This document shows positions 1 to 64,000 of a stretch of DNA of 64,000 nucleotides, piece after piece; position 1 is the first letter of the stretch; the number at the start of each line of letters is the position of its first letter. Below the pieces are notes generated by a model. The model had not been told where the DNA came from. It saw only the letters and a list, made by a program, of their open reading frames with translations, and made no database searches. A program made the position numbers and the translations under genes. This DNA is from Nonlabens spongiae (GTDB lineage: Bacteria; Bacteroidota; Bacteroidia; Flavobacteriales; Flavobacteriaceae). The stretch covers positions 2,136,501 to 2,200,500 of the forward strand of contig NZ_CP019344.1 in NCBI RefSeq assembly GCF_002117125.1, read 5' to 3'.

Positions 1-2
1 TC

Positions 3-722
3 AGCCTTATGTGTATTGCCATTTACTTTCTTTATAAAAAGACCGGTTTCTCGTTAGCTCTTAAACTTTGGAAACCTCATGAAAAGCTGGGTAAACACCT
101 TTCCCTTACAGCCAACTTCTTTTTGAGAACAGCGGCCATCAATATTGCGATCTACCTTTCCTACCGGTTTGCTAATGGCTATAGCACCAGCGCAGCAGCA
201 ACACATGCTATTTTGATGAACATCTGGTTGTTCTTCTCCTTTTTCATTGACGGCTTTGCAAATGCCGGGAACGCCATAGGCGGTAGACTATTAGGATCGC
301 GAGATGCCGGCGGCTTGAGATACCTCGCCAAAACAACTTTGCTTTATGGCGTGGGCGTTGCTGTTATTTTAAGCCTAGGCTGCTTTGCGCTCTACGATCA
401 GATTCCGCTGTTTTTTACTGATGAAGCACCCGTACTGGAAATGATGAGCGCAACATTTTGGATTGTCATTCTCATGCAACCGGTTAATGCCGTAGCTTTT
501 GTCTATGACGGCATTTTCAAAGGCTGGGGTGAAGCGGTGTATTTACGTAATTTGCTCATTTTCCTTACCATTTTTGTGTTCATTCCTACTATTTACATCG
601 CAGATTATCTGGACTGGAAACTCAAAGCCGTATGGGTGGCCTTCTTTCTCTGGATGGTGGGCAGATCAGCGGTTTTACACTTTAAATTTTACAATAAAGT
701 AAGTGCCATTGAAGAACAATAG
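3..722 (+). CDS. MATE family efflux transporter, C-terminal part (5' truncated by window)
   Basis: The frame is open from the window edge, so the true start lies upstream; the first ATG inside (position 9) is internal. About 239 residues are visible, almost all hydrophobic, with at least five membrane segments. The stretch with FANAGNAIGGRLLGS followed by FALYDQIPLFFTDE matches the C-terminal half of DinF-type MATE proteins, which export organic cations or drugs in exchange for Na+ or H+ across the inner membrane. The MATE/DinF assignment rests on family resemblance; the substrate is unknown. A 102-bp gap with no clear terminator separates it from the next gene on the same strand. Confidence 0.8.
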   Translation, partial: SLMCIAIYFLYKKTGFSLALKLWKPHEKLGKHLSLTANFFLRTAAINIAIYLSYRFANGYSTSAAATHAILMNIWLFFSFFIDGFANAGNAIGGRLLGSRDAGGLRYLAKTTLLYGVGVAVILSLGCFALYDQIPLFFTDEAPVLEMMSATFWIVILMQPVNAVAFVYDGIFKGWGEAVYLRNLLIFLTIFVFIPTIYIADYLDWKLKAVWVAFFLWMVGRSAVLHFKFYNKVSAIEEQ

Positions 723-824
723 CATTGAAAGCTTTTGATCGTTCTCATACGTTAACATACATCTTCTCGTTACTAAAGTTAAGGCATTAAGATTTCTTAT
801 TTTCGCCTACGGTAAAGTTTAGAG

Positions 825-3800
825 ATGACGATCAACTACGATAAATCAAATAAAATAGTAGGCTGGCTGGTTTTTGCCATAGCCCTAGCCATTTTCTGGA
901 GCACGGTAGAACCTACAACAAGCTACTGGGATGCTGGAGAATACATTGCAACTTCATCGAGTCTGCAAGTAGGACACCCTCCAGGCGCACCACTTTACCA
1001 AATGCTGGGCGCTGCATTCAGCGTTTTTGCATTGGAAAAAAGTGACATCGCTTATACCGTAAACCTTTTATCTGTTTTCTCAAGTGCGTTCACGATTTTA
1101 TTCATGTTCTGGTCGCTCACTTTGCTTCTTAAAAGACACCTTTTAAAAGATCGGGTGGACGATGTAATGATATTGGGATCTGCCGCGATAGGATCGCTCA
1201 CCTTTGCCGTTACAGACAGTTTTTGGTTCAACGCCGTAGAGGCCGAAGTTTACGCCGCTGCAGCCCTGCTCATGAGTTTAATGTTTTATCTAGGTCTCTT
1301 ATGGGAACGCGACATGTTCAAACCACGCGGTAACCGCTGGCTCATTTTGATTTCTTTCATCGTGGGACTCTCCTTTGGGGTACACTTCATGGGAATATTG
1401 ACCATTCCAGCCATAGGACTGCTTTGGTATTTCAAACATTACAAGAAAATTACCCCACTCAATTTCATTGTGGCAAACATAGCCGTGGTCGCGGTGCTGC
1501 TCTTTGTATTTAAGCTTCTGCTACCGTACACCTTGGCGATTTTTGGATATCTGGAAGTGTTTTTTGTCAACCAGATTGGTCTTCCTTTCAACTCAGGTAC
1601 GATCATCGCTTTATTGCTAATTATAGGGTTATTTGTGTTTTTGATCTCGCTTTCGCGAAAGCGTAACAAACCACTACTCAACACCATAACAATCTGCACC
1701 ATGTTTGTGTTAATAGGCTTCTCTTCATGGGTGATGTTACCCATACGTGCCAATGCCGGAACGCCGATCAACGAGAACAATCCTAACGATGCCCGTGCCC
1801 TATTAGCTTATTTCAACAGGGAGCAATACCCGCAACCAGCGCTGTTTTACGGGAAAGCTTTCACAGACATTTATGCAGGTCTCAACCCTGACGACCCGCT
1901 TACAGATGATAATGAATCCTACCGTGATGAAGCGCCCAAATATGAGCGTGATTACGAAAAAGGTAAGTATATCATCGTCAACAATTACAAGGATGCGCTT
2001 CAAAACACGCACGAAGATCACGAGGGCTTTCTCCCCAGAATGACAGATGGCTCCCGCGCTGAAAATTACGTGCGTTTTATGGGTGGTCTGGATTATACGA
2101 TCGACCCAGAAATGGAGACGAATCCTGAGCTGCTAGGCATACTGGACGACTACCAGCGACAGTTTGAGCGTGATCGCATCGAAGCTTCTGAGTACATAGA
2201 AGTATTGAGTTATCTAGAGCAAGAAGGTGCGATTACGATTAATAAACCCTCATTTGCCCAAAACATGCGTTACCTGTTCCAGTACCAGATCAGCTACATG
2301 TATATGAGGTATTTTATGTGGAATTTTGTGGGTAGGCAAAACGACATTCAAGGTGAGTGGGATCGCTATAATGGCAACTGGTTGAGTGGAATCACTCCCG
2401 TAGATTCTATGTTTTTGGGAACTCAAGAAGATCTGAGTGATGACATGCTTAACAATAAAGGTCGCAACACCTACTTTTTCCTACCGCTTATTCTTGGATT
2501 AATAGGCGTACTCTTCCATTTCAAAAAAGATCCTAAATCATTTTACGTTACACTCGTGCTATTTCTATTCACGGGACTCGCGATCATTTTTTACCTGAAT
2601 CAAAGCATGTTCCAGGTACGGGAACGTGATTATGCTTATGTGGGTTCTTTCTTAGTTTTCAGTATGTGGATAGGAATGGGCGTGTATTGGATCTATGAGA
2701 TTTTGAGGGATACGTTTAAAAAGAAGCCCGAGGCGGACGCTTCGACTCCGCTCAGCGACCTAACAGTCCAATCAAGACCAGCACAAATCATAGCACTAGC
2801 CGTTTGTTTTGCTGCTTCACCGCTATTGATGGGATATCAAAACTGGGACGACCACGACCGATCTGAAAAGTATACAGCCCTGGCAAGTGCCAAAAAATAC
2901 TTGGACAGCTGCCTGCCCAACTCGCTCATCTTCACCATAGGAGATAATGATACGTTCCCGCTCTGGTATGCACAAGAAGTAGAAGGCTACCGTACCGATG
3001 TGCGTGTGGTTTGTACCTCGCTCTTGAGCACGGACTGGTACATGGATGATATGAAAAAACAGGCCTGGGACAGCGAGCCTGTTCCTAGCACCATGACGCA
3101 CGACCAGTACACCTACGGAACAAGAGACGCGCTGATTTTCCCTGGTAAGGAAAGACTTCAGGACATTGTAAAAAGAGCTGGATCTAATTATCAGGTTCCA
3201 GACACGGTAGATCTTGAATCTTGGATGAATTGGGTCAAGAGTGAAAAAGAGTTTACTAAAGGTTATTTTGCCAGCAACGGATATCCTGACTACACTTTCC
3301 CTTCTAAGCATATACGTATTCCCGTAGACAAAGAGGCGGTACTTAAAAATGGTGTGGTTGCTCAAAAAGATGCTGATCAGATCGTTGATGAAATCGTAAT
3401 TACCATCAACAGCAGCATCGTTTACAAGAACCGCATGTTTATGCTGGACATCATCAACGCTAACAACTGGGAGCGTCCTATCTACTTTTCGGGAGGTGCT
3501 TTTGGAGATGATGATTACATCTGGATGAAGGATTATTTACAGATGGACGGTTGCGCATACCGTCTTGTTCCTATCAAAACAGAACCAGAAGATCCACGTG
3601 ACCCGTTTGACATGGGTAGGATTGATCCAGAATACAGCTATGATGTAATCATGAACTGGGATTGGGGTAATGGCGGTAGTCCAGATATTTACCATGACAC
3701 CGAGACGCGTCGTAACAGTGTAGGTTACCGAAGTAACATCACCCGAGTCGCTGAAGCCTTGACTAAAATTGGCGAATTCAAAAAAGCTGAAAATCTTCTC

Positions 3801-4274
3801 GATCTGGGAATGGAAAAAATGCCATTGGACTACTATGGCCATTATTCCATGATTGAGCCATTCGTTTCTGGATATTACGAAGTAGATAAGAAAGAGAAGG
3901 CTCGTGAGTTATTGACCGCAGTCATCGCAAAATACACTGATGAACTTGATCATTATAAAGCACTGACTTTAGAGGAGCAAATAGAATCCCGCATGGAGTT
4001 GCAAGCGGCTGTGGTGCGCTACAACAGTCTCGTGGAGACGGCTGTTTTTTATCAAGATCAAGAAATGCTCGACAAGCATGTGGAAACTTATAACAATTAT
4101 GTGAGGGCTTTCCCTAGATTTTTTGATCAAGACTTTTTGATTGCGACCGGCGCTCCGGGAGAGCAATTTCCAGATAGCACTGCCGAAATGGAACTGCGCC
4201 AGTTACTGGAAAGTGACATCGATAATCTAGATGCACCAGAAGTGATTGATACTAGTGCCTTAAATAATGATTGA
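825..4274 (+). CDS. DUF2723 (GT-C fold, GT117-type) membrane protein
   Basis: 1149 residues. The N-terminal half has many membrane segments; near residues 35-55 it carries WDAGEYIATSSSLQVGHPPG, the acidic loop typical of DUF2723 proteins, which belong to the GT-C glycosyltransferase superfamily and act on lipid-linked sugars at the membrane. A large soluble region follows, and the last 200 residues resemble tetratricopeptide helices. Two repeat elements lie inside the frame: the palindrome TTTCGCGAAA at 1651-1660 (read as LSRKR, about residue 276, in a loop between membrane segments) and TTCGACTCCGCTCAGC at 2741-2756 (read within EADASTPLSD, about residue 640). The stop overlaps the start of the deacetylase gene downstream, so the two are probably translationally coupled. 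Acceptor and donor are unknown. Confidence 0.85.
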   Translation: MTINYDKSNKIVGWLVFAIALAIFWSTVEPTTSYWDAGEYIATSSSLQVGHPPGAPLYQMLGAAFSVFALEKSDIAYTVNLLSVFSSAFTILFMFWSLTLLLKRHLLKDRVDDVMILGSAAIGSLTFAVTDSFWFNAVEAEVYAAAALLMSLMFYLGLLWERDMFKPRGNRWLILISFIVGLSFGVHFMGILTIPAIGLLWYFKHYKKITPLNFIVANIAVVAVLLFVFKLLLPYTLAIFGYLEVFFVNQIGLPFNSGTIIALLLIIGLFVFLISLSRKRNKPLLNTITICTMFVLIGFSSWVMLPIRANAGTPINENNPNDARALLAYFNREQYPQPALFYGKAFTDIYAGLNPDDPLTDDNESYRDEAPKYERDYEKGKYIIVNNYKDALQNTHEDHEGFLPRMTDGSRAENYVRFMGGLDYTIDPEMETNPELLGILDDYQRQFERDRIEASEYIEVLSYLEQEGAITINKPSFAQNMRYLFQYQISYMYMRYFMWNFVGRQNDIQGEWDRYNGNWLSGITPVDSMFLGTQEDLSDDMLNNKGRNTYFFLPLILGLIGVLFHFKKDPKSFYVTLVLFLFTGLAIIFYLNQSMFQVRERDYAYVGSFLVFSMWIGMGVYWIYEILRDTFKKKPEADASTPLSDLTVQSRPAQIIALAVCFAASPLLMGYQNWDDHDRSEKYTALASAKKYLDSCLPNSLIFTIGDNDTFPLWYAQEVEGYRTDVRVVCTSLLSTDWYMDDMKKQAWDSEPVPSTMTHDQYTYGTRDALIFPGKERLQDIVKRAGSNYQVPDTVDLESWMNWVKSEKEFTKGYFASNGYPDYTFPSKHIRIPVDKEAVLKNGVVAQKDADQIVDEIVITINSSIVYKNRMFMLDIINANNWERPIYFSGGAFGDDDYIWMKDYLQMDGCAYRLVPIKTEPEDPRDPFDMGRIDPEYSYDVIMNWDWGNGGSPDIYHDTETRRNSVGYRSNITRVAEALTKIGEFKKAENLLDLGMEKMPLDYYGHYSMIEPFVSGYYEVDKKEKARELLTAVIAKYTDELDHYKALTLEEQIESRMELQAAVVRYNSLVETAVFYQDQEMLDKHVETYNNYVRAFPRFFDQDFLIATGAPGEQFPDSTAEMELRQLLESDIDNLDAPEVIDTSALNND
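2741..2756. repeat. TTCGACTCCGCTCAGC element inside the DUF2723 gene
   Basis: The 16-mer differs by one base from the arm at 44741-44756 inside the MBOAT gene and resembles 42211-42229. Here it encodes part of a linker between membrane and soluble regions and keeps the frame open. Confidence 0.5.
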
Positions 4275-4891
4275 TGCGCTGGTATCCAGATCGCATACCG
4301 CACTGGATTCCCAAGGTATTTAAAGGGCTGACTTGGCATAAAAGCCGGGCTAGAAAAGAGATTTACCTCACCTTTGATGATGGACCTACACCAATAGTTA
4401 CAGATAAAGTCCTTGAAATTTTGCGTGATTACGGCGTTAAGGCAACTTTTTTTTGCATCGGCGACTGTGTGAAGAGGCATCCTGATATTTATCAGCGGCT
4501 TTTAGATCAAGGACATCGTGTGGGGAACCATACCTTCAATCACCTGAATGCATGGAAAACAAGTTGGCAAGAGTACTTAGATAATACAGGTCAAGCTGCG
4601 CAGTTGATCTCTTCAAACTTGTTTCGACCTCCTTATGGTAAGATCACTTCCAGTGTGGTCAAGAAATTAAAATCTAAAGGATATAAAGTCGTAATGTGGG
4701 ATGTTTTATCAGGTGATTTTGATACGTCTCGATCTGCATCAAGTTGTTTAGAAAACCTCAAAAAAAATACTCGTAACGGAAGTATTGTAGTATTTCACGA
4801 TAGTGAAAAAGCTCAAGAGCGGTTGCTGGAGATCTTGCCGGAGTATTTGGAGTTTTTGAAGATCAAGGAAATAACTTGTACAACATTTTGA
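4274..4891 (+). CDS. Polysaccharide deacetylase family protein (NodB homology domain)
   Basis: 205 residues counted from the ATG that shares its A with the upstream TGA stop; a TTG three bases earlier is the only alternative. The carbohydrate esterase 4 motifs are all present: TFDDGP (residues 33-38, catalytic Asp and metal ligand), NHTFNH (85-90, metal histidines), RPPYG (118-122), a WDVLSGDFD stretch and VVFHDS near the end. Such enzymes remove N- or O-acetyl groups from peptidoglycan, chitin or exopolysaccharide using a divalent metal. No signal peptide is apparent, so it may work at the cytoplasmic face or be exported otherwise. Overlap with the DUF2723 gene suggests a joint role in surface glycan processing (inference). 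Confidence 0.88.
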   Translation: MRWYPDRIPHWIPKVFKGLTWHKSRARKEIYLTFDDGPTPIVTDKVLEILRDYGVKATFFCIGDCVKRHPDIYQRLLDQGHRVGNHTFNHLNAWKTSWQEYLDNTGQAAQLISSNLFRPPYGKITSSVVKKLKSKGYKVVMWDVLSGDFDTSRSASSCLENLKKNTRNGSIVVFHDSEKAQERLLEILPEYLEFLKIKEITCTTF

Positions 4892-4934
4892 TCAGACGCT
4901 TACATTTTAGAATTTTCTAGTCTCCTTTCTTTAA

Positions 4935-4960
4935 GTAAGGGCACTTAAGTCTGCCCTTAC
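4935..4960. repeat. Inverted repeat GTAAGGGCA-N8-TGCCCTTAC, possible terminator
   Basis: A perfect 9-bp stem with an 8-base loop lies 44 bp after the deacetylase stop, between two convergent genes. No T-run follows on either strand. Its right half shares 18 of 19 bases with a longer palindrome at 11452-11489, so it is a dispersed repeat that may act as a terminator. The rest of 4892-5116 shows nothing recognisable. Confidence 0.55.
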
Positions 4961-5116
4961 AGACGCGGTGTATATATTATCCTGCGCTTGAAAACCTAAA
5001 ACATCAGCTATTTGAACATTCAAATTAGGTGATCAACTATCAACTATACACTGAACAATTTGGATTAGATAATACGCTGATCAAGAAGCTACTTGATATA
5101 AGTAAAACGCTTGCTC

Positions 5117-5413
5117 TTACTTATACTGCTGCAACACCTGAACCAGGGTATTCACATCTTGCCTACCGCTCTTGCGCCATTTCATCTCGCCGTTCTTATA
5201 AAGAATGAACGTAGGCAGTCCTTTAATGCGTAGGGCTTCGGTGATTTCAGGATTTTTGTCGACGTCTATTCTAATGACCTTGGCGTCCTCTCCTATCACT
5301 GCAGCAACATCTTTGACGATGGGTTGCATAGAAATGGAGTCCTCATTCCAACTTGTAAAAAAATTGAATAACACCGGCACTTCTACACTGATAAGCTCAC
5401 CAAACTTTGACAT
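5117..5413 (-). CDS. Thioredoxin-like protein lacking the CxxC motif
   Basis: 98 residues with a complete thioredoxin fold pattern: the strand VPVLFNFFTSW, the active-site position, IRIDVDKNP, and the cis-proline loop GLPTFILYKNG (Pro67). Where thioredoxins have WCGPC, this protein reads WNEDS (residues 22-26), and there is no cysteine anywhere. It therefore cannot do dithiol-disulfide exchange and is more likely a binding or chaperone-like relative. No signal peptide is seen, so it should be cytoplasmic. It stands alone, 60 bp upstream (in transcription sense downstream) of the broken metallophosphoesterase gene. Fold assignment is strong; function is unknown. Confidence 0.8.
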   Translation of the reverse strand: MSKFGELISVEVPVLFNFFTSWNEDSISMQPIVKDVAAVIGEDAKVIRIDVDKNPEITEALRIKGLPTFILYKNGEMKWRKSGRQDVNTLVQVLQQYK

Positions 5414-5473
5414 GACCTAGAAGATTTACGTAAATGTAGCTAAAAATCTCTAATAATCAATGGGTTGAAAAAA

Positions 5474-6693
5474 TCATCCCTTCTTCAAAGTAATCACCGT
5501 AATTTCTGGCCAAATACCTGCTCGACCTTTATATCCCAAAAATCCAAAACCTCGATTTACGTTTAGAAAGCGCCCGTATTCCTTATAGATACCAGCCCAT
5601 TTTTTATACACAAACCAGGCTGGACTTAACTTGATAAAACCTGGAATTTCTACGCCAAATTGCATACCGTGTGTATGACCGCTCAAAGTCAAGTGATAAT
5701 TGAGATCGCGTTCCTTCACCTGCAAATCCCAGTGCGTCGGGTCGTGGCTCATCAACACCTTGAAATCCTTTTTAGTTAAACCCTGCGAAGCTTTATCCAA
5801 ATCTCCGTATTTAGGAAAGCGACCGCCCCCCAGTTTTGAACCCCTACGATGGAAATAGAATCGGCACCGCGGGTGATCTTTTCATTCTCATCCAGCAATA
5901 AGCGCCAGCCCATCCCTTTCTGAATGTCAAAAAGTTCTTGAAGGTTGGCTTTTTTGGCGGCTGGAGTTTCCCAACTCACATAGTCTCCATAATCGTGATT
6001 TCCCAAAACAGAAAATACGCCATCGGGAGCTTTCAGCTTCCCAAAAACTTCCTCCCAGCCGTACATCTCACTCGACATATTATTTACCAGATCACCTGTA
6101 AACAGAATCGCGTCACTTTGCTGCTCATTAGCAAGGTTTATGGCATATTCCACCTCTTCTTTATTCTCAAAACTCCCCACATGGATATCACTGAGTTGGG
6201 TGATTTTATAACCGTCAAAGGCTTCTGGTAAATCTGCAAACGTCAGCTCATAACTCCTGACTTGGTAGTTGAATTTCCCGCGCCAGGCTCCGTAGAGAAT
6301 TGCCCCAAAAGGCAGCGCAGCTACCGCAAGACCTACTTTGGCGATGAAAGATCTCCTACCGGGCAAGAATGACTCATCAAGTTCCCGCTTTCGCGAAAGC
6401 GAGATAAAAACACCTTTAATGAACCGGTAAATATCTTCTCCAAACATGAAGAGAAAAAAGACCAGCTTGAGGACAAAAAATGCCAAAAAGAGCGTCACGG
6501 CAAAATCCCTCGCACTAGAAACTGCAGAACGATCTGAGTTAATGGCAAACTGAATGATGAGGTTTGAGATGACCAGAAGCGACACCACTGGATACGCCCA
6601 TTTCCACCAGTGCCCTCGAGACAACACGCGCACCAGTTGAAATGCATAAATCTCCAGTGCCAAAAAGATGACTAAAGCTATAATCCAACGCAT
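5474..6693 (-). pseudogene. Metallophosphoesterase, interrupted by a single-base frameshift
   Basis: Two frames together make one calcineurin-like phosphoesterase of about 405 residues. The upstream part (5776-6693) has N-terminal membrane segments, then LSDIHVGS, FTGDLVNN and LGNHDYGDY metal-binding motifs; it runs out of frame after VGVQNWG. The downstream part (5474-5800) supplies SHDPTHWD and SGHTHGMQFG. On the coding strand the break is in a run of six G (plus-strand C at 5826-5831); seven G would restore W-G-G-G-R-F-P-K-Y-G-D and join the frames. Intact homologues are membrane-anchored YkuE/YaeI-like enzymes cleaving phosphoesters. It may be a recent mutation, a phase-variable tract or a sequencing error. 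The palindrome at 6389-6398 is read as LSRKR after the last membrane segment. Confidence 0.8.
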
Positions 6694-6951
6694 GCGGCGA
6701 AATTAAATGCAACTTGAGCTTAAAATGTTGCTAATGTGTTAAGAAATAATACATCTTGTCGTGCTGGACAAATATAGTGCGTTCCGTACAGCGGTCGGGA
6801 CAGCGTCTCATTGATCGGGACGTAAAGATCGACAAAGCTCTAACCAATCATATAGAGACTCTGAACACCTTATTCTTCGGTTTCAGAGTGACAGATTTGA
6901 AGTTCAGAGTGCCAAACATACCCTATCTTTAACCTCCTTAAAATTTTTCAC

Positions 6952-9804
6952 GTGACTAACGACGGAACTGACGACAAGAGACTTTTTTTACTGGATGCCT
7001 ATGCGCTGATTTTCAGAGGTTATTACGCCCTGATAAAAAATCCGCGTATTAATAGTAAAGGCATGGATACGAGTGCGATTATGGGCTTTACTAATTCGCT
7101 CTTTGATGTGATACGCCGTGAAAAACCTGAGTACCTCGCCGTTGCTTTTGACAAAGAAGGAAGTGCTGAGCGTACAGAGCTTTATGAAGATTACAAAGCA
7201 AATCGCGACGAGACTCCAGAAGCCATACGCATCGCTATTCCCTACATTCAAAAAATTCTGAAAGCCATGCATATTCCCATCGTGGAGATTGCCGGTGTCG
7301 AGGCAGATGATTTGATAGGGACACTTTCTAAACAAGCCGAGAAGGAAGGCTTTACCGTGTACATGGTCACGCCAGACAAAGATTACGCACAGCTCGTTTC
7401 AGAAAATATTTTCATGTACCGCCCGGCTCGTATGGGTAACGGTATCGAGATTTGGGGAATTCCTGAAGTTCAAAAGCGTTTTGAGGTGGAGCGTCCTGAA
7501 CAGGTAATCGACTATCTGGGAATGATGGGTGACGCGAGCGATAACATTCCTGGTTTACCCGGTGTGGGCGATAAGACGGCCAAAAAATTTCTCAAGCAAT
7601 TTGGCTCCATGGAAGGCTTGCTGGACAATACCGATCAGCTCAAGGGTAAGCTGAAGGAAAAAGTTATCGCCAATGCTGAGCTCGGACGCCTTTCCAAACA
7701 ACTGGCAACTATAAAACTGGATTGCGATGTGCAATTCAATGCTAAAAACTACACCCTGGACGATCCAGATGTGGAACAGGTTCACGAGGTTTTTGACGAA
7801 TTGGAATTCCGACGTGCTAAGGAAACCATGGCAAAAATTTTTGCTCCTGACGGTGTTCCTGGGGTTAATTATAAAGAGGCTTCGAGTGCCTCATCCTCCA
7901 GTTCAAGTTCAGATTCAAATTCAGACGGTCAATTTTCACTTTTTGATACACCGGGATCGGGAACCGCTGCAGAAGCTGATGCTACAGGAAGAAAAACGCT
8001 AGCAACTACAGATCATTTGTATCAAATCGTGGAAGAAGGACTGGGTATGAGCTTGTTCCTCAAAAAACTCATGCAGCAAAAAAGCGTGTGTTTTGATACC
8101 GAGACGACCAGTCTGGATCCACTAGTGGCAGAGCTGGTCGGGATCGCATTTTCATGGGAAGCGGGAAAAGGTTTTTATTTGCCGTTTCCAGAAGAGCGAG
8201 ACAAAGCTCAGGAAATCGTAAATCAGTTGAAACCATTTTTTGAAAGTAACGAGATTGAGAAAATCGGTCAGAATTTGAAGTACGACATCAAGGTCTTGGA
8301 CAAATATGACGTTGAGGTCGCGGCGCCGGCGTTTGACACTATGCTCGCGCACTATCTCATCAATCCAGACATGAGGCACAACATGGACGTGCTTGCGGAG
8401 ACCTACCTCAACTATACACCGCAATCCATAACGGAATTGATCAGTAAGAAAGGTAAGAACCAAAAATCCATGCGCGACGTGGAACTGGAAAAGCAGAAAG
8501 AATATGCGGTGGAGGATGCCGATATCACACTCCAACTCAAACAGTATTTTGTCAAAGAACTCGACTCTGCCGGAACTAACAAGCTCTTTACCGAGATCGA
8601 GATGCCACTAGTTCAGGTGCTGGCAGATATGGAAATAGAGGGTATCAATCTGGATGAGGATTATCTGGGTACGCTTTCGCGAAAGCTAACAGAAGACATC
8701 GCTCAACTAGAAGAAAATATTTATAAAGAAGCCGGCGAGGAGTTCAACATAGGATCGCCGAAGCAGCTGGGAGAAATTTTGTTCGGTAAGTTGAAGCTGG
8801 TGGACAAGCCTAAAAAAACCAAGACCGGTCAATATTCTACCGCTGAGGATGTGTTGAGTTATCTGGCTGCTAACCATCAAATCATCGCTGATGTTCTCGA
8901 ATACCGCGGACTGACAAAATTGCAATCGACTTATGTGGATGCTCTGCCCAATCAGGTGAATCCAAAGACGCAGCGTATTCATACCAATTATATGCAAACG
9001 GTGGCGGCGACAGGCCGCTTGAGCTCAACCGATCCCAATTTGCAAAACATCCCGATACGTACCGAGCGCGGGAGACAAGTGCGTAATGCCTTCATCCCTC
9101 GCGATGAAAACTACACCTTAATGGCTGCCGATTACAGCCAGATTGAGTTGCGTATAATCGCTGCATTAAGCGAGGAAGAAAACATGATCGCTGCCTTTAA
9201 AAATGGCGAGGACATTCACGCTTCTACCGCTGCACGCGTTTTTAATGTAGACATAGAGAAAGTGACCCGAGAGCAGCGTAGCAATGCCAAAACGGTGAAC
9301 TTTGGGATCATTTATGGGGTTAGTGCTTTTGGACTGAGCAATCAAACCGATCTGGATCGCAGCGAGGCCAAAGAACTGATCGACACCTATTATAAAACCT
9401 ACCCAAAACTGCGCGCCTACATGGACGACCAAGTGGCTTTCGCGCGTGAGAATGGTTATGTAGAAACGGTTTTGGGAAGGCGTCGCTATTTAAAAGACAT
9501 CAATTCATCTAACAATGTCGTGCGAGGCGCAGCCGAGCGCAACGCTGTCAACGCTCCCATTCAAGGGAGCGCGGCCGATATCATCAAAATCGCGATGATT
9601 AACATTCACGAAAAGTTCAAAGAATTGAACTGCAAGTCAAAAATGTTGCTGCAGGTTCATGATGAATTGGTTTTTGACATCCACAATGATGAGCTGGAAG
9701 ACATGAAAAAACTGATCCAAGACGAGATGCAAAATGCTTATAAATTAAGTGTGCCGCTTGATGTGGAAGTAGGCGTAGGGATGAACTGGTTAGAGGCGCA
9801 TTGA
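6952..9804 (+). CDS. polA: DNA polymerase I
   Basis: 950 residues from a GTG start. Three domains are visible: a 5'-3' exonuclease (residues 8-290, with AGVEADDLIGT, PDKDYAQLV and GDASDNIPGLPGVGDKTA), a 3'-5' exonuclease that keeps its first acidic motif FDTETTSLD and later DADITLQ, and the polymerase with TGRLSSTDPNLQNIP, AADYSQIELR, RSNAKTVNFGIIYG and the QVHDELVFD motif C. It fills gaps in repair and removes Okazaki primers. A serine-rich linker (about residues 305-325) joins the first two domains. The palindrome at 8675-8684 is read as LSRKL. The 3' end of this gene is echoed twice downstream (9914-9972 and 10451-10573). Confidence 0.97.
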   Translation: MTNDGTDDKRLFLLDAYALIFRGYYALIKNPRINSKGMDTSAIMGFTNSLFDVIRREKPEYLAVAFDKEGSAERTELYEDYKANRDETPEAIRIAIPYIQKILKAMHIPIVEIAGVEADDLIGTLSKQAEKEGFTVYMVTPDKDYAQLVSENIFMYRPARMGNGIEIWGIPEVQKRFEVERPEQVIDYLGMMGDASDNIPGLPGVGDKTAKKFLKQFGSMEGLLDNTDQLKGKLKEKVIANAELGRLSKQLATIKLDCDVQFNAKNYTLDDPDVEQVHEVFDELEFRRAKETMAKIFAPDGVPGVNYKEASSASSSSSSSDSNSDGQFSLFDTPGSGTAAEADATGRKTLATTDHLYQIVEEGLGMSLFLKKLMQQKSVCFDTETTSLDPLVAELVGIAFSWEAGKGFYLPFPEERDKAQEIVNQLKPFFESNEIEKIGQNLKYDIKVLDKYDVEVAAPAFDTMLAHYLINPDMRHNMDVLAETYLNYTPQSITELISKKGKNQKSMRDVELEKQKEYAVEDADITLQLKQYFVKELDSAGTNKLFTEIEMPLVQVLADMEIEGINLDEDYLGTLSRKLTEDIAQLEENIYKEAGEEFNIGSPKQLGEILFGKLKLVDKPKKTKTGQYSTAEDVLSYLAANHQIIADVLEYRGLTKLQSTYVDALPNQVNPKTQRIHTNYMQTVAATGRLSSTDPNLQNIPIRTERGRQVRNAFIPRDENYTLMAADYSQIELRIIAALSEEENMIAAFKNGEDIHASTAARVFNVDIEKVTREQRSNAKTVNFGIIYGVSAFGLSNQTDLDRSEAKELIDTYYKTYPKLRAYMDDQVAFARENGYVETVLGRRRYLKDINSSNNVVRGAAERNAVNAPIQGSAADIIKIAMINIHEKFKELNCKSKMLLQVHDELVFDIHNDELEDMKKLIQDEMQNAYKLSVPLDVEVGVGMNWLEAH

Positions 9805-9815
9805 GTTAGTTTTCG

Positions 9816-9850
9816 GTTGTCAGTTGTCAGTTGTCAGTTGTCAGTTGTCA
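9816..9850. repeat. Five tandem copies of GTTGTCA
   Basis: Five exact 7-bp units begin 12 bases after the polA stop. A 7-bp array of this kind is prone to slippage and could vary between strains. No reading frame crosses it. Confidence 0.9.
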
Positions 9851-9880
9851 GTAAGGAAGTTTATCAATTTCTACTTATCT

Positions 9881-9899
9881 CCCTCTCCTTTGGAGAGGG
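9881..9899. repeat. Hairpin CCCTCTCC-TTT-GGAGAGGG
   Basis: A perfect 8-bp stem with a 3-base loop, 77 bp after polA. It resembles dispersed hairpins seen in many Bacteroidota genomes (from memory, not checked). It may end polA transcription, though there is no T-run. Confidence 0.55.
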
Positions 9900-9913
9900 C
9901 TGGGATGAGGAAA

Positions 9914-9972
9914 ATGGTTGCAAAACGCCTACAAGTTAAGTGTGCCCACTGGATGATGAAGTGGGTGTAGAT
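9914..9972 (+). pseudogene. Decayed copy A of the polA 3' end
   Basis: The stretch GCAAAACGCCTACAAGTTAA and the following GTGTGCC and GTGGGTGTAG align with polA 9728-9778, with several substitutions and a small insertion. It has no open frame. It lies between polA and the unknown gene at 10060, so it looks like a duplicated or recombined tail of polA. Confidence 0.65.
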
Positions 9973-10059
9973 TAGAATATAATCAGTCCAGTATAAATGG
10001 AGAGTTTGCATCAAATTTTATTTAAAAATTAGGCTCAAACTATTTAAATAAATCTCGGC

Positions 10060-10374
10060 ATGACGGATGAAAGAATTGATTTCAACTCATATAAGGTTGA
10101 GGTAATAAAAATGCTTCGCTTGGTAAAAGCGAAAGAAAAAAATATCAAAAGACTTCTGATGATAAAAGACAAAGTTTCATTTGATCATCTCCTACTTAAT
10201 TCGATAAGAAAGAAAAAACTTGATCGACTGAGAAGTAAAGGACTTATTATTCAGGTCCTAGACTCAAAATCAAAGGGTAAGATAAAGTCTAAAAATAGGT
10301 ATTCAAAAGAGTTTTATGATGAGACCCAAAATTCTGTAATGCCAATTTATACACCGATGGGAAATAAAAGATAA
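10060..10374 (+). CDS. Hypothetical basic protein
   Basis: 104 residues, unrecognised. It is rich in lysine, arginine and isoleucine, with a stretch of predicted helices (VIKMLRLVKAKEKNIKRLL) and an internal run KSKGKIKSKNRYSKE; no membrane segment or signal peptide is visible. The codon use is AT-rich compared with polA. It sits between two decayed copies of the polA 3' end, which points to acquisition or rearrangement. A DNA- or RNA-binding role would be a guess from charge alone. Confidence 0.45.
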   Translation: MTDERIDFNSYKVEVIKMLRLVKAKEKNIKRLLMIKDKVSFDHLLLNSIRKKKLDRLRSKGLIIQVLDSKSKGKIKSKNRYSKEFYDETQNSVMPIYTPMGNKR

Positions 10375-10450
10375 AATCTTTCTACGATAGAGAGACATCA
10401 CTATCCATTATTGAATACACCTTGCAAGTACAGGCCTTTTTATTGCTTTT

Positions 10451-10573
10451 CAAAATCGCAAATTAGATGACATGAAAAAACTGATCCAAGATGGGATGCC
10501 ATACGCCTACAAAATGGAAGTGCCGCTGGATGTGTAAGTAGGAGTGGGTCAGAACTGGTTAGAGGTGCATTAG
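10451..10573 (+). pseudogene. Decayed copy B of the polA 3' end
   Basis: Translation in the polA register gives DMKKLIQDGMPYAYKMEV, PLDV, a stop, then VGVGQNWLEVH and a stop, against the real DMKKLIQDEMQNAYKLSV, PLDVEVGVGMNWLEAH. The match covers about 40 codons up to and including the stop, with about a dozen amino-acid changes and one nonsense codon. The divergence suggests an old copy or one from a related species. Together with copy A it brackets the gene at 10060. The rest of 10375-10704 shows no gene. Confidence 0.85.
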
Positions 10574-10704
10574 ATAGAATTTACGAGAATAAATATTGAG
10601 ATAATGGCTTCACGTTAAAGTCAAAACTAATTTTAGAAGCTTTATCTGAAAAAAGTTATTGGAATGGGCAAGAAAGCATTTATCACGGTTAAATACTGAC
10701 TAAT

Positions 10705-11286
10705 ATGTTAAAAGACGAGATTGATGAGATCAATAATAATATCCAAACTCAAATTATTATGAGTTATTCATTTTATAAAGGAATGGATAGTAGAAAAAAT
10801 TTTAGGTACAAGTCTATAGTCGAAACAAATCTTTACGTAATGACAATTCAATCTGATTTAGTTAATGCTGTTGTTGGGTTAACAAACTCAAATACTGAAA
10901 TTCAAATGAAATTTTATGCACGAGCGTTATCAGTTATACTTTACGAATATCTGAAAGATTTAAGTTCAATTCTCGGCAAAGAATTGATCGACAATCTCAA
11001 AGCTATCGGGTTCTTAGACCCAATCGAAGGCATAAAAAAATTGAATAAAGAGTATAGCAATTTAAGAAAGGCGAGGTCTAAAGAACTTAGAACAATAAGA
11101 CACAAAACTTTTGCTCATAAAAGTAAAAATAGAATTGAACTCATTGATACTATTTTTAATGTAGATGTAAAATCTATAGAAAACTTAGCATCAGATATCA
11201 TATTATTAAACGGTAAGTTGACTAGACTGTCTACAAAAATTTTCAAATACATTGGCGATTATCACAGAGAAAATGGAGAGTTGTGA
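10705..11286 (+). CDS. Hypothetical helical protein with an R-x5-H (HEPN-like) motif
   Basis: 193 residues, AT-rich, not assigned to a family. It appears almost entirely helical. Residues 120-140 read LRKARSKELRTIRHKTFAHK; the RHKTFAH part (Arg132, His138) fits the R-x4-6-H signature of HEPN domains, which in several abortive-infection and toxin systems form an RNase active site. The match is short and could be chance. The gene follows directly after the decayed polA tail copy B, in a low-GC patch with another orphan gene, as expected for accessory defence genes. No partner antitoxin is adjacent. Confidence 0.5.
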   Translation: MLKDEIDEINNNIQTQIIMSYSFYKGMDSRKNFRYKSIVETNLYVMTIQSDLVNAVVGLTNSNTEIQMKFYARALSVILYEYLKDLSSILGKELIDNLKAIGFLDPIEGIKKLNKEYSNLRKARSKELRTIRHKTFAHKSKNRIELIDTIFNVDVKSIENLASDIILLNGKLTRLSTKIFKYIGDYHRENGEL

Positions 11287-11451
11287 TGGCTTACCGCTTG
11301 ATCCTCATTACTTAAATTCAGATCTATTATAGGGAGGTTGGATAGGATTTTCATGGTTTGAATTTGACATAAAGATACAAACCAAGAAATTTTTAATTTA
11401 TAGGATCATGGAGTTAGGATTATTTTTGAGTAGCATAGAATACTCTCAAAA

Positions 11452-11489
11452 ACTTAGTAAAGGCAGACTTAAGTCTGCCCTTACTAAGT
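11452..11489. repeat. 38-bp near-perfect palindrome between convergent genes
   Basis: Two 19-bp arms with one mismatch and no loop (centre GACTTAAGTC). It lies between the HEPN-like gene and the oppositely oriented GH16 gene and could terminate both, but no T-run follows. The right arm is nearly identical to 4943-4960. Confidence 0.7.
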
Positions 11490-11555
11490 ACTGGCGTAGC
11501 AGCTCAAGTAGGAGTTCAGAGAGGTACGTTTCCTTCAAAACAGATTGATAGCGCT

Positions 11556-13133
11556 TTACCTTTTCACCACCTTACGAGTAACTAGTCGTCCATCAATTTC
11601 CAGCTGCAACAAATAAATACCTGAATCTAGAGACTGTAAATCAATCTGTCGATCTACATTTTTTAATTCTAAAACTTGAGTACCAACTAAGTCAAAGAGT
11701 GTTGCAGTTTGCACAGGTTCAAGAGACTGAATGTTCAAAACCTCATCAACTGGATTAGGAAATAATTTCACCTCAGATTTAAAATCCTCCTCAATACTCG
11801 CCGTGTTTTGATAAACCCTAACGTAATCGATAACCATATCGTCTTCTTGAAAATTGGGATCGATACCACCTGCTATTCCACCCATAGCAACATTCAACAG
11901 CATGTATTGATCAGCGTCAAATGGCCAGGTGTTTTGATCTTTTATCGCTGGGTTATATGTATAGAAGGGAACGTCATCTATCAAAAAAGTAATTTGATTA
12001 GGCGACCAGTTCATAGAATACACGTAAAAGTTATTTGCTACATCATTTAATACACGCTCTCTAACATTCTGAGTATTTCCAAAACTGCTGGGCGTGTGTA
12101 AGGCACTTGAAACATGATTAGTTGCTCCCAGACCGTGTTCCATAATGTCTATTTCACCACAAAATGGCCAATCGACATTACCAAACTGTGGTTGCCAGAA
12201 CCCACCAGCCTCATTGACATTTTTCCCCAGAGTCCATATCGCAGGCCACGTACCGTCTCCAAATGGTAATTTTGCTCTCACGTCTACTCTACCGTAGGTA
12301 AATGCAAACTTGGAATTCAATCGTGCCGATGTGAATTGCTTCGTCTCTCCTTGGTCGGTAAAAGTTTCTCTTTTTGCAACGATATGTAAAAATCCATCTT
12401 GCATATAAGAGTTGGTCAAACGGTCTGTATAATGTTGCACCTCACCATTGAACCAGCTACCACCAGCGGGCAGTTGGGTCTGATGGAACCAGTTTGAGGA
12501 GTTAATAGGGACTTGAGTGTTAGAGGGAGAGTCAAATTCATCACTCCAAACCAGATCCGTATATTCAATGTCGATGACATTGGGGTCGGTAGGTGTGCTA
12601 CCATCATCAATGTCATCTACGAGAAAAATTCCAGCTTGATTGAAACTGGGATCAAAGAAAAAGGTTACCCTGCTGTATTCTTCGTCTGCATTGATAGAAG
12701 TATTTGTTCCACTTACGATGGCATTGGCAAAATCAAAACTCAGATCGATCCAGCTATTTTGATTTCCAGCTGATATTCCCACGGGAACTTCCACATCTTG
12801 TCCCGTGCCCTGTTCCATTTTAAGTAAGATGGTATGAGTAAGATTATCGGTGATGTAAACTCGCATGTTAACGATTTTATTTACATCCAGATCTACGGGT
12901 CGTATCAAATCTATAAAGGCACCTTCAAACGGTGCGCCGCCAGAATTTTGGAATCTTCCCACATCATTTGAACCATTTTGAGGATCACTAACCCGTGTAA
13001 AATTAGTCCCACTAAAACCAGTAAAAACATCTTGAGTGTCAGAAAAATCAATAGGCATTTGCTGCGCATTCAGTACCTGAGAAAAGCAGAAAACATATAG
13101 GAGCAACAGGGTATTCTTAATCATCATAGTCAT
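11556..13133 (-). CDS. Secreted GH16 family glucanase with T9SS type A sorting domain
   Basis: 525 residues. A signal peptide (residues 4-23, cleavage after LNA) is followed by a beta-sandwich region of about 150 residues resembling a carbohydrate-binding module. The catalytic GH16 domain starts near residue 193 (LVWSDEFD) and holds EIDIMEH at 327-333, where Glu327 and Glu332 would be nucleophile and acid/base. The MEH form with the extra residue is typical of laminarinases, so beta-1,3-glucan from algae is the likely substrate. The last 75 residues (FPNPVDEVLNI ... GIYLLQLEIDGRLVTRKVVKR at the end) form a type A sorting domain for type IX secretion. ATG at 13124 is an alternative start. No SusCD pair is adjacent. 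Confidence 0.92.
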   Translation of the reverse strand: MTMMIKNTLLLLYVFCFSQVLNAQQMPIDFSDTQDVFTGFSGTNFTRVSDPQNGSNDVGRFQNSGGAPFEGAFIDLIRPVDLDVNKIVNMRVYITDNLTHTILLKMEQGTGQDVEVPVGISAGNQNSWIDLSFDFANAIVSGTNTSINADEEYSRVTFFFDPSFNQAGIFLVDDIDDGSTPTDPNVIDIEYTDLVWSDEFDSPSNTQVPINSSNWFHQTQLPAGGSWFNGEVQHYTDRLTNSYMQDGFLHIVAKRETFTDQGETKQFTSARLNSKFAFTYGRVDVRAKLPFGDGTWPAIWTLGKNVNEAGGFWQPQFGNVDWPFCGEIDIMEHGLGATNHVSSALHTPSSFGNTQNVRERVLNDVANNFYVYSMNWSPNQITFLIDDVPFYTYNPAIKDQNTWPFDADQYMLLNVAMGGIAGGIDPNFQEDDMVIDYVRVYQNTASIEEDFKSEVKLFPNPVDEVLNIQSLEPVQTATLFDLVGTQVLELKNVDRQIDLQSLDSGIYLLQLEIDGRLVTRKVVKR

Positions 13134-13246
13134 TTTGACTAAAATAGCCCTAACTACAACGATTGCACTAATTTATGACCTCAACACGAGTATAACATGA
13201 CATAAGTTTAACGAATAATGCCTATTAGGACGGTAGAGGTTGCTGA

Positions 13247-13270
13247 GATCTCGCTTTCGCGAAAGCGAGA
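13247..13270. repeat. Intergenic copy of the TTTCGCGAAA palindrome
   Basis: Core at 13255-13264, with a 22-bp perfect palindrome TCTCGCTTTCGCGAAAGCGA plus GA. It lies between the type B T9SS gene stop and the GH16 gene start, one of only two intergenic full copies in the window. Confidence 0.9.
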
Positions 13271-13276
13271 AACAAA

Positions 13277-15370
13277 TCATCTTTTAAGTGCAAAATACCC
13301 CTTGAGTATTTCTTGATCAGGAATTTCTAAGGTAAACCAATAGCTACTGGAAGGCATGGGTTGATTGTTAAATGTACCGTCCCAACCTATTCCCGGACTG
13401 GTAAATTGATATAACAACTTGCCGTGACGGTCAAAAATGGTAAGCACCGTTCCTGGAAATTCCTCAATACCTTCAATATTCCAAGTGTCGTTATAACCAT
13501 CATCATTTGGGGTGAAAAAAGGCTCAAAATCCAAAACCACAAAATCTTGCGTAGTGATTCCGCAACCGTTTTTATCCCTAACATCTACTATATGAGTACC
13601 TCTGAAGAGGTTTTCAAAAATATTTTCGTCTTGATAAGGCAACCCGTCAATGCTGAATTCATAGTCTCCCGTCCCTTCTACGACGATGGTCGCATTATTA
13701 CCACCTGAATTGAATCCATCAGTCAGAATTTCAACGATTGTAGCCGCTTCTGAAGGCTCTACGGTGATGGTCAAGTCAGTAGTACAGCCAAATTCATTAG
13801 TAACTGTAACCGTAAAATCACCTGAAGTCGTCACCTGAGTCTGAAAGGCATCAGGCCCTTCGTCGCCATTACTCCACTCATAATAATCAAAACCCTGCTC
13901 TACTTCAAGTGTCAATGGCGTGGTAGCGTCCAAGCAAATCCCAATAGGCTCTTGTGGTTCTAGAAATGGTTTGGGATTCAACCGCGCAGATACCTCACCT
14001 ACGTCGATACAACCGGTCACATTATTCTGGATTACCACGTAAAGCGTTTGAGGTGTTGAACTGATACCGTAGGTTGTTAATCGGTTGATATCATTGGTGC
14101 GATCCTGGGGTGTTTCATAATAGAAAACATCATTTACAGATGCATCTTGTCCATCGAGAATTTCTGCATCAAGATCGGCGAGAGGTGCATCAAGGAAATC
14201 ATCAAAATCGTCATCACAAAATTGCCCTACCGCAGGATCGATGTTAAACACAGGTGGCGGCGCAACTTGATAAGGAAAAGTTACGTAAAACTCGCAACGA
14301 TCTCCTGTAGGATCGACAAACTTGATCACGTCTTGCTGTAATGTCGTAGTTGCCGTACGATTTGGGTTGATTGGGTTCGCATCTATATAAGCGTCATCAA
14401 TGGTATTAAAGTACGTCACTTGAAATTGATTGAAATCGGGCTCGATCGCATCCAGGTAATTAGACAGATTTAGTGTTTCAGTCGTCAGGGTGGAGCAAAA
14501 GAACTCGGTTTCAGTAGTGAAGTCAACGGCCTCATCATCTACCCTTAGCTCAAATTCCGAGAAGTTGACACAGTCAGAGTCGGTACGCTCTGCTCGAACG
14601 TAAATGGTATCGCTATTTGAGTTATTTTGATATAATCCTACGATCTCATTGTCATTGATATTTGCATCATTTTCAGTCTGAAAATATCTTACAATCGTGT
14701 TAGGAGTAGCTATAAGGTCAGTATCAAATTGCGTCAGGTCTATATTTGTGATTCCATCGTTAGGCGAGGGGTCATTATCGCAAAATTCTATAAAATCCAG
14801 GGGATTGATTTCTGGTGGTGGAGGCAGTTGTGCGCTACCACCCGTACTCATGGTAAAACCTCCATCGCCTATTGCCAGTCCTATAATAATATAATAGGTT
14901 TCTCCCGCGATCACGTCCAGCGCTCTCAGAAAACCATCGTTAGCAGGATCATTAGACATAGCTCCAGGACCCTCACTCACCTCTGTGGCGACATCATTTA
15001 GTCCCGTGGCACCACTAATTCCTGCAGCGGCTGGATTAATACTGGAACAGCGTATCGCAGCTCCGAGATTTGTACAATCTGTCGTGGGACCAAAAACCGC
15101 AAAATCATAATCAGCTTGATCTTGCTCGGGATCTAGGGTGAAGGTAAATTGACCTGTTTGTTCGATCTCGATCTTAAACCACACCTGATCTGCTCTAAAA
15201 TTATAACAATTGGGCGCAGGATTATTGGGTAAGGTAAACTCATCTACACCTATTCCAGCTGGGTCTATCGCAAGATCTGTATCGCCGCATAAACTTATGG
15301 CATTCACGCAATCATTTGGATTCTGTGCGATTAAAAATATTGGAAATAAAAAGAAAAACAGTTTTCTCAT
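13277..15370 (-). CDS. Large secreted protein with T9SS type B (CHU_C) sorting domain
   Basis: 697 residues. The N-terminal signal peptide is MRKLFFFLFPIFLIAQ. The first 170 residues resemble a jellyroll-type domain with conserved cysteines (NPNDCVNAISLCGD, ADQVWFKIEI, DYDFAVFG). Repeats follow that begin with FCDNDPSPNDGI-like and FCDDDFDDFLDA segments, then Ig-like modules (GDFTVTVTNEFGCT). The last 85 residues (FFTPNDDGYNDTWNIEG, IFDRHGKLLYQF, YWFTLEIPD, GYFALKR) are the type B sorting domain of gliding and adhesin proteins, usually exported by T9SS with PorP/SprF partners. A PorP-like gene lies at 19044. The start overlaps the stop of the PLP enzyme gene by four bases. Confidence 0.9.
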   Translation of the reverse strand: MRKLFFFLFPIFLIAQNPNDCVNAISLCGDTDLAIDPAGIGVDEFTLPNNPAPNCYNFRADQVWFKIEIEQTGQFTFTLDPEQDQADYDFAVFGPTTDCTNLGAAIRCSSINPAAAGISGATGLNDVATEVSEGPGAMSNDPANDGFLRALDVIAGETYYIIIGLAIGDGGFTMSTGGSAQLPPPPEINPLDFIEFCDNDPSPNDGITNIDLTQFDTDLIATPNTIVRYFQTENDANINDNEIVGLYQNNSNSDTIYVRAERTDSDCVNFSEFELRVDDEAVDFTTETEFFCSTLTTETLNLSNYLDAIEPDFNQFQVTYFNTIDDAYIDANPINPNRTATTTLQQDVIKFVDPTGDRCEFYVTFPYQVAPPPVFNIDPAVGQFCDDDFDDFLDAPLADLDAEILDGQDASVNDVFYYETPQDRTNDINRLTTYGISSTPQTLYVVIQNNVTGCIDVGEVSARLNPKPFLEPQEPIGICLDATTPLTLEVEQGFDYYEWSNGDEGPDAFQTQVTTSGDFTVTVTNEFGCTTDLTITVEPSEAATIVEILTDGFNSGGNNATIVVEGTGDYEFSIDGLPYQDENIFENLFRGTHIVDVRDKNGCGITTQDFVVLDFEPFFTPNDDGYNDTWNIEGIEEFPGTVLTIFDRHGKLLYQFTSPGIGWDGTFNNQPMPSSSYWFTLEIPDQEILKGYFALKR

Positions 15371-16434
15371 AAATGGCGGTCGATAGTATTTAAAAATTGA
15401 TCCAAGTCTTCAGTTGTATTGTAGTAATGAAATCCCACTCTTATACCATCTCCTCTTTTACAGCACAAAATTTTCACGGCAAGTAAGTCTTGCAGCACCT
15501 CATCACTCAGCTTCAGATTAAAGATAGAAGAATGAACATCTCTTCCTAGAACCTCACTAGCAATTAAATTGCGTGAAGCAAACGCTGTTTTTGCTTGACT
15601 GGAAATCTTGTTTATAGCAATGCTTATTTTATGGATCCCATAAGAATCAATAAGTTCTATAGCTTTACGCAAAGCTCCAAAAGAAACCGAATCAAGATGC
15701 CCGGGTTCAAAATAACCAATAAAACTGCCTCGTTGGTTTCTTATTTCTGATATTTCTATGTGAGGAAAATATTCACTTAGCCTAGCGACTGTTTCTTCTT
15801 TGAAACACATAAATGCGTTACCATTCCCAGCGTGCATCCACTTGTAACAGCTGGCGGCTAGGATGTCTATTCCGCTTTCGCGAAAGCGGAATTCTTCAAC
15901 ACCTAGATATTGAGTGGCATCTGCAATGATTATAACATCAGGAAAGCTTGCTTTGAGATCTTTAAGAAAATCCAGATCGATTTTCATTCCTGAAATGTAT
16001 TGTACGATGGAAAGGCACAGAAAATCGGGCTCGTGTTTTTTCACTGCATCCCAAATTTGATGCTCCAGATCAGCGCAGAGCGGCACATAACTTGTCGGAA
16101 AGCCCATCGAAATCACGGGATAATTGATCGAGGGGTAATCTCCATCAATCAACAAAAACCTTTTAGATCGCGGCAATTTTTCTAGCAACGCATTAAATGC
16201 TAGTGAAAAATTGGGTGTGAGCGCGGTGAATTGATAGTCTGAATCTAAGAAGTGAGCGACTGTCCTGCGTACCTCTTCCAGAAAGTCACCTCTTTTGCGC
16301 ATCATAAACAGAGGGTCACTTGCCAACTGATTTGCGAAACAAGTTTTGTAATCTTTGAGTTCTTGAGATATAAGCCCTTGTTCAGGCGTGTTGAGGTAAA
16401 CAAAATCTTCTAAAACAGGAAAAGTGAGAGTCAT
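15367..16434 (-). CDS. Aminotransferase class V-fold PLP-dependent enzyme
   Basis: 355 residues of fold-type I PLP enzyme. ADATQYLG (Asp172 and Gln175 contact the cofactor) and SCYKWMHAGNG (Lys198, Schiff base) are clear. It resembles kynureninase/isopenicillin epimerase-like and SufS-like proteins, but the exact substrate cannot be read from sequence. The palindrome at 15876-15885, here a 24-bp perfect palindrome counting flanks, encodes RFRES at residues 183-187, just ahead of the conserved SGIDILAAS strand. The gene overlaps the type B T9SS gene by ATGA, so the two are probably co-transcribed, although their functions seem unrelated. Confidence 0.85.
   Translation of the reverse strand: MTLTFPVLEDFVYLNTPEQGLISQELKDYKTCFANQLASDPLFMMRKRGDFLEEVRRTVAHFLDSDYQFTALTPNFSLAFNALLEKLPRSKRFLLIDGDYPSINYPVISMGFPTSYVPLCADLEHQIWDAVKKHEPDFLCLSIVQYISGMKIDLDFLKDLKASFPDVIIIADATQYLGVEEFRFRESGIDILAASCYKWMHAGNGNAFMCFKEETVARLSEYFPHIEISEIRNQRGSFIGYFEPGHLDSVSFGALRKAIELIDSYGIHKISIAINKISSQAKTAFASRNLIASEVLGRDVHSSIFNLKLSDEVLQDLLAVKILCCKRGDGIRVGFHYYNTTEDLDQFLNTIDRHL
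15869..15892. repeat. 24-bp perfect palindrome, longest member of the TTTCGCGAAA family
   Basis: ATTCCGCTTTCGCGAAAGCG plus GAAT reads the same on both strands. It lies wholly inside the PLP enzyme coding sequence, encoding part of EEFRFRESGI on the minus strand. Confidence 0.9.
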
Positions 16435-16501
16435 TTATAGCTTTATTAATGCCACCTGTTTCAGGTATGAATTACATTTGATCGTTAAAAATAGGTAGAA
16501 A

Positions 16502-17407
16502 ATGTTTGGGTTCAAGAAAAAAGAGCAACAAGGAATAGACCCTGTACAGAAAGAAATGATTGAAAACGCGCGCTTGCGCATCAAGCAAAAAAGGGGGCTG
16601 TTCACTCACTTCATCGTCTTTCTGGTAGGATCAGTAGGTTTGATTATTATCAGTCAGGTTTTTATGGAAAGTAAACCAGAACCATGGTTTGGAATCGACT
16701 GGTGGATCTGGATCATTTTTGCATGGTTCTTACTGCTTCTTTATCATGCCTTCAATGTATTTGTGACCAAAAGGCTTTTAGGTCCTGAGTGGGAAAAGCG
16801 ACAGTATGATCGCCTGGTAGGAAAACAAAAGGAACGTATCTCAAAATTAGAACAGAAAGTAGCCAAAGAATTTCCTACTCCGCTAGCAAAGGTTGAGACT
16901 GAAGCGCCCATCAAACCCGTAGTAACCATGATCGCCGCCGTTGACGGTAATCTGGGATTAGGAAAAGACAATGATCTAGTCTGGCATCTACCAGATGACT
17001 TTAAACGCTTTAAAGCAATAACAACTGGTCATAATATTATCATGGGTCGCAAGACTTTTGAGGGTTTCCCTAAGCCGTTACCCAACCGTACCCACATAAT
17101 TCTCACCAGAGATCAGAACTACAAAACCACTCAAGGCATAGTTGTTCATGACATGAAAACTGCACTCGCAACCGCTGCAGGTGATGACCAACCTTTCATT
17201 ATAGGCGGCGGTGAGATTTACAAATTAGGGCTTCCTTTTGCAGACCGTTTAGAGCTCACACGCATACACGAGGTCTTTGATGTAGACACTTATTTCCCTG
17301 AATTCAGCAAGTCACAATGGAAACTAATTAACTCAGAACATCATCCTAAAGATGATAGCCACAAACACGACTTTGATTATGAGACGTGGGAAAGGATCAA
17401 AAAATAG
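16502..17407 (+). CDS. folA: Two-transmembrane domain fused to dihydrofolate reductase
   Basis: 301 residues. Residues 1-125 form a 2TM domain: a charged helix, two membrane helices (about 35-52 and 66-87) and a coiled-coil-like stretch. Residues 139-301 are a complete dihydrofolate reductase: MIAAVDGNLGLGKDNDLVWHLPDDF with catalytic Asp165/166, GRKTFEGFP, LPNRTHIILTR, and IIGGGEIYKL. The enzyme reduces dihydrofolate to tetrahydrofolate with NADPH. In this family of bacteria 2TM proteins and FolA are usually separate neighbouring genes (from memory), so this is a fusion that would tether FolA to the membrane. ATG at 16928 could give a free soluble enzyme as well. No frameshift or stop separates the two parts. 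Confidence 0.9.
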   Translation: MFGFKKKEQQGIDPVQKEMIENARLRIKQKRGLFTHFIVFLVGSVGLIIISQVFMESKPEPWFGIDWWIWIIFAWFLLLLYHAFNVFVTKRLLGPEWEKRQYDRLVGKQKERISKLEQKVAKEFPTPLAKVETEAPIKPVVTMIAAVDGNLGLGKDNDLVWHLPDDFKRFKAITTGHNIIMGRKTFEGFPKPLPNRTHIILTRDQNYKTTQGIVVHDMKTALATAAGDDQPFIIGGGEIYKLGLPFADRLELTRIHEVFDVDTYFPEFSKSQWKLINSEHHPKDDSHKHDFDYETWERIKK

Positions 17408-17425
17408 TATAGTTTACTCATATCT

Positions 17426-17433
17426 TATATTTG
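17426..17433 (+). promoter_or_regulatory. Putative -7 element TATATTTG of fabD
   Basis: Matches the Bacteroidota -7 consensus TAnnTTTG, 21 bases before the fabD ATG. A TTG at the ideal -33 distance is absent, so support is partial. Confidence 0.45.
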
Positions 17434-17454
17434 CCCTGACTTAAGCATATCAAT

Positions 17455-18336
17455 ATGAAAGCATACGTTTTTCCAGGACAGGGAGCACAGTTTACAGGAA
17501 TGGGTAAAGATCTTTATGATCAATATGAGGAAGCGAGAGAACTTTTCCATAAAGCCAATGAGATTCTAGGCTTTGACATCAGTAAAATAATGTTTGAGGG
17601 TTCAGCAGATGAACTAAAGCAAACTAAGGTTACCCAGCCCGCAGTTTTCATTCACAGTGTAGTCTTGGCAAAAATGATGGGCGATCATTTCAAGCCAGAC
17701 ATGGCTGCCGGTCACTCACTGGGAGAACTTAGTGCGCTTACCGCGATAGGTTGTCTCACTTTTGAAGATGGTCTCAAAATTGTATCAGAAAGAGCCATGG
17801 CCATGCAAGAGGCTTGTGAGATCCAAGAAAGCACTATGGCTGCCATTCTAGGACTTGAAGACGACATGGTTGAAAAGATCTGTAGGGAAACTGATGGTGT
17901 GGTGGTTGCCGCAAATTACAATTGTCCAGGTCAGCTGGTAATCTCAGGAGCCGTACCCGCTGTAGAAGCTGCTTGCGAAAAGCTAAAACTTCACGGTGCA
18001 AAAAGAGCACTTGTTCTACCCGTAGGAGGTGCTTTTCACTCTCCTTTAATGGAGCCAGCACGTGAGCGGCTTGCCAGAGTTATTGAAAAAACGGAGTTTA
18101 AAAATCCCATTTGTCCTATTTATCAAAATGTATCCACCTTTGCAGTGAGAGATACCGATACTATAAAGACAAATCTCATTTATCAACTCACTGCTCCGGT
18201 AAAATGGACGCAATCCATTCAAGAAATGATTAAGGATGGAGCCACAGAATTCATTGAAGTCGGTCCGGGAAGAGCTTTGCAAGGCATGATCAAAAAAATA
18301 GATCGCAGTCTTGATGTGGGTCAGGCTAGTGCTTAA
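17455..18336 (+). CDS. fabD: Malonyl-CoA:acyl-carrier-protein transacylase
   Basis: 293 residues, the usual length. The N-terminal FPGQGAQ motif (6-12), GHSLGE with nucleophile Ser88, and the catalytic histidine in GGAFHSPLM (His195) are present, as is the late GPGRALQGM stretch. It loads malonate onto ACP for fatty-acid chain elongation in the cytoplasm. It starts 47 bp after the DHFR fusion gene with its own -7 element. Its 3' end overlaps that of the convergent RNA methyltransferase gene by 11 bp. Confidence 0.96.
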   Translation: MKAYVFPGQGAQFTGMGKDLYDQYEEARELFHKANEILGFDISKIMFEGSADELKQTKVTQPAVFIHSVVLAKMMGDHFKPDMAAGHSLGELSALTAIGCLTFEDGLKIVSERAMAMQEACEIQESTMAAILGLEDDMVEKICRETDGVVVAANYNCPGQLVISGAVPAVEAACEKLKLHGAKRALVLPVGGAFHSPLMEPARERLARVIEKTEFKNPICPIYQNVSTFAVRDTDTIKTNLIYQLTAPVKWTQSIQEMIKDGATEFIEVGPGRALQGMIKKIDRSLDVGQASA

Positions 18337-18877
18337 GTTCTTTTATTGTATTGATCTTGTGAAATAGGTCGTAAGTCACTATCCCAGCACAGACTGATAT
18401 ATTCAGACTGTGCTTAGTTCCATATTGTTCTAGTTCAATGACACGGTCACTGGCGTTTACGACATCCTGTTGCACGCCTTGAACTTCGTTTCCTAGAACT
18501 ACAGCTATTTTAGACCCTCTTTCAGGATTAAAAGAATGTAAGCTGGTCGAGTTTTCAGCTTGCTCGATGGCGCAAACTTCATAACCGTTTTTTTTCAAAT
18601 TTCTGATCGCCTCGCTGGTGTCCTCAAAATATTCCCAGGAAACTGTTTCTGTAGCACCTAGAGCCGTTTTTCTAATTTCCCGATGTGGTGGTTGTGCAGT
18701 TATACCGCACAAAACAACTTTGTCGACCCTATAGCAATCTGCCGTGCGGAAAACGGATCCCACATTATTCAAACTACGTACATTATCCAAAACGATGACA
18801 AGGGGAGTTTTTTCGCTTTCGCGAAATTCCTTATCAGACAACCGGTCTAACTCATCATTCCTCGTTTTTCTATTCAT
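18326..18877 (-). CDS. SpoU/TrmH family RNA 2'-O-methyltransferase
   Basis: About 183 residues from the ATG at 18877. A TTG 21 bases upstream is in frame but lies in a terminator hairpin, so I reject it. SPOUT motifs are intact: LDNVRSLNNVGSVFRTAD (motif 1), VLGNEVQGV (motif 2) and YGTKHSLNISVCAGI (motif 3). Such enzymes methylate a ribose 2'-OH in rRNA or tRNA using S-adenosylmethionine and a trefoil-knot fold. There is no separate N-terminal RNA-binding domain, as in TrmL/TrmH-like short forms. The partial palindrome at 18817-18826 is read as EFRES. Target nucleotide unknown. Confidence 0.88.
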   Translation of the reverse strand: MNRKTRNDELDRLSDKEFRESEKTPLVIVLDNVRSLNNVGSVFRTADCYRVDKVVLCGITAQPPHREIRKTALGATETVSWEYFEDTSEAIRNLKKNGYEVCAIEQAENSTSLHSFNPERGSKIAVVLGNEVQGVQQDVVNASDRVIELEQYGTKHSLNISVCAGIVTYDLFHKINTIKELKH

Positions 18878-18896
18878 ATTAGGTTCTATTAAAAGC

Positions 18897-18923
18897 AAAA
18901 ACCATAGCTGGGCTATGGTTTTT
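18897..18923 (-). terminator. Bidirectional intrinsic terminator
   Basis: A 12-bp stem AAAAACCATAGC / GCTATGGTTTTT with a 3-base loop, flanked by A and T runs. It lies downstream of the PorP-like gene on the minus strand and should end its transcript ahead of the methyltransferase gene. Confidence 0.8.
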
Positions 18924-18950
18924 GAAAATATTTAAATGTGATTTCTAGCA

Positions 18951-19032
18951 CGCTTTCGCGCTGCGCCTTCGGCAAGCCTAGCCATCTGCGCCGAAGTGGC
19001 TACGAAGGCTGCATGGCGAACGAAGGAAAGCG
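18951..19032. repeat. GC-rich imperfect inverted repeat
   Basis: Bounded by CGCTTTCG and CGAAGGAAAGCG, with internal copies of CTTCGGC and its complement GCCGAAG and of AGCCTAGCC and GGCT. The left boundary resembles the first half of the common palindrome. It fills the gap after the PorP-like stop. Confidence 0.55.
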
Positions 19033-19043
19033 TAATTATCAAT

Positions 19044-20054
19044 TTATCTATTCACCGCGGGACAGTTACAACTCCATCGCTCTTGTCTACACAAGAAATC
19101 GATTCCCAAAGTGAGCTGGTGAAAACCACCATTATCAAACTTGATATCTCCAAACTGGTAACTGTAAGTGTATGCAAAAGTGAACTCTTTATACTTGACA
19201 CCTACAATAGGTGATAGCAACGACAAGTTTTGCTCTTGGATATTGTTTATATCATTTCCGTTTACAAATTCAGCACTCTCAAAACTCTGACGAAACGATA
19301 AACCACCAAAGAACTGGCTGTTATCGTTCATATCATAATATGCCTTTGCATTTATGTCTACAAATTGCTCTTCAGTCTGGTCTGTACGCTGGTAGAGAAC
19401 AGACGGTTCAAATTGCCAAGCACTTTTAGTAGGTGAAAACACATAGCCCAAAGTTGCAATATATCTACGCTGGTTTGAACTTTCAAAGCCTTCCGTATAG
19501 ATCTCACGATTTTGGAAAACCGCATTCTTTACCGTAAAATGTCCATAGAATTCTTTATAGAAATAAGACATCCCTATATCTACGTTAAAATAAGAATCAC
19601 TTACAAGCACTCCGGCAACCACAGGGTCAAAATCGAGCGGGTCAAAATCAGTCTCATCAAGACGGCTCTGAACCATTCCCACATTTGCTCCAAAAGATAG
19701 CCTATTGAGCTCACCATAACCACCCCCTACTTTAAGGTGATATGCATAAGATAAATAAGCACCTGTTTGAGAGTGATAACCATTACGGTCATTAAAAATG
19801 ATGGCTCCTATACCACTATTTTGACCTATTCCAGTATTGAAACTCAAGGTCTGTAGGTTGGGGGCATCTTCTTGATCAAACCACTGTTGTCTTGCGGTTC
19901 CTCTCACCTTACCGCAACTCGCGGCACCTGCCATGGAAGGGTGAAGTAAATAATAATTGTCAGTTAGGTAGTCTAAATAGACCGGTACACCTTCTTGCGC
20001 TATTGATAGTTGTGATATGGCTGCTACAACTATTAATACAAAAAATCTTTTCAT
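19044..20054 (-). CDS. PorP/SprF family type IX secretion system outer-membrane protein
   Basis: 336 residues with a signal peptide ending SQLSIAQ. The start of the mature protein (YLTDNYYLLHPSMAGAA) and the alternating strands ending with FTFAYTYSYQFGD and GGFHQLTLGIDFLC match PorP/SprF beta-barrels, which sit in the outer membrane and support export or surface attachment of type B sorting-domain proteins such as SprB. A possible partner with a type B domain is encoded 3.7 kb away at 13277. Usually porP-like genes adjoin their cargo; here they are separated by four genes. An intrinsic terminator follows at 18897. Confidence 0.88.
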   Translation of the reverse strand: MKRFFVLIVVAAISQLSIAQEGVPVYLDYLTDNYYLLHPSMAGAASCGKVRGTARQQWFDQEDAPNLQTLSFNTGIGQNSGIGAIIFNDRNGYHSQTGAYLSYAYHLKVGGGYGELNRLSFGANVGMVQSRLDETDFDPLDFDPVVAGVLVSDSYFNVDIGMSYFYKEFYGHFTVKNAVFQNREIYTEGFESSNQRRYIATLGYVFSPTKSAWQFEPSVLYQRTDQTEEQFVDINAKAYYDMNDNSQFFGGLSFRQSFESAEFVNGNDINNIQEQNLSLLSPIVGVKYKEFTFAYTYSYQFGDIKFDNGGFHQLTLGIDFLCRQERWSCNCPAVNR

Positions 20055-20372
20055 GCGTCGTTAAGTCTCTCCTTTCCAGCACGTGTTCCTAGTACAGCTT
20101 CAGGGGTTAGGCTGTTCTTTTTGCCACCATGGCTTTCATGGTTCGAGGACACATCCCAATCGGTCAAATATATACATTTTACGATTCAATTAACAATAAA
20201 CCCTGCTAGTTCAAAAAAATTGTTCAAATCATGTTAATTTTCAGCAAGTTGCGACCTCGTTTGAATTTATTATGCAGTCATACTATTTGCTTTGAAGCAC
20301 TATGTACACAATCTATGATCAAATGAAGCACAGCTTTAATATCATCATTATTTTTGCAAAAAATTTCCTGTT
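20055..20372. other. Divergent intergenic region with hairpin and promoter-like elements
   Basis: 318 bp between the PorP-like gene (leftward) and the NifU-like gene (rightward). It holds a hairpin ACCATG-N5-CATGGT at 20126-20142, a leftward TATATTTG at 20172-20165 (TTG 21 bases upstream rather than 19), and a rightward TATTTTTG at 20349-20356. The PorP-like transcript would thus have a leader of about 105 bases that includes the hairpin. No gene is seen. Confidence 0.4.
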
Positions 20373-21290
20373 ATGAGCGAGCACATTATTTCCATAATAC
20401 CTACTTCAAACAATGCGATTGTAAAATTTGAAAGCAACCAGTTTTTAGTGAAGGGAAATAGCTATGAATTCAAAAATATAGATGAAGCAAAACCATCTCA
20501 ACTCGCTCAACAACTGTTCTACCTTCCTTTTGTAAAAACCGTCTACATCGCACAAAACTTTATTGCGATTGAGCGCTATGATATTGTTCAGTGGGAAGAT
20601 GTTCAAGATGAGGTTGCAGAACAAATAAACAATTACTTGAATAGCGGAGAACCACTCTTACATGAGGAGGCGCAACCCACCAAAAAAGTTCCCGTAACAG
20701 TTTATGCTGAGGCCACTCCCAATCCCAACAACATGAAATTTGTGGCCAATAAAAAACTGGTCGTACAGAGCAAGGAATTTAAAAGCATAGGCGATACAGA
20801 AGATGGCACCTTGACTCGCAAACTCTATGAATTCCCATTTATCAAAGAAATTTATGTGGACGAGAACTATATCTCGATCCAAAAACATGAAATCGTGGAG
20901 TGGGATGAGGTTGCAAATCAAGTGCGCTCTTTTATTAGAGAATCTCTTCAAAACGGACTAGAAATAGGCGAGTCTAAAGGAAAGAGTGAAGGGATTGAAC
21001 TCAACAAAGCCGCTGAGCCTACTAACCTCCCCAAATTTGAAAACCTCGATGATGTTTCTAAAAAAATTGTAGAAATTCTAGATGAATACATTAAGCCAGC
21101 AGTAGCTAGCGATGGAGGAAATATCGTATTTAAAGAGTACGAGCAGGCATCAGGTGATGTTCACGTAATTTTACAGGGCGCTTGCAGTGGTTGCCCTTCT
21201 TCTACCATGACTCTCAAAAATGGAATTGAAACCATGCTTAAGGATATGATTCCTAATAAGATCAACCAGGTTGTAGCTATAAACGGCTAG
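20373..21290 (+). CDS. NifU-like iron-sulfur scaffold with two Nfu_N domains
   Basis: 305 residues. Two tandem Nfu N-terminal domains (about 3-85 and 106-190) share the pattern KFxxNxxLV...FPFIKxxYxxxNxISIxxxxIVxWDEV; the second carries the classic TPNPNNMKFV. A 25-residue linker leads to the NifU C-terminal domain (about 225-305) with C271-x2-C274 in GACSGCPSST, which binds a transferable [4Fe-4S] cluster between two subunits. It delivers Fe-S clusters to client enzymes. Doubling of the N-terminal domain is known in Bacteroidota. The next gene has its own promoter. Confidence 0.93.
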   Translation: MSEHIISIIPTSNNAIVKFESNQFLVKGNSYEFKNIDEAKPSQLAQQLFYLPFVKTVYIAQNFIAIERYDIVQWEDVQDEVAEQINNYLNSGEPLLHEEAQPTKKVPVTVYAEATPNPNNMKFVANKKLVVQSKEFKSIGDTEDGTLTRKLYEFPFIKEIYVDENYISIQKHEIVEWDEVANQVRSFIRESLQNGLEIGESKGKSEGIELNKAAEPTNLPKFENLDDVSKKIVEILDEYIKPAVASDGGNIVFKEYEQASGDVHVILQGACSGCPSSTMTLKNGIETMLKDMIPNKINQVVAING

Positions 21291-21320
21291 AAGATCATCA
21301 TTCAACGAGATTAGTGTGGT

Positions 21321-21342
21321 AATTCCGCTTTCGCGAAAGCGA
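21321..21342. repeat. Intergenic copy of the TTTCGCGAAA palindrome
   Basis: Core 21329-21338 in the 138-bp gap after the NifU-like gene and upstream of the cyoE promoter. It lacks a T-run. Confidence 0.85.
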
Positions 21343-21432
21343 GATATCAAAGAATATTCTCACCAGGCTCAGAGGTTAAGGAATAACATTGTTCTTGTTT
21401 TAGCAAAACACTCTGAAAGCAAGTGATTTGCT

Positions 21433-21462
21433 TTGCTACAAAACAAGCACAAAGTATCTTTG
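21433..21462 (+). promoter_or_regulatory. Consensus Bacteroidota promoter for the cytochrome oxidase operon
   Basis: TTG at 21433-21435, exactly 19 bases, then TATCTTTG at 21455-21462. This is a full match to TTG-N19-TAnnTTTG. Transcription would begin near 21468, which excludes translation starts upstream of it. Confidence 0.8.
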
Positions 21463-21481
21463 CAACCCCTTAAAAATAGCT

Positions 21482-22375
21482 GTGAAAGAAGCAAAAACTC
21501 TTACTAAAGAACCCGGTATGATCTCAAATTTCATCGAGATCACTAAACCTAGGCTTTCTGTAGTAGTGGTGTTTTCATCTTTAGCCGGTTATTTCTTAGC
21601 AGCAGAGTCCATAGACTGGCTCACGCTTTTGTACTTATGCGTAGGTGGATATTTTCTTGTGGGGTCATCAAATGTGTTTAATCAAATCATCGAGAAGGAC
21701 CGTGACGCTCTCATGGTACGTACGATGAACCGTCCTTTGCCTACGGGTAGAATAGCGATCTCTACCGCTTGGGTTTACGGCTTATTGATGGCACTTATTG
21801 GTGTATACCTGCTCTATCTCATAAATGGAGCGACTGCATTTTTTGGCGCGTTAAGCATCGTGCTTTATGCAGCTCTATACACTCCACTCAAGACCGTCTC
21901 GCCGCTTTGTGTGTTTGTGGGAGCTTTTCCTGGCGCGATCCCATATATGCTAGGCTGGGTGGCTGCCAGTGGTAATTTTGGCATTGAACCTGGGACTTTG
22001 TTTATGCTTCAGTTTTTTTGGCAATTTCCCCACTTTTGGGCGATAGGATGGATGCTGGAAGACGACTATAAAGCAGGTGGTTTCAAGATGCTTCCTACAG
22101 GAGCGGCTGATCGAGGTACTGCTTTTCAAACAGTGTTGTATACAGTATGGACAGTAATTGTATCGATCATACCCGTATTTAAAGTTACGGGTGATTTATA
22201 CATTACTATTTATAGTGCGATTGCTGTAGGGGCGCTGGGATTGTGGTTTTTATACCATAGTATTGAGCTTTTTAGAAAAAGAACCAAAACTGTTGCACGT
22301 AAACTCATGCTGGTAAGCGTGAGTTACATAACCCTAGTACAGATTATTTACGTAGTCGATAAATTTTTGAGATAA
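21482..22375 (+). CDS. cyoE: Protoheme IX farnesyltransferase (heme O synthase)
   Basis: About 297 residues from the GTG at 21482; the in-frame TTG at 21428 lies within the promoter and cannot be used, and ATG at 21518 is the other choice. The UbiA-type motif NVFNQIIEKDRDALMVRTMNRPLPTGR (aspartate-rich first loop) and the second loop with DYKAGGFKMLP are intact, with about nine membrane segments. It attaches a farnesyl group to heme b to make heme O for cytochrome oxidases. It is the first gene of the oxidase block, followed after 3 bp by a subunit III gene. Confidence 0.93.
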   Translation: MKEAKTLTKEPGMISNFIEITKPRLSVVVVFSSLAGYFLAAESIDWLTLLYLCVGGYFLVGSSNVFNQIIEKDRDALMVRTMNRPLPTGRIAISTAWVYGLLMALIGVYLLYLINGATAFFGALSIVLYAALYTPLKTVSPLCVFVGAFPGAIPYMLGWVAASGNFGIEPGTLFMLQFFWQFPHFWAIGWMLEDDYKAGGFKMLPTGAADRGTAFQTVLYTVWTVIVSIIPVFKVTGDLYITIYSAIAVGALGLWFLYHSIELFRKRTKTVARKLMLVSVSYITLVQIIYVVDKFLR

Positions 22376-22378
22376 TTA

Positions 22379-22957
22379 ATGGTAGATATCACTCAATTAC
22401 CAGAGAAAGAAAAAAGGGCTCGATCCAAAAAACAAATGATGTGGTTTGCCATCGCAAGCTTGATCATGATGTTTGCGGGACTTACCAGTGCCTACATAGT
22501 TAGCGCAAGTAGAAGAGACTGGGTAGATTTTGAGCTGCCTAGTGAATTTTATTACAGCACAGGTGTTATAGTTTTGAGTTCGCTTACTTTACTTCTGGCA
22601 AAACTTAGTATTAAAAAGAATAATCGCAAGGGGGCGACGTTGATGACTGTTCTCACATTTGTGCTGGGTGCGACATTTGTTTACATGCAGTTTGCAGGCT
22701 TTGAGACATTAACTGAAAGAGATATTTTCTTCACTGGAAAGGGAAGTAGTGTGAGCGCCTCTTTTGTTTACTTAATTGTGGTTGCGCACTTAGCGCATAT
22801 TGTTGCAGGCCTTATCTCCCTGATGGTCATTACAATAAATATGGTTAGAGGGAAATATACAGGCACTGATTTCCTCGGATTTGAATTAGGGGCGATATTC
22901 TGGCATTTTGTAGATTTTCTATGGATTTTCTTGCTTTGCTTTTTACTCTTTTATTAA
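22379..22957 (+). CDS. Heme-copper oxidase subunit III (short form)
   Basis: 192 residues with five membrane segments. The subunit III pattern is visible in MMWFAIASLIMMFAGLTSAY at the first helix and in FVYLIVVAHLAHIVAGLISL plus FWHFVDFLWIFLL at the end (the conserved H-x-V/A and YWHFVDxVW signature). It supports proton delivery and stability of cytochrome c oxidase in the inner membrane. The start codon is three bases after the cyoE stop. Two consecutive subunit III genes occur here; this one lacks the large insert of the second. Confidence 0.9.
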   Translation: MVDITQLPEKEKRARSKKQMMWFAIASLIMMFAGLTSAYIVSASRRDWVDFELPSEFYYSTGVIVLSSLTLLLAKLSIKKNNRKGATLMTVLTFVLGATFVYMQFAGFETLTERDIFFTGKGSSVSASFVYLIVVAHLAHIVAGLISLMVITINMVRGKYTGTDFLGFELGAIFWHFVDFLWIFLLCFLLFY

Positions 22958-22971
22958 AAAGTTTTTTCATC

Positions 22972-22979
22972 TATTTTTG
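22972..22979 (+). promoter_or_regulatory. Putative internal -7 element TATTTTTG
   Basis: Matches TAnnTTTG, 25 bases before the second subunit III gene; the ideal -33 position reads TTT instead of TTG. It might give extra transcription of the distal genes. Confidence 0.35.
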
Positions 22980-23004
22980 CAACTTATAGCAATACACTCA
23001 CACT

Positions 23005-24006
23005 ATGGATACAACAGTAGCTGCTACTGGTACCGAAGGACAAAAATGGGGAGGCGGTAACTTGCCTTTAAAGGTGACTTATGGAAAGATGATGATGTGG
23101 TTCTTCATCCTTTCAGACGCGCTGACCTTCTCTGGATTTCTTGCCGCATACGGATTTTCAAGATTTAAATTTATTGAAGAATGGCCTATAGCTGATGAGG
23201 TTTTCAACCACTTCCCATTCATGCATGGCGTAGACGCGCCTATGTTTTATGTGGCGTTGATGACCTTTATACTTATTGGATCATCGGTTACAATGGTGCT
23301 TGCAGTGGACGCTGGTCATAAAATGGACAAGAAAAAGGTTTCTCTCTACATGTTGCTAACCGTAATAGGTGGTATGATCTTCTTAGGTTCTCAAGCTTGG
23401 GAGTGGGCTAACTTTATAAACGGTGAGTACGGTGCGGTTAAAACTAAAGGTGGGAACATTCTTCAGTTTGTCAACACTGAAACTGAAGAGAGGGTAGGCC
23501 TATCAGAATTTGTCGTAGAAGGTGATCGCGATGTAGATACTTACGGTCCTAGTGAAGGAATCTGGTATGAGTCATCAGGAGAGTATAATGCAGAGTACAC
23601 TTTACAAGAAGTTATCGCTGGTTTGGAAATCAATGATAACATCACTGTTCGTACACAACAGCTTATAGTTAATCAAGAAACTGGGGCTAGTGAAAAATTA
23701 GTGCTTTCTAGAGAGGAAGGTCTTGCCAAAGTTAAAAGAGAAGCCATCTCTGTAGTTCAAGGTGCTAATCTTACTGAGAATGAATACGGCGCTCCACTCT
23801 TTGCTGACTTTTTCTTTTTCATTACTGGTTTTCACGGTTTCCACGTTTTCACTGGAGTCTTGATCAATTTGATCATCTTCTTCAATGTAATTTTAGGAAC
23901 TTATGAACGTAGAGGAAGCTATTTAATGGTAGAAAAAGTAGGTCTTTACTGGCACTTTGTAGACCTTGTTTGGGTATTTGTATTTACCTTCTTCTACCTC
24001 GTATAA
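23005..24006 (+). CDS. Cytochrome c oxidase subunit III (long form with extra loop)
   Basis: 333 residues. The N-terminal part (MMMWFFILSDALTFSGFLAA, FYVALMTFILIGSSVTMVLA, GSQAWEW) and C-terminal part (FFFITGFHGFHVFTGVLI, GLYWHFVDLVWVFVFTFFYL) match subunit III, including the functional histidines. Between them, about residues 145-260, is a hydrophilic loop of over 100 residues that ordinary subunit III proteins lack; it should protrude on one membrane face. It forms part of a caa3/aa3-type terminal oxidase with the neighbouring subunits; subunits I and II are not in this window. Start ATG is 47 bp after the short paralogue. Confidence 0.93.
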   Translation: MDTTVAATGTEGQKWGGGNLPLKVTYGKMMMWFFILSDALTFSGFLAAYGFSRFKFIEEWPIADEVFNHFPFMHGVDAPMFYVALMTFILIGSSVTMVLAVDAGHKMDKKKVSLYMLLTVIGGMIFLGSQAWEWANFINGEYGAVKTKGGNILQFVNTETEERVGLSEFVVEGDRDVDTYGPSEGIWYESSGEYNAEYTLQEVIAGLEINDNITVRTQQLIVNQETGASEKLVLSREEGLAKVKREAISVVQGANLTENEYGAPLFADFFFFITGFHGFHVFTGVLINLIIFFNVILGTYERRGSYLMVEKVGLYWHFVDLVWVFVFTFFYLV

Positions 24007-24027
24007 AAATTTTTGAGACAAATCATC

Positions 24028-24435
24028 ATGGCAGATCACGCATCACACGCAGAACACCATCACGAGCACAAACTAGAAATCTTTAGAGGACTGGTTAAGT
24101 TTAAAAACAATACCCAGAAAATATGGGGTGTCTTAATCTTCCTTTCTATTGTTACCATTATTGAGGTAGCGTTAGGTTACATTAAACCTGATTTTCTCAA
24201 TGCTCAATTTCTTGCACTAAAATGGTTGAACTGGATTTTTATCATTCTTACCATAGTTAAAGCATATTACATTACTTGGGATTTCATGCACATGAGAGAT
24301 GAAGTGAGTGGATTGAGACGTGCTGTGGTTTGGACCGCTGTTTTCCTAATCATTTATTTAGTAGCTATTCTTCTTGTAGAAGGAGATTATATTTATGAGG
24401 TTTACAAAAACAATGCTGTAAGTTTTGACTTCTAG
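24028..24435 (+). CDS. Cytochrome c oxidase subunit IV
   Basis: 135 residues from the ATG at 24028; a TTG 15 bases earlier is less likely. Three membrane segments follow a histidine-rich N-terminus (HASHAEHHHEHK) that could bind copper or another metal. The pattern WGVLIFLSIVTIIEVALGY, LNWIFIILTIVKAYYITWDFMHM and AVFLIIYLVAILLVEGDY matches the bacterial oxidase subunit IV family, which assists assembly of the core enzyme. It lies 21 bp after subunit III and is followed by an intrinsic terminator at 24460. Confidence 0.88.
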   Translation: MADHASHAEHHHEHKLEIFRGLVKFKNNTQKIWGVLIFLSIVTIIEVALGYIKPDFLNAQFLALKWLNWIFIILTIVKAYYITWDFMHMRDEVSGLRRAVVWTAVFLIIYLVAILLVEGDYIYEVYKNNAVSFDF

Positions 24436-24459
24436 TGACTACTATATCTAAATAAACTT

Positions 24460-24484
24460 AGGACGGTTCTACCGTCCTTTTTTA
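24460..24484 (+). terminator. Intrinsic terminator after oxidase subunit IV
   Basis: Stem AGGACGG / CCGTCCT with a 5-base loop followed by six T. It precedes the SCO-like genes, so those may be transcribed at a lower level by read-through. Confidence 0.85.
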
Positions 24485-24493
24485 TATCTTATA

Positions 24494-25201
24494 ATGACTG
24501 AAGACTCATCTAAAGATCAAATTAAACAAGTCAACCCAATAGCAAAATACTCTGTGTTGATTATTTTGTTTGCTCTTCCGTTAGTTGCTTATCTGTTTTT
24601 TCTGCAGGGTAAACACAATTTTGACACCCTACCTGTCATAAATGAAGAAATAGGTACGCTTGAGAATTTCAAGACATTAGAAGGGCGTAAACTGCAACTC
24701 AAAGACAGTATCACCATCATTACATTTCTAGGTAATCATCCTTATGAACGTTTAGGGCATGTCTCAAATGTCAATGAGAAAATCTACAAGGAGTTTCACA
24801 AATTTGACACCTTTCAGCTAGTGGCGATTTTACCCGAAGCCGGAGTGGAAGACGTTCAAGAGATCAAGAATCAAATGGCTGAAACCACAGACATTTCAGA
24901 TTTCCATTTTTTGGTCGGTGATGATAGTGATATCCTAAAGTTTTTTGATGATCTGGGATCTGATCTCGAGCTCAATAAAGACTTATCATCTGATTATGCA
25001 TTTATCATTGATAAAAGCGCCTCACTTAGAGGTCGTGACGACAACGACCCAGAAGAATCCATTATTTATGGGTACGACACGAGCTCCATACCTGCGTTAC
25101 AAAAAGTCATGGTAGATGACGTGCGGGTTCTTCTCGCTGAGTATAGATTTGCATTCAAGAAAAATAGAGATCAAAAAATTCAGAAGGATGGCAAAGGGTA
25201 A
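24494..25201 (+). CDS. Membrane-anchored SCO-like protein without the CxxxC motif
   Basis: 235 residues: one N-terminal membrane anchor (about 20-40) and a periplasmic domain with the thioredoxin-like strand order of SCO proteins (ITIITFLGNHPYERLG where SCO1 has VVDFFFTTCPTICTP; later DYAFIIDKSASLRG where SCO1 has NFALVDREGYIRS). No cysteine is present, so it cannot bind copper by thiolates or shuttle disulfides. It overlaps the true SCO1 gene by 14 bp and has the same length, which suggests an ancient duplication and a joint role in oxidase assembly (inference). Confidence 0.7.
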   Translation: MTEDSSKDQIKQVNPIAKYSVLIILFALPLVAYLFFLQGKHNFDTLPVINEEIGTLENFKTLEGRKLQLKDSITIITFLGNHPYERLGHVSNVNEKIYKEFHKFDTFQLVAILPEAGVEDVQEIKNQMAETTDISDFHFLVGDDSDILKFFDDLGSDLELNKDLSSDYAFIIDKSASLRGRDDNDPEESIIYGYDTSSIPALQKVMVDDVRVLLAEYRFAFKKNRDQKIQKDGKG

Positions 25202-25895
25202 AGACACTCCTTATTACATAGGTCTAGGAATTATCATTCTCATTTTTGGATACTTTGCTGTGACAAATGTGGTTCACTACATCGAAAAAGATAAAGTGGT
25301 AGACAGCAACCGCAGTCAAGACCGCGATCCAGTGGCTGACAAGTTTCTGAAAAAGTTCAATAAGGTTCCAGACTTTTCATTTGTTAATCAGAATAACGAC
25401 ACCATTACTAACAAAGATTTACTGGGAAAAGTTTACGTGGTAGACTTTTTCTTCACGACTTGCCCTACCATTTGCACACCTATGAGTGTTAATATGTCTA
25501 AGATCGTTGAAGAACTTGAAGACTATCCCGATTTTCAAGCAGTGTCTATAAGCATTGATCCAGAGTATGACACTCCAGAGGTTTTAAAGGAATATGCCTC
25601 GAGATATGTTGAAAAAGATGACTCATGGCACTTTTTAACGGGAGACAAACAAGCCACCTATAAACTAGCGAGAGAGGGATTCAGCTCTTATGTGGGCGAA
25701 AGCCAAGACAGCATCATAAAATTTGAGCACAGCGGTAATTTCGCATTGGTCGATCGCGAAGGTTACATACGTTCCCGTAAAGATGAATACGGCAACTGGA
25801 TCATGGTATATCGAGCCGTGCAAGAAAACGTAAATGATCTCGAGCCATTGCTGCCTGAGCTTATCGCAGATGCAAAAACACTTTTAAATAAATAA
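25188..25895 (+). CDS. SCO1/SenC family copper chaperone
   Basis: 235 residues from the ATG at 25188, inside the end of the preceding gene. An N-terminal anchor (residues 9-30) is followed by the SCO domain with TTCPTICTPM (Cys92 and Cys96) and the third copper ligand His181 in KFEHSGNFALVD. It inserts copper into the CuA site of cytochrome oxidase subunit II or reduces its cysteines, in the periplasm. The link to the upstream oxidase genes supports this. The next gene follows after 2 bp. Confidence 0.93.
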   Translation: MAKGKDTPYYIGLGIIILIFGYFAVTNVVHYIEKDKVVDSNRSQDRDPVADKFLKKFNKVPDFSFVNQNNDTITNKDLLGKVYVVDFFFTTCPTICTPMSVNMSKIVEELEDYPDFQAVSISIDPEYDTPEVLKEYASRYVEKDDSWHFLTGDKQATYKLAREGFSSYVGESQDSIIKFEHSGNFALVDREGYIRSRKDEYGNWIMVYRAVQENVNDLEPLLPELIADAKTLLNK

Positions 25896-25897
25896 CT

Positions 25898-26419
25898 ATG
25901 TTAGAAAAAAGAGGGCCAGCCATCATTCTAGCAATTTCAATCGTCGTTCCTATTGTTGTACTTATTTTGATGTATTTGCCCGAGCGTTACAATTTCTTGA
26001 ATCTCGATGCCGGTACGCTCCCTTTGTTTCATGCGGTTCTCAATGGAGCGACTGCCTTATTATTACTAGCGGGTATAACATTTATCAAGTCAGGCAAGAA
26101 AGAAAAGCACAGAGCTGTCATGACATCAGCTTTTGTGATCAGTGCTGTGTTTTTAGTGAGCTACGTGATCTCAAAGATTAGCAATGATCCTACACCGTAT
26201 CCAGAAGACGCGCCCCTACGTGGTTTATACCTCTTTATTTTGATTTCCCATATTGTTTTGTCAGGGATCATCTTACCCCTGGTTCTGTATACGATGTATT
26301 TTGCATGGAATAAAAAATTTGCGAAACATCGTAAAATTGCGAGATGGACCTTCCCGATTTGGCTCTATGTGGCTGTGACAGGTGTGGCAGTTTATCTTTT
26401 CATGCAGCCCTATTATTAA
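25898..26419 (+). CDS. DUF420 membrane protein
   Basis: 173 residues with about five membrane helices. Conserved DUF420 features include LPLFHAVLNGATALLLLAG, the histidine in KKEKHRAVMTSAF, LFILISHIVLSGIILPLVL and KKFAKHRKIARWTFPIWLYV. In other bacteria DUF420 proteins (CtaM type) are needed for maturation of cytochrome aa3/caa3 oxidase. Its place directly after SCO1 fits. The four histidines could bind heme or metal, which is family knowledge rather than shown here. Confidence 0.88.
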   Translation: MLEKRGPAIILAISIVVPIVVLILMYLPERYNFLNLDAGTLPLFHAVLNGATALLLLAGITFIKSGKKEKHRAVMTSAFVISAVFLVSYVISKISNDPTPYPEDAPLRGLYLFILISHIVLSGIILPLVLYTMYFAWNKKFAKHRKIARWTFPIWLYVAVTGVAVYLFMQPYY

Positions 26420-26479
26420 GTGTAAGTTGAAGTACATGATTAAGTCTAAGAAGATAGACCTCAAGACAACATTGTCGAT

Positions 26480-26707
26480 ATGAAAAAGCTATTTTGTTTT
26501 TTATTGCTGGTAATTTTTTCCGCTTTCGCGAAAGCGCAATGTGCCATGTGCCGCGCCGTCATAGAGAGCAGTGGAGACAACGCAACTGCTGAAGGTCTCA
26601 ACAACGGTATCACCTATCTTATGGCATTTCCTTATATCATCGTAGGCGGAATCATCTACATGATCTACCGAAGCACGCAAAAACCAGCAAAAGAGGTTAC
26701 TGAGTAG
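26480..26707 (+). CDS. Small membrane protein with signal peptide and CxxC
   Basis: 75 residues. The signal peptide ends with SAFAKA-Q, and those codons are exactly the palindrome at 26524-26533. The mature part starts QCAMCRAVIESS (C-x2-C) and ends with one membrane helix (LMAFPYIIVGGIIYMIYRS) and a short charged tail. It follows the DUF420 gene by 60 bp, so a role in oxidase assembly or redox is plausible; I know of similar small proteins at this place in flavobacteria but not their function. Confidence 0.75.
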   Translation: MKKLFCFLLLVIFSAFAKAQCAMCRAVIESSGDNATAEGLNNGITYLMAFPYIIVGGIIYMIYRSTQKPAKEVTE

Positions 26708-26836
26708 CGATAAATTTTTGAAAAAAAATCTCTCTAAAAATTTTCTTAACATAGTTTTAAGGTAGGTAGGTGTAACATGGTAGCAATTTTGAGGTCTGTT
26801 TAACATGCAGTCTTCGGACAATTCAATGCACTAACC

Positions 26837-27538
26837 ATGATTGAAATAAAAAACCTGCACAAATCCTATAAAACAGGGAACAATTCATTGCACGTACTTA
26901 AAGGGATCGACTTCTCTGTTAAGGAAGGTGAGCTGGTTTCCATCATGGGTTCATCTGGATCAGGAAAATCCACATTATTAAATATTTTAGGAATGCTTGA
27001 TGAAGCAGATGAAGGTAGCTACGTACTCGATAATGTCCCTATCAAAAATCTGAATGAGAAAATTGCCGCAAAATACCGCAATAAATTTTTGGGGTTCATT
27101 TTCCAATCTTTCAACCTGATCAGTTACAAAACTGCAATTGATAACGTTGCCCTACCTCTGTACTATCAGGGCGTAAGTCGTAAAGAGCGTGATGAGAAAT
27201 CCCTACACTATCTTGAAAAAGTAGGACTGGCAGACTGGGCAGACCATTTACCCAATCAACTTTCTGGTGGACAGAAACAACGTGTTGCCATCGCGCGAGC
27301 ACTTGCTAGTGACCCAAAAGTCCTTCTTGCCGATGAGCCTACCGGAGCTCTAGATACCAAAACATCTTATGAAGTCATGGACTTGATTCAGGGTATTAAC
27401 GATGAAGGGCGCACCATTCTAATCGTGACACATGAGCCTGACATTGCAGAAATGACCAAGCGCATCGTAAACCTAAAAGATGGTCGAATTATCGATGACA
27501 CTTTAGTCAATCAGATCAAAGCTGCCGCTCATGTTTAA
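26837..27538 (+). CDS. ABC transporter ATP-binding protein (MacB/LolD type)
   Basis: 233 residues, a single nucleotide-binding domain. Walker [10 protein letters not shown] (38-46), Q-loop in FQSFNLI, signature LSGGQKQR, Walker B LLADEPTG and the H-loop THEPD are present. It belongs to the MacB/LolD/FtsE group that powers mechanotransmission rather than transmembrane transport. It overlaps the next permease gene by 8 bp and starts a seven-gene run ending with tsaB. In E. coli MacB the ATPase is fused to the permease; here it is separate, and two permeases follow. Confidence 0.93.
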
Positions 27539-28778
27539 TCTAGAGCGCTGGCAAGAAATATTTGAGACCATACGCAAGAATAAATTGCGTACTTTTTTAA
27601 CCAGCCTCTCAGTAGCCTCAGGGATATTCATTCTTGTAATCCTACTTGGGGTTTCTACAGGTATTGAAACGGGTGTACGCACCGAGTTTGAGCAAGATGC
27701 TACCAACAGAATTCAGGTAAGTGTACGCAGTACTACAAAAGAATATAAGGGACTTAATCCAGGCAGGAGACTACAGTTGCGCAATTCAGACTATGAAAAT
27801 CTAAATGCTAAATATGCGGAACAAATCGAGTACAAAACTCCGCTTTACAACATCTGGTCTGGACAGGTTAATTATAAAAACCAACAAGGGAACTATCGCA
27901 TAGAAGGAGCATCTCCAGATCAGCAATGGATTGAAAATGCTACCATGACCAGTGGCCGCTACCTAAATCAAAGCGACATAGATAATTCTAGAAAAGTAGC
28001 CGTGATAGGTTACCAGATGAAAGAAGATCTTTTTAAAGATGAAGACGCTATAGGAAAAACTATCATCCTTAACAACACTGTAAACTTTACGGTAGTAGGT
28101 GTTTACACAGATCCTGGAGGAACTAGAGAGGAAACAAGACTTTTTATACCCATTACTACCGCACAAAAAGTTTTCAACGCCGGAGAAAATCTCAATAGAA
28201 TTGCATACACCATTAAAATGGCAGACACCTTTGACGAGACAGTCGCGCTAAGCGCTGCAATGCGAGAAGCTATTGAACAAGATTTGAGAACGCGTTTTCA
28301 AGTTGCTCCTGACGATCGTGTTGCCATAGGGGTTTATGACACTCTAGAAGAAGCAGAAAAGGTATTTGGATTGATCGCTACGATACGATCGGTTTTCTGG
28401 TTTATAGGAATTGGTACTATCATAGCTGGTGTAGTGGGCGTGGGTAACATCATGCTTATTGTAGTTAAAGAACGGACTAAGGAAATAGGAATAAGAAAAG
28501 CGCTAGGTGCATTGCCCAGTGAAATCATCTGGATGGTGTTGCATGAATCTATTTTCATAACAAGTATTGCCGGTCTTATAGGTCTGTTCCTGGGAGTCGG
28601 TTTATTAGAAATCGTATCTCCACTTGTGGAGACTGATTTTATCAAGTATCCTAAGGTAGATTTCAATACGGCAATCACCACTGTAATCATACTGGTTGTA
28701 GCTGGTGCACTAGCTGGATTCTTCCCGGCTCGTAGAGCCGCTCACATTAAACCCATAGAAGCTTTAAGAGACGAATAA
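27531..28778 (+). CDS. ABC transporter permease (MacB/FtsX family), first copy
   Basis: 415 residues: an N-terminal membrane helix (LRTFLTSLSVASGIFILVILLG), a periplasmic MacB core domain of about 230 residues, and three C-terminal helices with the FtsX motif VKERTKEIGIRKALGA and FPARRAAHIKPIEALR at the end. It would couple ATP hydrolysis in the cytoplasm to movements of the periplasmic domain. The following gene encodes a paralogue of nearly the same length, so a heterodimer is likely (inference). Confidence 0.93.
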   Translation: MFNLERWQEIFETIRKNKLRTFLTSLSVASGIFILVILLGVSTGIETGVRTEFEQDATNRIQVSVRSTTKEYKGLNPGRRLQLRNSDYENLNAKYAEQIEYKTPLYNIWSGQVNYKNQQGNYRIEGASPDQQWIENATMTSGRYLNQSDIDNSRKVAVIGYQMKEDLFKDEDAIGKTIILNNTVNFTVVGVYTDPGGTREETRLFIPITTAQKVFNAGENLNRIAYTIKMADTFDETVALSAAMREAIEQDLRTRFQVAPDDRVAIGVYDTLEEAEKVFGLIATIRSVFWFIGIGTIIAGVVGVGNIMLIVVKERTKEIGIRKALGALPSEIIWMVLHESIFITSIAGLIGLFLGVGLLEIVSPLVETDFIKYPKVDFNTAITTVIILVVAGALAGFFPARRAAHIKPIEALRDE

Positions 28779-28779
28779 T

Positions 28780-30039
28780 ATGTTTGGTAGAGATCGATGG
28801 AACGAGATACTAGAGGCGCTCAATTCAAATAAATTGAGAACCATACTTACGGCGTTTGGGGTTTTCTGGGGAATATTTATCCTTGTGATTCTACTCGCCT
28901 TAACTAATGGGTTGAGGAATGGTGTTTCTGCAGACTTTGGTGATCGCGCCACAAATACTATGTTTATGTGGGGACAAAGTACCTCTATGGCTTATAAAGG
29001 GATGAACAAAGGTCGCCGTGTTCAATTCAAGCTCGCCGATGTAAAAGCGTTAAAAAACGAGATTCCCGATCTTAGAATTGTTTCACCACGCTTACAATTA
29101 GGTGGCTTCCGTGGAGCAAATAATGTCACCAGAGGTGACAAGACAGGAGCTTTTCAGGTGAATGGAGATTATCCAGAGTTTAAACAACAGCAGCCCATGG
29201 ATATTCTCAAAGGCCGCTGGATTAATTACTCTGATATTGACAAGGTCATGAAGACCGCTGTAATAGGCACTGGAGTTGAAAAAGGCTTATTTGATATAGG
29301 TGAAGACCCTATAGGCCAGTACATCAGTATTCAAGGAGTGAATTTCAAGGTGGTGGGCGTTTTTGATAACCCAAACAGTCAGGGAGACAGCGAGGAAGAA
29401 GCTAACAATATCTTTGTGCCATTCACCACTTTTGGAAAAGCGTTTAATTCTGGGGACAACGTGGGGTGGATGGCGATAACTGCTCATGACCACGTAAGTA
29501 TGACAGATTTGAAATCGCAAGTACTTTCTATAATGCGTGAACAGCGTGGTGTCCATCCTGATGACCAGAGAGCTATAGGAAACTTTGACCTTGCAGAACA
29601 ATTTGCAAAATTCACCGGATTGTTTGACATTTTAGGTTTTGTGGGATTCTTCGTGGGTGGTTTGGTCTTGCTTTCTGGCGGTATTGGGATTAGTAATATT
29701 ATGCTCATTGTTGTAAAGGAAAGAACTAACGAGATAGGTGTAAGAAGAGCTCTTGGGGCAACTCCTTGGAATATTAAAGCTCAGATATTGCAAGAATCTA
29801 TCGTATTGACACTCATCTCTGGACTAGCTGGGATCGCATTTGCCGCTGGAATGATTTGGATCATGAATTACTTACTAGCTCAAGCAGGAGACGTGGACAA
29901 CTTTGCAAACCCCACGGTTAACATTAACGTGGTTTTTATTGCTTTATGCATATTGATTTTAGCTGGATTACTGGCCGGCTTTATCCCCTCTTCTCGTGCA
30001 ACTAAAATGAAACCAGTAGACGCTTTAAGAACTGAATAA
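28780..30039 (+). CDS. ABC transporter permease (MacB/FtsX family), second copy
   Basis: 419 residues, same layout as the preceding gene: LRTILTAFGVFWGIFILVILLA at the first helix, MacB core domain, VKERTNEIGVRRALGATPW, and the C-terminal FIPSSRATKMKPVDALR. One base separates it from the upstream stop. The pair shares the first-helix and FtsX motifs but differs in the periplasmic domain, consistent with an old duplication giving two half-transporters. Confidence 0.93.
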   Translation: MFGRDRWNEILEALNSNKLRTILTAFGVFWGIFILVILLALTNGLRNGVSADFGDRATNTMFMWGQSTSMAYKGMNKGRRVQFKLADVKALKNEIPDLRIVSPRLQLGGFRGANNVTRGDKTGAFQVNGDYPEFKQQQPMDILKGRWINYSDIDKVMKTAVIGTGVEKGLFDIGEDPIGQYISIQGVNFKVVGVFDNPNSQGDSEEEANNIFVPFTTFGKAFNSGDNVGWMAITAHDHVSMTDLKSQVLSIMREQRGVHPDDQRAIGNFDLAEQFAKFTGLFDILGFVGFFVGGLVLLSGGIGISNIMLIVVKERTNEIGVRRALGATPWNIKAQILQESIVLTLISGLAGIAFAAGMIWIMNYLLAQAGDVDNFANPTVNINVVFIALCILILAGLLAGFIPSSRATKMKPVDALRTE

Positions 30040-30061
30040 CACAAGTAACTACCATTAATAC

Positions 30062-31234
30062 ATGAAACGTACAGGAACCATCATCACGTTGTTGATCATT
30101 TTTACGGCCGCAGCCGTAGGAATCTGGTATATATATTCTAAAGATCTAGAAGATCCAGAAGTATATCAAACTGAAACCGCTAGCGAGCAAACCATCATTA
30201 AGGAAACGGTCGCAACCGGTAACATAGTACCCAAAGAAGAAATTAACATCAAGCCCAATATCTCAGGAGTTATTGATAAAATTCACGTGGAGGCAGGTGA
30301 ATTTGTTGAGGCAGGAGATCTAATTGCAGAAATCAAGGTTGTTCCTAATATCAACTCTTTGACGAGCGCTAAGAACAGCATTGCGGCGCAGCAAACATCT
30401 GTGGAAACGGCGCGCCTTGCCATGGAAAATCAAAAAGCGATTTATGACCGTCAGAAAACGCTTTTTGACAAAGGAGTGATTTCTGCAAACGATTTTGATC
30501 TTGCCCAAAATAATTACAATAATGCCGTACAGCGGTATAAGCAAGAACAAGTCGCTCTGAGGGGGAACCAACAGAATTTTGATATTATAAAGACCGGTAC
30601 CACCTCTGGTTTAAGCGAGTATGCAAACACAAATGTTCGTGCCACCGTTTCTGGAATGGTTCTGGACGTACCGGTAAAAGAAGGTAATCAGGTCATTGAA
30701 GCAAATAACTTTAATGAAGGTACTTCTATCGCAACCATTGCAGATGTTACCAAAATGATTTTTGAGGGTAAGGTAGACGAGAGTGAGGTAGGTAAGATCA
30801 AAGAAGGTCTCCCGCTTGAAATTACCGTAGGCGCTTACGATAACCGCAAGTATGAAGCAATTCTAGATTACATCGCACCTAAAGGTGTTGCAGAAAATGG
30901 TGCCATTCAGTTTTCTATAAAAGGAACGCTTAAAGAGATAGAAAAAGACAGCGCTTTTGTAAGAGCTGGTTTGAGTGCAAACGCAAGCATCATTCTCGAT
31001 AAGGCAGACAGTGTACTTTCTGTTAAAGAAGGGCTTATACAGTACGATCCTGAAACTAAACAACCCTATGTAGAAATTGCAATTGGCGACCAGACCTTTG
31101 AGCGCCGCGATGTAACTTTAGGATTGAGCGATGGTATTTACGTAGAAATCAAGGATGGGATTTCTAAGGAGGATAAGCTCAAAATCTGGAATCCACTTAA
31201 GGCTCCACAGGGCCGTGGTGGATATGGTGGCTAA
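30062..31234 (+). CDS. Periplasmic adaptor (HlyD/MacA family), first copy
   Basis: 390 residues. One N-terminal membrane anchor (about 7-25), a barrel-sandwich hybrid (ATGNIVPKEEINIKPNISG) interrupted by a coiled-coil hairpin (about 95-160), and a beta-barrel plus membrane-proximal domain. MacA-type adaptors bridge the permease to a TolC channel. It follows the permease pair by 22 bp. The last residues (PQGRGGYGG) are glycine-rich. It is one of two adaptors in this operon. Confidence 0.9.
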   Translation: MKRTGTIITLLIIFTAAAVGIWYIYSKDLEDPEVYQTETASEQTIIKETVATGNIVPKEEINIKPNISGVIDKIHVEAGEFVEAGDLIAEIKVVPNINSLTSAKNSIAAQQTSVETARLAMENQKAIYDRQKTLFDKGVISANDFDLAQNNYNNAVQRYKQEQVALRGNQQNFDIIKTGTTSGLSEYANTNVRATVSGMVLDVPVKEGNQVIEANNFNEGTSIATIADVTKMIFEGKVDESEVGKIKEGLPLEITVGAYDNRKYEAILDYIAPKGVAENGAIQFSIKGTLKEIEKDSAFVRAGLSANASIILDKADSVLSVKEGLIQYDPETKQPYVEIAIGDQTFERRDVTLGLSDGIYVEIKDGISKEDKLKIWNPLKAPQGRGGYGG

Positions 31235-31282
31235 TTTTGTAACAAAAAATAATTTCTCGACACAAACAACCAGAGTACGATT

Positions 31283-32848
31283 ATGAAAAACTATATAATT
31301 TACGGATTAGCTTTTTTGGGTCTCGCTTTCACGCCTGTCCGCCGGAGCAAGCACAACAGCTATTACTATCTCGCTTTCGCGAAAGCGTGCCTATTCATAC
31401 TATTTTTAGGAATTAGCGTAGGAGGAAAAGCGCAAACCACACAAACCATTGAAAGCAACGCCAAGAAGTGGACGTTGAGAGAATGTGTAGAATATGCTCT
31501 TGACAACAATATCTCAATCAAGCAAAGTGAACTGGATCTAGAAGCTGCAGATGCTGACAAACTTGATGCGTTAGGAGGTTTATTGCCTACTCTTAACGGT
31601 AGCGCGAGTGTTTCAGAAAATACTGGTTTGAGTTTCAACCCGGTTACTAACAATGCTCAAACTACCACATTTTTATCGGTAACTGGTAGGGTTAATGTAG
31701 GTTATAATGTTTTTGATGGTTTAAGAAATATCAGACAAGTGCAAAGGGCTGACATCGCTAAGCTTGCGAGTCAGTACCGCCTTGATAAAATGAAGGATGA
31801 CATTTCTTTGTTTGTGGCAAATAATTATCTCCAGATACTTACTAACAAGGCTAATCTTAAAACCCTCGTAGCTCAAAATGAGGTAACTCTTCAACAAATA
31901 GATCAAACGCAAGAATTAGTTGATGCTGGGCAGTTGCCTCAGGGTGATTTACTGGAAATCCAAGCTCAAGATGCCACGGAACAGCAGCAGATCATTGCCG
32001 CAGAAAATGCTGTGACTATAAGTAAAGTAAGCCTGGCCCAGCTTCTATTACTGGATGACTATGCAAGTTTTGACATAGTGGATAGCGATTTTGAAATCAT
32101 CGACGAGAGTTTTTCAGAAAAACCAGTGAATGAATTAATTAATGCAGCCGAAGAAAATCGCTCTGAAGTCATCATCGCCGAAAAAAATGTCGAGCTCGCA
32201 GAAAAAGATCTTCAAATTGCCAGAGGAGCTTATTACCCTACAATTAGCGCATTCTTTGGATATGATACGAGATATACAGACGCCACCTCTTTTGATACAC
32301 GCCTGGCTGATCCTGATAATCCTACCACTACACGTGAGATAGGATTCGTAGAAGGTACAGGCCAGAGCGTTTTAAGTGAAGTTCCTAACACTGAAACTGT
32401 AGTAGTAGGTGCAGATCCATTTGTAGAACAATTGTATCTCAACGATGGTATAGGATATGGCTTTTCTCTCAATGTACCTATTTTTAATGGTTTTAGTGTA
32501 CGCAGTCGAGTGCAACGCAGTAAAGTAAATCTAGAACGTACCAGATACCAGCTGGAGCAAGCAAAGTTAGATCTGGAAAGCAATGTGTATCAAGCTTATG
32601 TTGACGCTCAAGGTTCAAAAAAGGCATATGAGGCAGCACAAAAAGCACTGGAATCTCAAGAATTAGCATATGATTATGCTGAGGAGCGCTATAATGTAGG
32701 CCTTACTAATGCGTTTGACTTCAGTCAGAGTAAACTCCGTTACAACAACGCAAAAATCAGCTTGAACCAGGCTAAGTTTGACTACTTATTTAGACTTAAA
32801 GTTTTGGAACTTTATTTTGGGGTAGAACCAAGTGAATTGAAATTATAA
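31283..32848 (+). CDS. TolC family outer membrane efflux protein with disrupted signal peptide
   Basis: 521 residues. The mature part (WTLRECVEYALDNNISIKQSELDLE onward; two OEP repeats, RYNVGLTNAFDFSQSKLRYNNA) is a typical TolC protomer forming an outer-membrane and periplasmic tunnel. The N-terminus is unusual: 45 residues up to VGGKAQ, in which two hydrophobic pieces are split by TPVRRSKHNSYYY plus AFAKA. The insert is DNA with two copies of a CGCTTTC motif, one being the palindrome at 31375-31384. Whether export still works from this start, or from an internal one, is open. Confidence 0.9.
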   Translation: MKNYIIYGLAFLGLAFTPVRRSKHNSYYYLAFAKACLFILFLGISVGGKAQTTQTIESNAKKWTLRECVEYALDNNISIKQSELDLEAADADKLDALGGLLPTLNGSASVSENTGLSFNPVTNNAQTTTFLSVTGRVNVGYNVFDGLRNIRQVQRADIAKLASQYRLDKMKDDISLFVANNYLQILTNKANLKTLVAQNEVTLQQIDQTQELVDAGQLPQGDLLEIQAQDATEQQQIIAAENAVTISKVSLAQLLLLDDYASFDIVDSDFEIIDESFSEKPVNELINAAEENRSEVIIAEKNVELAEKDLQIARGAYYPTISAFFGYDTRYTDATSFDTRLADPDNPTTTREIGFVEGTGQSVLSEVPNTETVVVGADPFVEQLYLNDGIGYGFSLNVPIFNGFSVRSRVQRSKVNLERTRYQLEQAKLDLESNVYQAYVDAQGSKKAYEAAQKALESQELAYDYAEERYNVGLTNAFDFSQSKLRYNNAKISLNQAKFDYLFRLKVLELYFGVEPSELKL

Positions 32849-32852
32849 AATT

Positions 32853-34139
32853 ATGAAAAAAACGGTAATCATTCTAGCAATTATAGCAGTGCTTGCAGTA
32901 GCTGCCTATTTTGTATTCTCCTCAGGGAATAAAGAAGATGGGACGCTGGTGGAAGTAATGCCGGTAGAAACAATGAATGTAACCGAAACGGTAAGTGCGA
33001 CCGGTAAAATTAAACCTGAAGTTGAGGTAAGCATCTCTCCTGAGGTTCCAGGTGAGATCATTGAATTACCTATCAAAGAAGGTCAAAAAGTGGAAAAGGG
33101 TGATATTCTCGCCCGTATCAATCCTGATTTATTACAATCCAGCGTGAGCAGGTCTCGGGCAGGATTGGCAAACGCACAAGCTGGCTACCAGCAGGCACGC
33201 GCTTCTCTTGCCGAAGCAAAAGCTAATTACCAGCGCAGCACCAAACTTTTTGAAAAAGGTGTTATTTCGCAAGCAGATTATGACACGGCTACCGCAAACT
33301 ACGAGCGCGCTCAAGCCGCTGAACGTTCTGCTTACTATTCTGTACAAAGCGCTGGGGCAACGGTAAATGAATCTACTGATAATTTGGGCCGTACCACAAT
33401 ATACGCTCCCATGACTGGAATCATTTCCCTTCTAGCGGTAGAATTAGGTGAACGCGTTGTAGGAACCCAGCAAATGGCAGGAACTGAATTGCTCAGAGTA
33501 GCAGATCTTTCTCGCATGGAGGTGGAAGTAGATGTCAATGAAAATGATATTGTAAAGATAGAGGTAGGTGACGAGGCCATTGTAGAAGTAGATGCCTACT
33601 TGAAAAAACAATTCAGAGGCCAGGTTACTGAAATCGCAAACACCGCTAGTGGACAACTGACGGCTGACCAAGTAACAAACTTCAAAGTAAAGGTGCGCAT
33701 TTTACCAGAAAGCTATCAAGACCTGCTTGAAGGTAAAGGTGAAAATTACAGCCCATTCAAGCCAGGTATGACCGCAACCGTGGACATCATCACAGAAGTA
33801 GCTGAAAATGCTATTGCAGTGCCCATCAGCTCTATTGTGGTAAAAAATGATACGACTGAGAAGAAACGCAGAAAAGATATCAGCATAAACGCAGAGAAGT
33901 TTGAATGTGTCTATCTCGCAAAAGATGGAAAAGCTGATTTACAAGTGGTCACTACAGGTATTCAAGATGATAAAAACATCGTAGTACTTTCAGGACTTGA
34001 GAAAGGTGATCAAGTCATCACTGGACCATATCGTACTGTTACAAACATCCTAAAATCTGGGAAGAAAGTACGCAGCAAAAAAGATCGCTCCTCACGCGAT
34101 GTAGAAACTGATCAAGAAGAGGTATCAGAAGAAGATTAA
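32853..34139 (+). CDS. Periplasmic adaptor (HlyD/MacA family), second copy
   Basis: 428 residues with an N-terminal anchor (VIILAIIAVLAVAAYFVF), lipoyl-like half (ATGKIKPEVEVSISPEVPGEI), a long alpha-hairpin (about 90-160), the second half TTIYAPMTGIISLLAVELGERVVG, a beta-barrel and a charged C-terminal tail (KKDRSSRDVETDQEEVSEED). It follows the TolC gene by 4 bp. Two adaptors with one TolC and two permeases suggests either a mixed adaptor hexamer or that the channel is shared by another transporter (inference). Confidence 0.9.
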   Translation: MKKTVIILAIIAVLAVAAYFVFSSGNKEDGTLVEVMPVETMNVTETVSATGKIKPEVEVSISPEVPGEIIELPIKEGQKVEKGDILARINPDLLQSSVSRSRAGLANAQAGYQQARASLAEAKANYQRSTKLFEKGVISQADYDTATANYERAQAAERSAYYSVQSAGATVNESTDNLGRTTIYAPMTGIISLLAVELGERVVGTQQMAGTELLRVADLSRMEVEVDVNENDIVKIEVGDEAIVEVDAYLKKQFRGQVTEIANTASGQLTADQVTNFKVKVRILPESYQDLLEGKGENYSPFKPGMTATVDIITEVAENAIAVPISSIVVKNDTTEKKRRKDISINAEKFECVYLAKDGKADLQVVTTGIQDDKNIVVLSGLEKGDQVITGPYRTVTNILKSGKKVRSKKDRSSRDVETDQEEVSEED

Positions 34140-34141
34140 GC

Positions 34142-34822
34142 ATGCACATTCTTTGTATAGAAACTACATCTACTAACTGTAGTGTTGCGCTCGCTGGCGA
34201 AAGCGGGAACTTTTCAAACTCCCTCGGTATTTCTAATTGCATCGATCTCATAGAAGATCAGAGTGACAATTACTCTCACGGTGAAAGGCTGCATGTTTTC
34301 ATAGAGCAGATTTTAAACCGCAATGAAATTCAGACTAAAGATTTGAGTGCTATAGCTGTGAGCGCTGGACCTGGCTCCTATACTGGATTGCGCATAGGCG
34401 TTTCAGCGGCAAAAGGTTTGTGCTACGCCCTAGACATACCATTAATCTCGATTGATACACTCACCGCCCTCTCTTTTCAGAACAATTCTGATATTGAAAA
34501 ATGCATCACTTTTCTTGATGCCAGGCGTATGGAAGTATATGCGCGAGTATTTCAAAATAACCTACCGCAGACTGAAGTTGAGGCTGTTGTTTTAGATCAA
34601 AATAGTTTTTCAGAGTATTTTAACGAGCCAACGGTTATTCTAGGAACAGGAGTTTCCAAGTTTGAAGATATCATCGAAAATCAGAATGTACGTATTCAAA
34701 CCTCTCGCCCTACAGCTTTAACCATGTGTGACCTTGCAGTGGAAAAATTCCGTAATCAAGAGTTTGAGAAAGATGTTGCCTACTTTGAACCCTTCTACCT
34801 GAAAGAGTTCAAAGCTGGTTGA
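34142..34822 (+). CDS. tsaB: tRNA threonylcarbamoyladenosine biosynthesis protein TsaB
   Basis: 226 residues of the ASKHA fold: ILCIETTSTNCSVALA at the start, SAGPGSYTGLRIGVSAAKGL, and LDARRMEVYARVF. TsaB partners TsaD and TsaE in making the t6A37 modification of ANN-decoding tRNAs. It starts 2 bp after the second adaptor gene, so it is probably transcribed with the efflux operon as well as perhaps from its own promoter. The segment at 34187-34206 resembles the common palindrome but only loosely. Confidence 0.92.
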   Translation: MHILCIETTSTNCSVALAGESGNFSNSLGISNCIDLIEDQSDNYSHGERLHVFIEQILNRNEIQTKDLSAIAVSAGPGSYTGLRIGVSAAKGLCYALDIPLISIDTLTALSFQNNSDIEKCITFLDARRMEVYARVFQNNLPQTEVEAVVLDQNSFSEYFNEPTVILGTGVSKFEDIIENQNVRIQTSRPTALTMCDLAVEKFRNQEFEKDVAYFEPFYLKEFKAG

Positions 34823-34940
34823 TTCATTCCACAATCTTATTCTTACGTAAAAATCTGTTAAGAACTAATTCTTTAGCGGATAACATTTCTCCCTATTGAG
34901 CGTTAAATTTATAGAAAAAAGCAGATCAAAACTCTTAACT

Positions 34941-35168
34941 ATGAGCCCTAAAGTGCGCGTCTTTCTAATCTACGGGATCAGTTTCCTAGCAATTTTTCTG
35001 ATCGTACGATTTATTACGGTTCAGTTTGTGGAAGAAAGCATCTGGACTACGATCATCCCTATAGGAGCAAGCATGATTTTTTCTCCAAAACCACACGTAG
35101 AGCAATCTCAAAGTGGTAAGGAGTACGGGTTAAAATCTATTTTTTCAAAAAAGATAATTAGGTTCTAA
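34941..35168 (+). CDS. Small hypothetical membrane protein
   Basis: 75 residues from the ATG at 34941; a TTG at 34896 would add 15 residues. One hydrophobic stretch (FLIYGISFLAIFLIVRFITV), then IGASMIFSPKPHVEQSQSGKEYG and a basic end. Related small proteins of unknown function are, from memory, common in flavobacteria. It forms a pair with the next small membrane gene, 18 bp downstream. Confidence 0.65.
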   Translation: MSPKVRVFLIYGISFLAIFLIVRFITVQFVEESIWTTIIPIGASMIFSPKPHVEQSQSGKEYGLKSIFSKKIIRF

Positions 35169-35185
35169 CTATAAAAATTCAGGCT

Positions 35186-35428
35186 ATGGATCTCAAAAAA
35201 AGAATTTTCAAAATCCGAATGATCAAATTGGTTGCTCTAGCTACGGTAATTATGACCAGCGCAGCTCTGATCTATTTTATATGGAAACATCAAGGAGCAT
35301 CGTTCAGCCCTAATGACTGCCTGATTTTATTATCTCTAGCTGTATTTGTCTTATGCGGTTTGCTGGGAATCAATAACAGTGAACGCAAGCTGTACAATTT
35401 GAAAAACGATATGGATTATAAGATTTAG
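35186..35428 (+). CDS. Small hypothetical protein with two membrane helices
   Basis: 80 residues: basic N-terminus, two hydrophobic helices (about 13-31 and 45-62), charged tail ending NDMDYKI. Not assigned to a family. Its stop overlaps the stop of the convergent ABC ATPase gene by four bases, so no independent terminator lies between them. Confidence 0.6.
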   Translation: MDLKKRIFKIRMIKLVALATVIMTSAALIYFIWKHQGASFSPNDCLILLSLAVFVLCGLLGINNSERKLYNLKNDMDYKI

Positions 35429-36375
35429 GAATTAAGGTCAATCCTGATATTCTTACCTAATTCAAATTTTTCGACACTTTTTAGATAAACTCTTTTTTCT
35501 TTATAATCAGCTGCTATCAAATAGTCTCTACCAGTCCAGAAACTTTTCTCAACCTCGACTTCTATCCCGCCTTTTTCAACTTCAACCAGTTGATGTGGAT
35601 ACAAAATCAGTGTCTCCTTTTTTCCAAAAAGTGATCCGTCCAACTCTGTGACCTCATCAAAAAGGGATGCACAATACACGTTTTTTGGATCAGAATACAC
35701 CTTATGAGTTGAGCGGTAGTCTTCTATTTTTCCTGAGCGCAGGATCAATGTCTCATCTGTAAAAGAAAGCACATCATCTTTATCGTGAGTGGCGATGATG
35801 CAACTTATCTGATGCGCTTCAAGATATTCAAACAGTCTACGTCTCAAATCATTCTTTCTAAAATTGTCTATATGCGAGAAAGGCTCATCCAGCAGCCACA
35901 ATTTGGGCTCTTGAGCTAAAGCCTTTGCGATGGCGACTCGCTGTTTCTGACCTCCTGATAGGTTCTTAACTTTACGAGAACCGTAAGCTGCAAGATCCAC
36001 GACATTCAGCAATTCATGAATCCGAGATTCACGATCATCTGTTTGAATGGACAGGTGTTCACCTACGTTTTCAAATACAGTGGTATAGGGCATTAATTCA
36101 AATTCCTGTGGCACATATTTCATCATCTCATGACCTGCGATGAGCGTGTCCTCAGCTCCTTTCAATGGCTCACCGTTCCACATCACTTCTTGCCTATCAT
36201 ACGGCAATAAACCATAGATGAATTTAAGCAAGGTCGTTTTTCCACAACCGCTTTCTCCCATGATAGCGAGAGAATGACCTTGGTCTAAGTCTATGGAAAT
36301 ATTCTTGAGCAGCTCGATGCGTTTATCACCAGTTTTGGTAGCAACGCTATATGAAATATCTCTTACTTGCAGCAT
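35425..36375 (-). CDS. ABC transporter ATP-binding protein
   Basis: 316 residues from the ATG at 36375; a GTG one codon earlier is possible. Walker A GESGCGKTT, signature LSGGQKQR, Walker B LWLLDEPF and THDKDDVLSFTDE are clear. After the ATPase domain about 90 residues follow (LILYPHQLVEVEKGG, VYLKSVEKF) that resemble the TOBE-like regulatory extension of importers. No permease or binding protein gene is adjacent, so the substrate is unknown. It ends 3' of the membrane MutS-like gene, 24 bp away on the same strand. Confidence 0.85.
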   Translation of the reverse strand: MLQVRDISYSVATKTGDKRIELLKNISIDLDQGHSLAIMGESGCGKTTLLKFIYGLLPYDRQEVMWNGEPLKGAEDTLIAGHEMMKYVPQEFELMPYTTVFENVGEHLSIQTDDRESRIHELLNVVDLAAYGSRKVKNLSGGQKQRVAIAKALAQEPKLWLLDEPFSHIDNFRKNDLRRRLFEYLEAHQISCIIATHDKDDVLSFTDETLILRSGKIEDYRSTHKVYSDPKNVYCASLFDEVTELDGSLFGKKETLILYPHQLVEVEKGGIEVEVEKSFWTGRDYLIAADYKEKRVYLKSVEKFELGKNIRIDLNS

Positions 36376-36399
36376 CACTAAACTATTTCCTCAGACCCC

Positions 36400-38178
36400 T
36401 TACGCATCTACAATTCCCATTTTACGCAATAGAAAACTGGCATTCATGTTTGTCGCCACGCCATCTTTAAACTTGTAGTCAAAAGTCAACTCATCGTTAG
36501 TGATATCTGCATCAAAGAAGTAATTGGAGATTTGATCGTACTCATTTGCTACTTCTGTAAGGCTCAAATCGTGTGTAGCTATGATTCCTGTGGCACGCTT
36601 TCGCGAAAGCTTCTCTATCAATCGCCGTGATCCGTTTGCTTTATCCTGGGAATTGGTTCCCTTAAGGATCTCATCGAGGACTATGAAATAGGCTTCTTGC
36701 TCAATCTTATCGACAATGTACTTCAATCTCTTCAGCTCGCTGAAGAAGTAGGATTCATCATCCGTCAGGGAATCGCTGGTACGCATGCTGGTGATCAATT
36801 TTGTAGGAGCGTAGGAAGCTGATTTTGCATAAATAGGTAAACCCACGTTAGCAAAAACGATTTGTGTGGAAACCGTTCGCAAGAAGGTACTTTTCCCAGC
36901 CATGTTTGCACCCGTGATAATAAAAAACTCGCCAGATGAAATATCAATTGTGTTACCGATTGCCTTCTGTGGATCAAGTAAAGGGTGGATGGCTTCCTCT
37001 GCTTTCAAGTGAAAATCGCCTGTTTCAATCTTTGGAAAAATGTAATTGGGATGGTTGAAGGCAAAATTGCCCAGGGAATTCATCGCATCGATTTCAGCGA
37101 CGACTTCCAGCCATTGTGTAAGGTGTGTCTTATTCTCTTCCAGCCAGGATTCTATGGTTTGTACCTGTTTCAAATCCCACAACCCGAAGCCATTTGCCAA
37201 AATTCCAAACAGCATATTATTCCTCTGATCCAGCCTACCGATAGCAGCCGAGAGCTCTTTCAATCGAGCAGAAGCCGGCTTGCCATCAGTCAAAATTTGA
37301 TCGCGTTGCTCCTTAAGCAATTCACTTGAAAATTCTTGTTGCTCGATCTGCCGCAGTAAACTGGAGTATTGATTGAAAAACAGTTCTAACTCACTAATTT
37401 CATTGCTGAATTGCGTTATTTTTTTAACATAACGACCTGTAATCGCTAGTCCTAGAAAAAAGCCTGTTGAAAAAATATAGCCGTTGACAAAGTCTAAAAA
37501 GTAAGCAGTAGCTAGAAGGATATTCAGTGTAAAAAACAGCCACGGCAACCAAGAAAATATATTCGGAACAAATGAGCGATGTTTCTTCAACCAGACGGCA
37601 ATATCACTTGGACTTTGTTTGTTTTCCAGCAATGTTGCTGTAGCAGAATATTCCTGTCTGAAATCAAGCAATTGAGTCAACTCCTTGACGGCTTCCTGCT
37701 TTTTTGTAATTTCAAAGATGTCGTTGCTATTGAGCTTTCGCGCAAGCGTAATTATCCCTTCACGAGTGACGCTGCGATTAAGGTATTGAAAAATCGACCC
37801 TCTACCGAAAAGATCAATATCCCGATTGTATTCATGATCATCTTCAAGAAACCTGGAGCCGTCATCGCGGTGCAGAAAATCTCTTTTCCCGATTTTAATT
37901 TCTTCATTTTGAATGTCGATCAGAGCTTGTTTAAAATCACGATCGCGTTTTAAATCACTATGCCTAGAAACCAAAAAAAGAAAGATCGCCAGCGTTACAA
38001 CCACCGCTATTACTACCAGTTGCCAGTTTTCCCATAAAAAATATACGGCAGCACCACCGGCAAGAAATACCAGCAGTCTTATAAGACTGGATACTCGTAA
38101 CTGTTGCTGTAACTTGTTCTTTTCGAGCGTGAATTCTTCTGCTCGCTTTTGATATAATTGGATAAGGGTATCGTTCAC
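36400..38178 (-). CDS. Membrane-anchored MutS-like ATPase
   Basis: 592 residues from a GTG. Two pairs of membrane helices (about 30-70 and 210-250) precede a MutS-type ATPase: Walker A TGANMAGKST (423-431), SLTDDESYFFSELKRL, Walker B VLDEILKGTN (about 500) and THDLSLTEVA. It lacks the mismatch-recognition domain, so it is not a canonical MutS; such membrane MutS homologues are found in Bacteroidota without known function. The palindrome at 36599-36608 is read as LSRKR (523-527) between Walker B and the H-motif. The stop codon of the MmcQ-like gene lies immediately before its start. Confidence 0.88.
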   Translation of the reverse strand: MNDTLIQLYQKRAEEFTLEKNKLQQQLRVSSLIRLLVFLAGGAAVYFLWENWQLVVIAVVVTLAIFLFLVSRHSDLKRDRDFKQALIDIQNEEIKIGKRDFLHRDDGSRFLEDDHEYNRDIDLFGRGSIFQYLNRSVTREGIITLARKLNSNDIFEITKKQEAVKELTQLLDFRQEYSATATLLENKQSPSDIAVWLKKHRSFVPNIFSWLPWLFFTLNILLATAYFLDFVNGYIFSTGFFLGLAITGRYVKKITQFSNEISELELFFNQYSSLLRQIEQQEFSSELLKEQRDQILTDGKPASARLKELSAAIGRLDQRNNMLFGILANGFGLWDLKQVQTIESWLEENKTHLTQWLEVVAEIDAMNSLGNFAFNHPNYIFPKIETGDFHLKAEEAIHPLLDPQKAIGNTIDISSGEFFIITGANMAGKSTFLRTVSTQIVFANVGLPIYAKSASYAPTKLITSMRTSDSLTDDESYFFSELKRLKYIVDKIEQEAYFIVLDEILKGTNSQDKANGSRRLIEKLSRKRATGIIATHDLSLTEVANEYDQISNYFFDADITNDELTFDYKFKDGVATNMNASFLLRKMGIVDA

Positions 38179-38547
38179 TTAAAGGTTTTTGAGTAGATCG
38201 CGATCTTTTTTAGGCAATTTTGCAACGATGAGATCATAGGAATGATCGATCCATTTGAAAACGGCATCATCTTGCATATCGCGATTGATGCATATGGTAT
38301 TCCAGTGTTTTTTGTGCATGTGATAGCCACCGGTAACGGTTTCTCCGTACTCGGCGCGCAATTCAATTGCTGTTTCTGGATCGCACTTGAGATTTACAGA
38401 TGGCGCTCCGTTTTCCCATTTCTCGAGACTGGTCAGACAAAACATTTTGTTCATGACTTTATAAACCAACGTATCGTTATCAAATGGAAAATGAGAGGTC
38501 ACACCTTTCTTAGACTCACAGTAGTCTTGAAGATCGGTTATGAACAC
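38179..38547 (-). CDS. MmcQ/YjbR family DNA-binding-like protein
   Basis: 122 residues with the YjbR signature: LQDYCESKKGVTSHFPFDNDTLVYKVMNKMF at the start, then LKCDPETAIELRAEY, GYHMHKKHWNTI and a SYDLIVAKLPKK end. The fold resembles CyaY-like/double-wing DNA-binding proteins; the role is not established. It abuts the membrane MutS-like gene with no gap and overlaps the small gene upstream by 10 bp, so the cluster from 38916 to 35425 may be one transcript. Confidence 0.88.
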   Translation of the reverse strand: MFITDLQDYCESKKGVTSHFPFDNDTLVYKVMNKMFCLTSLEKWENGAPSVNLKCDPETAIELRAEYGETVTGGYHMHKKHWNTICINRDMQDDAVFKWIDHSYDLIVAKLPKKDRDLLKNL

Positions 38548-38726
38548 TTTTTTTCTTTATTGCGTTCTTCAATAAGGACTTCAGGATCAATCTCTAAAAT
38601 CTTCCCGTCCTTTTCAACTATTACAGGAGTTTTTTTGTATTTCTTGAATTCAAGCATTCTATCGAAAGCTAAATCGAGACCCTCAATAATCTTATCTAAT
38701 TGGTTTGAATTATTAGTTTTCTTCAT
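38538..38726 (-). CDS. Small partner protein of a zeta-toxin-like locus
   Basis: About 62 residues from the ATG at 38726; in-frame ATGs at 38738 and 38753 would lengthen it. The pattern LDKIIEGLDLAFDRMLEFKKYKKTPVIV followed by EKDGKILEIDPE resembles the small proteins that follow zeta-type kinase genes in Bacteroidota (from memory). It overlaps the truncated toxin gene. It may be the remaining antitoxin-like half of a broken module. Confidence 0.6.
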   Translation of the reverse strand: MKKTNNSNQLDKIIEGLDLAFDRMLEFKKYKKTPVIVEKDGKILEIDPEVLIEERNKEKKCS

Positions 38727-38913
38727 AATACTTTTCATATAAGAGCTCCCCAAGACTATAGTTTCTAATCTTCAACTTTTTTTCATGAGATCTGGCAATT
38801 TCATCAGCATTTACAAATTCATGACAATCCAAAATTTCCGGTAAAACTGTATAGGACGCGGTTGTCTTGCCCGAACCATTGCAGCTAGCTATGATGTATA
38901 AATTCTTATCCAT
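38713..38913 (-). pseudogene. Zeta toxin-like P-loop kinase, truncated remnant
   Basis: 66 residues from the ATG at 38913. The start (NLYIIASCNGSGKTTASYTVLPEI, then FVNADEIA) is the Walker A and first active-site region of a zeta/AAA kinase that is normally about 190-200 residues long. After NADEIA the rest is missing and only RSHEKKLKIRNYSLGELLYEKYYEE remains, which may derive from the original C-terminus through an in-frame internal deletion. The second Walker residue changes GCNG to SCNG. It overlaps the DUF4230 stop by 8 bp and the partner gene by 14. Confidence 0.75.
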
Positions 38914-39532
38914 CACTTTGACTTAGTTTTTTATAGTCACCAGCTCCATCAATCACCATCGCGCTGTAATCAAGTTTCCAGCCTATGGTTGCGGCAAGGC
39001 CTTCCATCATCTGGATCGCTCCCAGAGCTTCTTGCTGGGCGGCTTTCATAAGGCCGCTTTCTGGAATTTTATCTACAATATGCTGTTTTGCACTGCGGTT
39101 TGCTTCTGTAAGATCATCGCTGGTGAAGGAATTTGCCCAGCCTTCATACTTGTCGTAATAACTGAAGTCAGTCTCGATGCTCAAGACTTCAGGTTGCGGG
39201 AAATTTGTGAGCTTGATCGTTTTATTTTCTGTATCGCTGGACATCTCGATTTTTGATAGGTCAAAGCCTATATGCGCTTTGGCATTTACTAAAATGATTG
39301 CTTTTTTCTTACCGAGTAAAAAATTGGCAATCTTATCCTTGACATTCTGGTAATGGTAGATTTCAGAGAAGTCACCCTCGACCGTTATGAATTTACATAC
39401 CGACCTGATTTTTTCCATGAGCACGACGCTCTGCTGGTGGCGGTCCTCTTTCTTACCAAGATTTCCAAAAAGCCTAAAAACAAAAAACGCAACAACAGCT
39501 CCGGCTGCAAGACCTATGAAGAGTAATTCCAT
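38906..39532 (-). CDS. DUF4230 membrane-anchored protein
   Basis: 208 residues: one N-terminal anchor (LFIGLAAGAVVAFFVFRLF), then a domain with KKAIILVNAKAHIGFDLSKIE, FPQPEVLSIETDFSYYDKYEG and a helical end (DKIPESGLMKAAQQEALGAI). This matches DUF4230, a family of unknown function with a predicted beta-rich domain similar to SPFH-like proteins. It overlaps the wrecked toxin gene and probably heads the leftward cluster. Confidence 0.85.
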   Translation of the reverse strand: MELLFIGLAAGAVVAFFVFRLFGNLGKKEDRHQQSVVLMEKIRSVCKFITVEGDFSEIYHYQNVKDKIANFLLGKKKAIILVNAKAHIGFDLSKIEMSSDTENKTIKLTNFPQPEVLSIETDFSYYDKYEGWANSFTSDDLTEANRSAKQHIVDKIPESGLMKAAQQEALGAIQMMEGLAATIGWKLDYSAMVIDGAGDYKKLSQSDG

Positions 39533-39599
39533 GCCGCTAATTTACGATTAAACAGGATGTCTACTTTGCTGAGATCTCCGAGGTCTGGTCAATATCAAA

Positions 39600-40406
39600 T
39601 TATTTGGTCGCATATAAAATAGGTCTTGATGGCACCGCATCATTTTCTATAGGCGCCAGCTGTAGATCCATCACATAAATGCCGTCCTCGACTTCTTCGG
39701 GCACGTAAACCAGCTCCGTGATGGTAGCGTCCAGACGCTGGTCTCCAGAATAATCCCAAAATGCCTTATGGGCCAATAGTTTACCATCGTCCTTCTCTTT
39801 GTCTACGCTGGGAAGGTCTATGAGAAGATGATGTATTCCGCTTTCGCGAAAGCGTAACGCCACCTCCTCCAGCAAATACGGCGGATTTGTATTTGAGTAA
39901 TTGCGACTCAATTTTTCATCGCCATTGGGCAACGTGCGTATGATCACCGCCTGAACGCCATTTTCAAGCTCAGCTATCAAATCATTTGAAATGATCAAGT
40001 CATCACCTCTTTGTTCAGGCTGCACCGTGATCAATTGAGCTTTAAAAAAAGTACCAGATTTGAGCACATCGTGAACGCTGTGAAATTCCTCAGTTATGTG
40101 CCCAATGCACTCGGTATGCGTCCCATGGCTGTGCGGGTTAAAAAACACGTCATTAAAATTAGTCGAGCCACCTAGAGCGACTTTACCCACGTAACCGTCT
40201 ACTTCAACGTGTGTGATTTTGGGCTGGTCTATGTACCACGCTCCCACTCCAGCATCGTGCTGAATGGTCGTACTGATGTCGATGGGTGCTGATAAATTTA
40301 TATTCAGAGACTCATCGCCTAGTTGCAAAGACGTTTTCATAGGTTCATTATTACAGGAGATCATGCTTATTGTGGCAAGTATCAATATCAGATTTCTGGT
40401 ATTCAA
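39600..40406 (-). CDS. Cyclase/kynurenine formamidase-family lipoprotein
   Basis: About 268 residues if started at the TTG at 40406, which gives a lipoprotein signal (NLILILATISMISC-N). ATG at 40340 would remove the signal. The frame continues open upstream to 40502 but without a sensible start. The domain has the metal-dependent cyclase motif HSHGTHTECIGH (after FFNPHSHGTH) and HLLIDLPSVD. Members hydrolyse N-formylkynurenine or open cyclic amides; the substrate here is unknown. The palindrome at 39842-39851 is read as RFRES ahead of GIHHLLID. Confidence 0.8.
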   Translation of the reverse strand: MNTRNLILILATISMISCNNEPMKTSLQLGDESLNINLSAPIDISTTIQHDAGVGAWYIDQPKITHVEVDGYVGKVALGGSTNFNDVFFNPHSHGTHTECIGHITEEFHSVHDVLKSGTFFKAQLITVQPEQRGDDLIISNDLIAELENGVQAVIIRTLPNGDEKLSRNYSNTNPPYLLEEVALRFRESGIHHLLIDLPSVDKEKDDGKLLAHKAFWDYSGDQRLDATITELVYVPEEVEDGIYVMDLQLAPIENDAVPSRPILYATK

Positions 40407-40432
40407 AAGTCGAATTTGCTCAAATTTAGGTT

Positions 40433-40609
40433 TTAAAATCGAAAGGTGTTTGAGGCTATGAAATGCTTCTGCCGATTTAATCTGATCGCTGGATCTTTGC
40501 AATTATTTATTAATGAGTAGTCACTTTCATTTGAGCGTTCATAAATAATTGATTGAGCGTAAGCGATTACCATAAAAAACAGCGTTATAATAATTAATTT
40601 GCGCTTCAT
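40433..40609 (-). CDS. Possible small secreted protein (58 residues)
   Basis: The frame begins MKRKLIIITLFFMVIAYAQS, a good signal peptide, and ends IASNTFRF. It lies in the gap between the cyclase gene and the divergent SGNH gene, 26 bp ahead of the proposed cyclase start, so it could be the first gene of that transcript. The mature part (about 38 residues, one Cys) resembles nothing I know. It could also be a fortuitous frame. Confidence 0.35.
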   Translation of the reverse strand: MKRKLIIITLFFMVIAYAQSIIYERSNESDYSLINNCKDPAIRLNRQKHFIASNTFRF

Positions 40610-40621
40610 GTTTCAATTTTC

Positions 40622-42175
40622 ATGACTGACAGTCGCCGTACAAATTTTTTCTGGGCTCTAGTAGTGATTGCAGCGGGTGGAGGGCTATTTCTACTGGCGC
40701 AACCCTACCTACCCGAACGGCTGTTTTCTGAGAAAATGAGCGGAGCCGCAATTGTCATGGACAGCCTTATGCTGGAAGCCATGAACACCTCGCAAGTTGC
40801 TCAAAATGAGATCTCTGAGCAAGATTCTGTAGATGTTTCGACCCAAACTTCAGAAAATTCTACTGAACCCATCTTAAATCAACCTAAAGCTCAAGTTATC
40901 AAAAGACCGCCTTCTGAATTCTTGAGTGTCTATGATTATGATTTCAACAAGGAACTGGAGGTCGATAGTTTGGGGTTGAGAATGATTCCGCTTTCGCGAA
41001 AGCAAAAAAAATACACCGGCTACAACCACCTCAATTCGTTTTTTGAGAAGTTAAATGCCCTAGAACAAGACAGCATCTCAAATGTACGAATCGCATATTA
41101 TGGTGATAGTATGATCGATGGGGACTTGATTGTGCAAGATCTGCGTAGTGCGCTACAGGAAAAATTTGGCGGTCGTGGTGTAGGCCTCGTTCCCATGCAA
41201 TCAGAAAGTGCTCGCTCACGATATTCGGTAAAACATAAAACTACCGGATCTTGGAAGGATATAAGCTTCATGAAAACGCGATCAGATAGTTTGGATTTTG
41301 GGGTGAGCGGAGCAGTTTTTAATGCAGTCGATTCTACTTCGGCAGTTAGTTTCAAAGCCAGCGGCATCAAACATAGTTACCGACTCTACTCACCAAGATT
41401 GTACTACGGAAAAGGAAATGATAGCGCTGTGGTGTATGTGAAAAGTGAAAAAGACAGCGTTGCTCGATCCTTACCACTTAACAGATCTGGAAAACTCAAT
41501 AAAATCCTCCTTGATCCCGCAGCAATCAAGAGTCTGGACATTAAATTTAAAAATGCCGAAACTGTTCCCCTTTATGCTGTAGACTTTTTTGACGGTCAGG
41601 GAATCACTATAGACGGTTTTTCACACCGTGGAAATTCAGGAATGCCGCTGAGTCTATTGAAGAAAGACTTGATGCGAAAATTCCAGAATGAGCTGGATTA
41701 CGATCTGATTGTGCTTCAATTTGGAGCCAATGTTTTGAGTACCTCCACCTCACAATTCAACTGGTATGCGCGCCGCATGGAGCGCGTGATCCAGCACCTC
41801 AACGAGCTATTTCCAGACACGCCGGTACTGGTAATGGGAACTCTGGACAAAGGAACTAAAATTAAAGAAGAGGTTAAAACAGATTCCACCGTGGTACGAC
41901 TTCTAAGCGCTCAACAGCGGTACGCGGCAAACACAAACAGTGCGTTTATGAACCTCTTTGACCTTATGGGAGGCGTTCATTCCATGACGGCATGGCGCGA
42001 TCACAAACTTGCCAATGGAGACTACACGCACCTCAGCCCTAAAGGTTCCAGAAAAATGGGACGCATGATTTATGATGAATTGATGAAGGGGTATGCCGCT
42101 TTCGCGAAAGTTGAAAAAGAAGACGAAGTTGAAAGCGAATTTGAAATTGAAACTCAAAATCAAATTGATGACTAA
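40622..42175 (+). CDS. Membrane-anchored SGNH hydrolase-like protein
   Basis: 517 residues: one N-terminal helix (8-26), a long acidic/Ser-rich linker, and an SGNH domain with block I YYGDSMIDGD (Ser163), block III LQFGANV and block V DYTHLSP (Asp and His). This family often transfers or removes acetyl groups on surface polysaccharide together with an MBOAT partner. Palindromes are read as LSRKQ (124-128, just ahead of the domain) and AFAK (near the C-terminus, 42100-42109). It overlaps nothing but is followed closely by a second SGNH gene and an MBOAT gene, forming an O-acetylation cassette. Confidence 0.85.
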   Translation: MTDSRRTNFFWALVVIAAGGGLFLLAQPYLPERLFSEKMSGAAIVMDSLMLEAMNTSQVAQNEISEQDSVDVSTQTSENSTEPILNQPKAQVIKRPPSEFLSVYDYDFNKELEVDSLGLRMIPLSRKQKKYTGYNHLNSFFEKLNALEQDSISNVRIAYYGDSMIDGDLIVQDLRSALQEKFGGRGVGLVPMQSESARSRYSVKHKTTGSWKDISFMKTRSDSLDFGVSGAVFNAVDSTSAVSFKASGIKHSYRLYSPRLYYGKGNDSAVVYVKSEKDSVARSLPLNRSGKLNKILLDPAAIKSLDIKFKNAETVPLYAVDFFDGQGITIDGFSHRGNSGMPLSLLKKDLMRKFQNELDYDLIVLQFGANVLSTSTSQFNWYARRMERVIQHLNELFPDTPVLVMGTLDKGTKIKEEVKTDSTVVRLLSAQQRYAANTNSAFMNLFDLMGGVHSMTAWRDHKLANGDYTHLSPKGSRKMGRMIYDELMKGYAAFAKVEKEDEVESEFEIETQNQIDD

Positions 42176-42189
42176 AAGACGGTTTGAAG

Positions 42190-42253
42190 AGGCTCTCTGG
42201 TCAATGAGCATCTCGACTCCGCTCGATGACCACGGAGCCGAAATGCCCAGAGA
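42190..42253. repeat. Imperfect hairpin with TCTCGACTCCGCTCGATGA
   Basis: Arms CTCTCTGG...GCATCTCGACTCCG and CGGAGCCGAAATGCCCAGAGAG pair with a 7-base bulge. It occupies the gap between the first SGNH stop and the likely start of the second SGNH gene. It resembles the elements at 2741 and 44741. Confidence 0.6.
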
Positions 42254-42257
42254 GAAA

Positions 42258-43628
42258 ATGAATAAAATGTGCTGTTTGATCATAGGGTTTTTAGCAAGCT
42301 TCTTGTCAATTGCACAAACTGAATTGCAAATCAATCCCAAACTGATCGATTCTACTTTTCTAGAGATAAAATATGATCGCGTGCTGCACCCATTTTTTAA
42401 AAAACTGGATTCACTTAAAAACGGTCAGATCACCCAGCTTACTGTGGTTCATATAGGCGACTCCCATGTACAAGGACCTTATTTCCCTCAATATACTCGC
42501 GAGGGATTGCAACAAGTTTTTGGAAATGCCGGTCGTGGCTTTGTATTTCCCTATCGTGTTGCAAATACAAATGGTAGCGTAGATGTCAAATTCAAAAGCG
42601 ATGTGGACTGGAAATCTATGCGCAACGTAAAAAGTGATGGCAGCGATGATGTGGGATTGAGCGGGATTAATTTTGAAACAATTGAACCTGACTTTCTACT
42701 GGAAGTGAATCTGGATGAAAGCGTCGAGGATACACGTATCGTCAAAATACTATCTCAACACCCTGAGCGGTTCAAATTGAGTCTCGCCAGTGAAAAAGAC
42801 ATTATTAAAACAACAGTCCGATTCAAAAATTACACGGTCAAAAGTGGTGAGTATCTTGGGAAGATCGCAAGTAAGTTTGGTACCAGCGTTAGTGCGATCA
42901 AAAAGCTGAATGGGTTTAAAAATGACAATATCAATGCGGGTCAATCTATAAAAATTCCAGTTAAGCAAGGTGGTGAGAAAAATTCCAAAAACGTAAACTT
43001 TTCAGATCTCAAAAAACTCGTGGATAGTAGCTACTACCTGCCGCCAGGAAATAATCAATTTTACATAAGACCCGCTACAACTGCTGAAAGATATGTGCTG
43101 GATGGTCTCAGTTTTTCAAATAACGAAGTTGGGATTCTATATCATGCAATTGGTGTAAATGGATCTAAATTTAGTGACTATAATAAATTCCCTAGGTTTT
43201 TTGACCAGCTCGCCGCATTAAAACCAGACTTGATCATCATCTCTCTGGGAACTAACGAAAGTTTTTATACCAACTATTCTGTTGAAAAGCTCAGAAAAGA
43301 TATGGATGCCTTTAACCGTAATTTGTTGAGGCGCAACATCACCGGAAATATTTTACTTACCAGCCCGCCTCCATCCATTAAAAATAAACGTACAGCAAAT
43401 GAAACTGCTACCGAGTATGCTTATGAAATGGGAGTTTTTGCCAATTTAAATTCATGGGCATTTTACGATTTGCACTCAGTTTCAAGAGCCAGCAAAGCCA
43501 TGGAAGATTGGTACAAAGCAGGCCTTACGGCAAGGGATAAAATCCATTTTTTAGAAAACGGTTATAAACTTCAGGCGCAATTGCTGGTGCAAACTTTGTT
43601 GGAATCATACAACGCTTATAAAAATTGA
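42258..43628 (+). CDS. Secreted SGNH hydrolase-like protein with inserted LysM domain
   Basis: 456 residues from the ATG at 42258, which gives a signal peptide (CCLIIGFLASFLSIAQ). Upstream in-frame starts at 42168 and 42093 would add a basic tail and translate the hairpin repeat. SGNH block I VVHIGDSHVQG (Ser69) is followed by about 120 residues, then a LysM domain (191-236: YTVKSGEYLGKIASKFGTS ... GQSIKIPVK), and only then the rest of the hydrolase (LIIISLGTNESFYTN, DKIHFLENGYKLQAQ). LysM would bind peptidoglycan. Its stop overlaps the MBOAT start. Likely a periplasmic partner in O-acetylation (inference). Confidence 0.88.
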   Translation: MNKMCCLIIGFLASFLSIAQTELQINPKLIDSTFLEIKYDRVLHPFFKKLDSLKNGQITQLTVVHIGDSHVQGPYFPQYTREGLQQVFGNAGRGFVFPYRVANTNGSVDVKFKSDVDWKSMRNVKSDGSDDVGLSGINFETIEPDFLLEVNLDESVEDTRIVKILSQHPERFKLSLASEKDIIKTTVRFKNYTVKSGEYLGKIASKFGTSVSAIKKLNGFKNDNINAGQSIKIPVKQGGEKNSKNVNFSDLKKLVDSSYYLPPGNNQFYIRPATTAERYVLDGLSFSNNEVGILYHAIGVNGSKFSDYNKFPRFFDQLAALKPDLIIISLGTNESFYTNYSVEKLRKDMDAFNRNLLRRNITGNILLTSPPPSIKNKRTANETATEYAYEMGVFANLNSWAFYDLHSVSRASKAMEDWYKAGLTARDKIHFLENGYKLQAQLLVQTLLESYNAYKN

Positions 43629-45160
43629 ATGTAGTACAGGACATCTGGCAATGGTTGAGCTACGATCCGCAGCGACCGCTGCTGTTTAACAGTAGTGCTT
43701 TTCTGTATCTATTTCTAGGGTTCTACCTACTTTACATTCTTTTGCTGGACACCCGGCGTGCGCGTATTTTTTATGTGATCGGTTTCTCGCTGTTTTTCTA
43801 TTATAAATGCAGCGGCCTTTACTTTTTCCTTCTCATATTTTCTTCGTTTGTTGATTATTACATCTCTGAACAGATTTATAGAAGTGATAACCCAACCCGT
43901 AGAAAAGGTTTATTGATTCTATCGTGCATCATCAACCTAGGACTGCTCGCCTACTTCAAATACACAGGCTTCTTAACCGAAAACTTCAACGCGATTTTCT
44001 CGGGAGATTTGAGCTTTGGAACCATTTTTCTGCCCATCGGGATCTCGTTCTACACGTTCCAGACCATGTCCTACACTATTGACATTTATCGCCGCAACAT
44101 TCAGCCGGCTCGTAATGTTTGGGATTTTATGTTTTTCGTTTCGTTCTTCCCGCAATTGGTGGCTGGACCTATCGTACGTGCGGCAAATTTCATACCGCAG
44201 ATCTATGAACGGGTTACGCTTTCGCGAAAGCAACTCTCCTACGCACTCTTCCTCATCATGGGTGGCCTGATTAAAAAAGCCGTGATTTCAGACTACATAA
44301 GCGTGAACTTCGTCGATCGCATCTTTGAATTCCCAGACAATTACAGTGCTTTTGAAAATCTGCTGGGTGTTTACGGTTACACACTGCAGATCTATTGTGA
44401 TTTCTCGGGTTATTCTGACATCGCGATAGGTCTAGCGTTACTCATGGGATTTGAACTCCCACCTAATTTTAGAACACCATACCAAAGTGCGAGTGTTACA
44501 GAATTCTGGCGACGCTGGCATATCTCATTATCCAGCTGGTTGCGGGATTATCTATACATCTCTATGGGCGGCAACCGCAAGGGAAAAATCCGCACCTACT
44601 TCAATTTGTTCATGACGATGTTACTGGGAGGTTTGTGGCACGGCGCCTCATGGAAATTTGTGCTCTGGGGAGCTATGCACGGGACGGTCCTGGCGGTGGA
44701 AAAAGCATTTGGGATAACAAGGTTTACAACGGCAGGAGGCTTCGGCTCCGCTCAGCCACCTCTAAAACGAAGTATCAGAACGTTGAGCAGAGCCGAAACG
44801 CGACTATTAATCAACCGTTTCATTTTAGGAATCATCACCTTTCACTTTGTAGCGTTTTGCTGGATCTTTTTCAGGGCGAGCGATTTTGCCAATGCTATGG
44901 AAGTGATTCAAAATATAGGCGAGCTGCAATGGAATGCTTCTCAATTTTTAGAAATCCTGAAAGGCTACCAGAACATCACAATTTTATTGCTGCTGGGATT
45001 TGCGTGGCATTTTGTTCCACAAAAAGTCCAGGACTGGCAACTGAGAGTATATCATAAAACTCCGCTAGTGGGGAAAGTAGCGCTGTTTGCGGCTATCATT
45101 TGGTTGATCAGCGCAACGGCTACGAGTGGCGTGCAACCATTTATTTACTTTCAGTTTTAA
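43625..45160 (+). CDS. MBOAT family O-acyltransferase (AlgI-like)
   Basis: 511 residues from a TTG that overlaps the preceding stop (TTGA); the only nearby ATG is out of frame. About ten membrane helices are present. Conserved features are FFPQLVAGPIVRAANFIPQI, DFSGYSDIAIGLALLMGF, FWRRWHISLSSWLRDYLYI, GGNRKG and the catalytic histidine region GGLWHGASWKFVLWGAMHG. MBOAT proteins move acyl groups across the inner membrane for polysaccharide or peptidoglycan O-acetylation, with SGNH partners as encoded upstream. The palindrome at 44220-44229 is read as LSRKQ. A second repeat at 44741-44797 encodes TTAGGFGSAQPPLKRSIRTL, a segment absent from typical homologues. Confidence 0.93.
   Translation: MNVVQDIWQWLSYDPQRPLLFNSSAFLYLFLGFYLLYILLLDTRRARIFYVIGFSLFFYYKCSGLYFFLLIFSSFVDYYISEQIYRSDNPTRRKGLLILSCIINLGLLAYFKYTGFLTENFNAIFSGDLSFGTIFLPIGISFYTFQTMSYTIDIYRRNIQPARNVWDFMFFVSFFPQLVAGPIVRAANFIPQIYERVTLSRKQLSYALFLIMGGLIKKAVISDYISVNFVDRIFEFPDNYSAFENLLGVYGYTLQIYCDFSGYSDIAIGLALLMGFELPPNFRTPYQSASVTEFWRRWHISLSSWLRDYLYISMGGNRKGKIRTYFNLFMTMLLGGLWHGASWKFVLWGAMHGTVLAVEKAFGITRFTTAGGFGSAQPPLKRSIRTLSRAETRLLINRFILGIITFHFVAFCWIFFRASDFANAMEVIQNIGELQWNASQFLEILKGYQNITILLLLGFAWHFVPQKVQDWQLRVYHKTPLVGKVALFAAIIWLISATATSGVQPFIYFQF
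44741..44797. repeat. In-frame inverted repeat inside the MBOAT gene
   Basis: Left arm TTCGGCTCCGCTCAGC (44741-44756) and right arm GTTGAGCAGAGCCGAA (44782-44797) are complementary with few mismatches, separated by 25 bases. It keeps the reading frame and encodes a hydrophilic loop between two membrane segments. Confidence 0.7.
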
Positions 45161-45302
45161 GCGGGTTTTGGAAATCTTGCTATCAATAAAGCTGGCTAAC
45201 GAAAATAGTTGTCATGTTCAGATTGAGAAGATTTTTGACATAGACGTGCCAACTATGTATGAGCTAATTTTTATTCACTCAAGTCACAAAACGAGTCTGA
45301 AT

Positions 45303-46778
45303 TCAACTGTATTTATTTTCTAACTGATCAACCAGGCTCGATATTTCATGATCAATTTCATCCTTTTGAACATAAACGGGTGCTGCTTGTCTCACCCCAC
45401 AATCTTGAATCGCACAGCGTTCACAGGTAACACCCACATTCTGTGTTTTCAAGTTATCGTCGTCCAGAAATTTTATTTTTTTACGCAGTTGGTTATTGAT
45501 TAGAAGACCTAGACTTGTACTTCGGTAAGTGTCTTTTTTAAAAGGGTCAGCCGTAGCGGCAGATATGACTAGGTAACTTGACCCGTGATCTGGATAATGG
45601 GAGATTTGCGCATCAAAAACAATAGCATCCTCCTGTATAGCAATTTTTTGCAGTACTCTTAAGGATACCCAGCGACGGCAATAATGCTCGTCAGATTCAT
45701 TAGATCTTGGGGAATGGTGATGGGTGAGGTGTAGTTCTTTGTTCAGTGAGAACTGACTACTCTCCTTTTCATGTGTAAATCTTAGAAAAAACAAGTTTTT
45801 AAGGTTGAATGAACTGGGTAAAATATTAGTCAATCGCTGGAAATAGGTTTCTGGCGAGGTACCGGTTTCAACAAGCGTGTTTTTAAAAAGTTCTAAATCA
45901 AATTCTTTCTGGCTAAAAAATGCTCCAAGTTCCTCAGTAATTTTCTCCTTGGGTAAAATCAGAGCTCCTGCAAAATAGCTGGCATAAAAATTATGGAGCA
46001 CCTGGTCAAAACTCTCAAATTTTATCCAAGGAAAGGTGTTCAAACGATCCGCTATTTCTAGAAAATTATAAGCTAACTCTTTAGCATATATGAAATTAAG
46101 TTGGGAGCGATCTACTTCTTCAGTAAGTAATAGCGTTTTGGATTTAGGTATAAATACCGATCTGAGCTTCCCAAGCAATTTATACTTTTCAAGCTCATTC
46201 TTGATAATGCTGTAACCATATTCTTCAACAAGAATTTCCTCGAGTTCTGTAGATTTAATTACCCGATCAAGATCCAAATGATAAGACTTTGAGAAGTCCA
46301 AGACCTTCTTCTCCAGATCAGGAAAATAATTATTGTTTGCCTCTTGATAGGATCGCAAGGAAGCAAGGTAAAAGCTCTCCTTACTCAAATTGTAGGACTG
46401 TGCAATCTCAATAATTGTACTTATAAAAGCATTGACTTTAGCAGGCGCATTTGAGACAATATCAATAAGGGTAGATTCCTTAATCCCAAAAAGCTCCAGC
46501 GGTATTTCCTTGAGGATATTTGATTTGAGCAGATCGCCCACAGGAGCAAGGTTTTTATCCAGCTTAAGAGATACCATTTGATCATAAGGAACATCGAGTT
46601 TATCAGAAAGGATGGCGATCTTATCAGGTTTGGGATATTTTTTCCCGTTCTCTATCTCATTAAGATAGGACTTTGACATACCGGTCAGTTTAGACAATCC
46701 AAAAAGAGAAAGCTTACTCTCGTTCCTAATCTGACGGAGCTTCAGCCCAAAAATCAATTTTATGTATTCTTCGTCCAT
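45303..46778 (-). CDS. XRE-family regulator of the glyoxylate bypass (RamB/ScfR-like)
   Basis: 491 residues. An N-terminal helix-turn-helix (about 10-65: IRNESKLSLFGLSKLTGMSK, YLNEIENGKKYP) is followed by a long domain with IYAKELAYNF and LHNFYASYFAGALILP, related to the IrrE-like region of short-chain fatty-acid regulators. The C-terminal part has CERCAIQDCGVRQAAP, typical of the DUF2083/ScfR group. It is divergent from aceB-aceA, so it probably controls acetate or fatty-acid use and itself. A -7 element TATATTTG lies only 5 bases from its start codon, so its mRNA may be leaderless. No other gene lies between 45161 and 45302. Confidence 0.88.
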   Translation of the reverse strand: MDEEYIKLIFGLKLRQIRNESKLSLFGLSKLTGMSKSYLNEIENGKKYPKPDKIAILSDKLDVPYDQMVSLKLDKNLAPVGDLLKSNILKEIPLELFGIKESTLIDIVSNAPAKVNAFISTIIEIAQSYNLSKESFYLASLRSYQEANNNYFPDLEKKVLDFSKSYHLDLDRVIKSTELEEILVEEYGYSIIKNELEKYKLLGKLRSVFIPKSKTLLLTEEVDRSQLNFIYAKELAYNFLEIADRLNTFPWIKFESFDQVLHNFYASYFAGALILPKEKITEELGAFFSQKEFDLELFKNTLVETGTSPETYFQRLTNILPSSFNLKNLFFLRFTHEKESSQFSLNKELHLTHHHSPRSNESDEHYCRRWVSLRVLQKIAIQEDAIVFDAQISHYPDHGSSYLVISAATADPFKKDTYRSTSLGLLINNQLRKKIKFLDDDNLKTQNVGVTCERCAIQDCGVRQAAPVYVQKDEIDHEISSLVDQLENKYS

Positions 46779-46782
46779 ATCA

Positions 46783-46846
46783 CAAATATAAGCCTATTGC
46801 GAACCAATTCAGATTTGAGAATTTATACATTTTTGCGAACGTTCGC
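46783..46846. promoter_or_regulatory. Divergent promoter-operator region of the glyoxylate shunt
   Basis: Leftward -7 element TATATTTG at 46790-46783. A half-site TTGCGAAC at 46797-46804 lies in its spacer. A second TTGCGAAC at 46833-46840 begins the perfect 12-bp palindrome GCGAACGTTCGC at 46835-46846. Both sites are well placed for control by the divergent XRE regulator; that it binds them is inference. Confidence 0.55.
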
Positions 46847-46896
46847 TTGTAGAAAACGTTTTTATGATTTAATATTGAAGCCTAAATAACAAAGTC

Positions 46897-48489
46897 ATGG
46901 TAGAAATGGTTGCACAAAAAGATTTACGCTTTCGCGAAAGCGTAACAAATCACTATCCCGAACTCTTGAACCCTCAGGCTCAAAAATTTCTGGTAGCGCT
47001 TCATAAAAAGTTCAACGGCGAGCGTCTTAGATTGTTAAACAACCGAAAGAAACAGCAAGAATATTTTGATGCAGGTAATTTCCCATCATTCCCGGCAGAG
47101 ACTCAAGCAATAAGAAATGGAAACTGGACGGCTGCAACCACGCCAAATGATCTTCAGGACCGTAGAGTAGAAATCACAGGTCCTGTGGATCGTAAAATGG
47201 TAATCAATGCGCTTAACTCTGGCGCAAGAGCCTTCATGGCCGATTTTGAAGATAGTAATGCTCCCACTTGGGATAATTGCATGCAGGGTCAGATCAATTT
47301 ACGAGATGCTAATTTGGGCACCATAAGACTCGAGGATGAGCGTAGAGGCAAAATTTATGAACTCAACAAGAAAACTGCCGTATTACTCGTAAGACCTAGA
47401 GGCTTACATCTAGATGAGGCTAATCTTGAGATCAATGGAACTAGCGCTAGTGGGAGTTTATTTGATTTTGGACTTTATGCCTTTCACAATACTAAAACAT
47501 TGATGGAAAAGGGCTCAGCTCCCTATTTCTACCTACCCAAACTAGAGCACTATCTAGAAGCTAGATGGTGGAATGAGATTTTCACATTTACCGAAAAGTT
47601 CTTGTCCATACCTCATGGCACACTTAAGGCAACTGTATTAATTGAAACAATAACCGCTAGTTTTCAACTGGACGAGATCATTTATGAATTGCGCGATCAT
47701 ATCGTGGGACTCAATTGTGGACGCTGGGACTATATTTTTTCTTACATCAAAAAATTCCGTAACCATCATGATTTTGTAGTGCCCAATCGCGATCAAGTGA
47801 CCATGACCAGTCCATTTATGGATGCTTATTCCAGGCTAGTCATCCAAAATTGTCACAAACGAGGAATTCATGCGATAGGCGGTATGGCTGCACAAATACC
47901 TATCAAAAATGACGAGCAGGCTAATAAAAATGCTTTTGAAAAAGTCAGATTAGATAAGGAACGTGAGGTGATGAATGGGCATGATGGAACCTGGGTAGCC
48001 CATCCTGCGCTGGTACAGGTTGCTCTCAATGAATTTGATAAGCACATGCCCAACCCAAACCAAAAAGAAATAACAAGAGAGCAAGACGTGATCACAGAAT
48101 CAGATCTTGTTGCACTCCCAGAAGGAACAATAACTGAAGATGGGGTGCGTAAAAATATTAATGTAGGCATCCTTTATCTTGAAGCTTGGTTGAGAGGTTA
48201 CGGTGCAGTAGCTCTATACAACCTCATGGAAGACGCAGCAACCGCAGAAATATCCAGGACTCAATTATGGCAATGGTTGCATAATCGAGTCAGGCTGGAA
48301 GATGGCAGAATATTCTCAACAGATCTTTATCAATCATTGTTTGATGATGAGCTGGAATCTATCAAGAAAATTTCTTTTTACCAGAGTTCAGAAAGCCGTA
48401 TCGAGCTAGCGAGCAGGCTGTTTGATGAAATGATCCGTTCTCAAGAATTTGAAGAATTCCTAACGCTCAAAGCACAACCTTATCTATAA
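46897..48489 (+). CDS. aceB: Malate synthase (A type)
   Basis: 530 residues, the length of malate synthase A. ALNSGARAFMADFEDSNAPTW, LLVRPRGLHLDE, the block VLIETITASFQLDEIIYELRDH and LNCGRWDYIFSYIKK are characteristic, and GHDGTWVAHPAL comes late. It condenses glyoxylate with acetyl-CoA to malate in the cytoplasm. The N-terminal palindrome (46930-46939) is read as RFRES (11-15). Isocitrate lyase follows 75 bp downstream, past a hairpin, so both enzymes of the shunt are together under the divergent regulator. Confidence 0.96.
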   Translation: MVEMVAQKDLRFRESVTNHYPELLNPQAQKFLVALHKKFNGERLRLLNNRKKQQEYFDAGNFPSFPAETQAIRNGNWTAATTPNDLQDRRVEITGPVDRKMVINALNSGARAFMADFEDSNAPTWDNCMQGQINLRDANLGTIRLEDERRGKIYELNKKTAVLLVRPRGLHLDEANLEINGTSASGSLFDFGLYAFHNTKTLMEKGSAPYFYLPKLEHYLEARWWNEIFTFTEKFLSIPHGTLKATVLIETITASFQLDEIIYELRDHIVGLNCGRWDYIFSYIKKFRNHHDFVVPNRDQVTMTSPFMDAYSRLVIQNCHKRGIHAIGGMAAQIPIKNDEQANKNAFEKVRLDKEREVMNGHDGTWVAHPALVQVALNEFDKHMPNPNQKEITREQDVITESDLVALPEGTITEDGVRKNINVGILYLEAWLRGYGAVALYNLMEDAATAEISRTQLWQWLHNRVRLEDGRIFSTDLYQSLFDDELESIKKISFYQSSESRIELASRLFDEMIRSQEFEEFLTLKAQPYL

Positions 48490-48493
48490 AAAT

Positions 48494-48519
48494 CCCAAGC
48501 GTACTGGCATACGCCTGGG
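48494..48519 (+). promoter_or_regulatory. Hairpin between aceB and aceA
   Basis: CCCAAGCGTA / TACGCCTGGG, nine of ten pairs, with a 6-base loop and no T-run. It begins 4 bp after the aceB stop and could slow decay or partly reduce transcription into aceA. Confidence 0.5.
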
Positions 48520-48564
48520 AGTTAACTATTAATTATCCATAACTAATAATCTAAACACAAAGAA

Positions 48565-50184
48565 ATGAAAAATCTATCACAACCCGATTATGCAAGCGCA
48601 ATATCAACCGTTCAGGCATTGAAAGAAAAGTTCGGGAGCAGCTGGAATAACTTAAATGCTGGAGATGCTGCGCGCATGATGTTGCAAAATCGATTTAAAA
48701 CGGGATTAGACATTGCTCAACACACAGCAGCAATCATGCGTGAAGATATGGCTGCCTATGACGCTGATCCACTAAACTACACCCAATCACTAGGTTGCTG
48801 GCATGGTTTTGTGGCACAGCAAAAAATGATCGCTATTAAAAAGCACCACAAAACCACTCGCAAGAAATATCTGTACTTATCGGGATGGATGGTAGCGGCT
48901 TTGAGATCAGAATTTGGTCCACTGCCAGATCAATCGATGCATGAAAAAACAGCCGTACCTGCTTTGATTAAGGAGTTATACGACTTTCTCAAACAGGCAG
49001 ATGCTATTGAGCTCAACGATTTGTTTAGAAGAAAAGACGCTGGAGAGGATGTACAAGACCTGATAGACAATTATGAAAGTCATGTTGTTCCCATAATTGC
49101 AGATATCGATGCAGGGTTTGGTAATGAAGAAGCTACTTACCTGCTCGCTAAAAAGATGATTGAAGCAGGAGCTTGTGCAATTCAAATAGAAAATCAAGTT
49201 TCTGATGCAAAGCAATGTGGGCATCAAGATGGAAAGGTCACAGTACCTCACGAAGATTTTATTGCAAAATTGAAAGCGGTACGGTATGCTTTTTTAGAAT
49301 TAGGAATTGAAGATGGCGTGATAGTCGCGCGAACTGACTCAGAAGGTGCGGGCTTGACCCAAAAATTACCCGTGAGCCAGAATCCTGGAGACCTTGCTTC
49401 ACAATATTTGGCTTTTGTAGAAACTGAAGACATCACTTTTGACTCTGTCAAGGAAGATGAGGTTTTATTGAAACGAGATGGGAAAATAGTACGCCCGGTG
49501 AGATTACCTAACGGCTTGTATAAATTCAAGCCGGGTTCTAACATAGACCGCGTAGTACTGGACTGTGTAACCAGTTTGAAAAACGGAGCTGACTTACTCT
49601 GGATTGAGACCCCCACTCCCGACCTCGAACAAATTGCATACATGGTAGATCGTGTACGGGCTCAAGTGCCTAATGCAAAACTAGTTTACAATAACAGCCC
49701 TTCCTTCAACTGGACATTGAATTTCCGTCAACAAATGTTCAAGAAAATGAAATCTGAAGGAGTGAACATGAGTAACTATGATGAAGATAATTTGATGAGT
49801 CCGTTATATGACAATACGGAGCTATGCAAGAGAGCAGATGAGAAAATCCAGTCGTTTCAAAAAGACGCAGCAGTAAAGGCGGGCGTTTTCCATCACCTCA
49901 TCACATTGCCTACGTACCACACTACAGCCCTTCACATGAATGACTTATCCCAGGGATATTTTGGGAAAGAAGGAATGCTCGCCTACGTAAAGAATGTCCA
50001 GCGTCAAGAAATCAGAAAAGGTGTAGCCTGTGTAAAACATCAGCGCATGGCTGGATCAGATCTCGGTGATGATCATAAATCATTTTTTGCAGGTGACAAG
50101 GCTCTAAAGGCAGATGGGGCTAACAACACCTCAAAACAGTTTGATAATGAAGTAGATAAAGTACAGTTGTCGCAAGCTGTATAA
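48565..50184 (+). CDS. aceA: Isocitrate lyase
   Basis: 539 residues, in the longer class of isocitrate lyases. The catalytic loop reads DAKQCGHQDGKV (Lys216-Gln-Cys218-Gly-His220); the usual form is KKCGH, so the second position differs. ADIDAGFGNEEATYLLAKKMIEAGA and LLWIETPTPDLEQ are conserved. It splits isocitrate to glyoxylate and succinate, letting cells grow on acetate or fatty acids. A terminator-like hairpin follows at 50204. Confidence 0.95.
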   Translation: MKNLSQPDYASAISTVQALKEKFGSSWNNLNAGDAARMMLQNRFKTGLDIAQHTAAIMREDMAAYDADPLNYTQSLGCWHGFVAQQKMIAIKKHHKTTRKKYLYLSGWMVAALRSEFGPLPDQSMHEKTAVPALIKELYDFLKQADAIELNDLFRRKDAGEDVQDLIDNYESHVVPIIADIDAGFGNEEATYLLAKKMIEAGACAIQIENQVSDAKQCGHQDGKVTVPHEDFIAKLKAVRYAFLELGIEDGVIVARTDSEGAGLTQKLPVSQNPGDLASQYLAFVETEDITFDSVKEDEVLLKRDGKIVRPVRLPNGLYKFKPGSNIDRVVLDCVTSLKNGADLLWIETPTPDLEQIAYMVDRVRAQVPNAKLVYNNSPSFNWTLNFRQQMFKKMKSEGVNMSNYDEDNLMSPLYDNTELCKRADEKIQSFQKDAAVKAGVFHHLITLPTYHTTALHMNDLSQGYFGKEGMLAYVKNVQRQEIRKGVACVKHQRMAGSDLGDDHKSFFAGDKALKADGANNTSKQFDNEVDKVQLSQAV

Positions 50185-50203
50185 GGAAGATAGTTTTTTG
50201 TAT

Positions 50204-50240
50204 GAACCGTCATTATTTCTAGGAATAGTGGCGGTTCTTT
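50204..50240 (+). terminator. Terminator-like hairpin after aceA
   Basis: Arms GAACCGTCATTATTTC and GAATAGTGGCGGTTC pair using G-U pairs and one bulge, followed by TTT. It probably ends the aceBA transcript. Confidence 0.6.
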
Positions 50241-50373
50241 ATTGTGAGCATTTTCCCATTCATAATAATATTGCCCTGAATAAAATGAAGAACTTAAAAC
50301 TCATCTAACCCTCACCACTAGTGTAATTCTTATTTTAGCCGTTTTATAATAGACTCAAACCACTAGAAAGAAT

Positions 50374-51390
50374 ATGAAAATTATAGTTCCCATGGCTGGT
50401 CGTGGCTCTCGATTGAGACCACACTCACTTACCGTTCCTAAACCACTTATTCCAATTGCAAATAAGCCTATCGTTCACAGATTAGTGACTGATATCGCTG
50501 CAATACTCGATGAACCGGTGGAAGAAATTGCTTTCATATTAGGAGATCCAGCGTTTTTTGGTGATGATGTAGTAGAAAGTCTCACGGAACTTGCGGAAGA
50601 TTTAGGTGCTAAAGCCAGCATCTACCGCCAGCTGAATCCGCTGGGGACGGGACATGCGATCATGTGTGCAGAGCCATCACTCTCTGGAAAAGCGGTAGTA
50701 GCTTATGCTGACACCCTAATCAGAGCCGATTTTCAACTTGATCCAGCCGCAGATGCCGTGATCTGGACGAAACAAGTAGATCGTCCTGAGGCTTACGGTG
50801 TGGTAAAACTGAACGAGAAAGAAGAGATCGTAGAATTGGTCGAGAAACCGCAAACTTTTGTGAGTGATCAGGCCGTTATTGGAATCTATTATTTTAAAGA
50901 AATAGGCGATCTTAAAAAAGAATTGCAGTATGTAATCGATAATGACATCATTAACGGCGGTGAATATCAGATCAACGACGGTATCAAACGCATGATGGCA
51001 AACGGTAACATTTTCAAAACCGGAACCGTAGATGAGTGGATGGATTGTGGAAACAAGCAAGTTGCAATTGAGACCAACCAGCGCATTTTGGATTTCATGG
51101 TCAAGGATAAAAGTGATGAGCTAGAAACCAGTCCAGAAATTGATAATTCTACGATTATCCAACCTTGCGTGATTGATTCCAGCGCTGTCATCAAAAACAG
51201 TACGGTAGGTCCTCACGTCTCTATAGGTGCGGGAAGTCTTATCGAGAACTGCTCCATCAGCAACTCACTCATTCAAAACCACTCTACAGTTAAAAATGCC
51301 AAACTTGACGAGGCAATGATCGGTAATCACGTGAAATATGATGGTAATTTTTCCAAAATCAGCATAGGTGATTATACCACGATGGAATAA
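50374..51390 (+). CDS. Sugar-phosphate nucleotidyltransferase
   Basis: 338 residues. The nucleotidyl-transferase domain (1-235) has MAGRGSRLRPHSLTVPKPLI, LNPLGTGHAI, YADTLI, VEKPQTF and GTVDEWMDCG. The C-terminal 80 residues have left-handed beta-helix hexapeptides (VIDSSAVIKNSTVGPHVSIGAG). It resembles glucose-1-phosphate thymidylyltransferases (RmlA-like long form) making nucleotide sugars for surface glycans. Position upstream of TPR, DUF4292 and EnvC-like genes is typical of flavobacteria (from memory). Exact sugar is not certain. Confidence 0.9.
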   Translation: MKIIVPMAGRGSRLRPHSLTVPKPLIPIANKPIVHRLVTDIAAILDEPVEEIAFILGDPAFFGDDVVESLTELAEDLGAKASIYRQLNPLGTGHAIMCAEPSLSGKAVVAYADTLIRADFQLDPAADAVIWTKQVDRPEAYGVVKLNEKEEIVELVEKPQTFVSDQAVIGIYYFKEIGDLKKELQYVIDNDIINGGEYQINDGIKRMMANGNIFKTGTVDEWMDCGNKQVAIETNQRILDFMVKDKSDELETSPEIDNSTIIQPCVIDSSAVIKNSTVGPHVSIGAGSLIENCSISNSLIQNHSTVKNAKLDEAMIGNHVKYDGNFSKISIGDYTTME

Positions 51391-51404
51391 GAATTTTTAC
51401 TGTG

Positions 51405-51472
51405 AAGATTTGACTAAAGACCGCTGCGCTTGATGACTTAGGACTAAAGACAGTGATAATTTGTCAAATCTT
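51405..51472. repeat. Inverted repeat with internal direct repeats
   Basis: Arms AAGATTTGAC (51405-51414) and GTCAAATCTT (51463-51472) flank two copies of GACTAAAGAC (51412-51421 and 51442-51451). It lies 14 bp after the nucleotidyltransferase stop; a REP-like or terminator role is possible. Confidence 0.55.
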
Positions 51473-51584
51473 TGTAATTAACTGGTTACATTGATGTAGG
51501 CTTTATAACGGCATTGATTTTGAACCTTTAAAATCGTTAACTAATCTTGAAAACAAGAATGTTATCTTTATCCATTAATCTGCT

Positions 51585-52946
51585 ATGATCAAAAACCTCA
51601 TCCTACTTTCCTCGCTACTGCTTACCGCACCCCTTTTTGCGCAAGAAGAGGTCGCTGAGCAGGAGGTTAATGTGGATGATTTGGGTAATGTAAACGACGA
51701 GTTTAAGGAGACTTTCTTCAATGCATTGGCTGAGAAAGGCAAGCAAAACCACGATCGTGCCATCACCCTACTTGAGCGCTGCCTGGAGTTGCAGCCGTCA
51801 AATGCTGCGGTTTTGTTTGAATTGGGTAAGAATCATTTGAGTAATAACGCTTTCGCGAAAGCGGAAGATTACCTTCTACGTGCCATAGACAGCAAAGGAG
51901 AAAACGAGTGGCTGCTCGACACCTTGCTTGAGGTCTATCAAGAAAACAACGATCAGGATAAGGCGCTGGAAACGCTCAAAAAACTCGTCGCGATCAACGA
52001 GAATTATGAAGAACTCCTACCCTTGCAATACATTAAAACCGGCCAGCCTGACAAGGCACTGGAGGTACTGGAAGGTTTGGATAAACGCATAGGAGAAAGT
52101 GCAAATAGGAATTTACTTAAACGCCAGCTGCGATCCCAATTTCCCGGCAAAGAACCTATTCTGGATGAGCAGGCGCTTCTTGATCAAATCGAGCAACAAC
52201 CAGAAAACGAAGAGGCTTATATAAAGCTGATCTATCTCTACGGGAAGCAGAATGAAAGCGACAAAATGTTGCAAATCGCTGCGCAAATGGAAGAAAATCT
52301 ACCGCAAAGCGACAAGGCACAACTGGCGCTCTATAAAATTTATTTTGACCAGGGAATGGTTGAAAATGGCATGGAGAGCATGCAACGCATATTTGAGTCA
52401 GACGAGTTTGATCTAGAGACAAAAATCAAGGTGCTCAACGACTTCATCCAAGTTGAAAACGTGGACGCGACAGACAGCTCACTGCTTGAAAAAGCAATCA
52501 CTAATTTTTCTGCCGAGGTGGATGACACACAGGCTATGAAGGTTTTGGGAGATTATTACTTAAAACGCAAAGATCCCAGCAACGCTATCGCCTTTTACGA
52601 AAAAGGATTAGAAACTAATCCTGACGATTACGACCTGATCAAGAACGTCGCCTTGTTATCCATAGATTTAAAGGATTATGATCGTGTAGAAAACCTTACT
52701 TCCAGCGCTCTGGAGCTTTATCCTGCTCAACCTTTACTTTATCTGCTCAATGCGATTGCACAAAATCATCTTGAGAATTATGATGACGCGATCATGCAAT
52801 TGGAAATGGGCTTGAGCTACCTCATAGACGAGCCTAAAATGGAGCAAGATATCTACCAGCAACTCGCCAGAGCCTACGAGAAAAAGGGCAACACAACTAA
52901 AGCCGCAGAAATGCGTTCTAAAGCAGAGGCACTCAGCAAAACATGA
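51585..52946 (+). CDS. Secreted tetratricopeptide repeat protein
   Basis: 453 residues with a signal peptide ending TAPLFAQ. At least eight TPR-like helices pairs follow (for example AVLFELGKNHLSNNAFAKAEDYLLRAI, DKALETLKKLVAINENYEELLPL, AIAFYEKGLETNPDDYDLIKN, AIAQNHLENYDDAIMQLEMGL). TPRs mediate protein contacts; location is periplasm or outer membrane. The palindrome at 51851-51860 is read as AFAKA inside one TPR helix, with no change of repeat length. Its stop overlaps the DUF4292 start by four bases. Confidence 0.88.
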   Translation: MIKNLILLSSLLLTAPLFAQEEVAEQEVNVDDLGNVNDEFKETFFNALAEKGKQNHDRAITLLERCLELQPSNAAVLFELGKNHLSNNAFAKAEDYLLRAIDSKGENEWLLDTLLEVYQENNDQDKALETLKKLVAINENYEELLPLQYIKTGQPDKALEVLEGLDKRIGESANRNLLKRQLRSQFPGKEPILDEQALLDQIEQQPENEEAYIKLIYLYGKQNESDKMLQIAAQMEENLPQSDKAQLALYKIYFDQGMVENGMESMQRIFESDEFDLETKIKVLNDFIQVENVDATDSSLLEKAITNFSAEVDDTQAMKVLGDYYLKRKDPSNAIAFYEKGLETNPDDYDLIKNVALLSIDLKDYDRVENLTSSALELYPAQPLLYLLNAIAQNHLENYDDAIMQLEMGLSYLIDEPKMEQDIYQQLARAYEKKGNTTKAAEMRSKAEALSKT

Positions 52947-53701
52947 ACTTGAAGCGATTTTTTATATTCTTATTTTTTGGACTTCTCATTGCGAGTTGTA
53001 ACCCAAATCTCAAACCCTCAAATAAAGCAAACGAGGCCGCAAAAAAAGCGCGCGTGGTAAAATCACACGAGGCCAGTTTTGCCGATTTTAAAACCCTCAA
53101 AGCACGAGTGGGAGTCGATTATCAGGACGATAAGCAGTCACGCTCCATCACCATGAGCTTGCGTATGGAAAAAGGTAAACACATCTGGATGAGTGCAAGT
53201 TTACTGGGTTTTACACTTGCAAAGGTTCATATCACTCCAGACCGTGTTCAGTTCTATGAAAAGCTCAACAAGCGTTACTTTGATGGAGATTTTAGGCTGA
53301 TCAGCGATTTTTTAGGAGAGGAACTTGATTTTGAACAACTAGAAAAAGTGCTCATGGGTCAGGCGGTAGAACCCCTTTTGAATTACGATTACAGCATTGC
53401 GGAAAATAGCTACGTCTTCAGAGCTGACGGTGCTTTCAGCAAGTTGTTCAGGATACGCCCCAGCGATTTCAAACTCTCCCAGCAAGCGATTTCAAAGCCT
53501 CAAGAAAACAGTTTCTTGATGATTAAATATCCTGAATATCAAGAGGTGGGCAAGATTACCATTCCGCAGGTGATCAATATTGATGCAAAGCGCAACCAGC
53601 GGTTTTCAAAGGTAAATCTGGATTTCAATCGTGTGGAGCTGGATGAGGATTTGAGCTTCCCATTTGAGATCCCAGATGGTTATACAAAAATTGAGTTGTA
53701 G
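52943..53701 (+). CDS. DUF4292 lipoprotein
   Basis: 252 residues with a lipobox (FGLLIASC-N, Cys19). DUF4292 is a LolB/LppX-like beta-sheet fold that may carry lipids or lipoproteins; here KTLKARVGVDYQDDKQSRSITMSLRM, IWMSASLLGFTLAKVHITPD and YFDGDFRLISDFLG match. It overlaps the TPR gene by ATGA and is immediately followed by the EnvC-like gene (TAGATG), so the three form one translationally coupled envelope unit. Confidence 0.88.
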   Translation: MNLKRFFIFLFFGLLIASCNPNLKPSNKANEAAKKARVVKSHEASFADFKTLKARVGVDYQDDKQSRSITMSLRMEKGKHIWMSASLLGFTLAKVHITPDRVQFYEKLNKRYFDGDFRLISDFLGEELDFEQLEKVLMGQAVEPLLNYDYSIAENSYVFRADGAFSKLFRIRPSDFKLSQQAISKPQENSFLMIKYPEYQEVGKITIPQVINIDAKRNQRFSKVNLDFNRVELDEDLSFPFEIPDGYTKIEL

Positions 53702-54910
53702 ATGAAAAAAGCTGCGTTGTTTATCGGACTGATTTTGATGGTTTCCGCTTTCGCGAAAGCGCAGACCCGAGCAAGCCTCGAGAAAAGAAAAGCTGAAATA
53801 CAGTCCGAAATCAATCAATTCTCACAACTGCTGAAAACCGTAAAAAAAGAGGAAGCCACGATGCAGTTGCGTGTGGAAACCACGAAGAAAAAGATCGCCA
53901 GCACTCAAGAAATCATCAATATCACTAACAAGCAGGCTAATCTAATCACGCGCAGTATTAATGAGAACAAAGCGCAGATCAAAAAACTAGACGAAGAGGT
54001 CAAGGAACTCAAGGCTGATTATGCTGAGATGGTGGTTAAGTCCTATAAACGCAACAATGAGCGCAGCCGGCTTATGTTCCTGCTGAGTTCAGAAAACTTT
54101 CTCCAAGCCTACAAGCGCATTCAGTATCTCAAGTCTTATGCAGATTATCGTAAGAAGCAAGCAACTGAAATCAAGGAAAAATCTGACTTGCTGGTTGAGA
54201 AAAACAAGCAGCTAGACGAGGAGCGCAAAGAAAAAGAAACGATTCTTGCTGCCAATAAAAAGCAAAGGGAAGAGCTCAAAGAGGACAAGAAAGAACAAGA
54301 AGCATTACTTGCTCAAGTGCGTGAGAACGAGTCCAATTATGTAGCCAGCATTGAGAAAAAAGCAAAAGAACGCGCTGATATAGACCGAGAAATCAAAAAG
54401 CTGATTGAAGCCGATATCGCGAGGTCTAATAAAGGAAAATCCACGACCACCGCAAAAGCGACAAAATTCTTCCTCTCACCTGAAGCAAAAGCACTTGCGG
54501 CAAACTTTAAAGGGAATCGCGGTAAACTCCCTTGGCCTGTGGAGCGAGGTTTTATAAGCATGCGCTATGGAACGCAGCCCAGCCCTATCGTCCCTCAGGT
54601 TAAAATCAAATCCAACGGCTTGAGGTTTCAAACTCCTGAAGGCGCAAAAGTGCGTGCCGTTTTTGATGGCGAGGTGGTTCATGTATTGAGAAACAAATAT
54701 GGAATCCTTTCCATTCATGTGCGACACGGTAACTACACCAGCATCTACAATAACCTGAAATCAGCCACGGTGAGTAAAGGTGATAAAGTGTCCACCAGCG
54801 ACACACTAGGAGAAGTCTTTACCGATCGCTCTGGCGTGACTGAACTCCAGTTTGTTTTACTAGAAGAAAGCCAGACGCTGGATCCAGCACGATGGATTTT
54901 GAAAGGGTAA
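53702..54910 (+). CDS. EnvC-like murein hydrolase activator with degenerate LytM domain
   Basis: 402 residues. The signal peptide ends VSAFAKA-Q, where AFAKA is encoded by the palindrome at 53749-53758. A long coiled coil (about 20-240) follows, then a LytM/M23 domain (about 280-402: GKLPWPVERGFISMRYG, GAKVRAVFDGEVVHVLRNKYG, HVRHGNYTSIYNNL, GDKVSTSDTLGEV). The zinc ligands expected in active M23 peptidases are replaced (LRFQ at the first and TELQFVLLEE at the HxH site), so it should activate amidases rather than cut. It likely works in cell division or peptidoglycan remodelling in the periplasm. Confidence 0.9.
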   Translation: MKKAALFIGLILMVSAFAKAQTRASLEKRKAEIQSEINQFSQLLKTVKKEEATMQLRVETTKKKIASTQEIINITNKQANLITRSINENKAQIKKLDEEVKELKADYAEMVVKSYKRNNERSRLMFLLSSENFLQAYKRIQYLKSYADYRKKQATEIKEKSDLLVEKNKQLDEERKEKETILAANKKQREELKEDKKEQEALLAQVRENESNYVASIEKKAKERADIDREIKKLIEADIARSNKGKSTTTAKATKFFLSPEAKALAANFKGNRGKLPWPVERGFISMRYGTQPSPIVPQVKIKSNGLRFQTPEGAKVRAVFDGEVVHVLRNKYGILSIHVRHGNYTSIYNNLKSATVSKGDKVSTSDTLGEVFTDRSGVTELQFVLLEESQTLDPARWILKG

Positions 54911-54920
54911 TTAACAAATC

Positions 54921-54950
54921 TGTACAATTTTTTGTACATATATTTGTACG
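54921..54950 (+). promoter_or_regulatory. Operator with TTGTACA repeats overlapping the yefM promoter
   Basis: TGTACAA (54921-54927) and TTGTACA (54932-54938) form a perfect inverted repeat with four T between; a third half-site TTGTACG is at 54944-54950. TATATTTG (54939-54946) fits the -7 element and overlaps them. YefM-YoeB of E. coli recognise TGTACA cores, so autorepression is expected. Confidence 0.75.
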
Positions 54951-54965
54951 TATTAAACATTCGTT

Positions 54966-55220
54966 ATGCTGATCGCTTCCATTTCAGATTTTAGAAAAGA
55001 CCTGAAGTCATATTTAGATCGAGTAGTTTCAAATTTTGAAACCTTGATTATAAATCGCGGAAAAGACAAGGGAATTGTCGTGATGTCTCTTGATGAATAC
55101 AATTCTTTGATGGCTACAAATCACGAATTATCATCTAGAACTAATGAAAAACGTCTTGATCAGTCGATCCAGCAATTGAGAGAAGGGAAAGTAGTTGAGA
55201 AAAACCTGATTGAGGAGTAA
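54966..55220 (+). CDS. yefM: Antitoxin of the Phd/YefM family
   Basis: 84 residues. The N-terminal dimer and DNA-binding part reads ASISDFRKDLKSYLDRVV, ETLIINRGKDKGIVVMSLDEYNSLM, typical of Phd/YefM; the C-terminal 25 residues (RLDQSIQQLREGKVVEKNLIEE) would wrap the toxin. It neutralises YoeB encoded one base downstream and represses its own promoter through the TGTACA operator. Confidence 0.92.
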   Translation: MLIASISDFRKDLKSYLDRVVSNFETLIINRGKDKGIVVMSLDEYNSLMATNHELSSRTNEKRLDQSIQQLREGKVVEKNLIEE

Positions 55221-55221
55221 A

Positions 55222-55479
55222 ATGAGGTTAATTTTCAGTGAATTAGCTTGGGAGGATTACCTCTATTGGTTGAAGACAGATAAAAAGCGACTCAAGAAAA
55301 TCAATGATCTGATCCGAGCCATAAAGCGTGAATCATTCACAGGTATAGGAAAGCCCGAACCTTTAAAACATAAATATAGCGGATTCTGGTCCAGAAGAAT
55401 AGATCAAGAACACAGACTCATTTATCAAGTTACGGAGAATGAGTTGCTAATTGCAAAGTGTAGATTTCATTATGACTAA
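55222..55479 (+). CDS. yoeB: YoeB family toxin (ribosome-dependent mRNA endonuclease)
   Basis: 85 residues from the ATG at 55222; a TTG at 55210 is inside the antitoxin gene and less likely. RelE-fold features: LAWEDYLYWLKTDKKRLKKINDLI, the active-site GKPEPLKHKYSGFWSRRI, EHRLIYQV and the C-terminal FHYD with the conserved His-Tyr pair. It cleaves mRNA in the ribosomal A site until bound by YefM. Its stop overlaps the stop of the convergent thioesterase gene. Confidence 0.93.
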   Translation: MRLIFSELAWEDYLYWLKTDKKRLKKINDLIRAIKRESFTGIGKPEPLKHKYSGFWSRRIDQEHRLIYQVTENELLIAKCRFHYD

Positions 55480-55988
55480 TCCTCAAACAAAGCCCTTAAC
55501 TCTGTAGCTTCTGAAGCCTTCATTTTTCCTGCAAGTACCAGACTCAATTGCTTTCTGCGCAGCGCGCCGTCATATCTATTTTTCTCTTCTTCAGATTCTG
55601 GATGGATCGCAGGAACCTGTACGGGCTGTCCCGTATCATCAACTGCGACAAAACTGTAGATTGCCTCATTTGCTTTAGTGCGCTCGCCACTCTCACGATC
55701 TTCTGTCCATACGTCCATGTGAACTTCCATAGAGGTTTTAAAGGCGCGTGTTACTTGAGCCTCAATCGTTACAACACTTCCCAGCGGCACCATCCTATTA
55801 AATGCCACGTGATTTACTGATGCCGTTACCACAATTCTTCTACAGTGTCTTCTCGCGGCGATACTAGCGGCACGATCCATACGAGCAAGCAATTCTCCCC
55901 CAAAAAGATTATTCAATGGGTTAGTCTCACTAGGCAGCACCATGTCTGTTACCGTTGTGAAAGATTGTTTTGGCGTTTTAGTCTCCAT
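55476..55988 (-). CDS. Acyl-CoA thioesterase (hotdog fold)
   Basis: 170 residues. The hotdog signature TNPLNNLFGGELLARMDRAASIAA, VVTASVNHVAFNRMVPLGSVV and ETRANEAIYSFVAVD-like pattern (here ERTKANEAIYSFVAVDD) match YciA/BACH-type acyl-CoA hydrolases that release CoA from acyl-CoA in the cytoplasm. A 268-bp gap upstream includes a mutated palindrome copy (GCTTTTGCGAAAGC near 56115). Confidence 0.9.
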   Translation of the reverse strand: METKTPKQSFTTVTDMVLPSETNPLNNLFGGELLARMDRAASIAARRHCRRIVVTASVNHVAFNRMVPLGSVVTIEAQVTRAFKTSMEVHMDVWTEDRESGERTKANEAIYSFVAVDDTGQPVQVPAIHPESEEEKNRYDGALRRKQLSLVLAGKMKASEATELRALFED

Positions 55989-56256
55989 CAGGTTGAAAAT
56001 TTTTGCAAAGGTAGAACGGTAAAAAAAGTCTTAAAAACTATTGGCAAAACATTGATAAGATAGCTTGCTATATCGATAGAGCTATAATATTTGAAGAGAA
56101 ATCTTATGTGGTACGCTTTTGCGAAAGCGTAATAATTTAAAGACTTATTCAAAACTTCTAGCACTGAGAAGCAAATCAAAACATGAATATCTAGGTAAAT
56201 AGCCGTAGCCCTTAGCTCCTACTTTATTGTATTTTTGAAAATCAATCTACCGTTGT

Positions 56257-57726
56257 TTGGGATCCATCAAAAGACTTTTTCAGCACACGTTTATTTATGG
56301 TCTTGCAACCGTACTGCCTAAGTTGCTGACGGTGTTGCTCACTAAACTATTGACCAAATACCTTCCTGGAGAAATTGAGTTTGGCGAGGTTTCCATCATC
56401 TTTTCTTATATCATTTTTGCCAATGTGATTCTGACCTACGGTATGGAAACGGCGTTTTTCAGGTTTCAGAACGATGAACGATATCGAGAGAAAACAACTT
56501 CTACCGCAATGGTTTCGCTGTTTGGGACCACGGTTTTGTTTGTTGTGCTGGCTTATTTATTTCTTGAGCCTATCTCTGGAAGCACGGAAATCGACGCCCG
56601 ATATTTAAAATGGGTGATTCCGGTGATTGCCTTGGACACCTTAATGGTAATTCCATTTGCCAAGATGCGAGCAGATCAAAAGCCAAGAAAATATGCCCTG
56701 ATCAAGATGCTGAACGTGGTGCTATCAGTAGGTACGACGGTTTTATTTTTTACCGCTTTGCCCAGCTTTCCAAGTGTTGCGCAATACCTGCCCGAAGATC
56801 GCATAGAATTGTTTTTTATCGCATTTCTCGCTGCTAATTTGATCACCTTCATACTTATTTGTGGTGTTTATTTCAGTTCTTGGGCCTTTGATCGTGTGTT
56901 GTGGAAGAGAATGTTGTCTTACGGCTGGCCTATTTTGATAGCAGGATTAGCCTTTGCGGTCAATGAAACGGTAGATAAAATCCTGCTCCAAAAATTCCTT
57001 CCTATGAGCGAAGCAGATGCTGAGGCTACCGTGGGGATCTATACCGCTGGATACCGGCTGGCGGTGGGAATGACGCTATTTGCCCAAGCTTTCAGATTGG
57101 GAGTCGAGCCTTTCTTTTTTAGCCAGTCTGGGGATAAAAATGCTCCTGCACAATATGCGTTAATTACTAAAGCCTATGTCGCTCTTGGAGTCATCGCATT
57201 GTTTGCCTATGTGTTGCTCGTAGATCTGATCCGACCACTTCTGGTGGATGATGGTTTTATTACCGCCATGGATATTGTACCTGTTATCTTGATTGCCTAC
57301 CTATTTTCTGGGGTGTATCAAACTTTGAGTGTTTGGTATAAAATCAACGACAAGACTTATTACGGCGCGATCATTTCTTCTATTGCCGCGGTGCTGACTA
57401 TCACTCTGAACATCATTTTCATACCCAAATACGGCTATTACATAAGTGCAGCAGCAACCTGTGCCGCTTACGGCTTGATGATGTTAATATCCTATTTATG
57501 GAGCCGCAAACACTTTCCCATACCGTATGAAGTGGGGAAACTAGTTGGGTTTCTCCTACTTGGAATCGGTGCGACGATCTTTTTCTTCTATTATATCAGA
57601 GCTGAATACGGCGTGGAAACCTTGGAAACCTATGGGATAGGCTCAGCCATGCTATTGCTCCTTGCAGGCATTGTGTTGTATGTTGAGCGTGGATCTATAT
57701 ATTCCCTAATCAAAAAACGAAGCTAA
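56257..57726 (+). CDS. Polysaccharide flippase (Wzx/MOP superfamily)
   Basis: 489 residues from a TTG, with about 14 membrane helices. [49 protein letters not shown] and [29 protein letters not shown] match oligosaccharide flippases of the MOP superfamily, which move lipid-linked sugars across the inner membrane. TATTTTTG at 56230-56237 may be its -7 element. It overlaps dut by one base (TAATG). Confidence 0.88.
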
Positions 57727-58160
57727 TGAACGTAAAAATTATCAATAAATCAGATCACGCCCTACCACATTATGAAACAGAGGCAAGCGCTGGAATGGAT
57801 CTGAGAGCGCATCTCGAAGAAGACGTTATATTAGAACCTCTTGAGCGTGCCATTGTAAAAACAGGACTGTTTATGGAACTGCCGGTGGGACTGGAAGCTC
57901 AAGTACGTCCGCGTAGCGGTTTGGCTGCAAAATCTGGTATTACTGTTTTGAATGCACCTGGAACCATCGATGCAGATTATCGTGGAGAAATAGGTGTGAT
58001 TTTAGTCAATTTATCGAAAGAGCCATTTACTATTCAAAATGGAGATCGCATCGCTCAGATTGTCATCGCAAAACATGAGCGTATCAAGTGGCATAAAGTA
58101 AATGAATTAAACACAACGGACCGCGGAGAAGGCGGTTTTGGGAGTACGGGAGTAAAATAA
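57726..58160 (+). CDS. dut: Deoxyuridine 5'-triphosphate nucleotidohydrolase
   Basis: 144 residues, a trimeric dUTPase. All five motifs are present: [42 protein letters not shown] and [10 protein letters not shown]. It hydrolyses dUTP to dUMP, keeping uracil out of DNA and feeding thymidylate synthesis. Coupled to the flippase by one-base overlap. Confidence 0.96.
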
Positions 58161-58164
58161 TATA

Positions 58165-59157
58165 ATGATTATGAGTAAATACCTATTGATTATTTCGATT
58201 GTTTTGAGTTCTTTTTCAAACGCTCAAATTATCGAAAATGACAGCATCCCAAAACGATCAAAATTTGATATCTCTTGTGAATGTATATCAAAGATTGATC
58301 GCTCTGAAGAAAGAGAAAAGCAATTTGAGAGCGTAGGAGATTGTATAAGAGAAGCTATAACTCAAAAGCAAATGTCTGAAGGGCTTGCCGAAATAATGAA
58401 GAAAGTTTCAGACACTCTTAAGTCTTATGAAAAATCGGAAAAGGATATCGATACCCTCATCGTAAGTGATGATTCTCTAAGCGAAAAACTTATCATCGAT
58501 GCATCAAAAGGCTACGATGAGTTAGAACGTCAACTCATCAATGATTGCGGAGCGATGAACAGTCTGTTGAATGACACAGCAGAAATAAGCAGTGAAAACT
58601 CAGTAAGTAAGGATAAAAAAGCATTGAAAGCTTATAATAAAGGTTTAGAATATTATCAAAAAGGAAATTTTGAGAAGGCTCTTGAACATTATAAAAAAGC
58701 GGTCAAAGAAGATAAAAAGTTTGCATTTGCTTGGGATATGGTAGGTATAAGTCATCGCCAGCTTGGGAATTACAAAGAGTCTGTAAAAGCTTATAAAAAA
58801 TCCTTGAAGATCGATCCTAGAGGAAAAATGCCTCTTCAAAACCTTCCCATCGCATATAGGATGCTTGATGAGTGGGAAAAAGCAGCAGACTATTATAGAG
58901 AACTGATTAGATTTTATCCTGATGATCCAGAAGGTTATTATGGATTAGGTCAGTGCGGTAAAATTTTGAAAGATTATGATATGGCCTTAGATAATATGAT
59001 TCAAGCGTATATCAAATATCAGGATACTGGTTCACCTTACGTGAAAGACGCCGGAACAGAACTCAACGCTATATACAGTTTACTTATTGATAGCGGTGAG
59101 GAAGATCTTTTCATGCGGTATGCTGAAAAGTACGGCATGACAGTAAACAAAGACTAA
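58165..59157 (+). CDS. Secreted TPR protein
   Basis: 330 residues; ATG at 58171 is an alternative start. The signal peptide ends SSFSNAQ. The first half is helical with three cysteines (ISCECISKID, GDCIREAI), and the second half has TPR units (ALKAYNKGLEYYQKGNFEKALEHYKKA, AWDMVGISHRQLGNYKESVKAYKKSL, GLGQCGKILKDYDMALDNM). Function unknown, probably periplasmic. It follows dut by 4 bp. Confidence 0.82.
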   Translation: MIMSKYLLIISIVLSSFSNAQIIENDSIPKRSKFDISCECISKIDRSEEREKQFESVGDCIREAITQKQMSEGLAEIMKKVSDTLKSYEKSEKDIDTLIVSDDSLSEKLIIDASKGYDELERQLINDCGAMNSLLNDTAEISSENSVSKDKKALKAYNKGLEYYQKGNFEKALEHYKKAVKEDKKFAFAWDMVGISHRQLGNYKESVKAYKKSLKIDPRGKMPLQNLPIAYRMLDEWEKAADYYRELIRFYPDDPEGYYGLGQCGKILKDYDMALDNMIQAYIKYQDTGSPYVKDAGTELNAIYSLLIDSGEEDLFMRYAEKYGMTVNKD

Positions 59158-59192
59158 GTTCAACAGCAAGCAAACATTAACGCACTTAATTC

Positions 59193-59221
59193 TTGCCACT
59201 TATAAGCTTATCGTATCTTTG
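59193..59221 (+). promoter_or_regulatory. Promoter of tatA
   Basis: TTG at 59193-59195, 18 bases, TATCTTTG at 59214-59221, one base from the ideal spacing. The tatA ATG lies 22 bases further on. Confidence 0.7.
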
Positions 59222-59243
59222 CCACTCAATAAAAGCGATTGTT

Positions 59244-59432
59244 ATGTACGCAAATTATATCTTAGCTGTACCTGGAGTCTGGAGCATTATCCTTATTGTG
59301 GTGGTGGTACTTTTACTTTTTGGAGGTAAGAAAATCCCAGAATTGATGCGTGGTCTAGGTGGCGGTATCAAAGAATTTAAAGACGCTACTAAAGAAGATA
59401 GCGATAAATCAAATAAAAAAGTCGAGGAGTAA
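59244..59432 (+). CDS. tatA: Twin-arginine translocase subunit TatA/TatE
   Basis: 62 residues from the ATG at 59244; an upstream in-frame TTG at 59193 is part of the promoter. A short periplasmic start, one membrane helix ([15 protein letters not shown]), the hinge [14 protein letters not shown] and an amphipathic helix with a lysine-rich tail are typical. It forms the pore for folded proteins exported by Tat. TatC is not in this window. Confidence 0.92.
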
Positions 59433-59451
59433 AATCCTCTTTTTACAAAAC

Positions 59452-59483
59452 AAAAAAGGTGCTGAAATTTCAGCACCTTTTTT
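59452..59483. terminator. Strong bidirectional terminator
   Basis: A perfect 32-bp palindrome, AAAAAAGGTGCTGAAA and its complement, ending in six T on both strands. It lies between tatA and the convergent DUF4837 gene. Confidence 0.92.
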
Positions 59484-59575
59484 GTTTACCTGTCTTACGA
59501 CTTTCAATTCTAGTTGTTAGCTTCATTAAGTTTTCCCTCGAGGGGAATGTCCGCAGGAGCAGGGGTGTTCAAAGC

Positions 59576-60559
59576 TTATTCTTTTGAAACTTCTCCTCCA
59601 AATCGCGCACTTCTCAATATCGCTTCCAGTTCAAAAAGATAATTTCTTTGAATACTGTTAGGCGCACTTACGTAACCTTCCAGAATAAGCCAGTTGTTTC
59701 TGTCTTTGTTATAGACCGTGTAATTGATAAAAGGTCCAGCCATAAACATATTTACGACCTCCCAATTTCCTCGGGTCTCAAAGGCAAATCTGCCATCGAT
59801 CTGAGTCTCGTTGAGTAATGGAGTAAAATTCGCTTCGGTTTTGAACAAGCCGCCCTCATCTACGGGAATTTTTTCGCCACCTACTCGATCACGTACTTTA
59901 ATAATATCTCTTATCGTATTACTGTCTCGTTTCACCTCAGCATAGTCCACCTCATAGATCATGATGTCCATAGTCCCGGCTTCAATACTCTTTCTCAACC
60001 AAAAGAAATCAGGGTCATCTTGAGCGGCATATCTATACGTGCGCGGTACCGTAATATCAATACCAAAACGCTCCTTGATTCGATCCGTGTTCAGCTTTGT
60101 TTTATTCATAAGGTAGTTTTTCCAGGCTACCTCGCCTCTTGAATAAACGTCCACGATGTTATCTCCATTCTCTGAAATCACCCGAGCGATTTCTTGACTA
60201 TTTGAACCTTTGATTACAATACCTATTTGGGGATTGGCATATTTGTCCTTCTTCACAGAAACTCCAGCACTGTCTGACTGCTCTATGATCAAATAATTGC
60301 GGTTTTTTAGAAGCAGACCGTCAAAGGCTTTTGGTTTTATGTGATTCAGCGTGAAAAGTGGTTCCTCGCGCACGATACCGTCTATAGGACGTGCTAATAC
60401 ATTCCTTATACTATCTCCTACGACTCCTTCCCAATCTTTATTTGTGGCCACAACTAGAACATCATTGAGACGACCGGCACTATCTTTTAAAACAACAGGT
60501 TTGTCATCACAACTTATCATTAGAACAAATAAGGGGAGCAGCAGTAGTAATTTCTTCAT
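59576..60559 (-). CDS. DUF4837 lipoprotein
   Basis: 327 residues with a lipobox (LFVLMISC-D, Cys17). The family-specific features include LNDVLVVATNKDWEGVVGDSIR near the start, EVAWKNYLMNKTKLNTDRIKERFGIDITVPRTYRYA, and FETRGNWEVVNMFMAGPFINYTV. DUF4837 is a Bacteroidota family of unknown function, anchored to a membrane by lipid. It is 7 bp downstream of the transglycosylase gene on the same strand, so they are probably one transcript. Confidence 0.88.
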   Translation of the reverse strand: MKKLLLLLPLFVLMISCDDKPVVLKDSAGRLNDVLVVATNKDWEGVVGDSIRNVLARPIDGIVREEPLFTLNHIKPKAFDGLLLKNRNYLIIEQSDSAGVSVKKDKYANPQIGIVIKGSNSQEIARVISENGDNIVDVYSRGEVAWKNYLMNKTKLNTDRIKERFGIDITVPRTYRYAAQDDPDFFWLRKSIEAGTMDIMIYEVDYAEVKRDSNTIRDIIKVRDRVGGEKIPVDEGGLFKTEANFTPLLNETQIDGRFAFETRGNWEVVNMFMAGPFINYTVYNKDRNNWLILEGYVSAPNSIQRNYLFELEAILRSARFGGEVSKE

Positions 60560-60566
60560 GATCAGG

Positions 60567-62111
60567 TTATTTCAGTTTCAGCACCATGCCGGGCTGTAGG
60601 TCTTTTGATTTTTGCGGATTCAATTTCTTCAAGTTCGCAATACTTGTGCCATAAGCTTGTGAGATCTTCCAGAGGCTATCTCCTGTTTTTACGGTATGCG
60701 ACGTGGCATCATCAGATTTTTTGATGGTTTGAGTTGCCACGGGCTTTCTGGGATGAATGTATAACCGCTGACCTATTCTCAAATTATTGCTGCGCAACCC
60801 ATTCCATCGCTTGATCTGACTCACGCGCACTCCGTACTTTCGGGCTATTTTGCCCAGGTAATCACCCTTCCGCACGGTGTAGCGCACGCGGTCTGGCGCT
60901 TTGAGTAGCTCTGGTAGTGGTTTTTCCCTTTTTTCAAATTGCGCTTTCGCGAAAGCGTAAACACTATCCTCATTGCTTACAAATCGGCCGGCAGCATACA
61001 ACGGCAATCGTAAATTATAGTTTTTACCCTTGATCACCGGAATGATGTCCAATTTGTAGCTGGGATTGTGGAACTGGATGACTTCCAGATCCTCATCAGT
61101 AAACTGGGCAACATGCTCCAAGGTAATCATTTGCTTCACGCGTATGGTATCTGTTGCAATACTTTTAACCGTGGGACGCGCAGGCTGGAAACCGTGTTCC
61201 TTAGCATATTTAAAAAGATACATGATCGACTGGAATGCAGGTACGTAGCCCGCTGTTTCACGCGGCAAATAAGGCCGCAAATTCCAGTAATTCTTATAAC
61301 CGCCGCTGCGACGTATAGCTTTGTTCACATTTCCCGGCCCTGAGTTGTAGGCAGCAAGAGCAAGATCCCAGTCGCCGTAGATGTTATACAGACTGCGTAA
61401 ATATTTACAGGCGGCCTCTGTCGCTTTGAGGGGATCCATGCGCTCGTCAACATAGCTGTTGACCTCCAGCCCATAATTGCGACCCGTGGTAAACATAAAT
61501 TGCCAGAGGCCGGTGGCACCTACCCTGCTTTTAATACGTGGATCCAAGGCACTTTCTACCACCGCAAGGTATTTCATCTCAAGGGGTATGTCATACTTAT
61601 CCAGATATTCCTCAAACATGGGAAAGTAGTAGTCGCTCAGCGTCATCAATCGCTCCAGATAAACTCGCTGATAGCCCAGTTTTTTATTGATCAGCTTCTC
61701 CAGAATAGGATTGTAATCGATTTGGAAAGGCGTTTCTGCATTAATTTGTTTCAATCTTGCTTTGAGCGTATCGGTAGGCAGTTTTTGAGTAACTATCTCG
61801 CTATAATCCATCTGCACGATTTCGTCGTGCATATAGTCGTACAGATCATTGTTGTAAAGCTCCGTGAGAAAATTTTCCTCATAAGCATCTACCTCGGGAT
61901 AGGTGAAGCGTTTCCACGAGAGACTATCCACCACAAGTGAGTCTATTTCTGTTTTGAGAACGGGAAGTTCTCCACCCTGAGAATCTGTCGTGATATCGAG
62001 AACAGTATTCTCTTGCTGCTCAACCTGAACCGTATCTTGTTGTACTTGTGAAAAAACAACCGCACTAGCCCAAAGAGCAAGTGCGGCTGGAATCCATTTC
62101 TTTATTTTCAA
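60567..62111 (-). CDS. Lytic murein transglycosylase with LysM domains (MltD-like)
   Basis: 514 residues with a signal peptide ending SAVVFSQ. The catalytic domain has VVESALDPRIKSRVGATGLWQFM (Glu186) and AAYNSGPGNVNKAI. Two LysM domains lie in the C-terminal third (YTVRKGDYLGKIARKYGVRVSQI and HTVKTGDSLWKISQAYGTSIANL). It cleaves the glycan strand of peptidoglycan to 1,6-anhydro ends. The palindrome at 60945-60954 is read as AFAKA (about 386) in the linker between the domains. Confidence 0.93.
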   Translation of the reverse strand: MKIKKWIPAALALWASAVVFSQVQQDTVQVEQQENTVLDITTDSQGGELPVLKTEIDSLVVDSLSWKRFTYPEVDAYEENFLTELYNNDLYDYMHDEIVQMDYSEIVTQKLPTDTLKARLKQINAETPFQIDYNPILEKLINKKLGYQRVYLERLMTLSDYYFPMFEEYLDKYDIPLEMKYLAVVESALDPRIKSRVGATGLWQFMFTTGRNYGLEVNSYVDERMDPLKATEAACKYLRSLYNIYGDWDLALAAYNSGPGNVNKAIRRSGGYKNYWNLRPYLPRETAGYVPAFQSIMYLFKYAKEHGFQPARPTVKSIATDTIRVKQMITLEHVAQFTDEDLEVIQFHNPSYKLDIIPVIKGKNYNLRLPLYAAGRFVSNEDSVYAFAKAQFEKREKPLPELLKAPDRVRYTVRKGDYLGKIARKYGVRVSQIKRWNGLRSNNLRIGQRLYIHPRKPVATQTIKKSDDATSHTVKTGDSLWKISQAYGTSIANLKKLNPQKSKDLQPGMVLKLK

Positions 62112-62194
62112 ATCTTGTTTTTTCTGTATCGATTTATAAGTTTTAAGTGGCTACAATATTTGAACCAATTTCACTATCTCTTGCTGCAATAATA

Positions 62195-63379
62195 TTACTC
62201 GCCTTTAATCGCAGCAATCCCTGGCAGCGTCTTTCCTTCCAGCATTTCCAGCATGGCACCGCCACCGGTTGACACGTAGCTTACTTGATCGTCAAAACCA
62301 AATTGCTTCACCGCCGCAACAGAATCACCACCTCCCACTAGGGAAAAAGCTCCATTTTCAGTAGCCTTTGCAACGGAACGACCCAAGGCCTTAGTACCCT
62401 CAGCAAATTTTTCCATTTCAAATACTCCCGCAGGACCATTCCATAATATCGTTTTTGCACCGAGCAGAACACGGTCAAAATTGTCTCGCGACTTCTCGCC
62501 TATATCCAGTCCCATCCAGCCTTCAGGAATATTGTTTATCGGTGCTTTGTCAATCGTTGCCTGTTCTGAAAACGCGTTTGCCGTTACGACATCTACTGGC
62601 AGGTGGATTGCGGTATTGGTCTCTTTTGCCTTTTCTAGAATTTCTAGTGCCAGATCTTGTTTGTCATCTTCTACTAAGGAATCACCCACCTGGCCTCCTA
62701 GCGCCTTGATGAACGTGTAGGCCATACCGCCGGCAATGATCAAATCATCTACCTTTTCAAGAATATTCTCGATCACGGTAATTTTTGAAGACACTTTTGC
62801 ACCACCCAATATCGCTACGAGTGGTCGCTCGGGAGTTTCCATGACTTTTTCAAGGCTGCTGATTTCCTTTTCCATGAGCTTCCCAAAACATTTCTGCTCG
62901 AAGTATTCTGCGATGATCGCCGTGCTGGCGTGAGCCCTATGTGCGGTCCCAAATGCGTCGTTGATGTACACGTCGCCTAGTTGAGATAACGCTTTCGCGA
63001 AAGCGTGGTCACCAGCAGTCTCCTCACTATGGTAACGCAGATTCTCTAATAAAAGAACCTCACCCGGCTGAAGGTTATCAGCGGCCTGTTGCGCTATTTC
63101 ACCCGTACATTCAGAACAAAACTTGACCTCAACACCTAGAATATCACTTGCGGTAGACACCACATGCTGAAGGGAAAACTCTTGCTCTTTATTTTCAGGT
63201 CTTCCCAAGTGTGACATTAAGATGACAGCTCCACCATGCTCCAAAACGTGAATAATGGTATCTTTTGCAGCTTTGATACGCGTGATATCAGTCACTTCTT
63301 GCTGTTCATTTAACGGCACGTTGAAGTCAACTCTTATCAAAGCTTTTTTACCTTCAAAATTTATATTTTCTAGCGTCAT
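62195..63379 (-). CDS. pgk: Phosphoglycerate kinase
   Basis: 394 residues. RVDFNVPLN, SHLGRPE, INDAFGTAHRAHAST, GGAKVSSKI, WNGPAGVFE and GGGDSVAA are all conserved. It makes ATP from 1,3-bisphosphoglycerate in glycolysis. The palindrome at 62993-63002 is read as AFAKA (about 126-130), just ahead of LSQLGDVYINDAFG; the length of this region is normal, so the site seems to have arisen by substitution. Confidence 0.97.
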   Translation of the reverse strand: MTLENINFEGKKALIRVDFNVPLNEQQEVTDITRIKAAKDTIIHVLEHGGAVILMSHLGRPENKEQEFSLQHVVSTASDILGVEVKFCSECTGEIAQQAADNLQPGEVLLLENLRYHSEETAGDHAFAKALSQLGDVYINDAFGTAHRAHASTAIIAEYFEQKCFGKLMEKEISSLEKVMETPERPLVAILGGAKVSSKITVIENILEKVDDLIIAGGMAYTFIKALGGQVGDSLVEDDKQDLALEILEKAKETNTAIHLPVDVVTANAFSEQATIDKAPINNIPEGWMGLDIGEKSRDNFDRVLLGAKTILWNGPAGVFEMEKFAEGTKALGRSVAKATENGAFSLVGGGDSVAAVKQFGFDDQVSYVSTGGGAMLEMLEGKTLPGIAAIKGE

Positions 63380-63404
63380 TTTTATTGGTTATCGTGTTTT
63401 CAAG

Positions 63405-63437
63405 CAAATATAAAGCTTATATGGGTTCTTATATTTG
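63405..63437. promoter_or_regulatory. Divergent -7 elements between pgk and the delta' gene
   Basis: TATATTTG leftward (63412-63405, for pgk) and TATATTTG rightward (63430-63437, for the delta' gene) in a gap of 62 bp. Neither has TTG at the ideal -33 position. The -33 region of each would overlap the other promoter. Confidence 0.5.
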
Positions 63438-63441
63438 CAGC

Positions 63442-64000
63442 ATGCGCTACTCCCAGATCATAGGTCTCGATTATGTCAAAAAGCACTTGCAGACCACGGT
63501 CGAGAATGATCGTATTGCCCACGCCCAGCTTTTTGTAGGACGCACCGGTAGTGGAGTCTTACCACTCGCTATAGCTTATGCGCGCAACGTGCTTTGTTCT
63601 CAAGGCAATGAAAACTGCGATGTGCAAATGGATCGCATCATGCATCCAGATCTGCATTTTTCATTTCCCGTGGCATCTACTCCTGCTTCAGGTTCAAAAC
63701 CTACTTCTGATCAGTTCATCGCAGAATGGCGCGAGTTCTTAACCGAGTCACCTTACGGTGCACTTCAAGACTGGTATGAAAAAAGTGGGATTGAGAAAAA
63801 AAATGCTGAAATAAGAGTTGTAGAAGCGCAGGCGATCATGAAAAAATTGAGCCTCAAATCTTATGAAGGCGGGAATAAAATCCTCATCGTTTGGGGCGCC
63901 GATAAAATGAATACAGAGGCTGCCAATAAATTACTCAAAATCATTGAAGAGCCGCCTACCGGTACTATTATCCTTTTGCTAGCAGAAGACGAGGAGCGCA
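63442..64000 (+). CDS. holB: DNA polymerase III delta' subunit, N-terminal part (3' truncated by window)
   Basis: 186 residues visible; the frame runs off the window. RYSQIIGLDYVKKHLQTTVENDRIAHAQLFVG, then GRTGSGVLPLAIAYARNVLC, and KILIVWGADKMNTEAANKLLKIIEEPP match the clamp-loader ATPase fold. The Walker A is degenerate (GRTGSGV), as in delta' proteins, which do not hydrolyse ATP. The cysteines expected in the zinc module are partly present (CSQGNENC). It works in the clamp loader at the replication fork. Confidence 0.9.
   Translation, partial: MRYSQIIGLDYVKKHLQTTVENDRIAHAQLFVGRTGSGVLPLAIAYARNVLCSQGNENCDVQMDRIMHPDLHFSFPVASTPASGSKPTSDQFIAEWREFLTESPYGALQDWYEKSGIEKKNAEIRVVEAQAIMKKLSLKSYEGGNKILIVWGADKMNTEAANKLLKIIEEPPTGTIILLLAEDEER

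Follow-up and report, generated by a model that had tools for sequence, protein, structure and literature searches.

Among the closest described systems to the repeat analysed here are the DNA uptake sequences (DUS/USS) of Neisseria and Pasteurellaceae, with which it shares a short exact core flanked by weaker arms, hundreds of copies, and conservation far above the surroundings. Uptake sequences often act as terminators in convergent gaps, and we know of none that is palindromic. HIP1 and the alternate HIPs of cyanobacteria are likewise highly iterated GC-rich palindromes, genome-spread and lineage-wide, and HIP1 lies mostly inside genes. The parS, Noc, MatP and SlmA sites are palindromic protein-binding sites, known site-specific chromosome organisers having tens of sites, and Chi sites, whose density in E. 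coli is close to that of the palindrome described here, are short and asymmetric. According to published accounts, neisserial uptake sequences show 97% identity, compared with about 85%, are enriched in the core genome and are missing from genes of recent acquisition (PMC2397512), and the density of known uptake sequences is about 1 per kb (PMC7811141). The present repeat differs from DUS/USS in being palindromic, about four times sparser than USS and found in another phylum, with arms that avoid G where those of DUS/USS are A/T tracts, and in its avoidance of convergent gaps. It differs from the HIPs in its length (14–16 bp versus 5–8 bp), its few one-mismatch copies and its defined G-avoiding arms.

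The window, that is the whole 64-kb stretch of DNA analysed (G+C 41.4%), contains the perfectly symmetrical core TTTCGCGAAA 19 times, whereas 100 dinucleotide shuffles gave 0.12 on average and never more than 1. The preliminary description put the expected number at roughly 0.1 copies, and its 19 core positions were all recovered; 17 of these cores carry the full 14-mer GCTTTCGCGAAAGC, as counted there. A search tolerating up to two mismatches added two near-copies with one mismatch each. When only ORFs accepted as genes are considered, 16 of the 19 copies are coding, one fewer than originally proposed, and those at 13255, 21329 and 26524 are intergenic. The coding copies are read as AFAK (six), FRES (four) and LSRK (six); the earlier tally was right for the last two and one too high for the first. 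The copy at 42100 also lies inside an overlapping ORF. The features are as follows (window positions; no strand is assigned to any of them):

1649–1662: palindrome copy within a TMEM260-like gene (PF11028), LSRK frame
6387–6400: palindrome copy within a calcineurin-like phosphoesterase gene (PF00149), LSRK
8673–8686: palindrome copy within polA, LSRK
13253–13266: palindrome copy, intergenic
15874–15887: palindrome copy within a class-V aminotransferase gene (PF00266), FRES
18815–18828: core with two outer mismatches within a SpoU methylase gene (PF00588), FRES
21327–21340: palindrome copy, intergenic
26522–26535: palindrome copy, intergenic
31373–31386: palindrome copy close to the start of an outer membrane efflux gene (PF02321), AFAKA
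36597–36610: palindrome copy within a MutS domain V gene (PF00488), LSRK
37734–37747: one-mismatch copy
39840–39853: palindrome copy within a cyclase gene (PF04199), FRES
40990–41003: palindrome copy within a GDSL-like gene (PF13472), LSRK
42098–42111: core with one outer mismatch at the end of the same GDSL-like gene, AFAKV; a second ORF overlaps
44218–44231: palindrome copy within an MBOAT gene (PF03062), LSRK
46909–46960: example of a complete element, the palindrome with its two G-avoiding arms (about ±26 nt)
46928–46941: palindrome copy close to the start of the malate synthase gene, FRES
51849–51862: palindrome copy in a TPR gene; core in the same alignment column in 14/21 Nonlabens
53747–53760: palindrome copy where an M23 peptidase gene (PF01551) begins with a signal-peptide-like stretch; core in the same column in 12/21 Nonlabens
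56115–56128: one-mismatch copy between ORFs accepted as genes
60943–60956: palindrome copy within a LysM/SLT transglycosylase gene, AFAKA
62991–63004: palindrome copy within pgk, AFAKA

Because the copies are read in three reading frames and also occur between genes, the signal is at the DNA level, as first suggested, and is selected or otherwise maintained there. The same observations rule out a repeat at the protein level. In codon alignments, the palindrome replaces other sequence without a change of length in four of six site columns and with a one-codon difference in the other two, and orthologues from site-poor genera hold unrelated DNA in these columns. Copies have thus been gained mostly by replacement in place, and the earlier view that this is not an inserted repeat holds. 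A palindromic repeat that is mobile or was inserted (of the REP/RAYT or Rickettsia type) would account for many identical copies within one genome, but it is already contradicted by the codon alignments, and the arms vary from copy to copy; we regard this explanation as extremely improbable. Across 652 ordered site comparisons, 49% of sites were intact at 60–70% background identity, versus 0.2% expected, with a bimodal distribution. Sequence identity adjoining the sites is no lower than farther off, unlike that around DUS, which is reported to be lowered (PMC2397512).

A genome-wide count near chance had been named beforehand as refuting; the opposite was found, with 779 full 14-mers in the 3,393,235 bp of the source genome (about one per 4.4 kb) and none of the reversed control. 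Density is similar in two separate chromosome stretches (100 sites at 15–431 kb and 97 at 1.7–2.1 Mb), which speaks against a mark of the origin or terminus. Each of the 23 Nonlabens genomes examined (23/23) holds 288–857 copies, and ten Dokdonia records hold 385–905, these genomes having been reached via motif matches such that a motif-free Dokdonia would have escaped. More than 19 copies occur in only 5 of 299 genomes of the family (Nonlabens, Dokdonia and one further genus), and more than six in only one of 394 genomes of the phylum, the window's own. An ancestral trait with several losses may be compatible with the midpoint-rooted tree. Among the literature matches listed, none prints the 12-, 14- or 16-mer unbroken; those stop at a 10-mer and an 8-mer.

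One-mismatch copies are scarce (23, versus 221 perfect), with seven mismatches in the outermost pair and seven and five in two inner pairs, a bias of one-base deviations towards the first and last base being expected of HIP sequences. This distribution bears on the possibility that the palindrome is a HIP1-like sequence, made or kept by a DNA methyltransferase together with methyl-directed mismatch repair, since mismatches are not limited to the outermost pair (7/23). To our knowledge, moreover, no methyltransferase reads 14 bp, and neither of two candidate families is constant among the 49 genomes surveyed. PF01555 is absent from 9/21 Nonlabens, 7/7 Dokdonia and SAT149 (G161 has one), PF00145 is absent from 9/21 Nonlabens, 4/7 Dokdonia, SAT149 and G161, and three of the 21 Nonlabens (G207, G307 and G308) lack both. 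Elhai's account describes a matching methyltransferase as a hallmark of HIP sequences, highly iterated palindromes at saturating density, and the function of HIP1 as still open (PMC4390886). The proposed resemblance to HIP1 is retained for the dispersed, highly iterated behaviour and so far lacks support from these two families for the methyltransferase link; as an explanation it is very unlikely.

Both arms of the palindrome avoid G on the outgoing strand, to about ±26 nt, and tend to A at each third base of that strand, intergenic sites included. The outgoing strand is A/C-rich, and the 18 or so nucleotides 5' of the palindrome on either strand are G/T-rich and C-poor. Within them T (A on the opposite strand) is favoured at three-base intervals, both in intergenic sites and in two of the three frame classes; the third class has no triplet phase. 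The arms have no fixed sequence and differ between copies; they are defined statistically, over the sites as a whole. G at +8 is less frequent in G161 (4 sites) and SAT149 (3 sites), which have too few sites for judging arms. An extended hairpin was rejected, as the arm-arm match is barely above composition (40% versus 31% at +9, and equal at most positions); single-strand DNA folding of four sites gave z-scores from −3.2 to −0.2. A terminator was also rejected given the A/C-rich outgoing strand and the location of only 2 of 31 intergenic sites in convergent gaps, which are thus avoided (18% at random). No known RNA family was found in the window at gathering score.

The arms are central to one serious rival, an orientation-independent Chi-like signal at which an AddAB-type helicase-nuclease would stop and RecA would load on the incoming GT-rich strand. 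The G/T-rich strand entering the site on both strands, the triplet phase of T and the Chi-like density would all fit, as would the absence of copies from two related Nonlabens phages (70,700 bp), in which about 16 would be expected at the density of the host. However, the triplet phase is missing in one frame class, the palindrome is perfect and much longer than the asymmetric, oriented Chi motif, and RecC (PF04257) was found in none of the 49 genomes. We also know of no such helicase-nuclease that reads 14–16 bp exactly. In one published account, RecA handles bases in groups of three, and its filaments show the greatest stability on TGG repeats and the lowest on CCA, but the TGG pattern near Chi spans thousands of bases, versus arms here that are strong only to ±26 nt; titles in its reference list ascribe the pattern to codon usage (PMC3763553). 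We consider a Chi-like role unlikely.

In a second serious rival, the palindrome is bound by an abundant dimeric protein, shared by both lineages, that belongs to the nucleoid or organises the chromosome. The perfect dyad with symmetric arms would fit contact by a homodimer over about 50 bp, and the density is alike in the two chromosome stretches. Against this, and unlike parS, Noc, MatP and SlmA sites, the copies number hundreds chromosome-wide rather than tens, and although a universal ParB (PF02195) is present in 49/49 genomes, no additional ParB constant in site-rich genomes was found. This reading we judge to be unlikely.

Copies are also spaced apart. Gaps below 1 kb number 5 of 211, versus about 45 expected, with 5 of 93 in a second Nonlabens (18 expected) and 0 of 21 and 0 of 29 in two Dokdonia (3.9 expected each). 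Short gaps are depleted in six of six samples and the overall CV is below random in five, the exception being G299, in which spacing is no more even than random (P 0.25) and short gaps are still depleted. Three of the six largest gaps contain restriction, integrase or transposase-like genes; ordinary conserved genes occupy one of the six, and also a gap holding enolase, rpoA and secY. Three points are new relative to the preliminary description: the depletion of short gaps, the symmetry of the arms and the distribution over two clades.

The explanation that we favour, with a probability of about 0.38, is that the palindrome is a dispersed, bidirectional tag of self-DNA kept through transformation and recombination, in the manner of a DNA uptake sequence. 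A dimeric protein or receptor common to Nonlabens and the Dokdonia side would read the 14–16 bp core in either orientation, and tag-bearing fragments would preferentially enter the cell or be processed for homologous recombination. Tagged alleles would then displace untagged ones, so that, wherever the encoded proteins allow, about one copy per 4 kb would be acquired and retained, and the tag would be rare in foreign DNA; both the rarity and the spacing are proposed to follow from this replacement. The arms might ease strand opening or the loading of a filament protein with a three-nucleotide step such as RecA.

As with uptake sequences, the palindrome is over-represented, conserved above its surroundings and more evenly distributed than random, and ComEC is present. 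Counted in favour of the uptake reading were genome-wide presence, site conservation, short-gap depletion, phage absence, mobile genes in gaps, one nested gene tree in six, ComEC in 49/49 and transformation in Riemerella; counted against it were the palindromic form, the lower density, the limited spread of competence in the family, the avoided convergent gaps, the lack of ComEC affinity, viral 14-mers and the undiminished identity beside sites. Nor does the uptake model predict GT-rich triplet arms. ComEC occurs in site-poor genomes equally and is hence not discriminating; it shows no Nonlabens–Dokdonia affinity, and no gene particular to site-rich genomes was seen beside comEC in 20 stretches. 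Exchange between the two genera is hinted at by a single gene of the six syntenic ones, in which Dokdonia falls inside Nonlabens and the site occupies a shared alignment column; the dut tree lacks resolved branching. Among the literature matches listed, none names either genus or reports competence in them. Natural transformation with unusual machinery is described as proven in Riemerella, of the same family (PMC8459023). Flavobacterium johnsoniae, by contrast, showed no competence in the conditions of the study cited (PMC7965970), so that competence is not a trait of the family as a whole.

In the viral collection, counted irrespective of host, the 14-mer occurs in at least 120 stretches, including viral contigs with single copies. 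Transferred metal-related islands in other Flavobacteriaceae carry it too: 17 island stretches in site-poor hosts contain 42 perfect copies and 10 with one mismatch, numbers from which copy decay is not readable, as the stretches were selected on the presence of perfect copies and share part of their descent.

Some 800 maintained copies of a 14–16 bp palindrome point strongly to a system that reads this sequence, seemingly an undescribed one, and the family contains relatives with and without the palindrome, making comparison possible. If the palindrome is an uptake or recombination tag, it would have a bearing on how genes flow between Nonlabens and Dokdonia, and would provide a sequence marker for DNA from such hosts, as seemingly in the metal-related islands. 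It is possible, and we suggest it tentatively, that this is another DNA uptake sequence family, independent of the known ones and perhaps the first in Bacteroidota, palindromic and used in both orientations, with triplet arms that seed RecA and a distribution over two gene-exchanging lineages. If true, this would represent a new solution to self-DNA recognition.

All 19 core positions listed for the window in the preliminary description were recovered, where dinucleotide shuffles expect 0.12, and the full 14-mer is present at 17 of them, as stated there. Most cores do lie in genes, but 16 rather than the claimed 17 are within accepted ORFs, with three between; all three reading frames are indeed used, with counts of six AFAK, four FRES and six LSRK peptides instead of seven, four and six. 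The genome-wide count that the same description proposed gave 779 full copies in the N. spongiae genome (3,393,235 bp, two contigs), where the reversed control does not occur. The second contig (L354, 13,959 bp) has two palindromes and ORFs that, judged by eye, are efflux-like, AAA ATPase-like and tyrosine-recombinase-like; instead of a plasmid, it is possibly a part of the chromosome left unplaced in the assembly.

Within 464 kb of this genome, 83 of 114 copies are inside called genes and 31 are intergenic, a share of 27% compared with 10% of random positions. Convergent gene pairs flank two of the 31 (18% expected), and genic copies are enriched in the first 35 codons (21 versus 9.2 expected). 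Gaps shorter than 1 kb account for 5 of 211, where about 45 are expected, and this depletion is seen again in the comparison genome G299 and two Dokdonia. Among the six largest gaps of a 400-kb stretch (genes named by eye), three contain integrase, restriction or transposase-like genes, another enolase-, rpoA- and secY-like genes, and another ClpX- and trigger-factor-like genes. The largest palindrome-free gap is mostly one 11-kb ORF with a signal-peptide-like start:

L302-L321 joined, about 189-207 kb: giant open frame of 3711 codons, filling most of the 17.7-kb gap

Two related Nonlabens phages contain no copies in 70,700 bp; in a viral collection, the 14-mer occurs in at least 120 stretches, mostly as a single copy each.

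Several other features of the window were recorded:

9697-9802 and 10466-10571: last approximately 106 bp of polA and a copy 769 bp downstream (80%), with an in-frame stop
9805-9853: 7-bp tandem repeat GTCAGTT between the two polA 3'-end copies
5474-6693, minus strand: phosphoesterase gene split over two frames that overlap, 5776-6693 and 5474-5800
2742-2760, 42213-42231 and 44742-44760: second short repeat family, resembling TCGACTCCGCTCAGCGACC and about 19 bp long; its three copies are 84-100% alike

The polA arrangement looks like an insertion which duplicated or replaced the 3' end of the gene. A frameshift, either genuine or due to faulty sequencing, splits the phosphoesterase gene, and a palindrome lies at 6387 within the gene's first part (5776-6693). 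A narrower pattern for the TCGACTCCGCTCAGCGACC-like repeat had no matches in a 400-kb stretch.

Codon alignments of eight genes placed palindromes in three of them, at six columns. The palindrome substitutes codons with length unchanged at four columns and with a one-codon difference at two; site-poor relatives have unrelated DNA at these columns. One column is common to 14 of 21 Nonlabens and another to 12 of 21, in proteins just 43-66% identical to those of the window. The states in 652 ordered site comparisons are bimodal. Where background identity is 60-70%, 49% of sites remain intact against an expected 0.2%, and where it is 70-75%, 70% do so against 1.1%, both figures being upper bounds because local alignment favours similar stretches. 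A count over 904 kb of DNA from Nonlabens, G161 and Dokdonia gave 221 perfect copies versus 23 with one mismatch, which means that purifying selection on the copies is strong or that their replacement is biased.

These data call for a trans-acting reader of the palindrome. We consider that an uptake or recombination drive, selfish or selected, best explains the sites, with a probability of roughly two in five. Candidate readers were sought in 49 genomes (21 of the 23 Nonlabens and 28 others). Methyltransferase families PF01555 and PF00145 each lacked a match in 9 of the 21 Nonlabens, and both were absent from G207, G307, G308, G319, G321, G322, G328 and SAT149. ParB occurs throughout, none of its additional copies being constant; RecC was found in none of the 49 genomes and ComEC in all of them. 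No gene particular to site-rich genomes was seen beside comEC in 20 stretches, the N. spongiae locus being rearranged.

The element is longer than the 14-mer. Position 8 of the strands read outwards from its centre is G in 93% of cases in N. spongiae, 91% in other Nonlabens and 79% in Dokdonia, giving the extended palindrome CGCTTTCGCGAAAGCG. This symmetry fits the binding site of a predicted dimeric nucleoid protein, an explanation that we think unlikely. Beyond position 8, G content falls to 8.8% at +12 to +26, versus 20.6% at +60 to +119 (228 flanks), and at third codon positions G is 1-9% near the site and 20-23% far away. A is elevated at +10/+11, +14, +17 and +20. This triplet phase is not codon structure, because intergenic sites have it (246 flanks; mean A 53% at every third position versus 38% elsewhere); frame classes 0 and 2 share it (50% versus 34-42%) and frame class 1 does not. 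Orthology between species makes some of these sites non-independent. Each strand thus consists of a GT-rich arm, the palindrome and an AC-rich arm. The two arms of one site match each other little above expectation. A Chi-like or RecA-loading signal would fit these arms better than an uptake drive (PMC3763553) and is overall rather improbable.

All 23 Nonlabens congeners examined have 288-857 copies per genome. Among 299 genomes of the family, those rich in sites are three Nonlabens (G000, G009, G207), G161 (408) and Dokdonia sinensis G175 (857); G067 has 16 copies, G245 has 19 and the remaining 292 at most nine, with any copy at all in 71. Ten Dokdonia records among the matches listed have 385-905, a biased sample reached via motif matches, and the MAGs SAT149 and SAT51 (G330) have 369 and 89. 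The intermediate counts of SAT51, G067 and G245 could be due to bins that are mixed or to DNA transfer, or could mark an early or a late stage in the gain of the signal. A phylum survey of 394 genomes matched 22, only N. spongiae exceeding six copies.

In a tree of six syntenic proteins (1786 columns), site-rich genomes form two groups, Nonlabens and Dokdonia with G161 (support 1.00), and site-poor genera join the latter (1.00); SAT149 falls with Dokdonia (0.99) in a one-protein tree of more taxa. In the flippase gene, Dokdonia is nested within Nonlabens (0.957), with 68% identity where the next genus has 50%, and the alignment column of its core is shared with Nonlabens. On the midpoint-rooted six-protein tree, the trait would either have been transferred between the Nonlabens and Dokdonia sides or be old and repeatedly lost.

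Several site-poor Flavobacteriaceae carry palindrome pairs 933 bp apart:

L041, L337, L340, L344, L345, L353: efflux and multicopper oxidase segment with the 933-bp-spaced pair, in several Flavobacteriaceae

In Aquimarina the pair lies inside a gene for outer-membrane efflux (PF02321), and an AraC-type regulator and a multicopper oxidase come next; related stretches in other hosts are 64-99.99% identical. G183 and Aquimarina G334 have 20 kb in common at 99.97-99.99%, and G136, of a different genus from G183, has four sites at identical spacings. Arms in these segments likewise avoid G (28 sites, partly of common descent). We read the segments as putative exports from site-rich lineages.

Neisserial (PMC2397512) and Haemophilus (PMC7811141) uptake sequences served for comparison, with mismatch behaviour taken from PMC1939737 and competence in the family from PMC8459023, PMC6533540 and PMC7965970, the last of which gives F. 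johnsoniae as not competent under the conditions used. In a literature collection of 5.39 million papers, none of the matches listed contains the 12-, 14- or 16-mer unbroken; most subscription papers lie outside that search, leaving absence unproven. Titles and abstract starts report no such repeat for Dokdonia/Nonlabens palindromes (among the matches listed), nor for Bacteroidetes palindromes, uptake sequences or transformation. An uptake or recombination drive would account for the upkeep of some 800 sites, their spread-out spacing, their absence from two phages, and one word common to two lineages.
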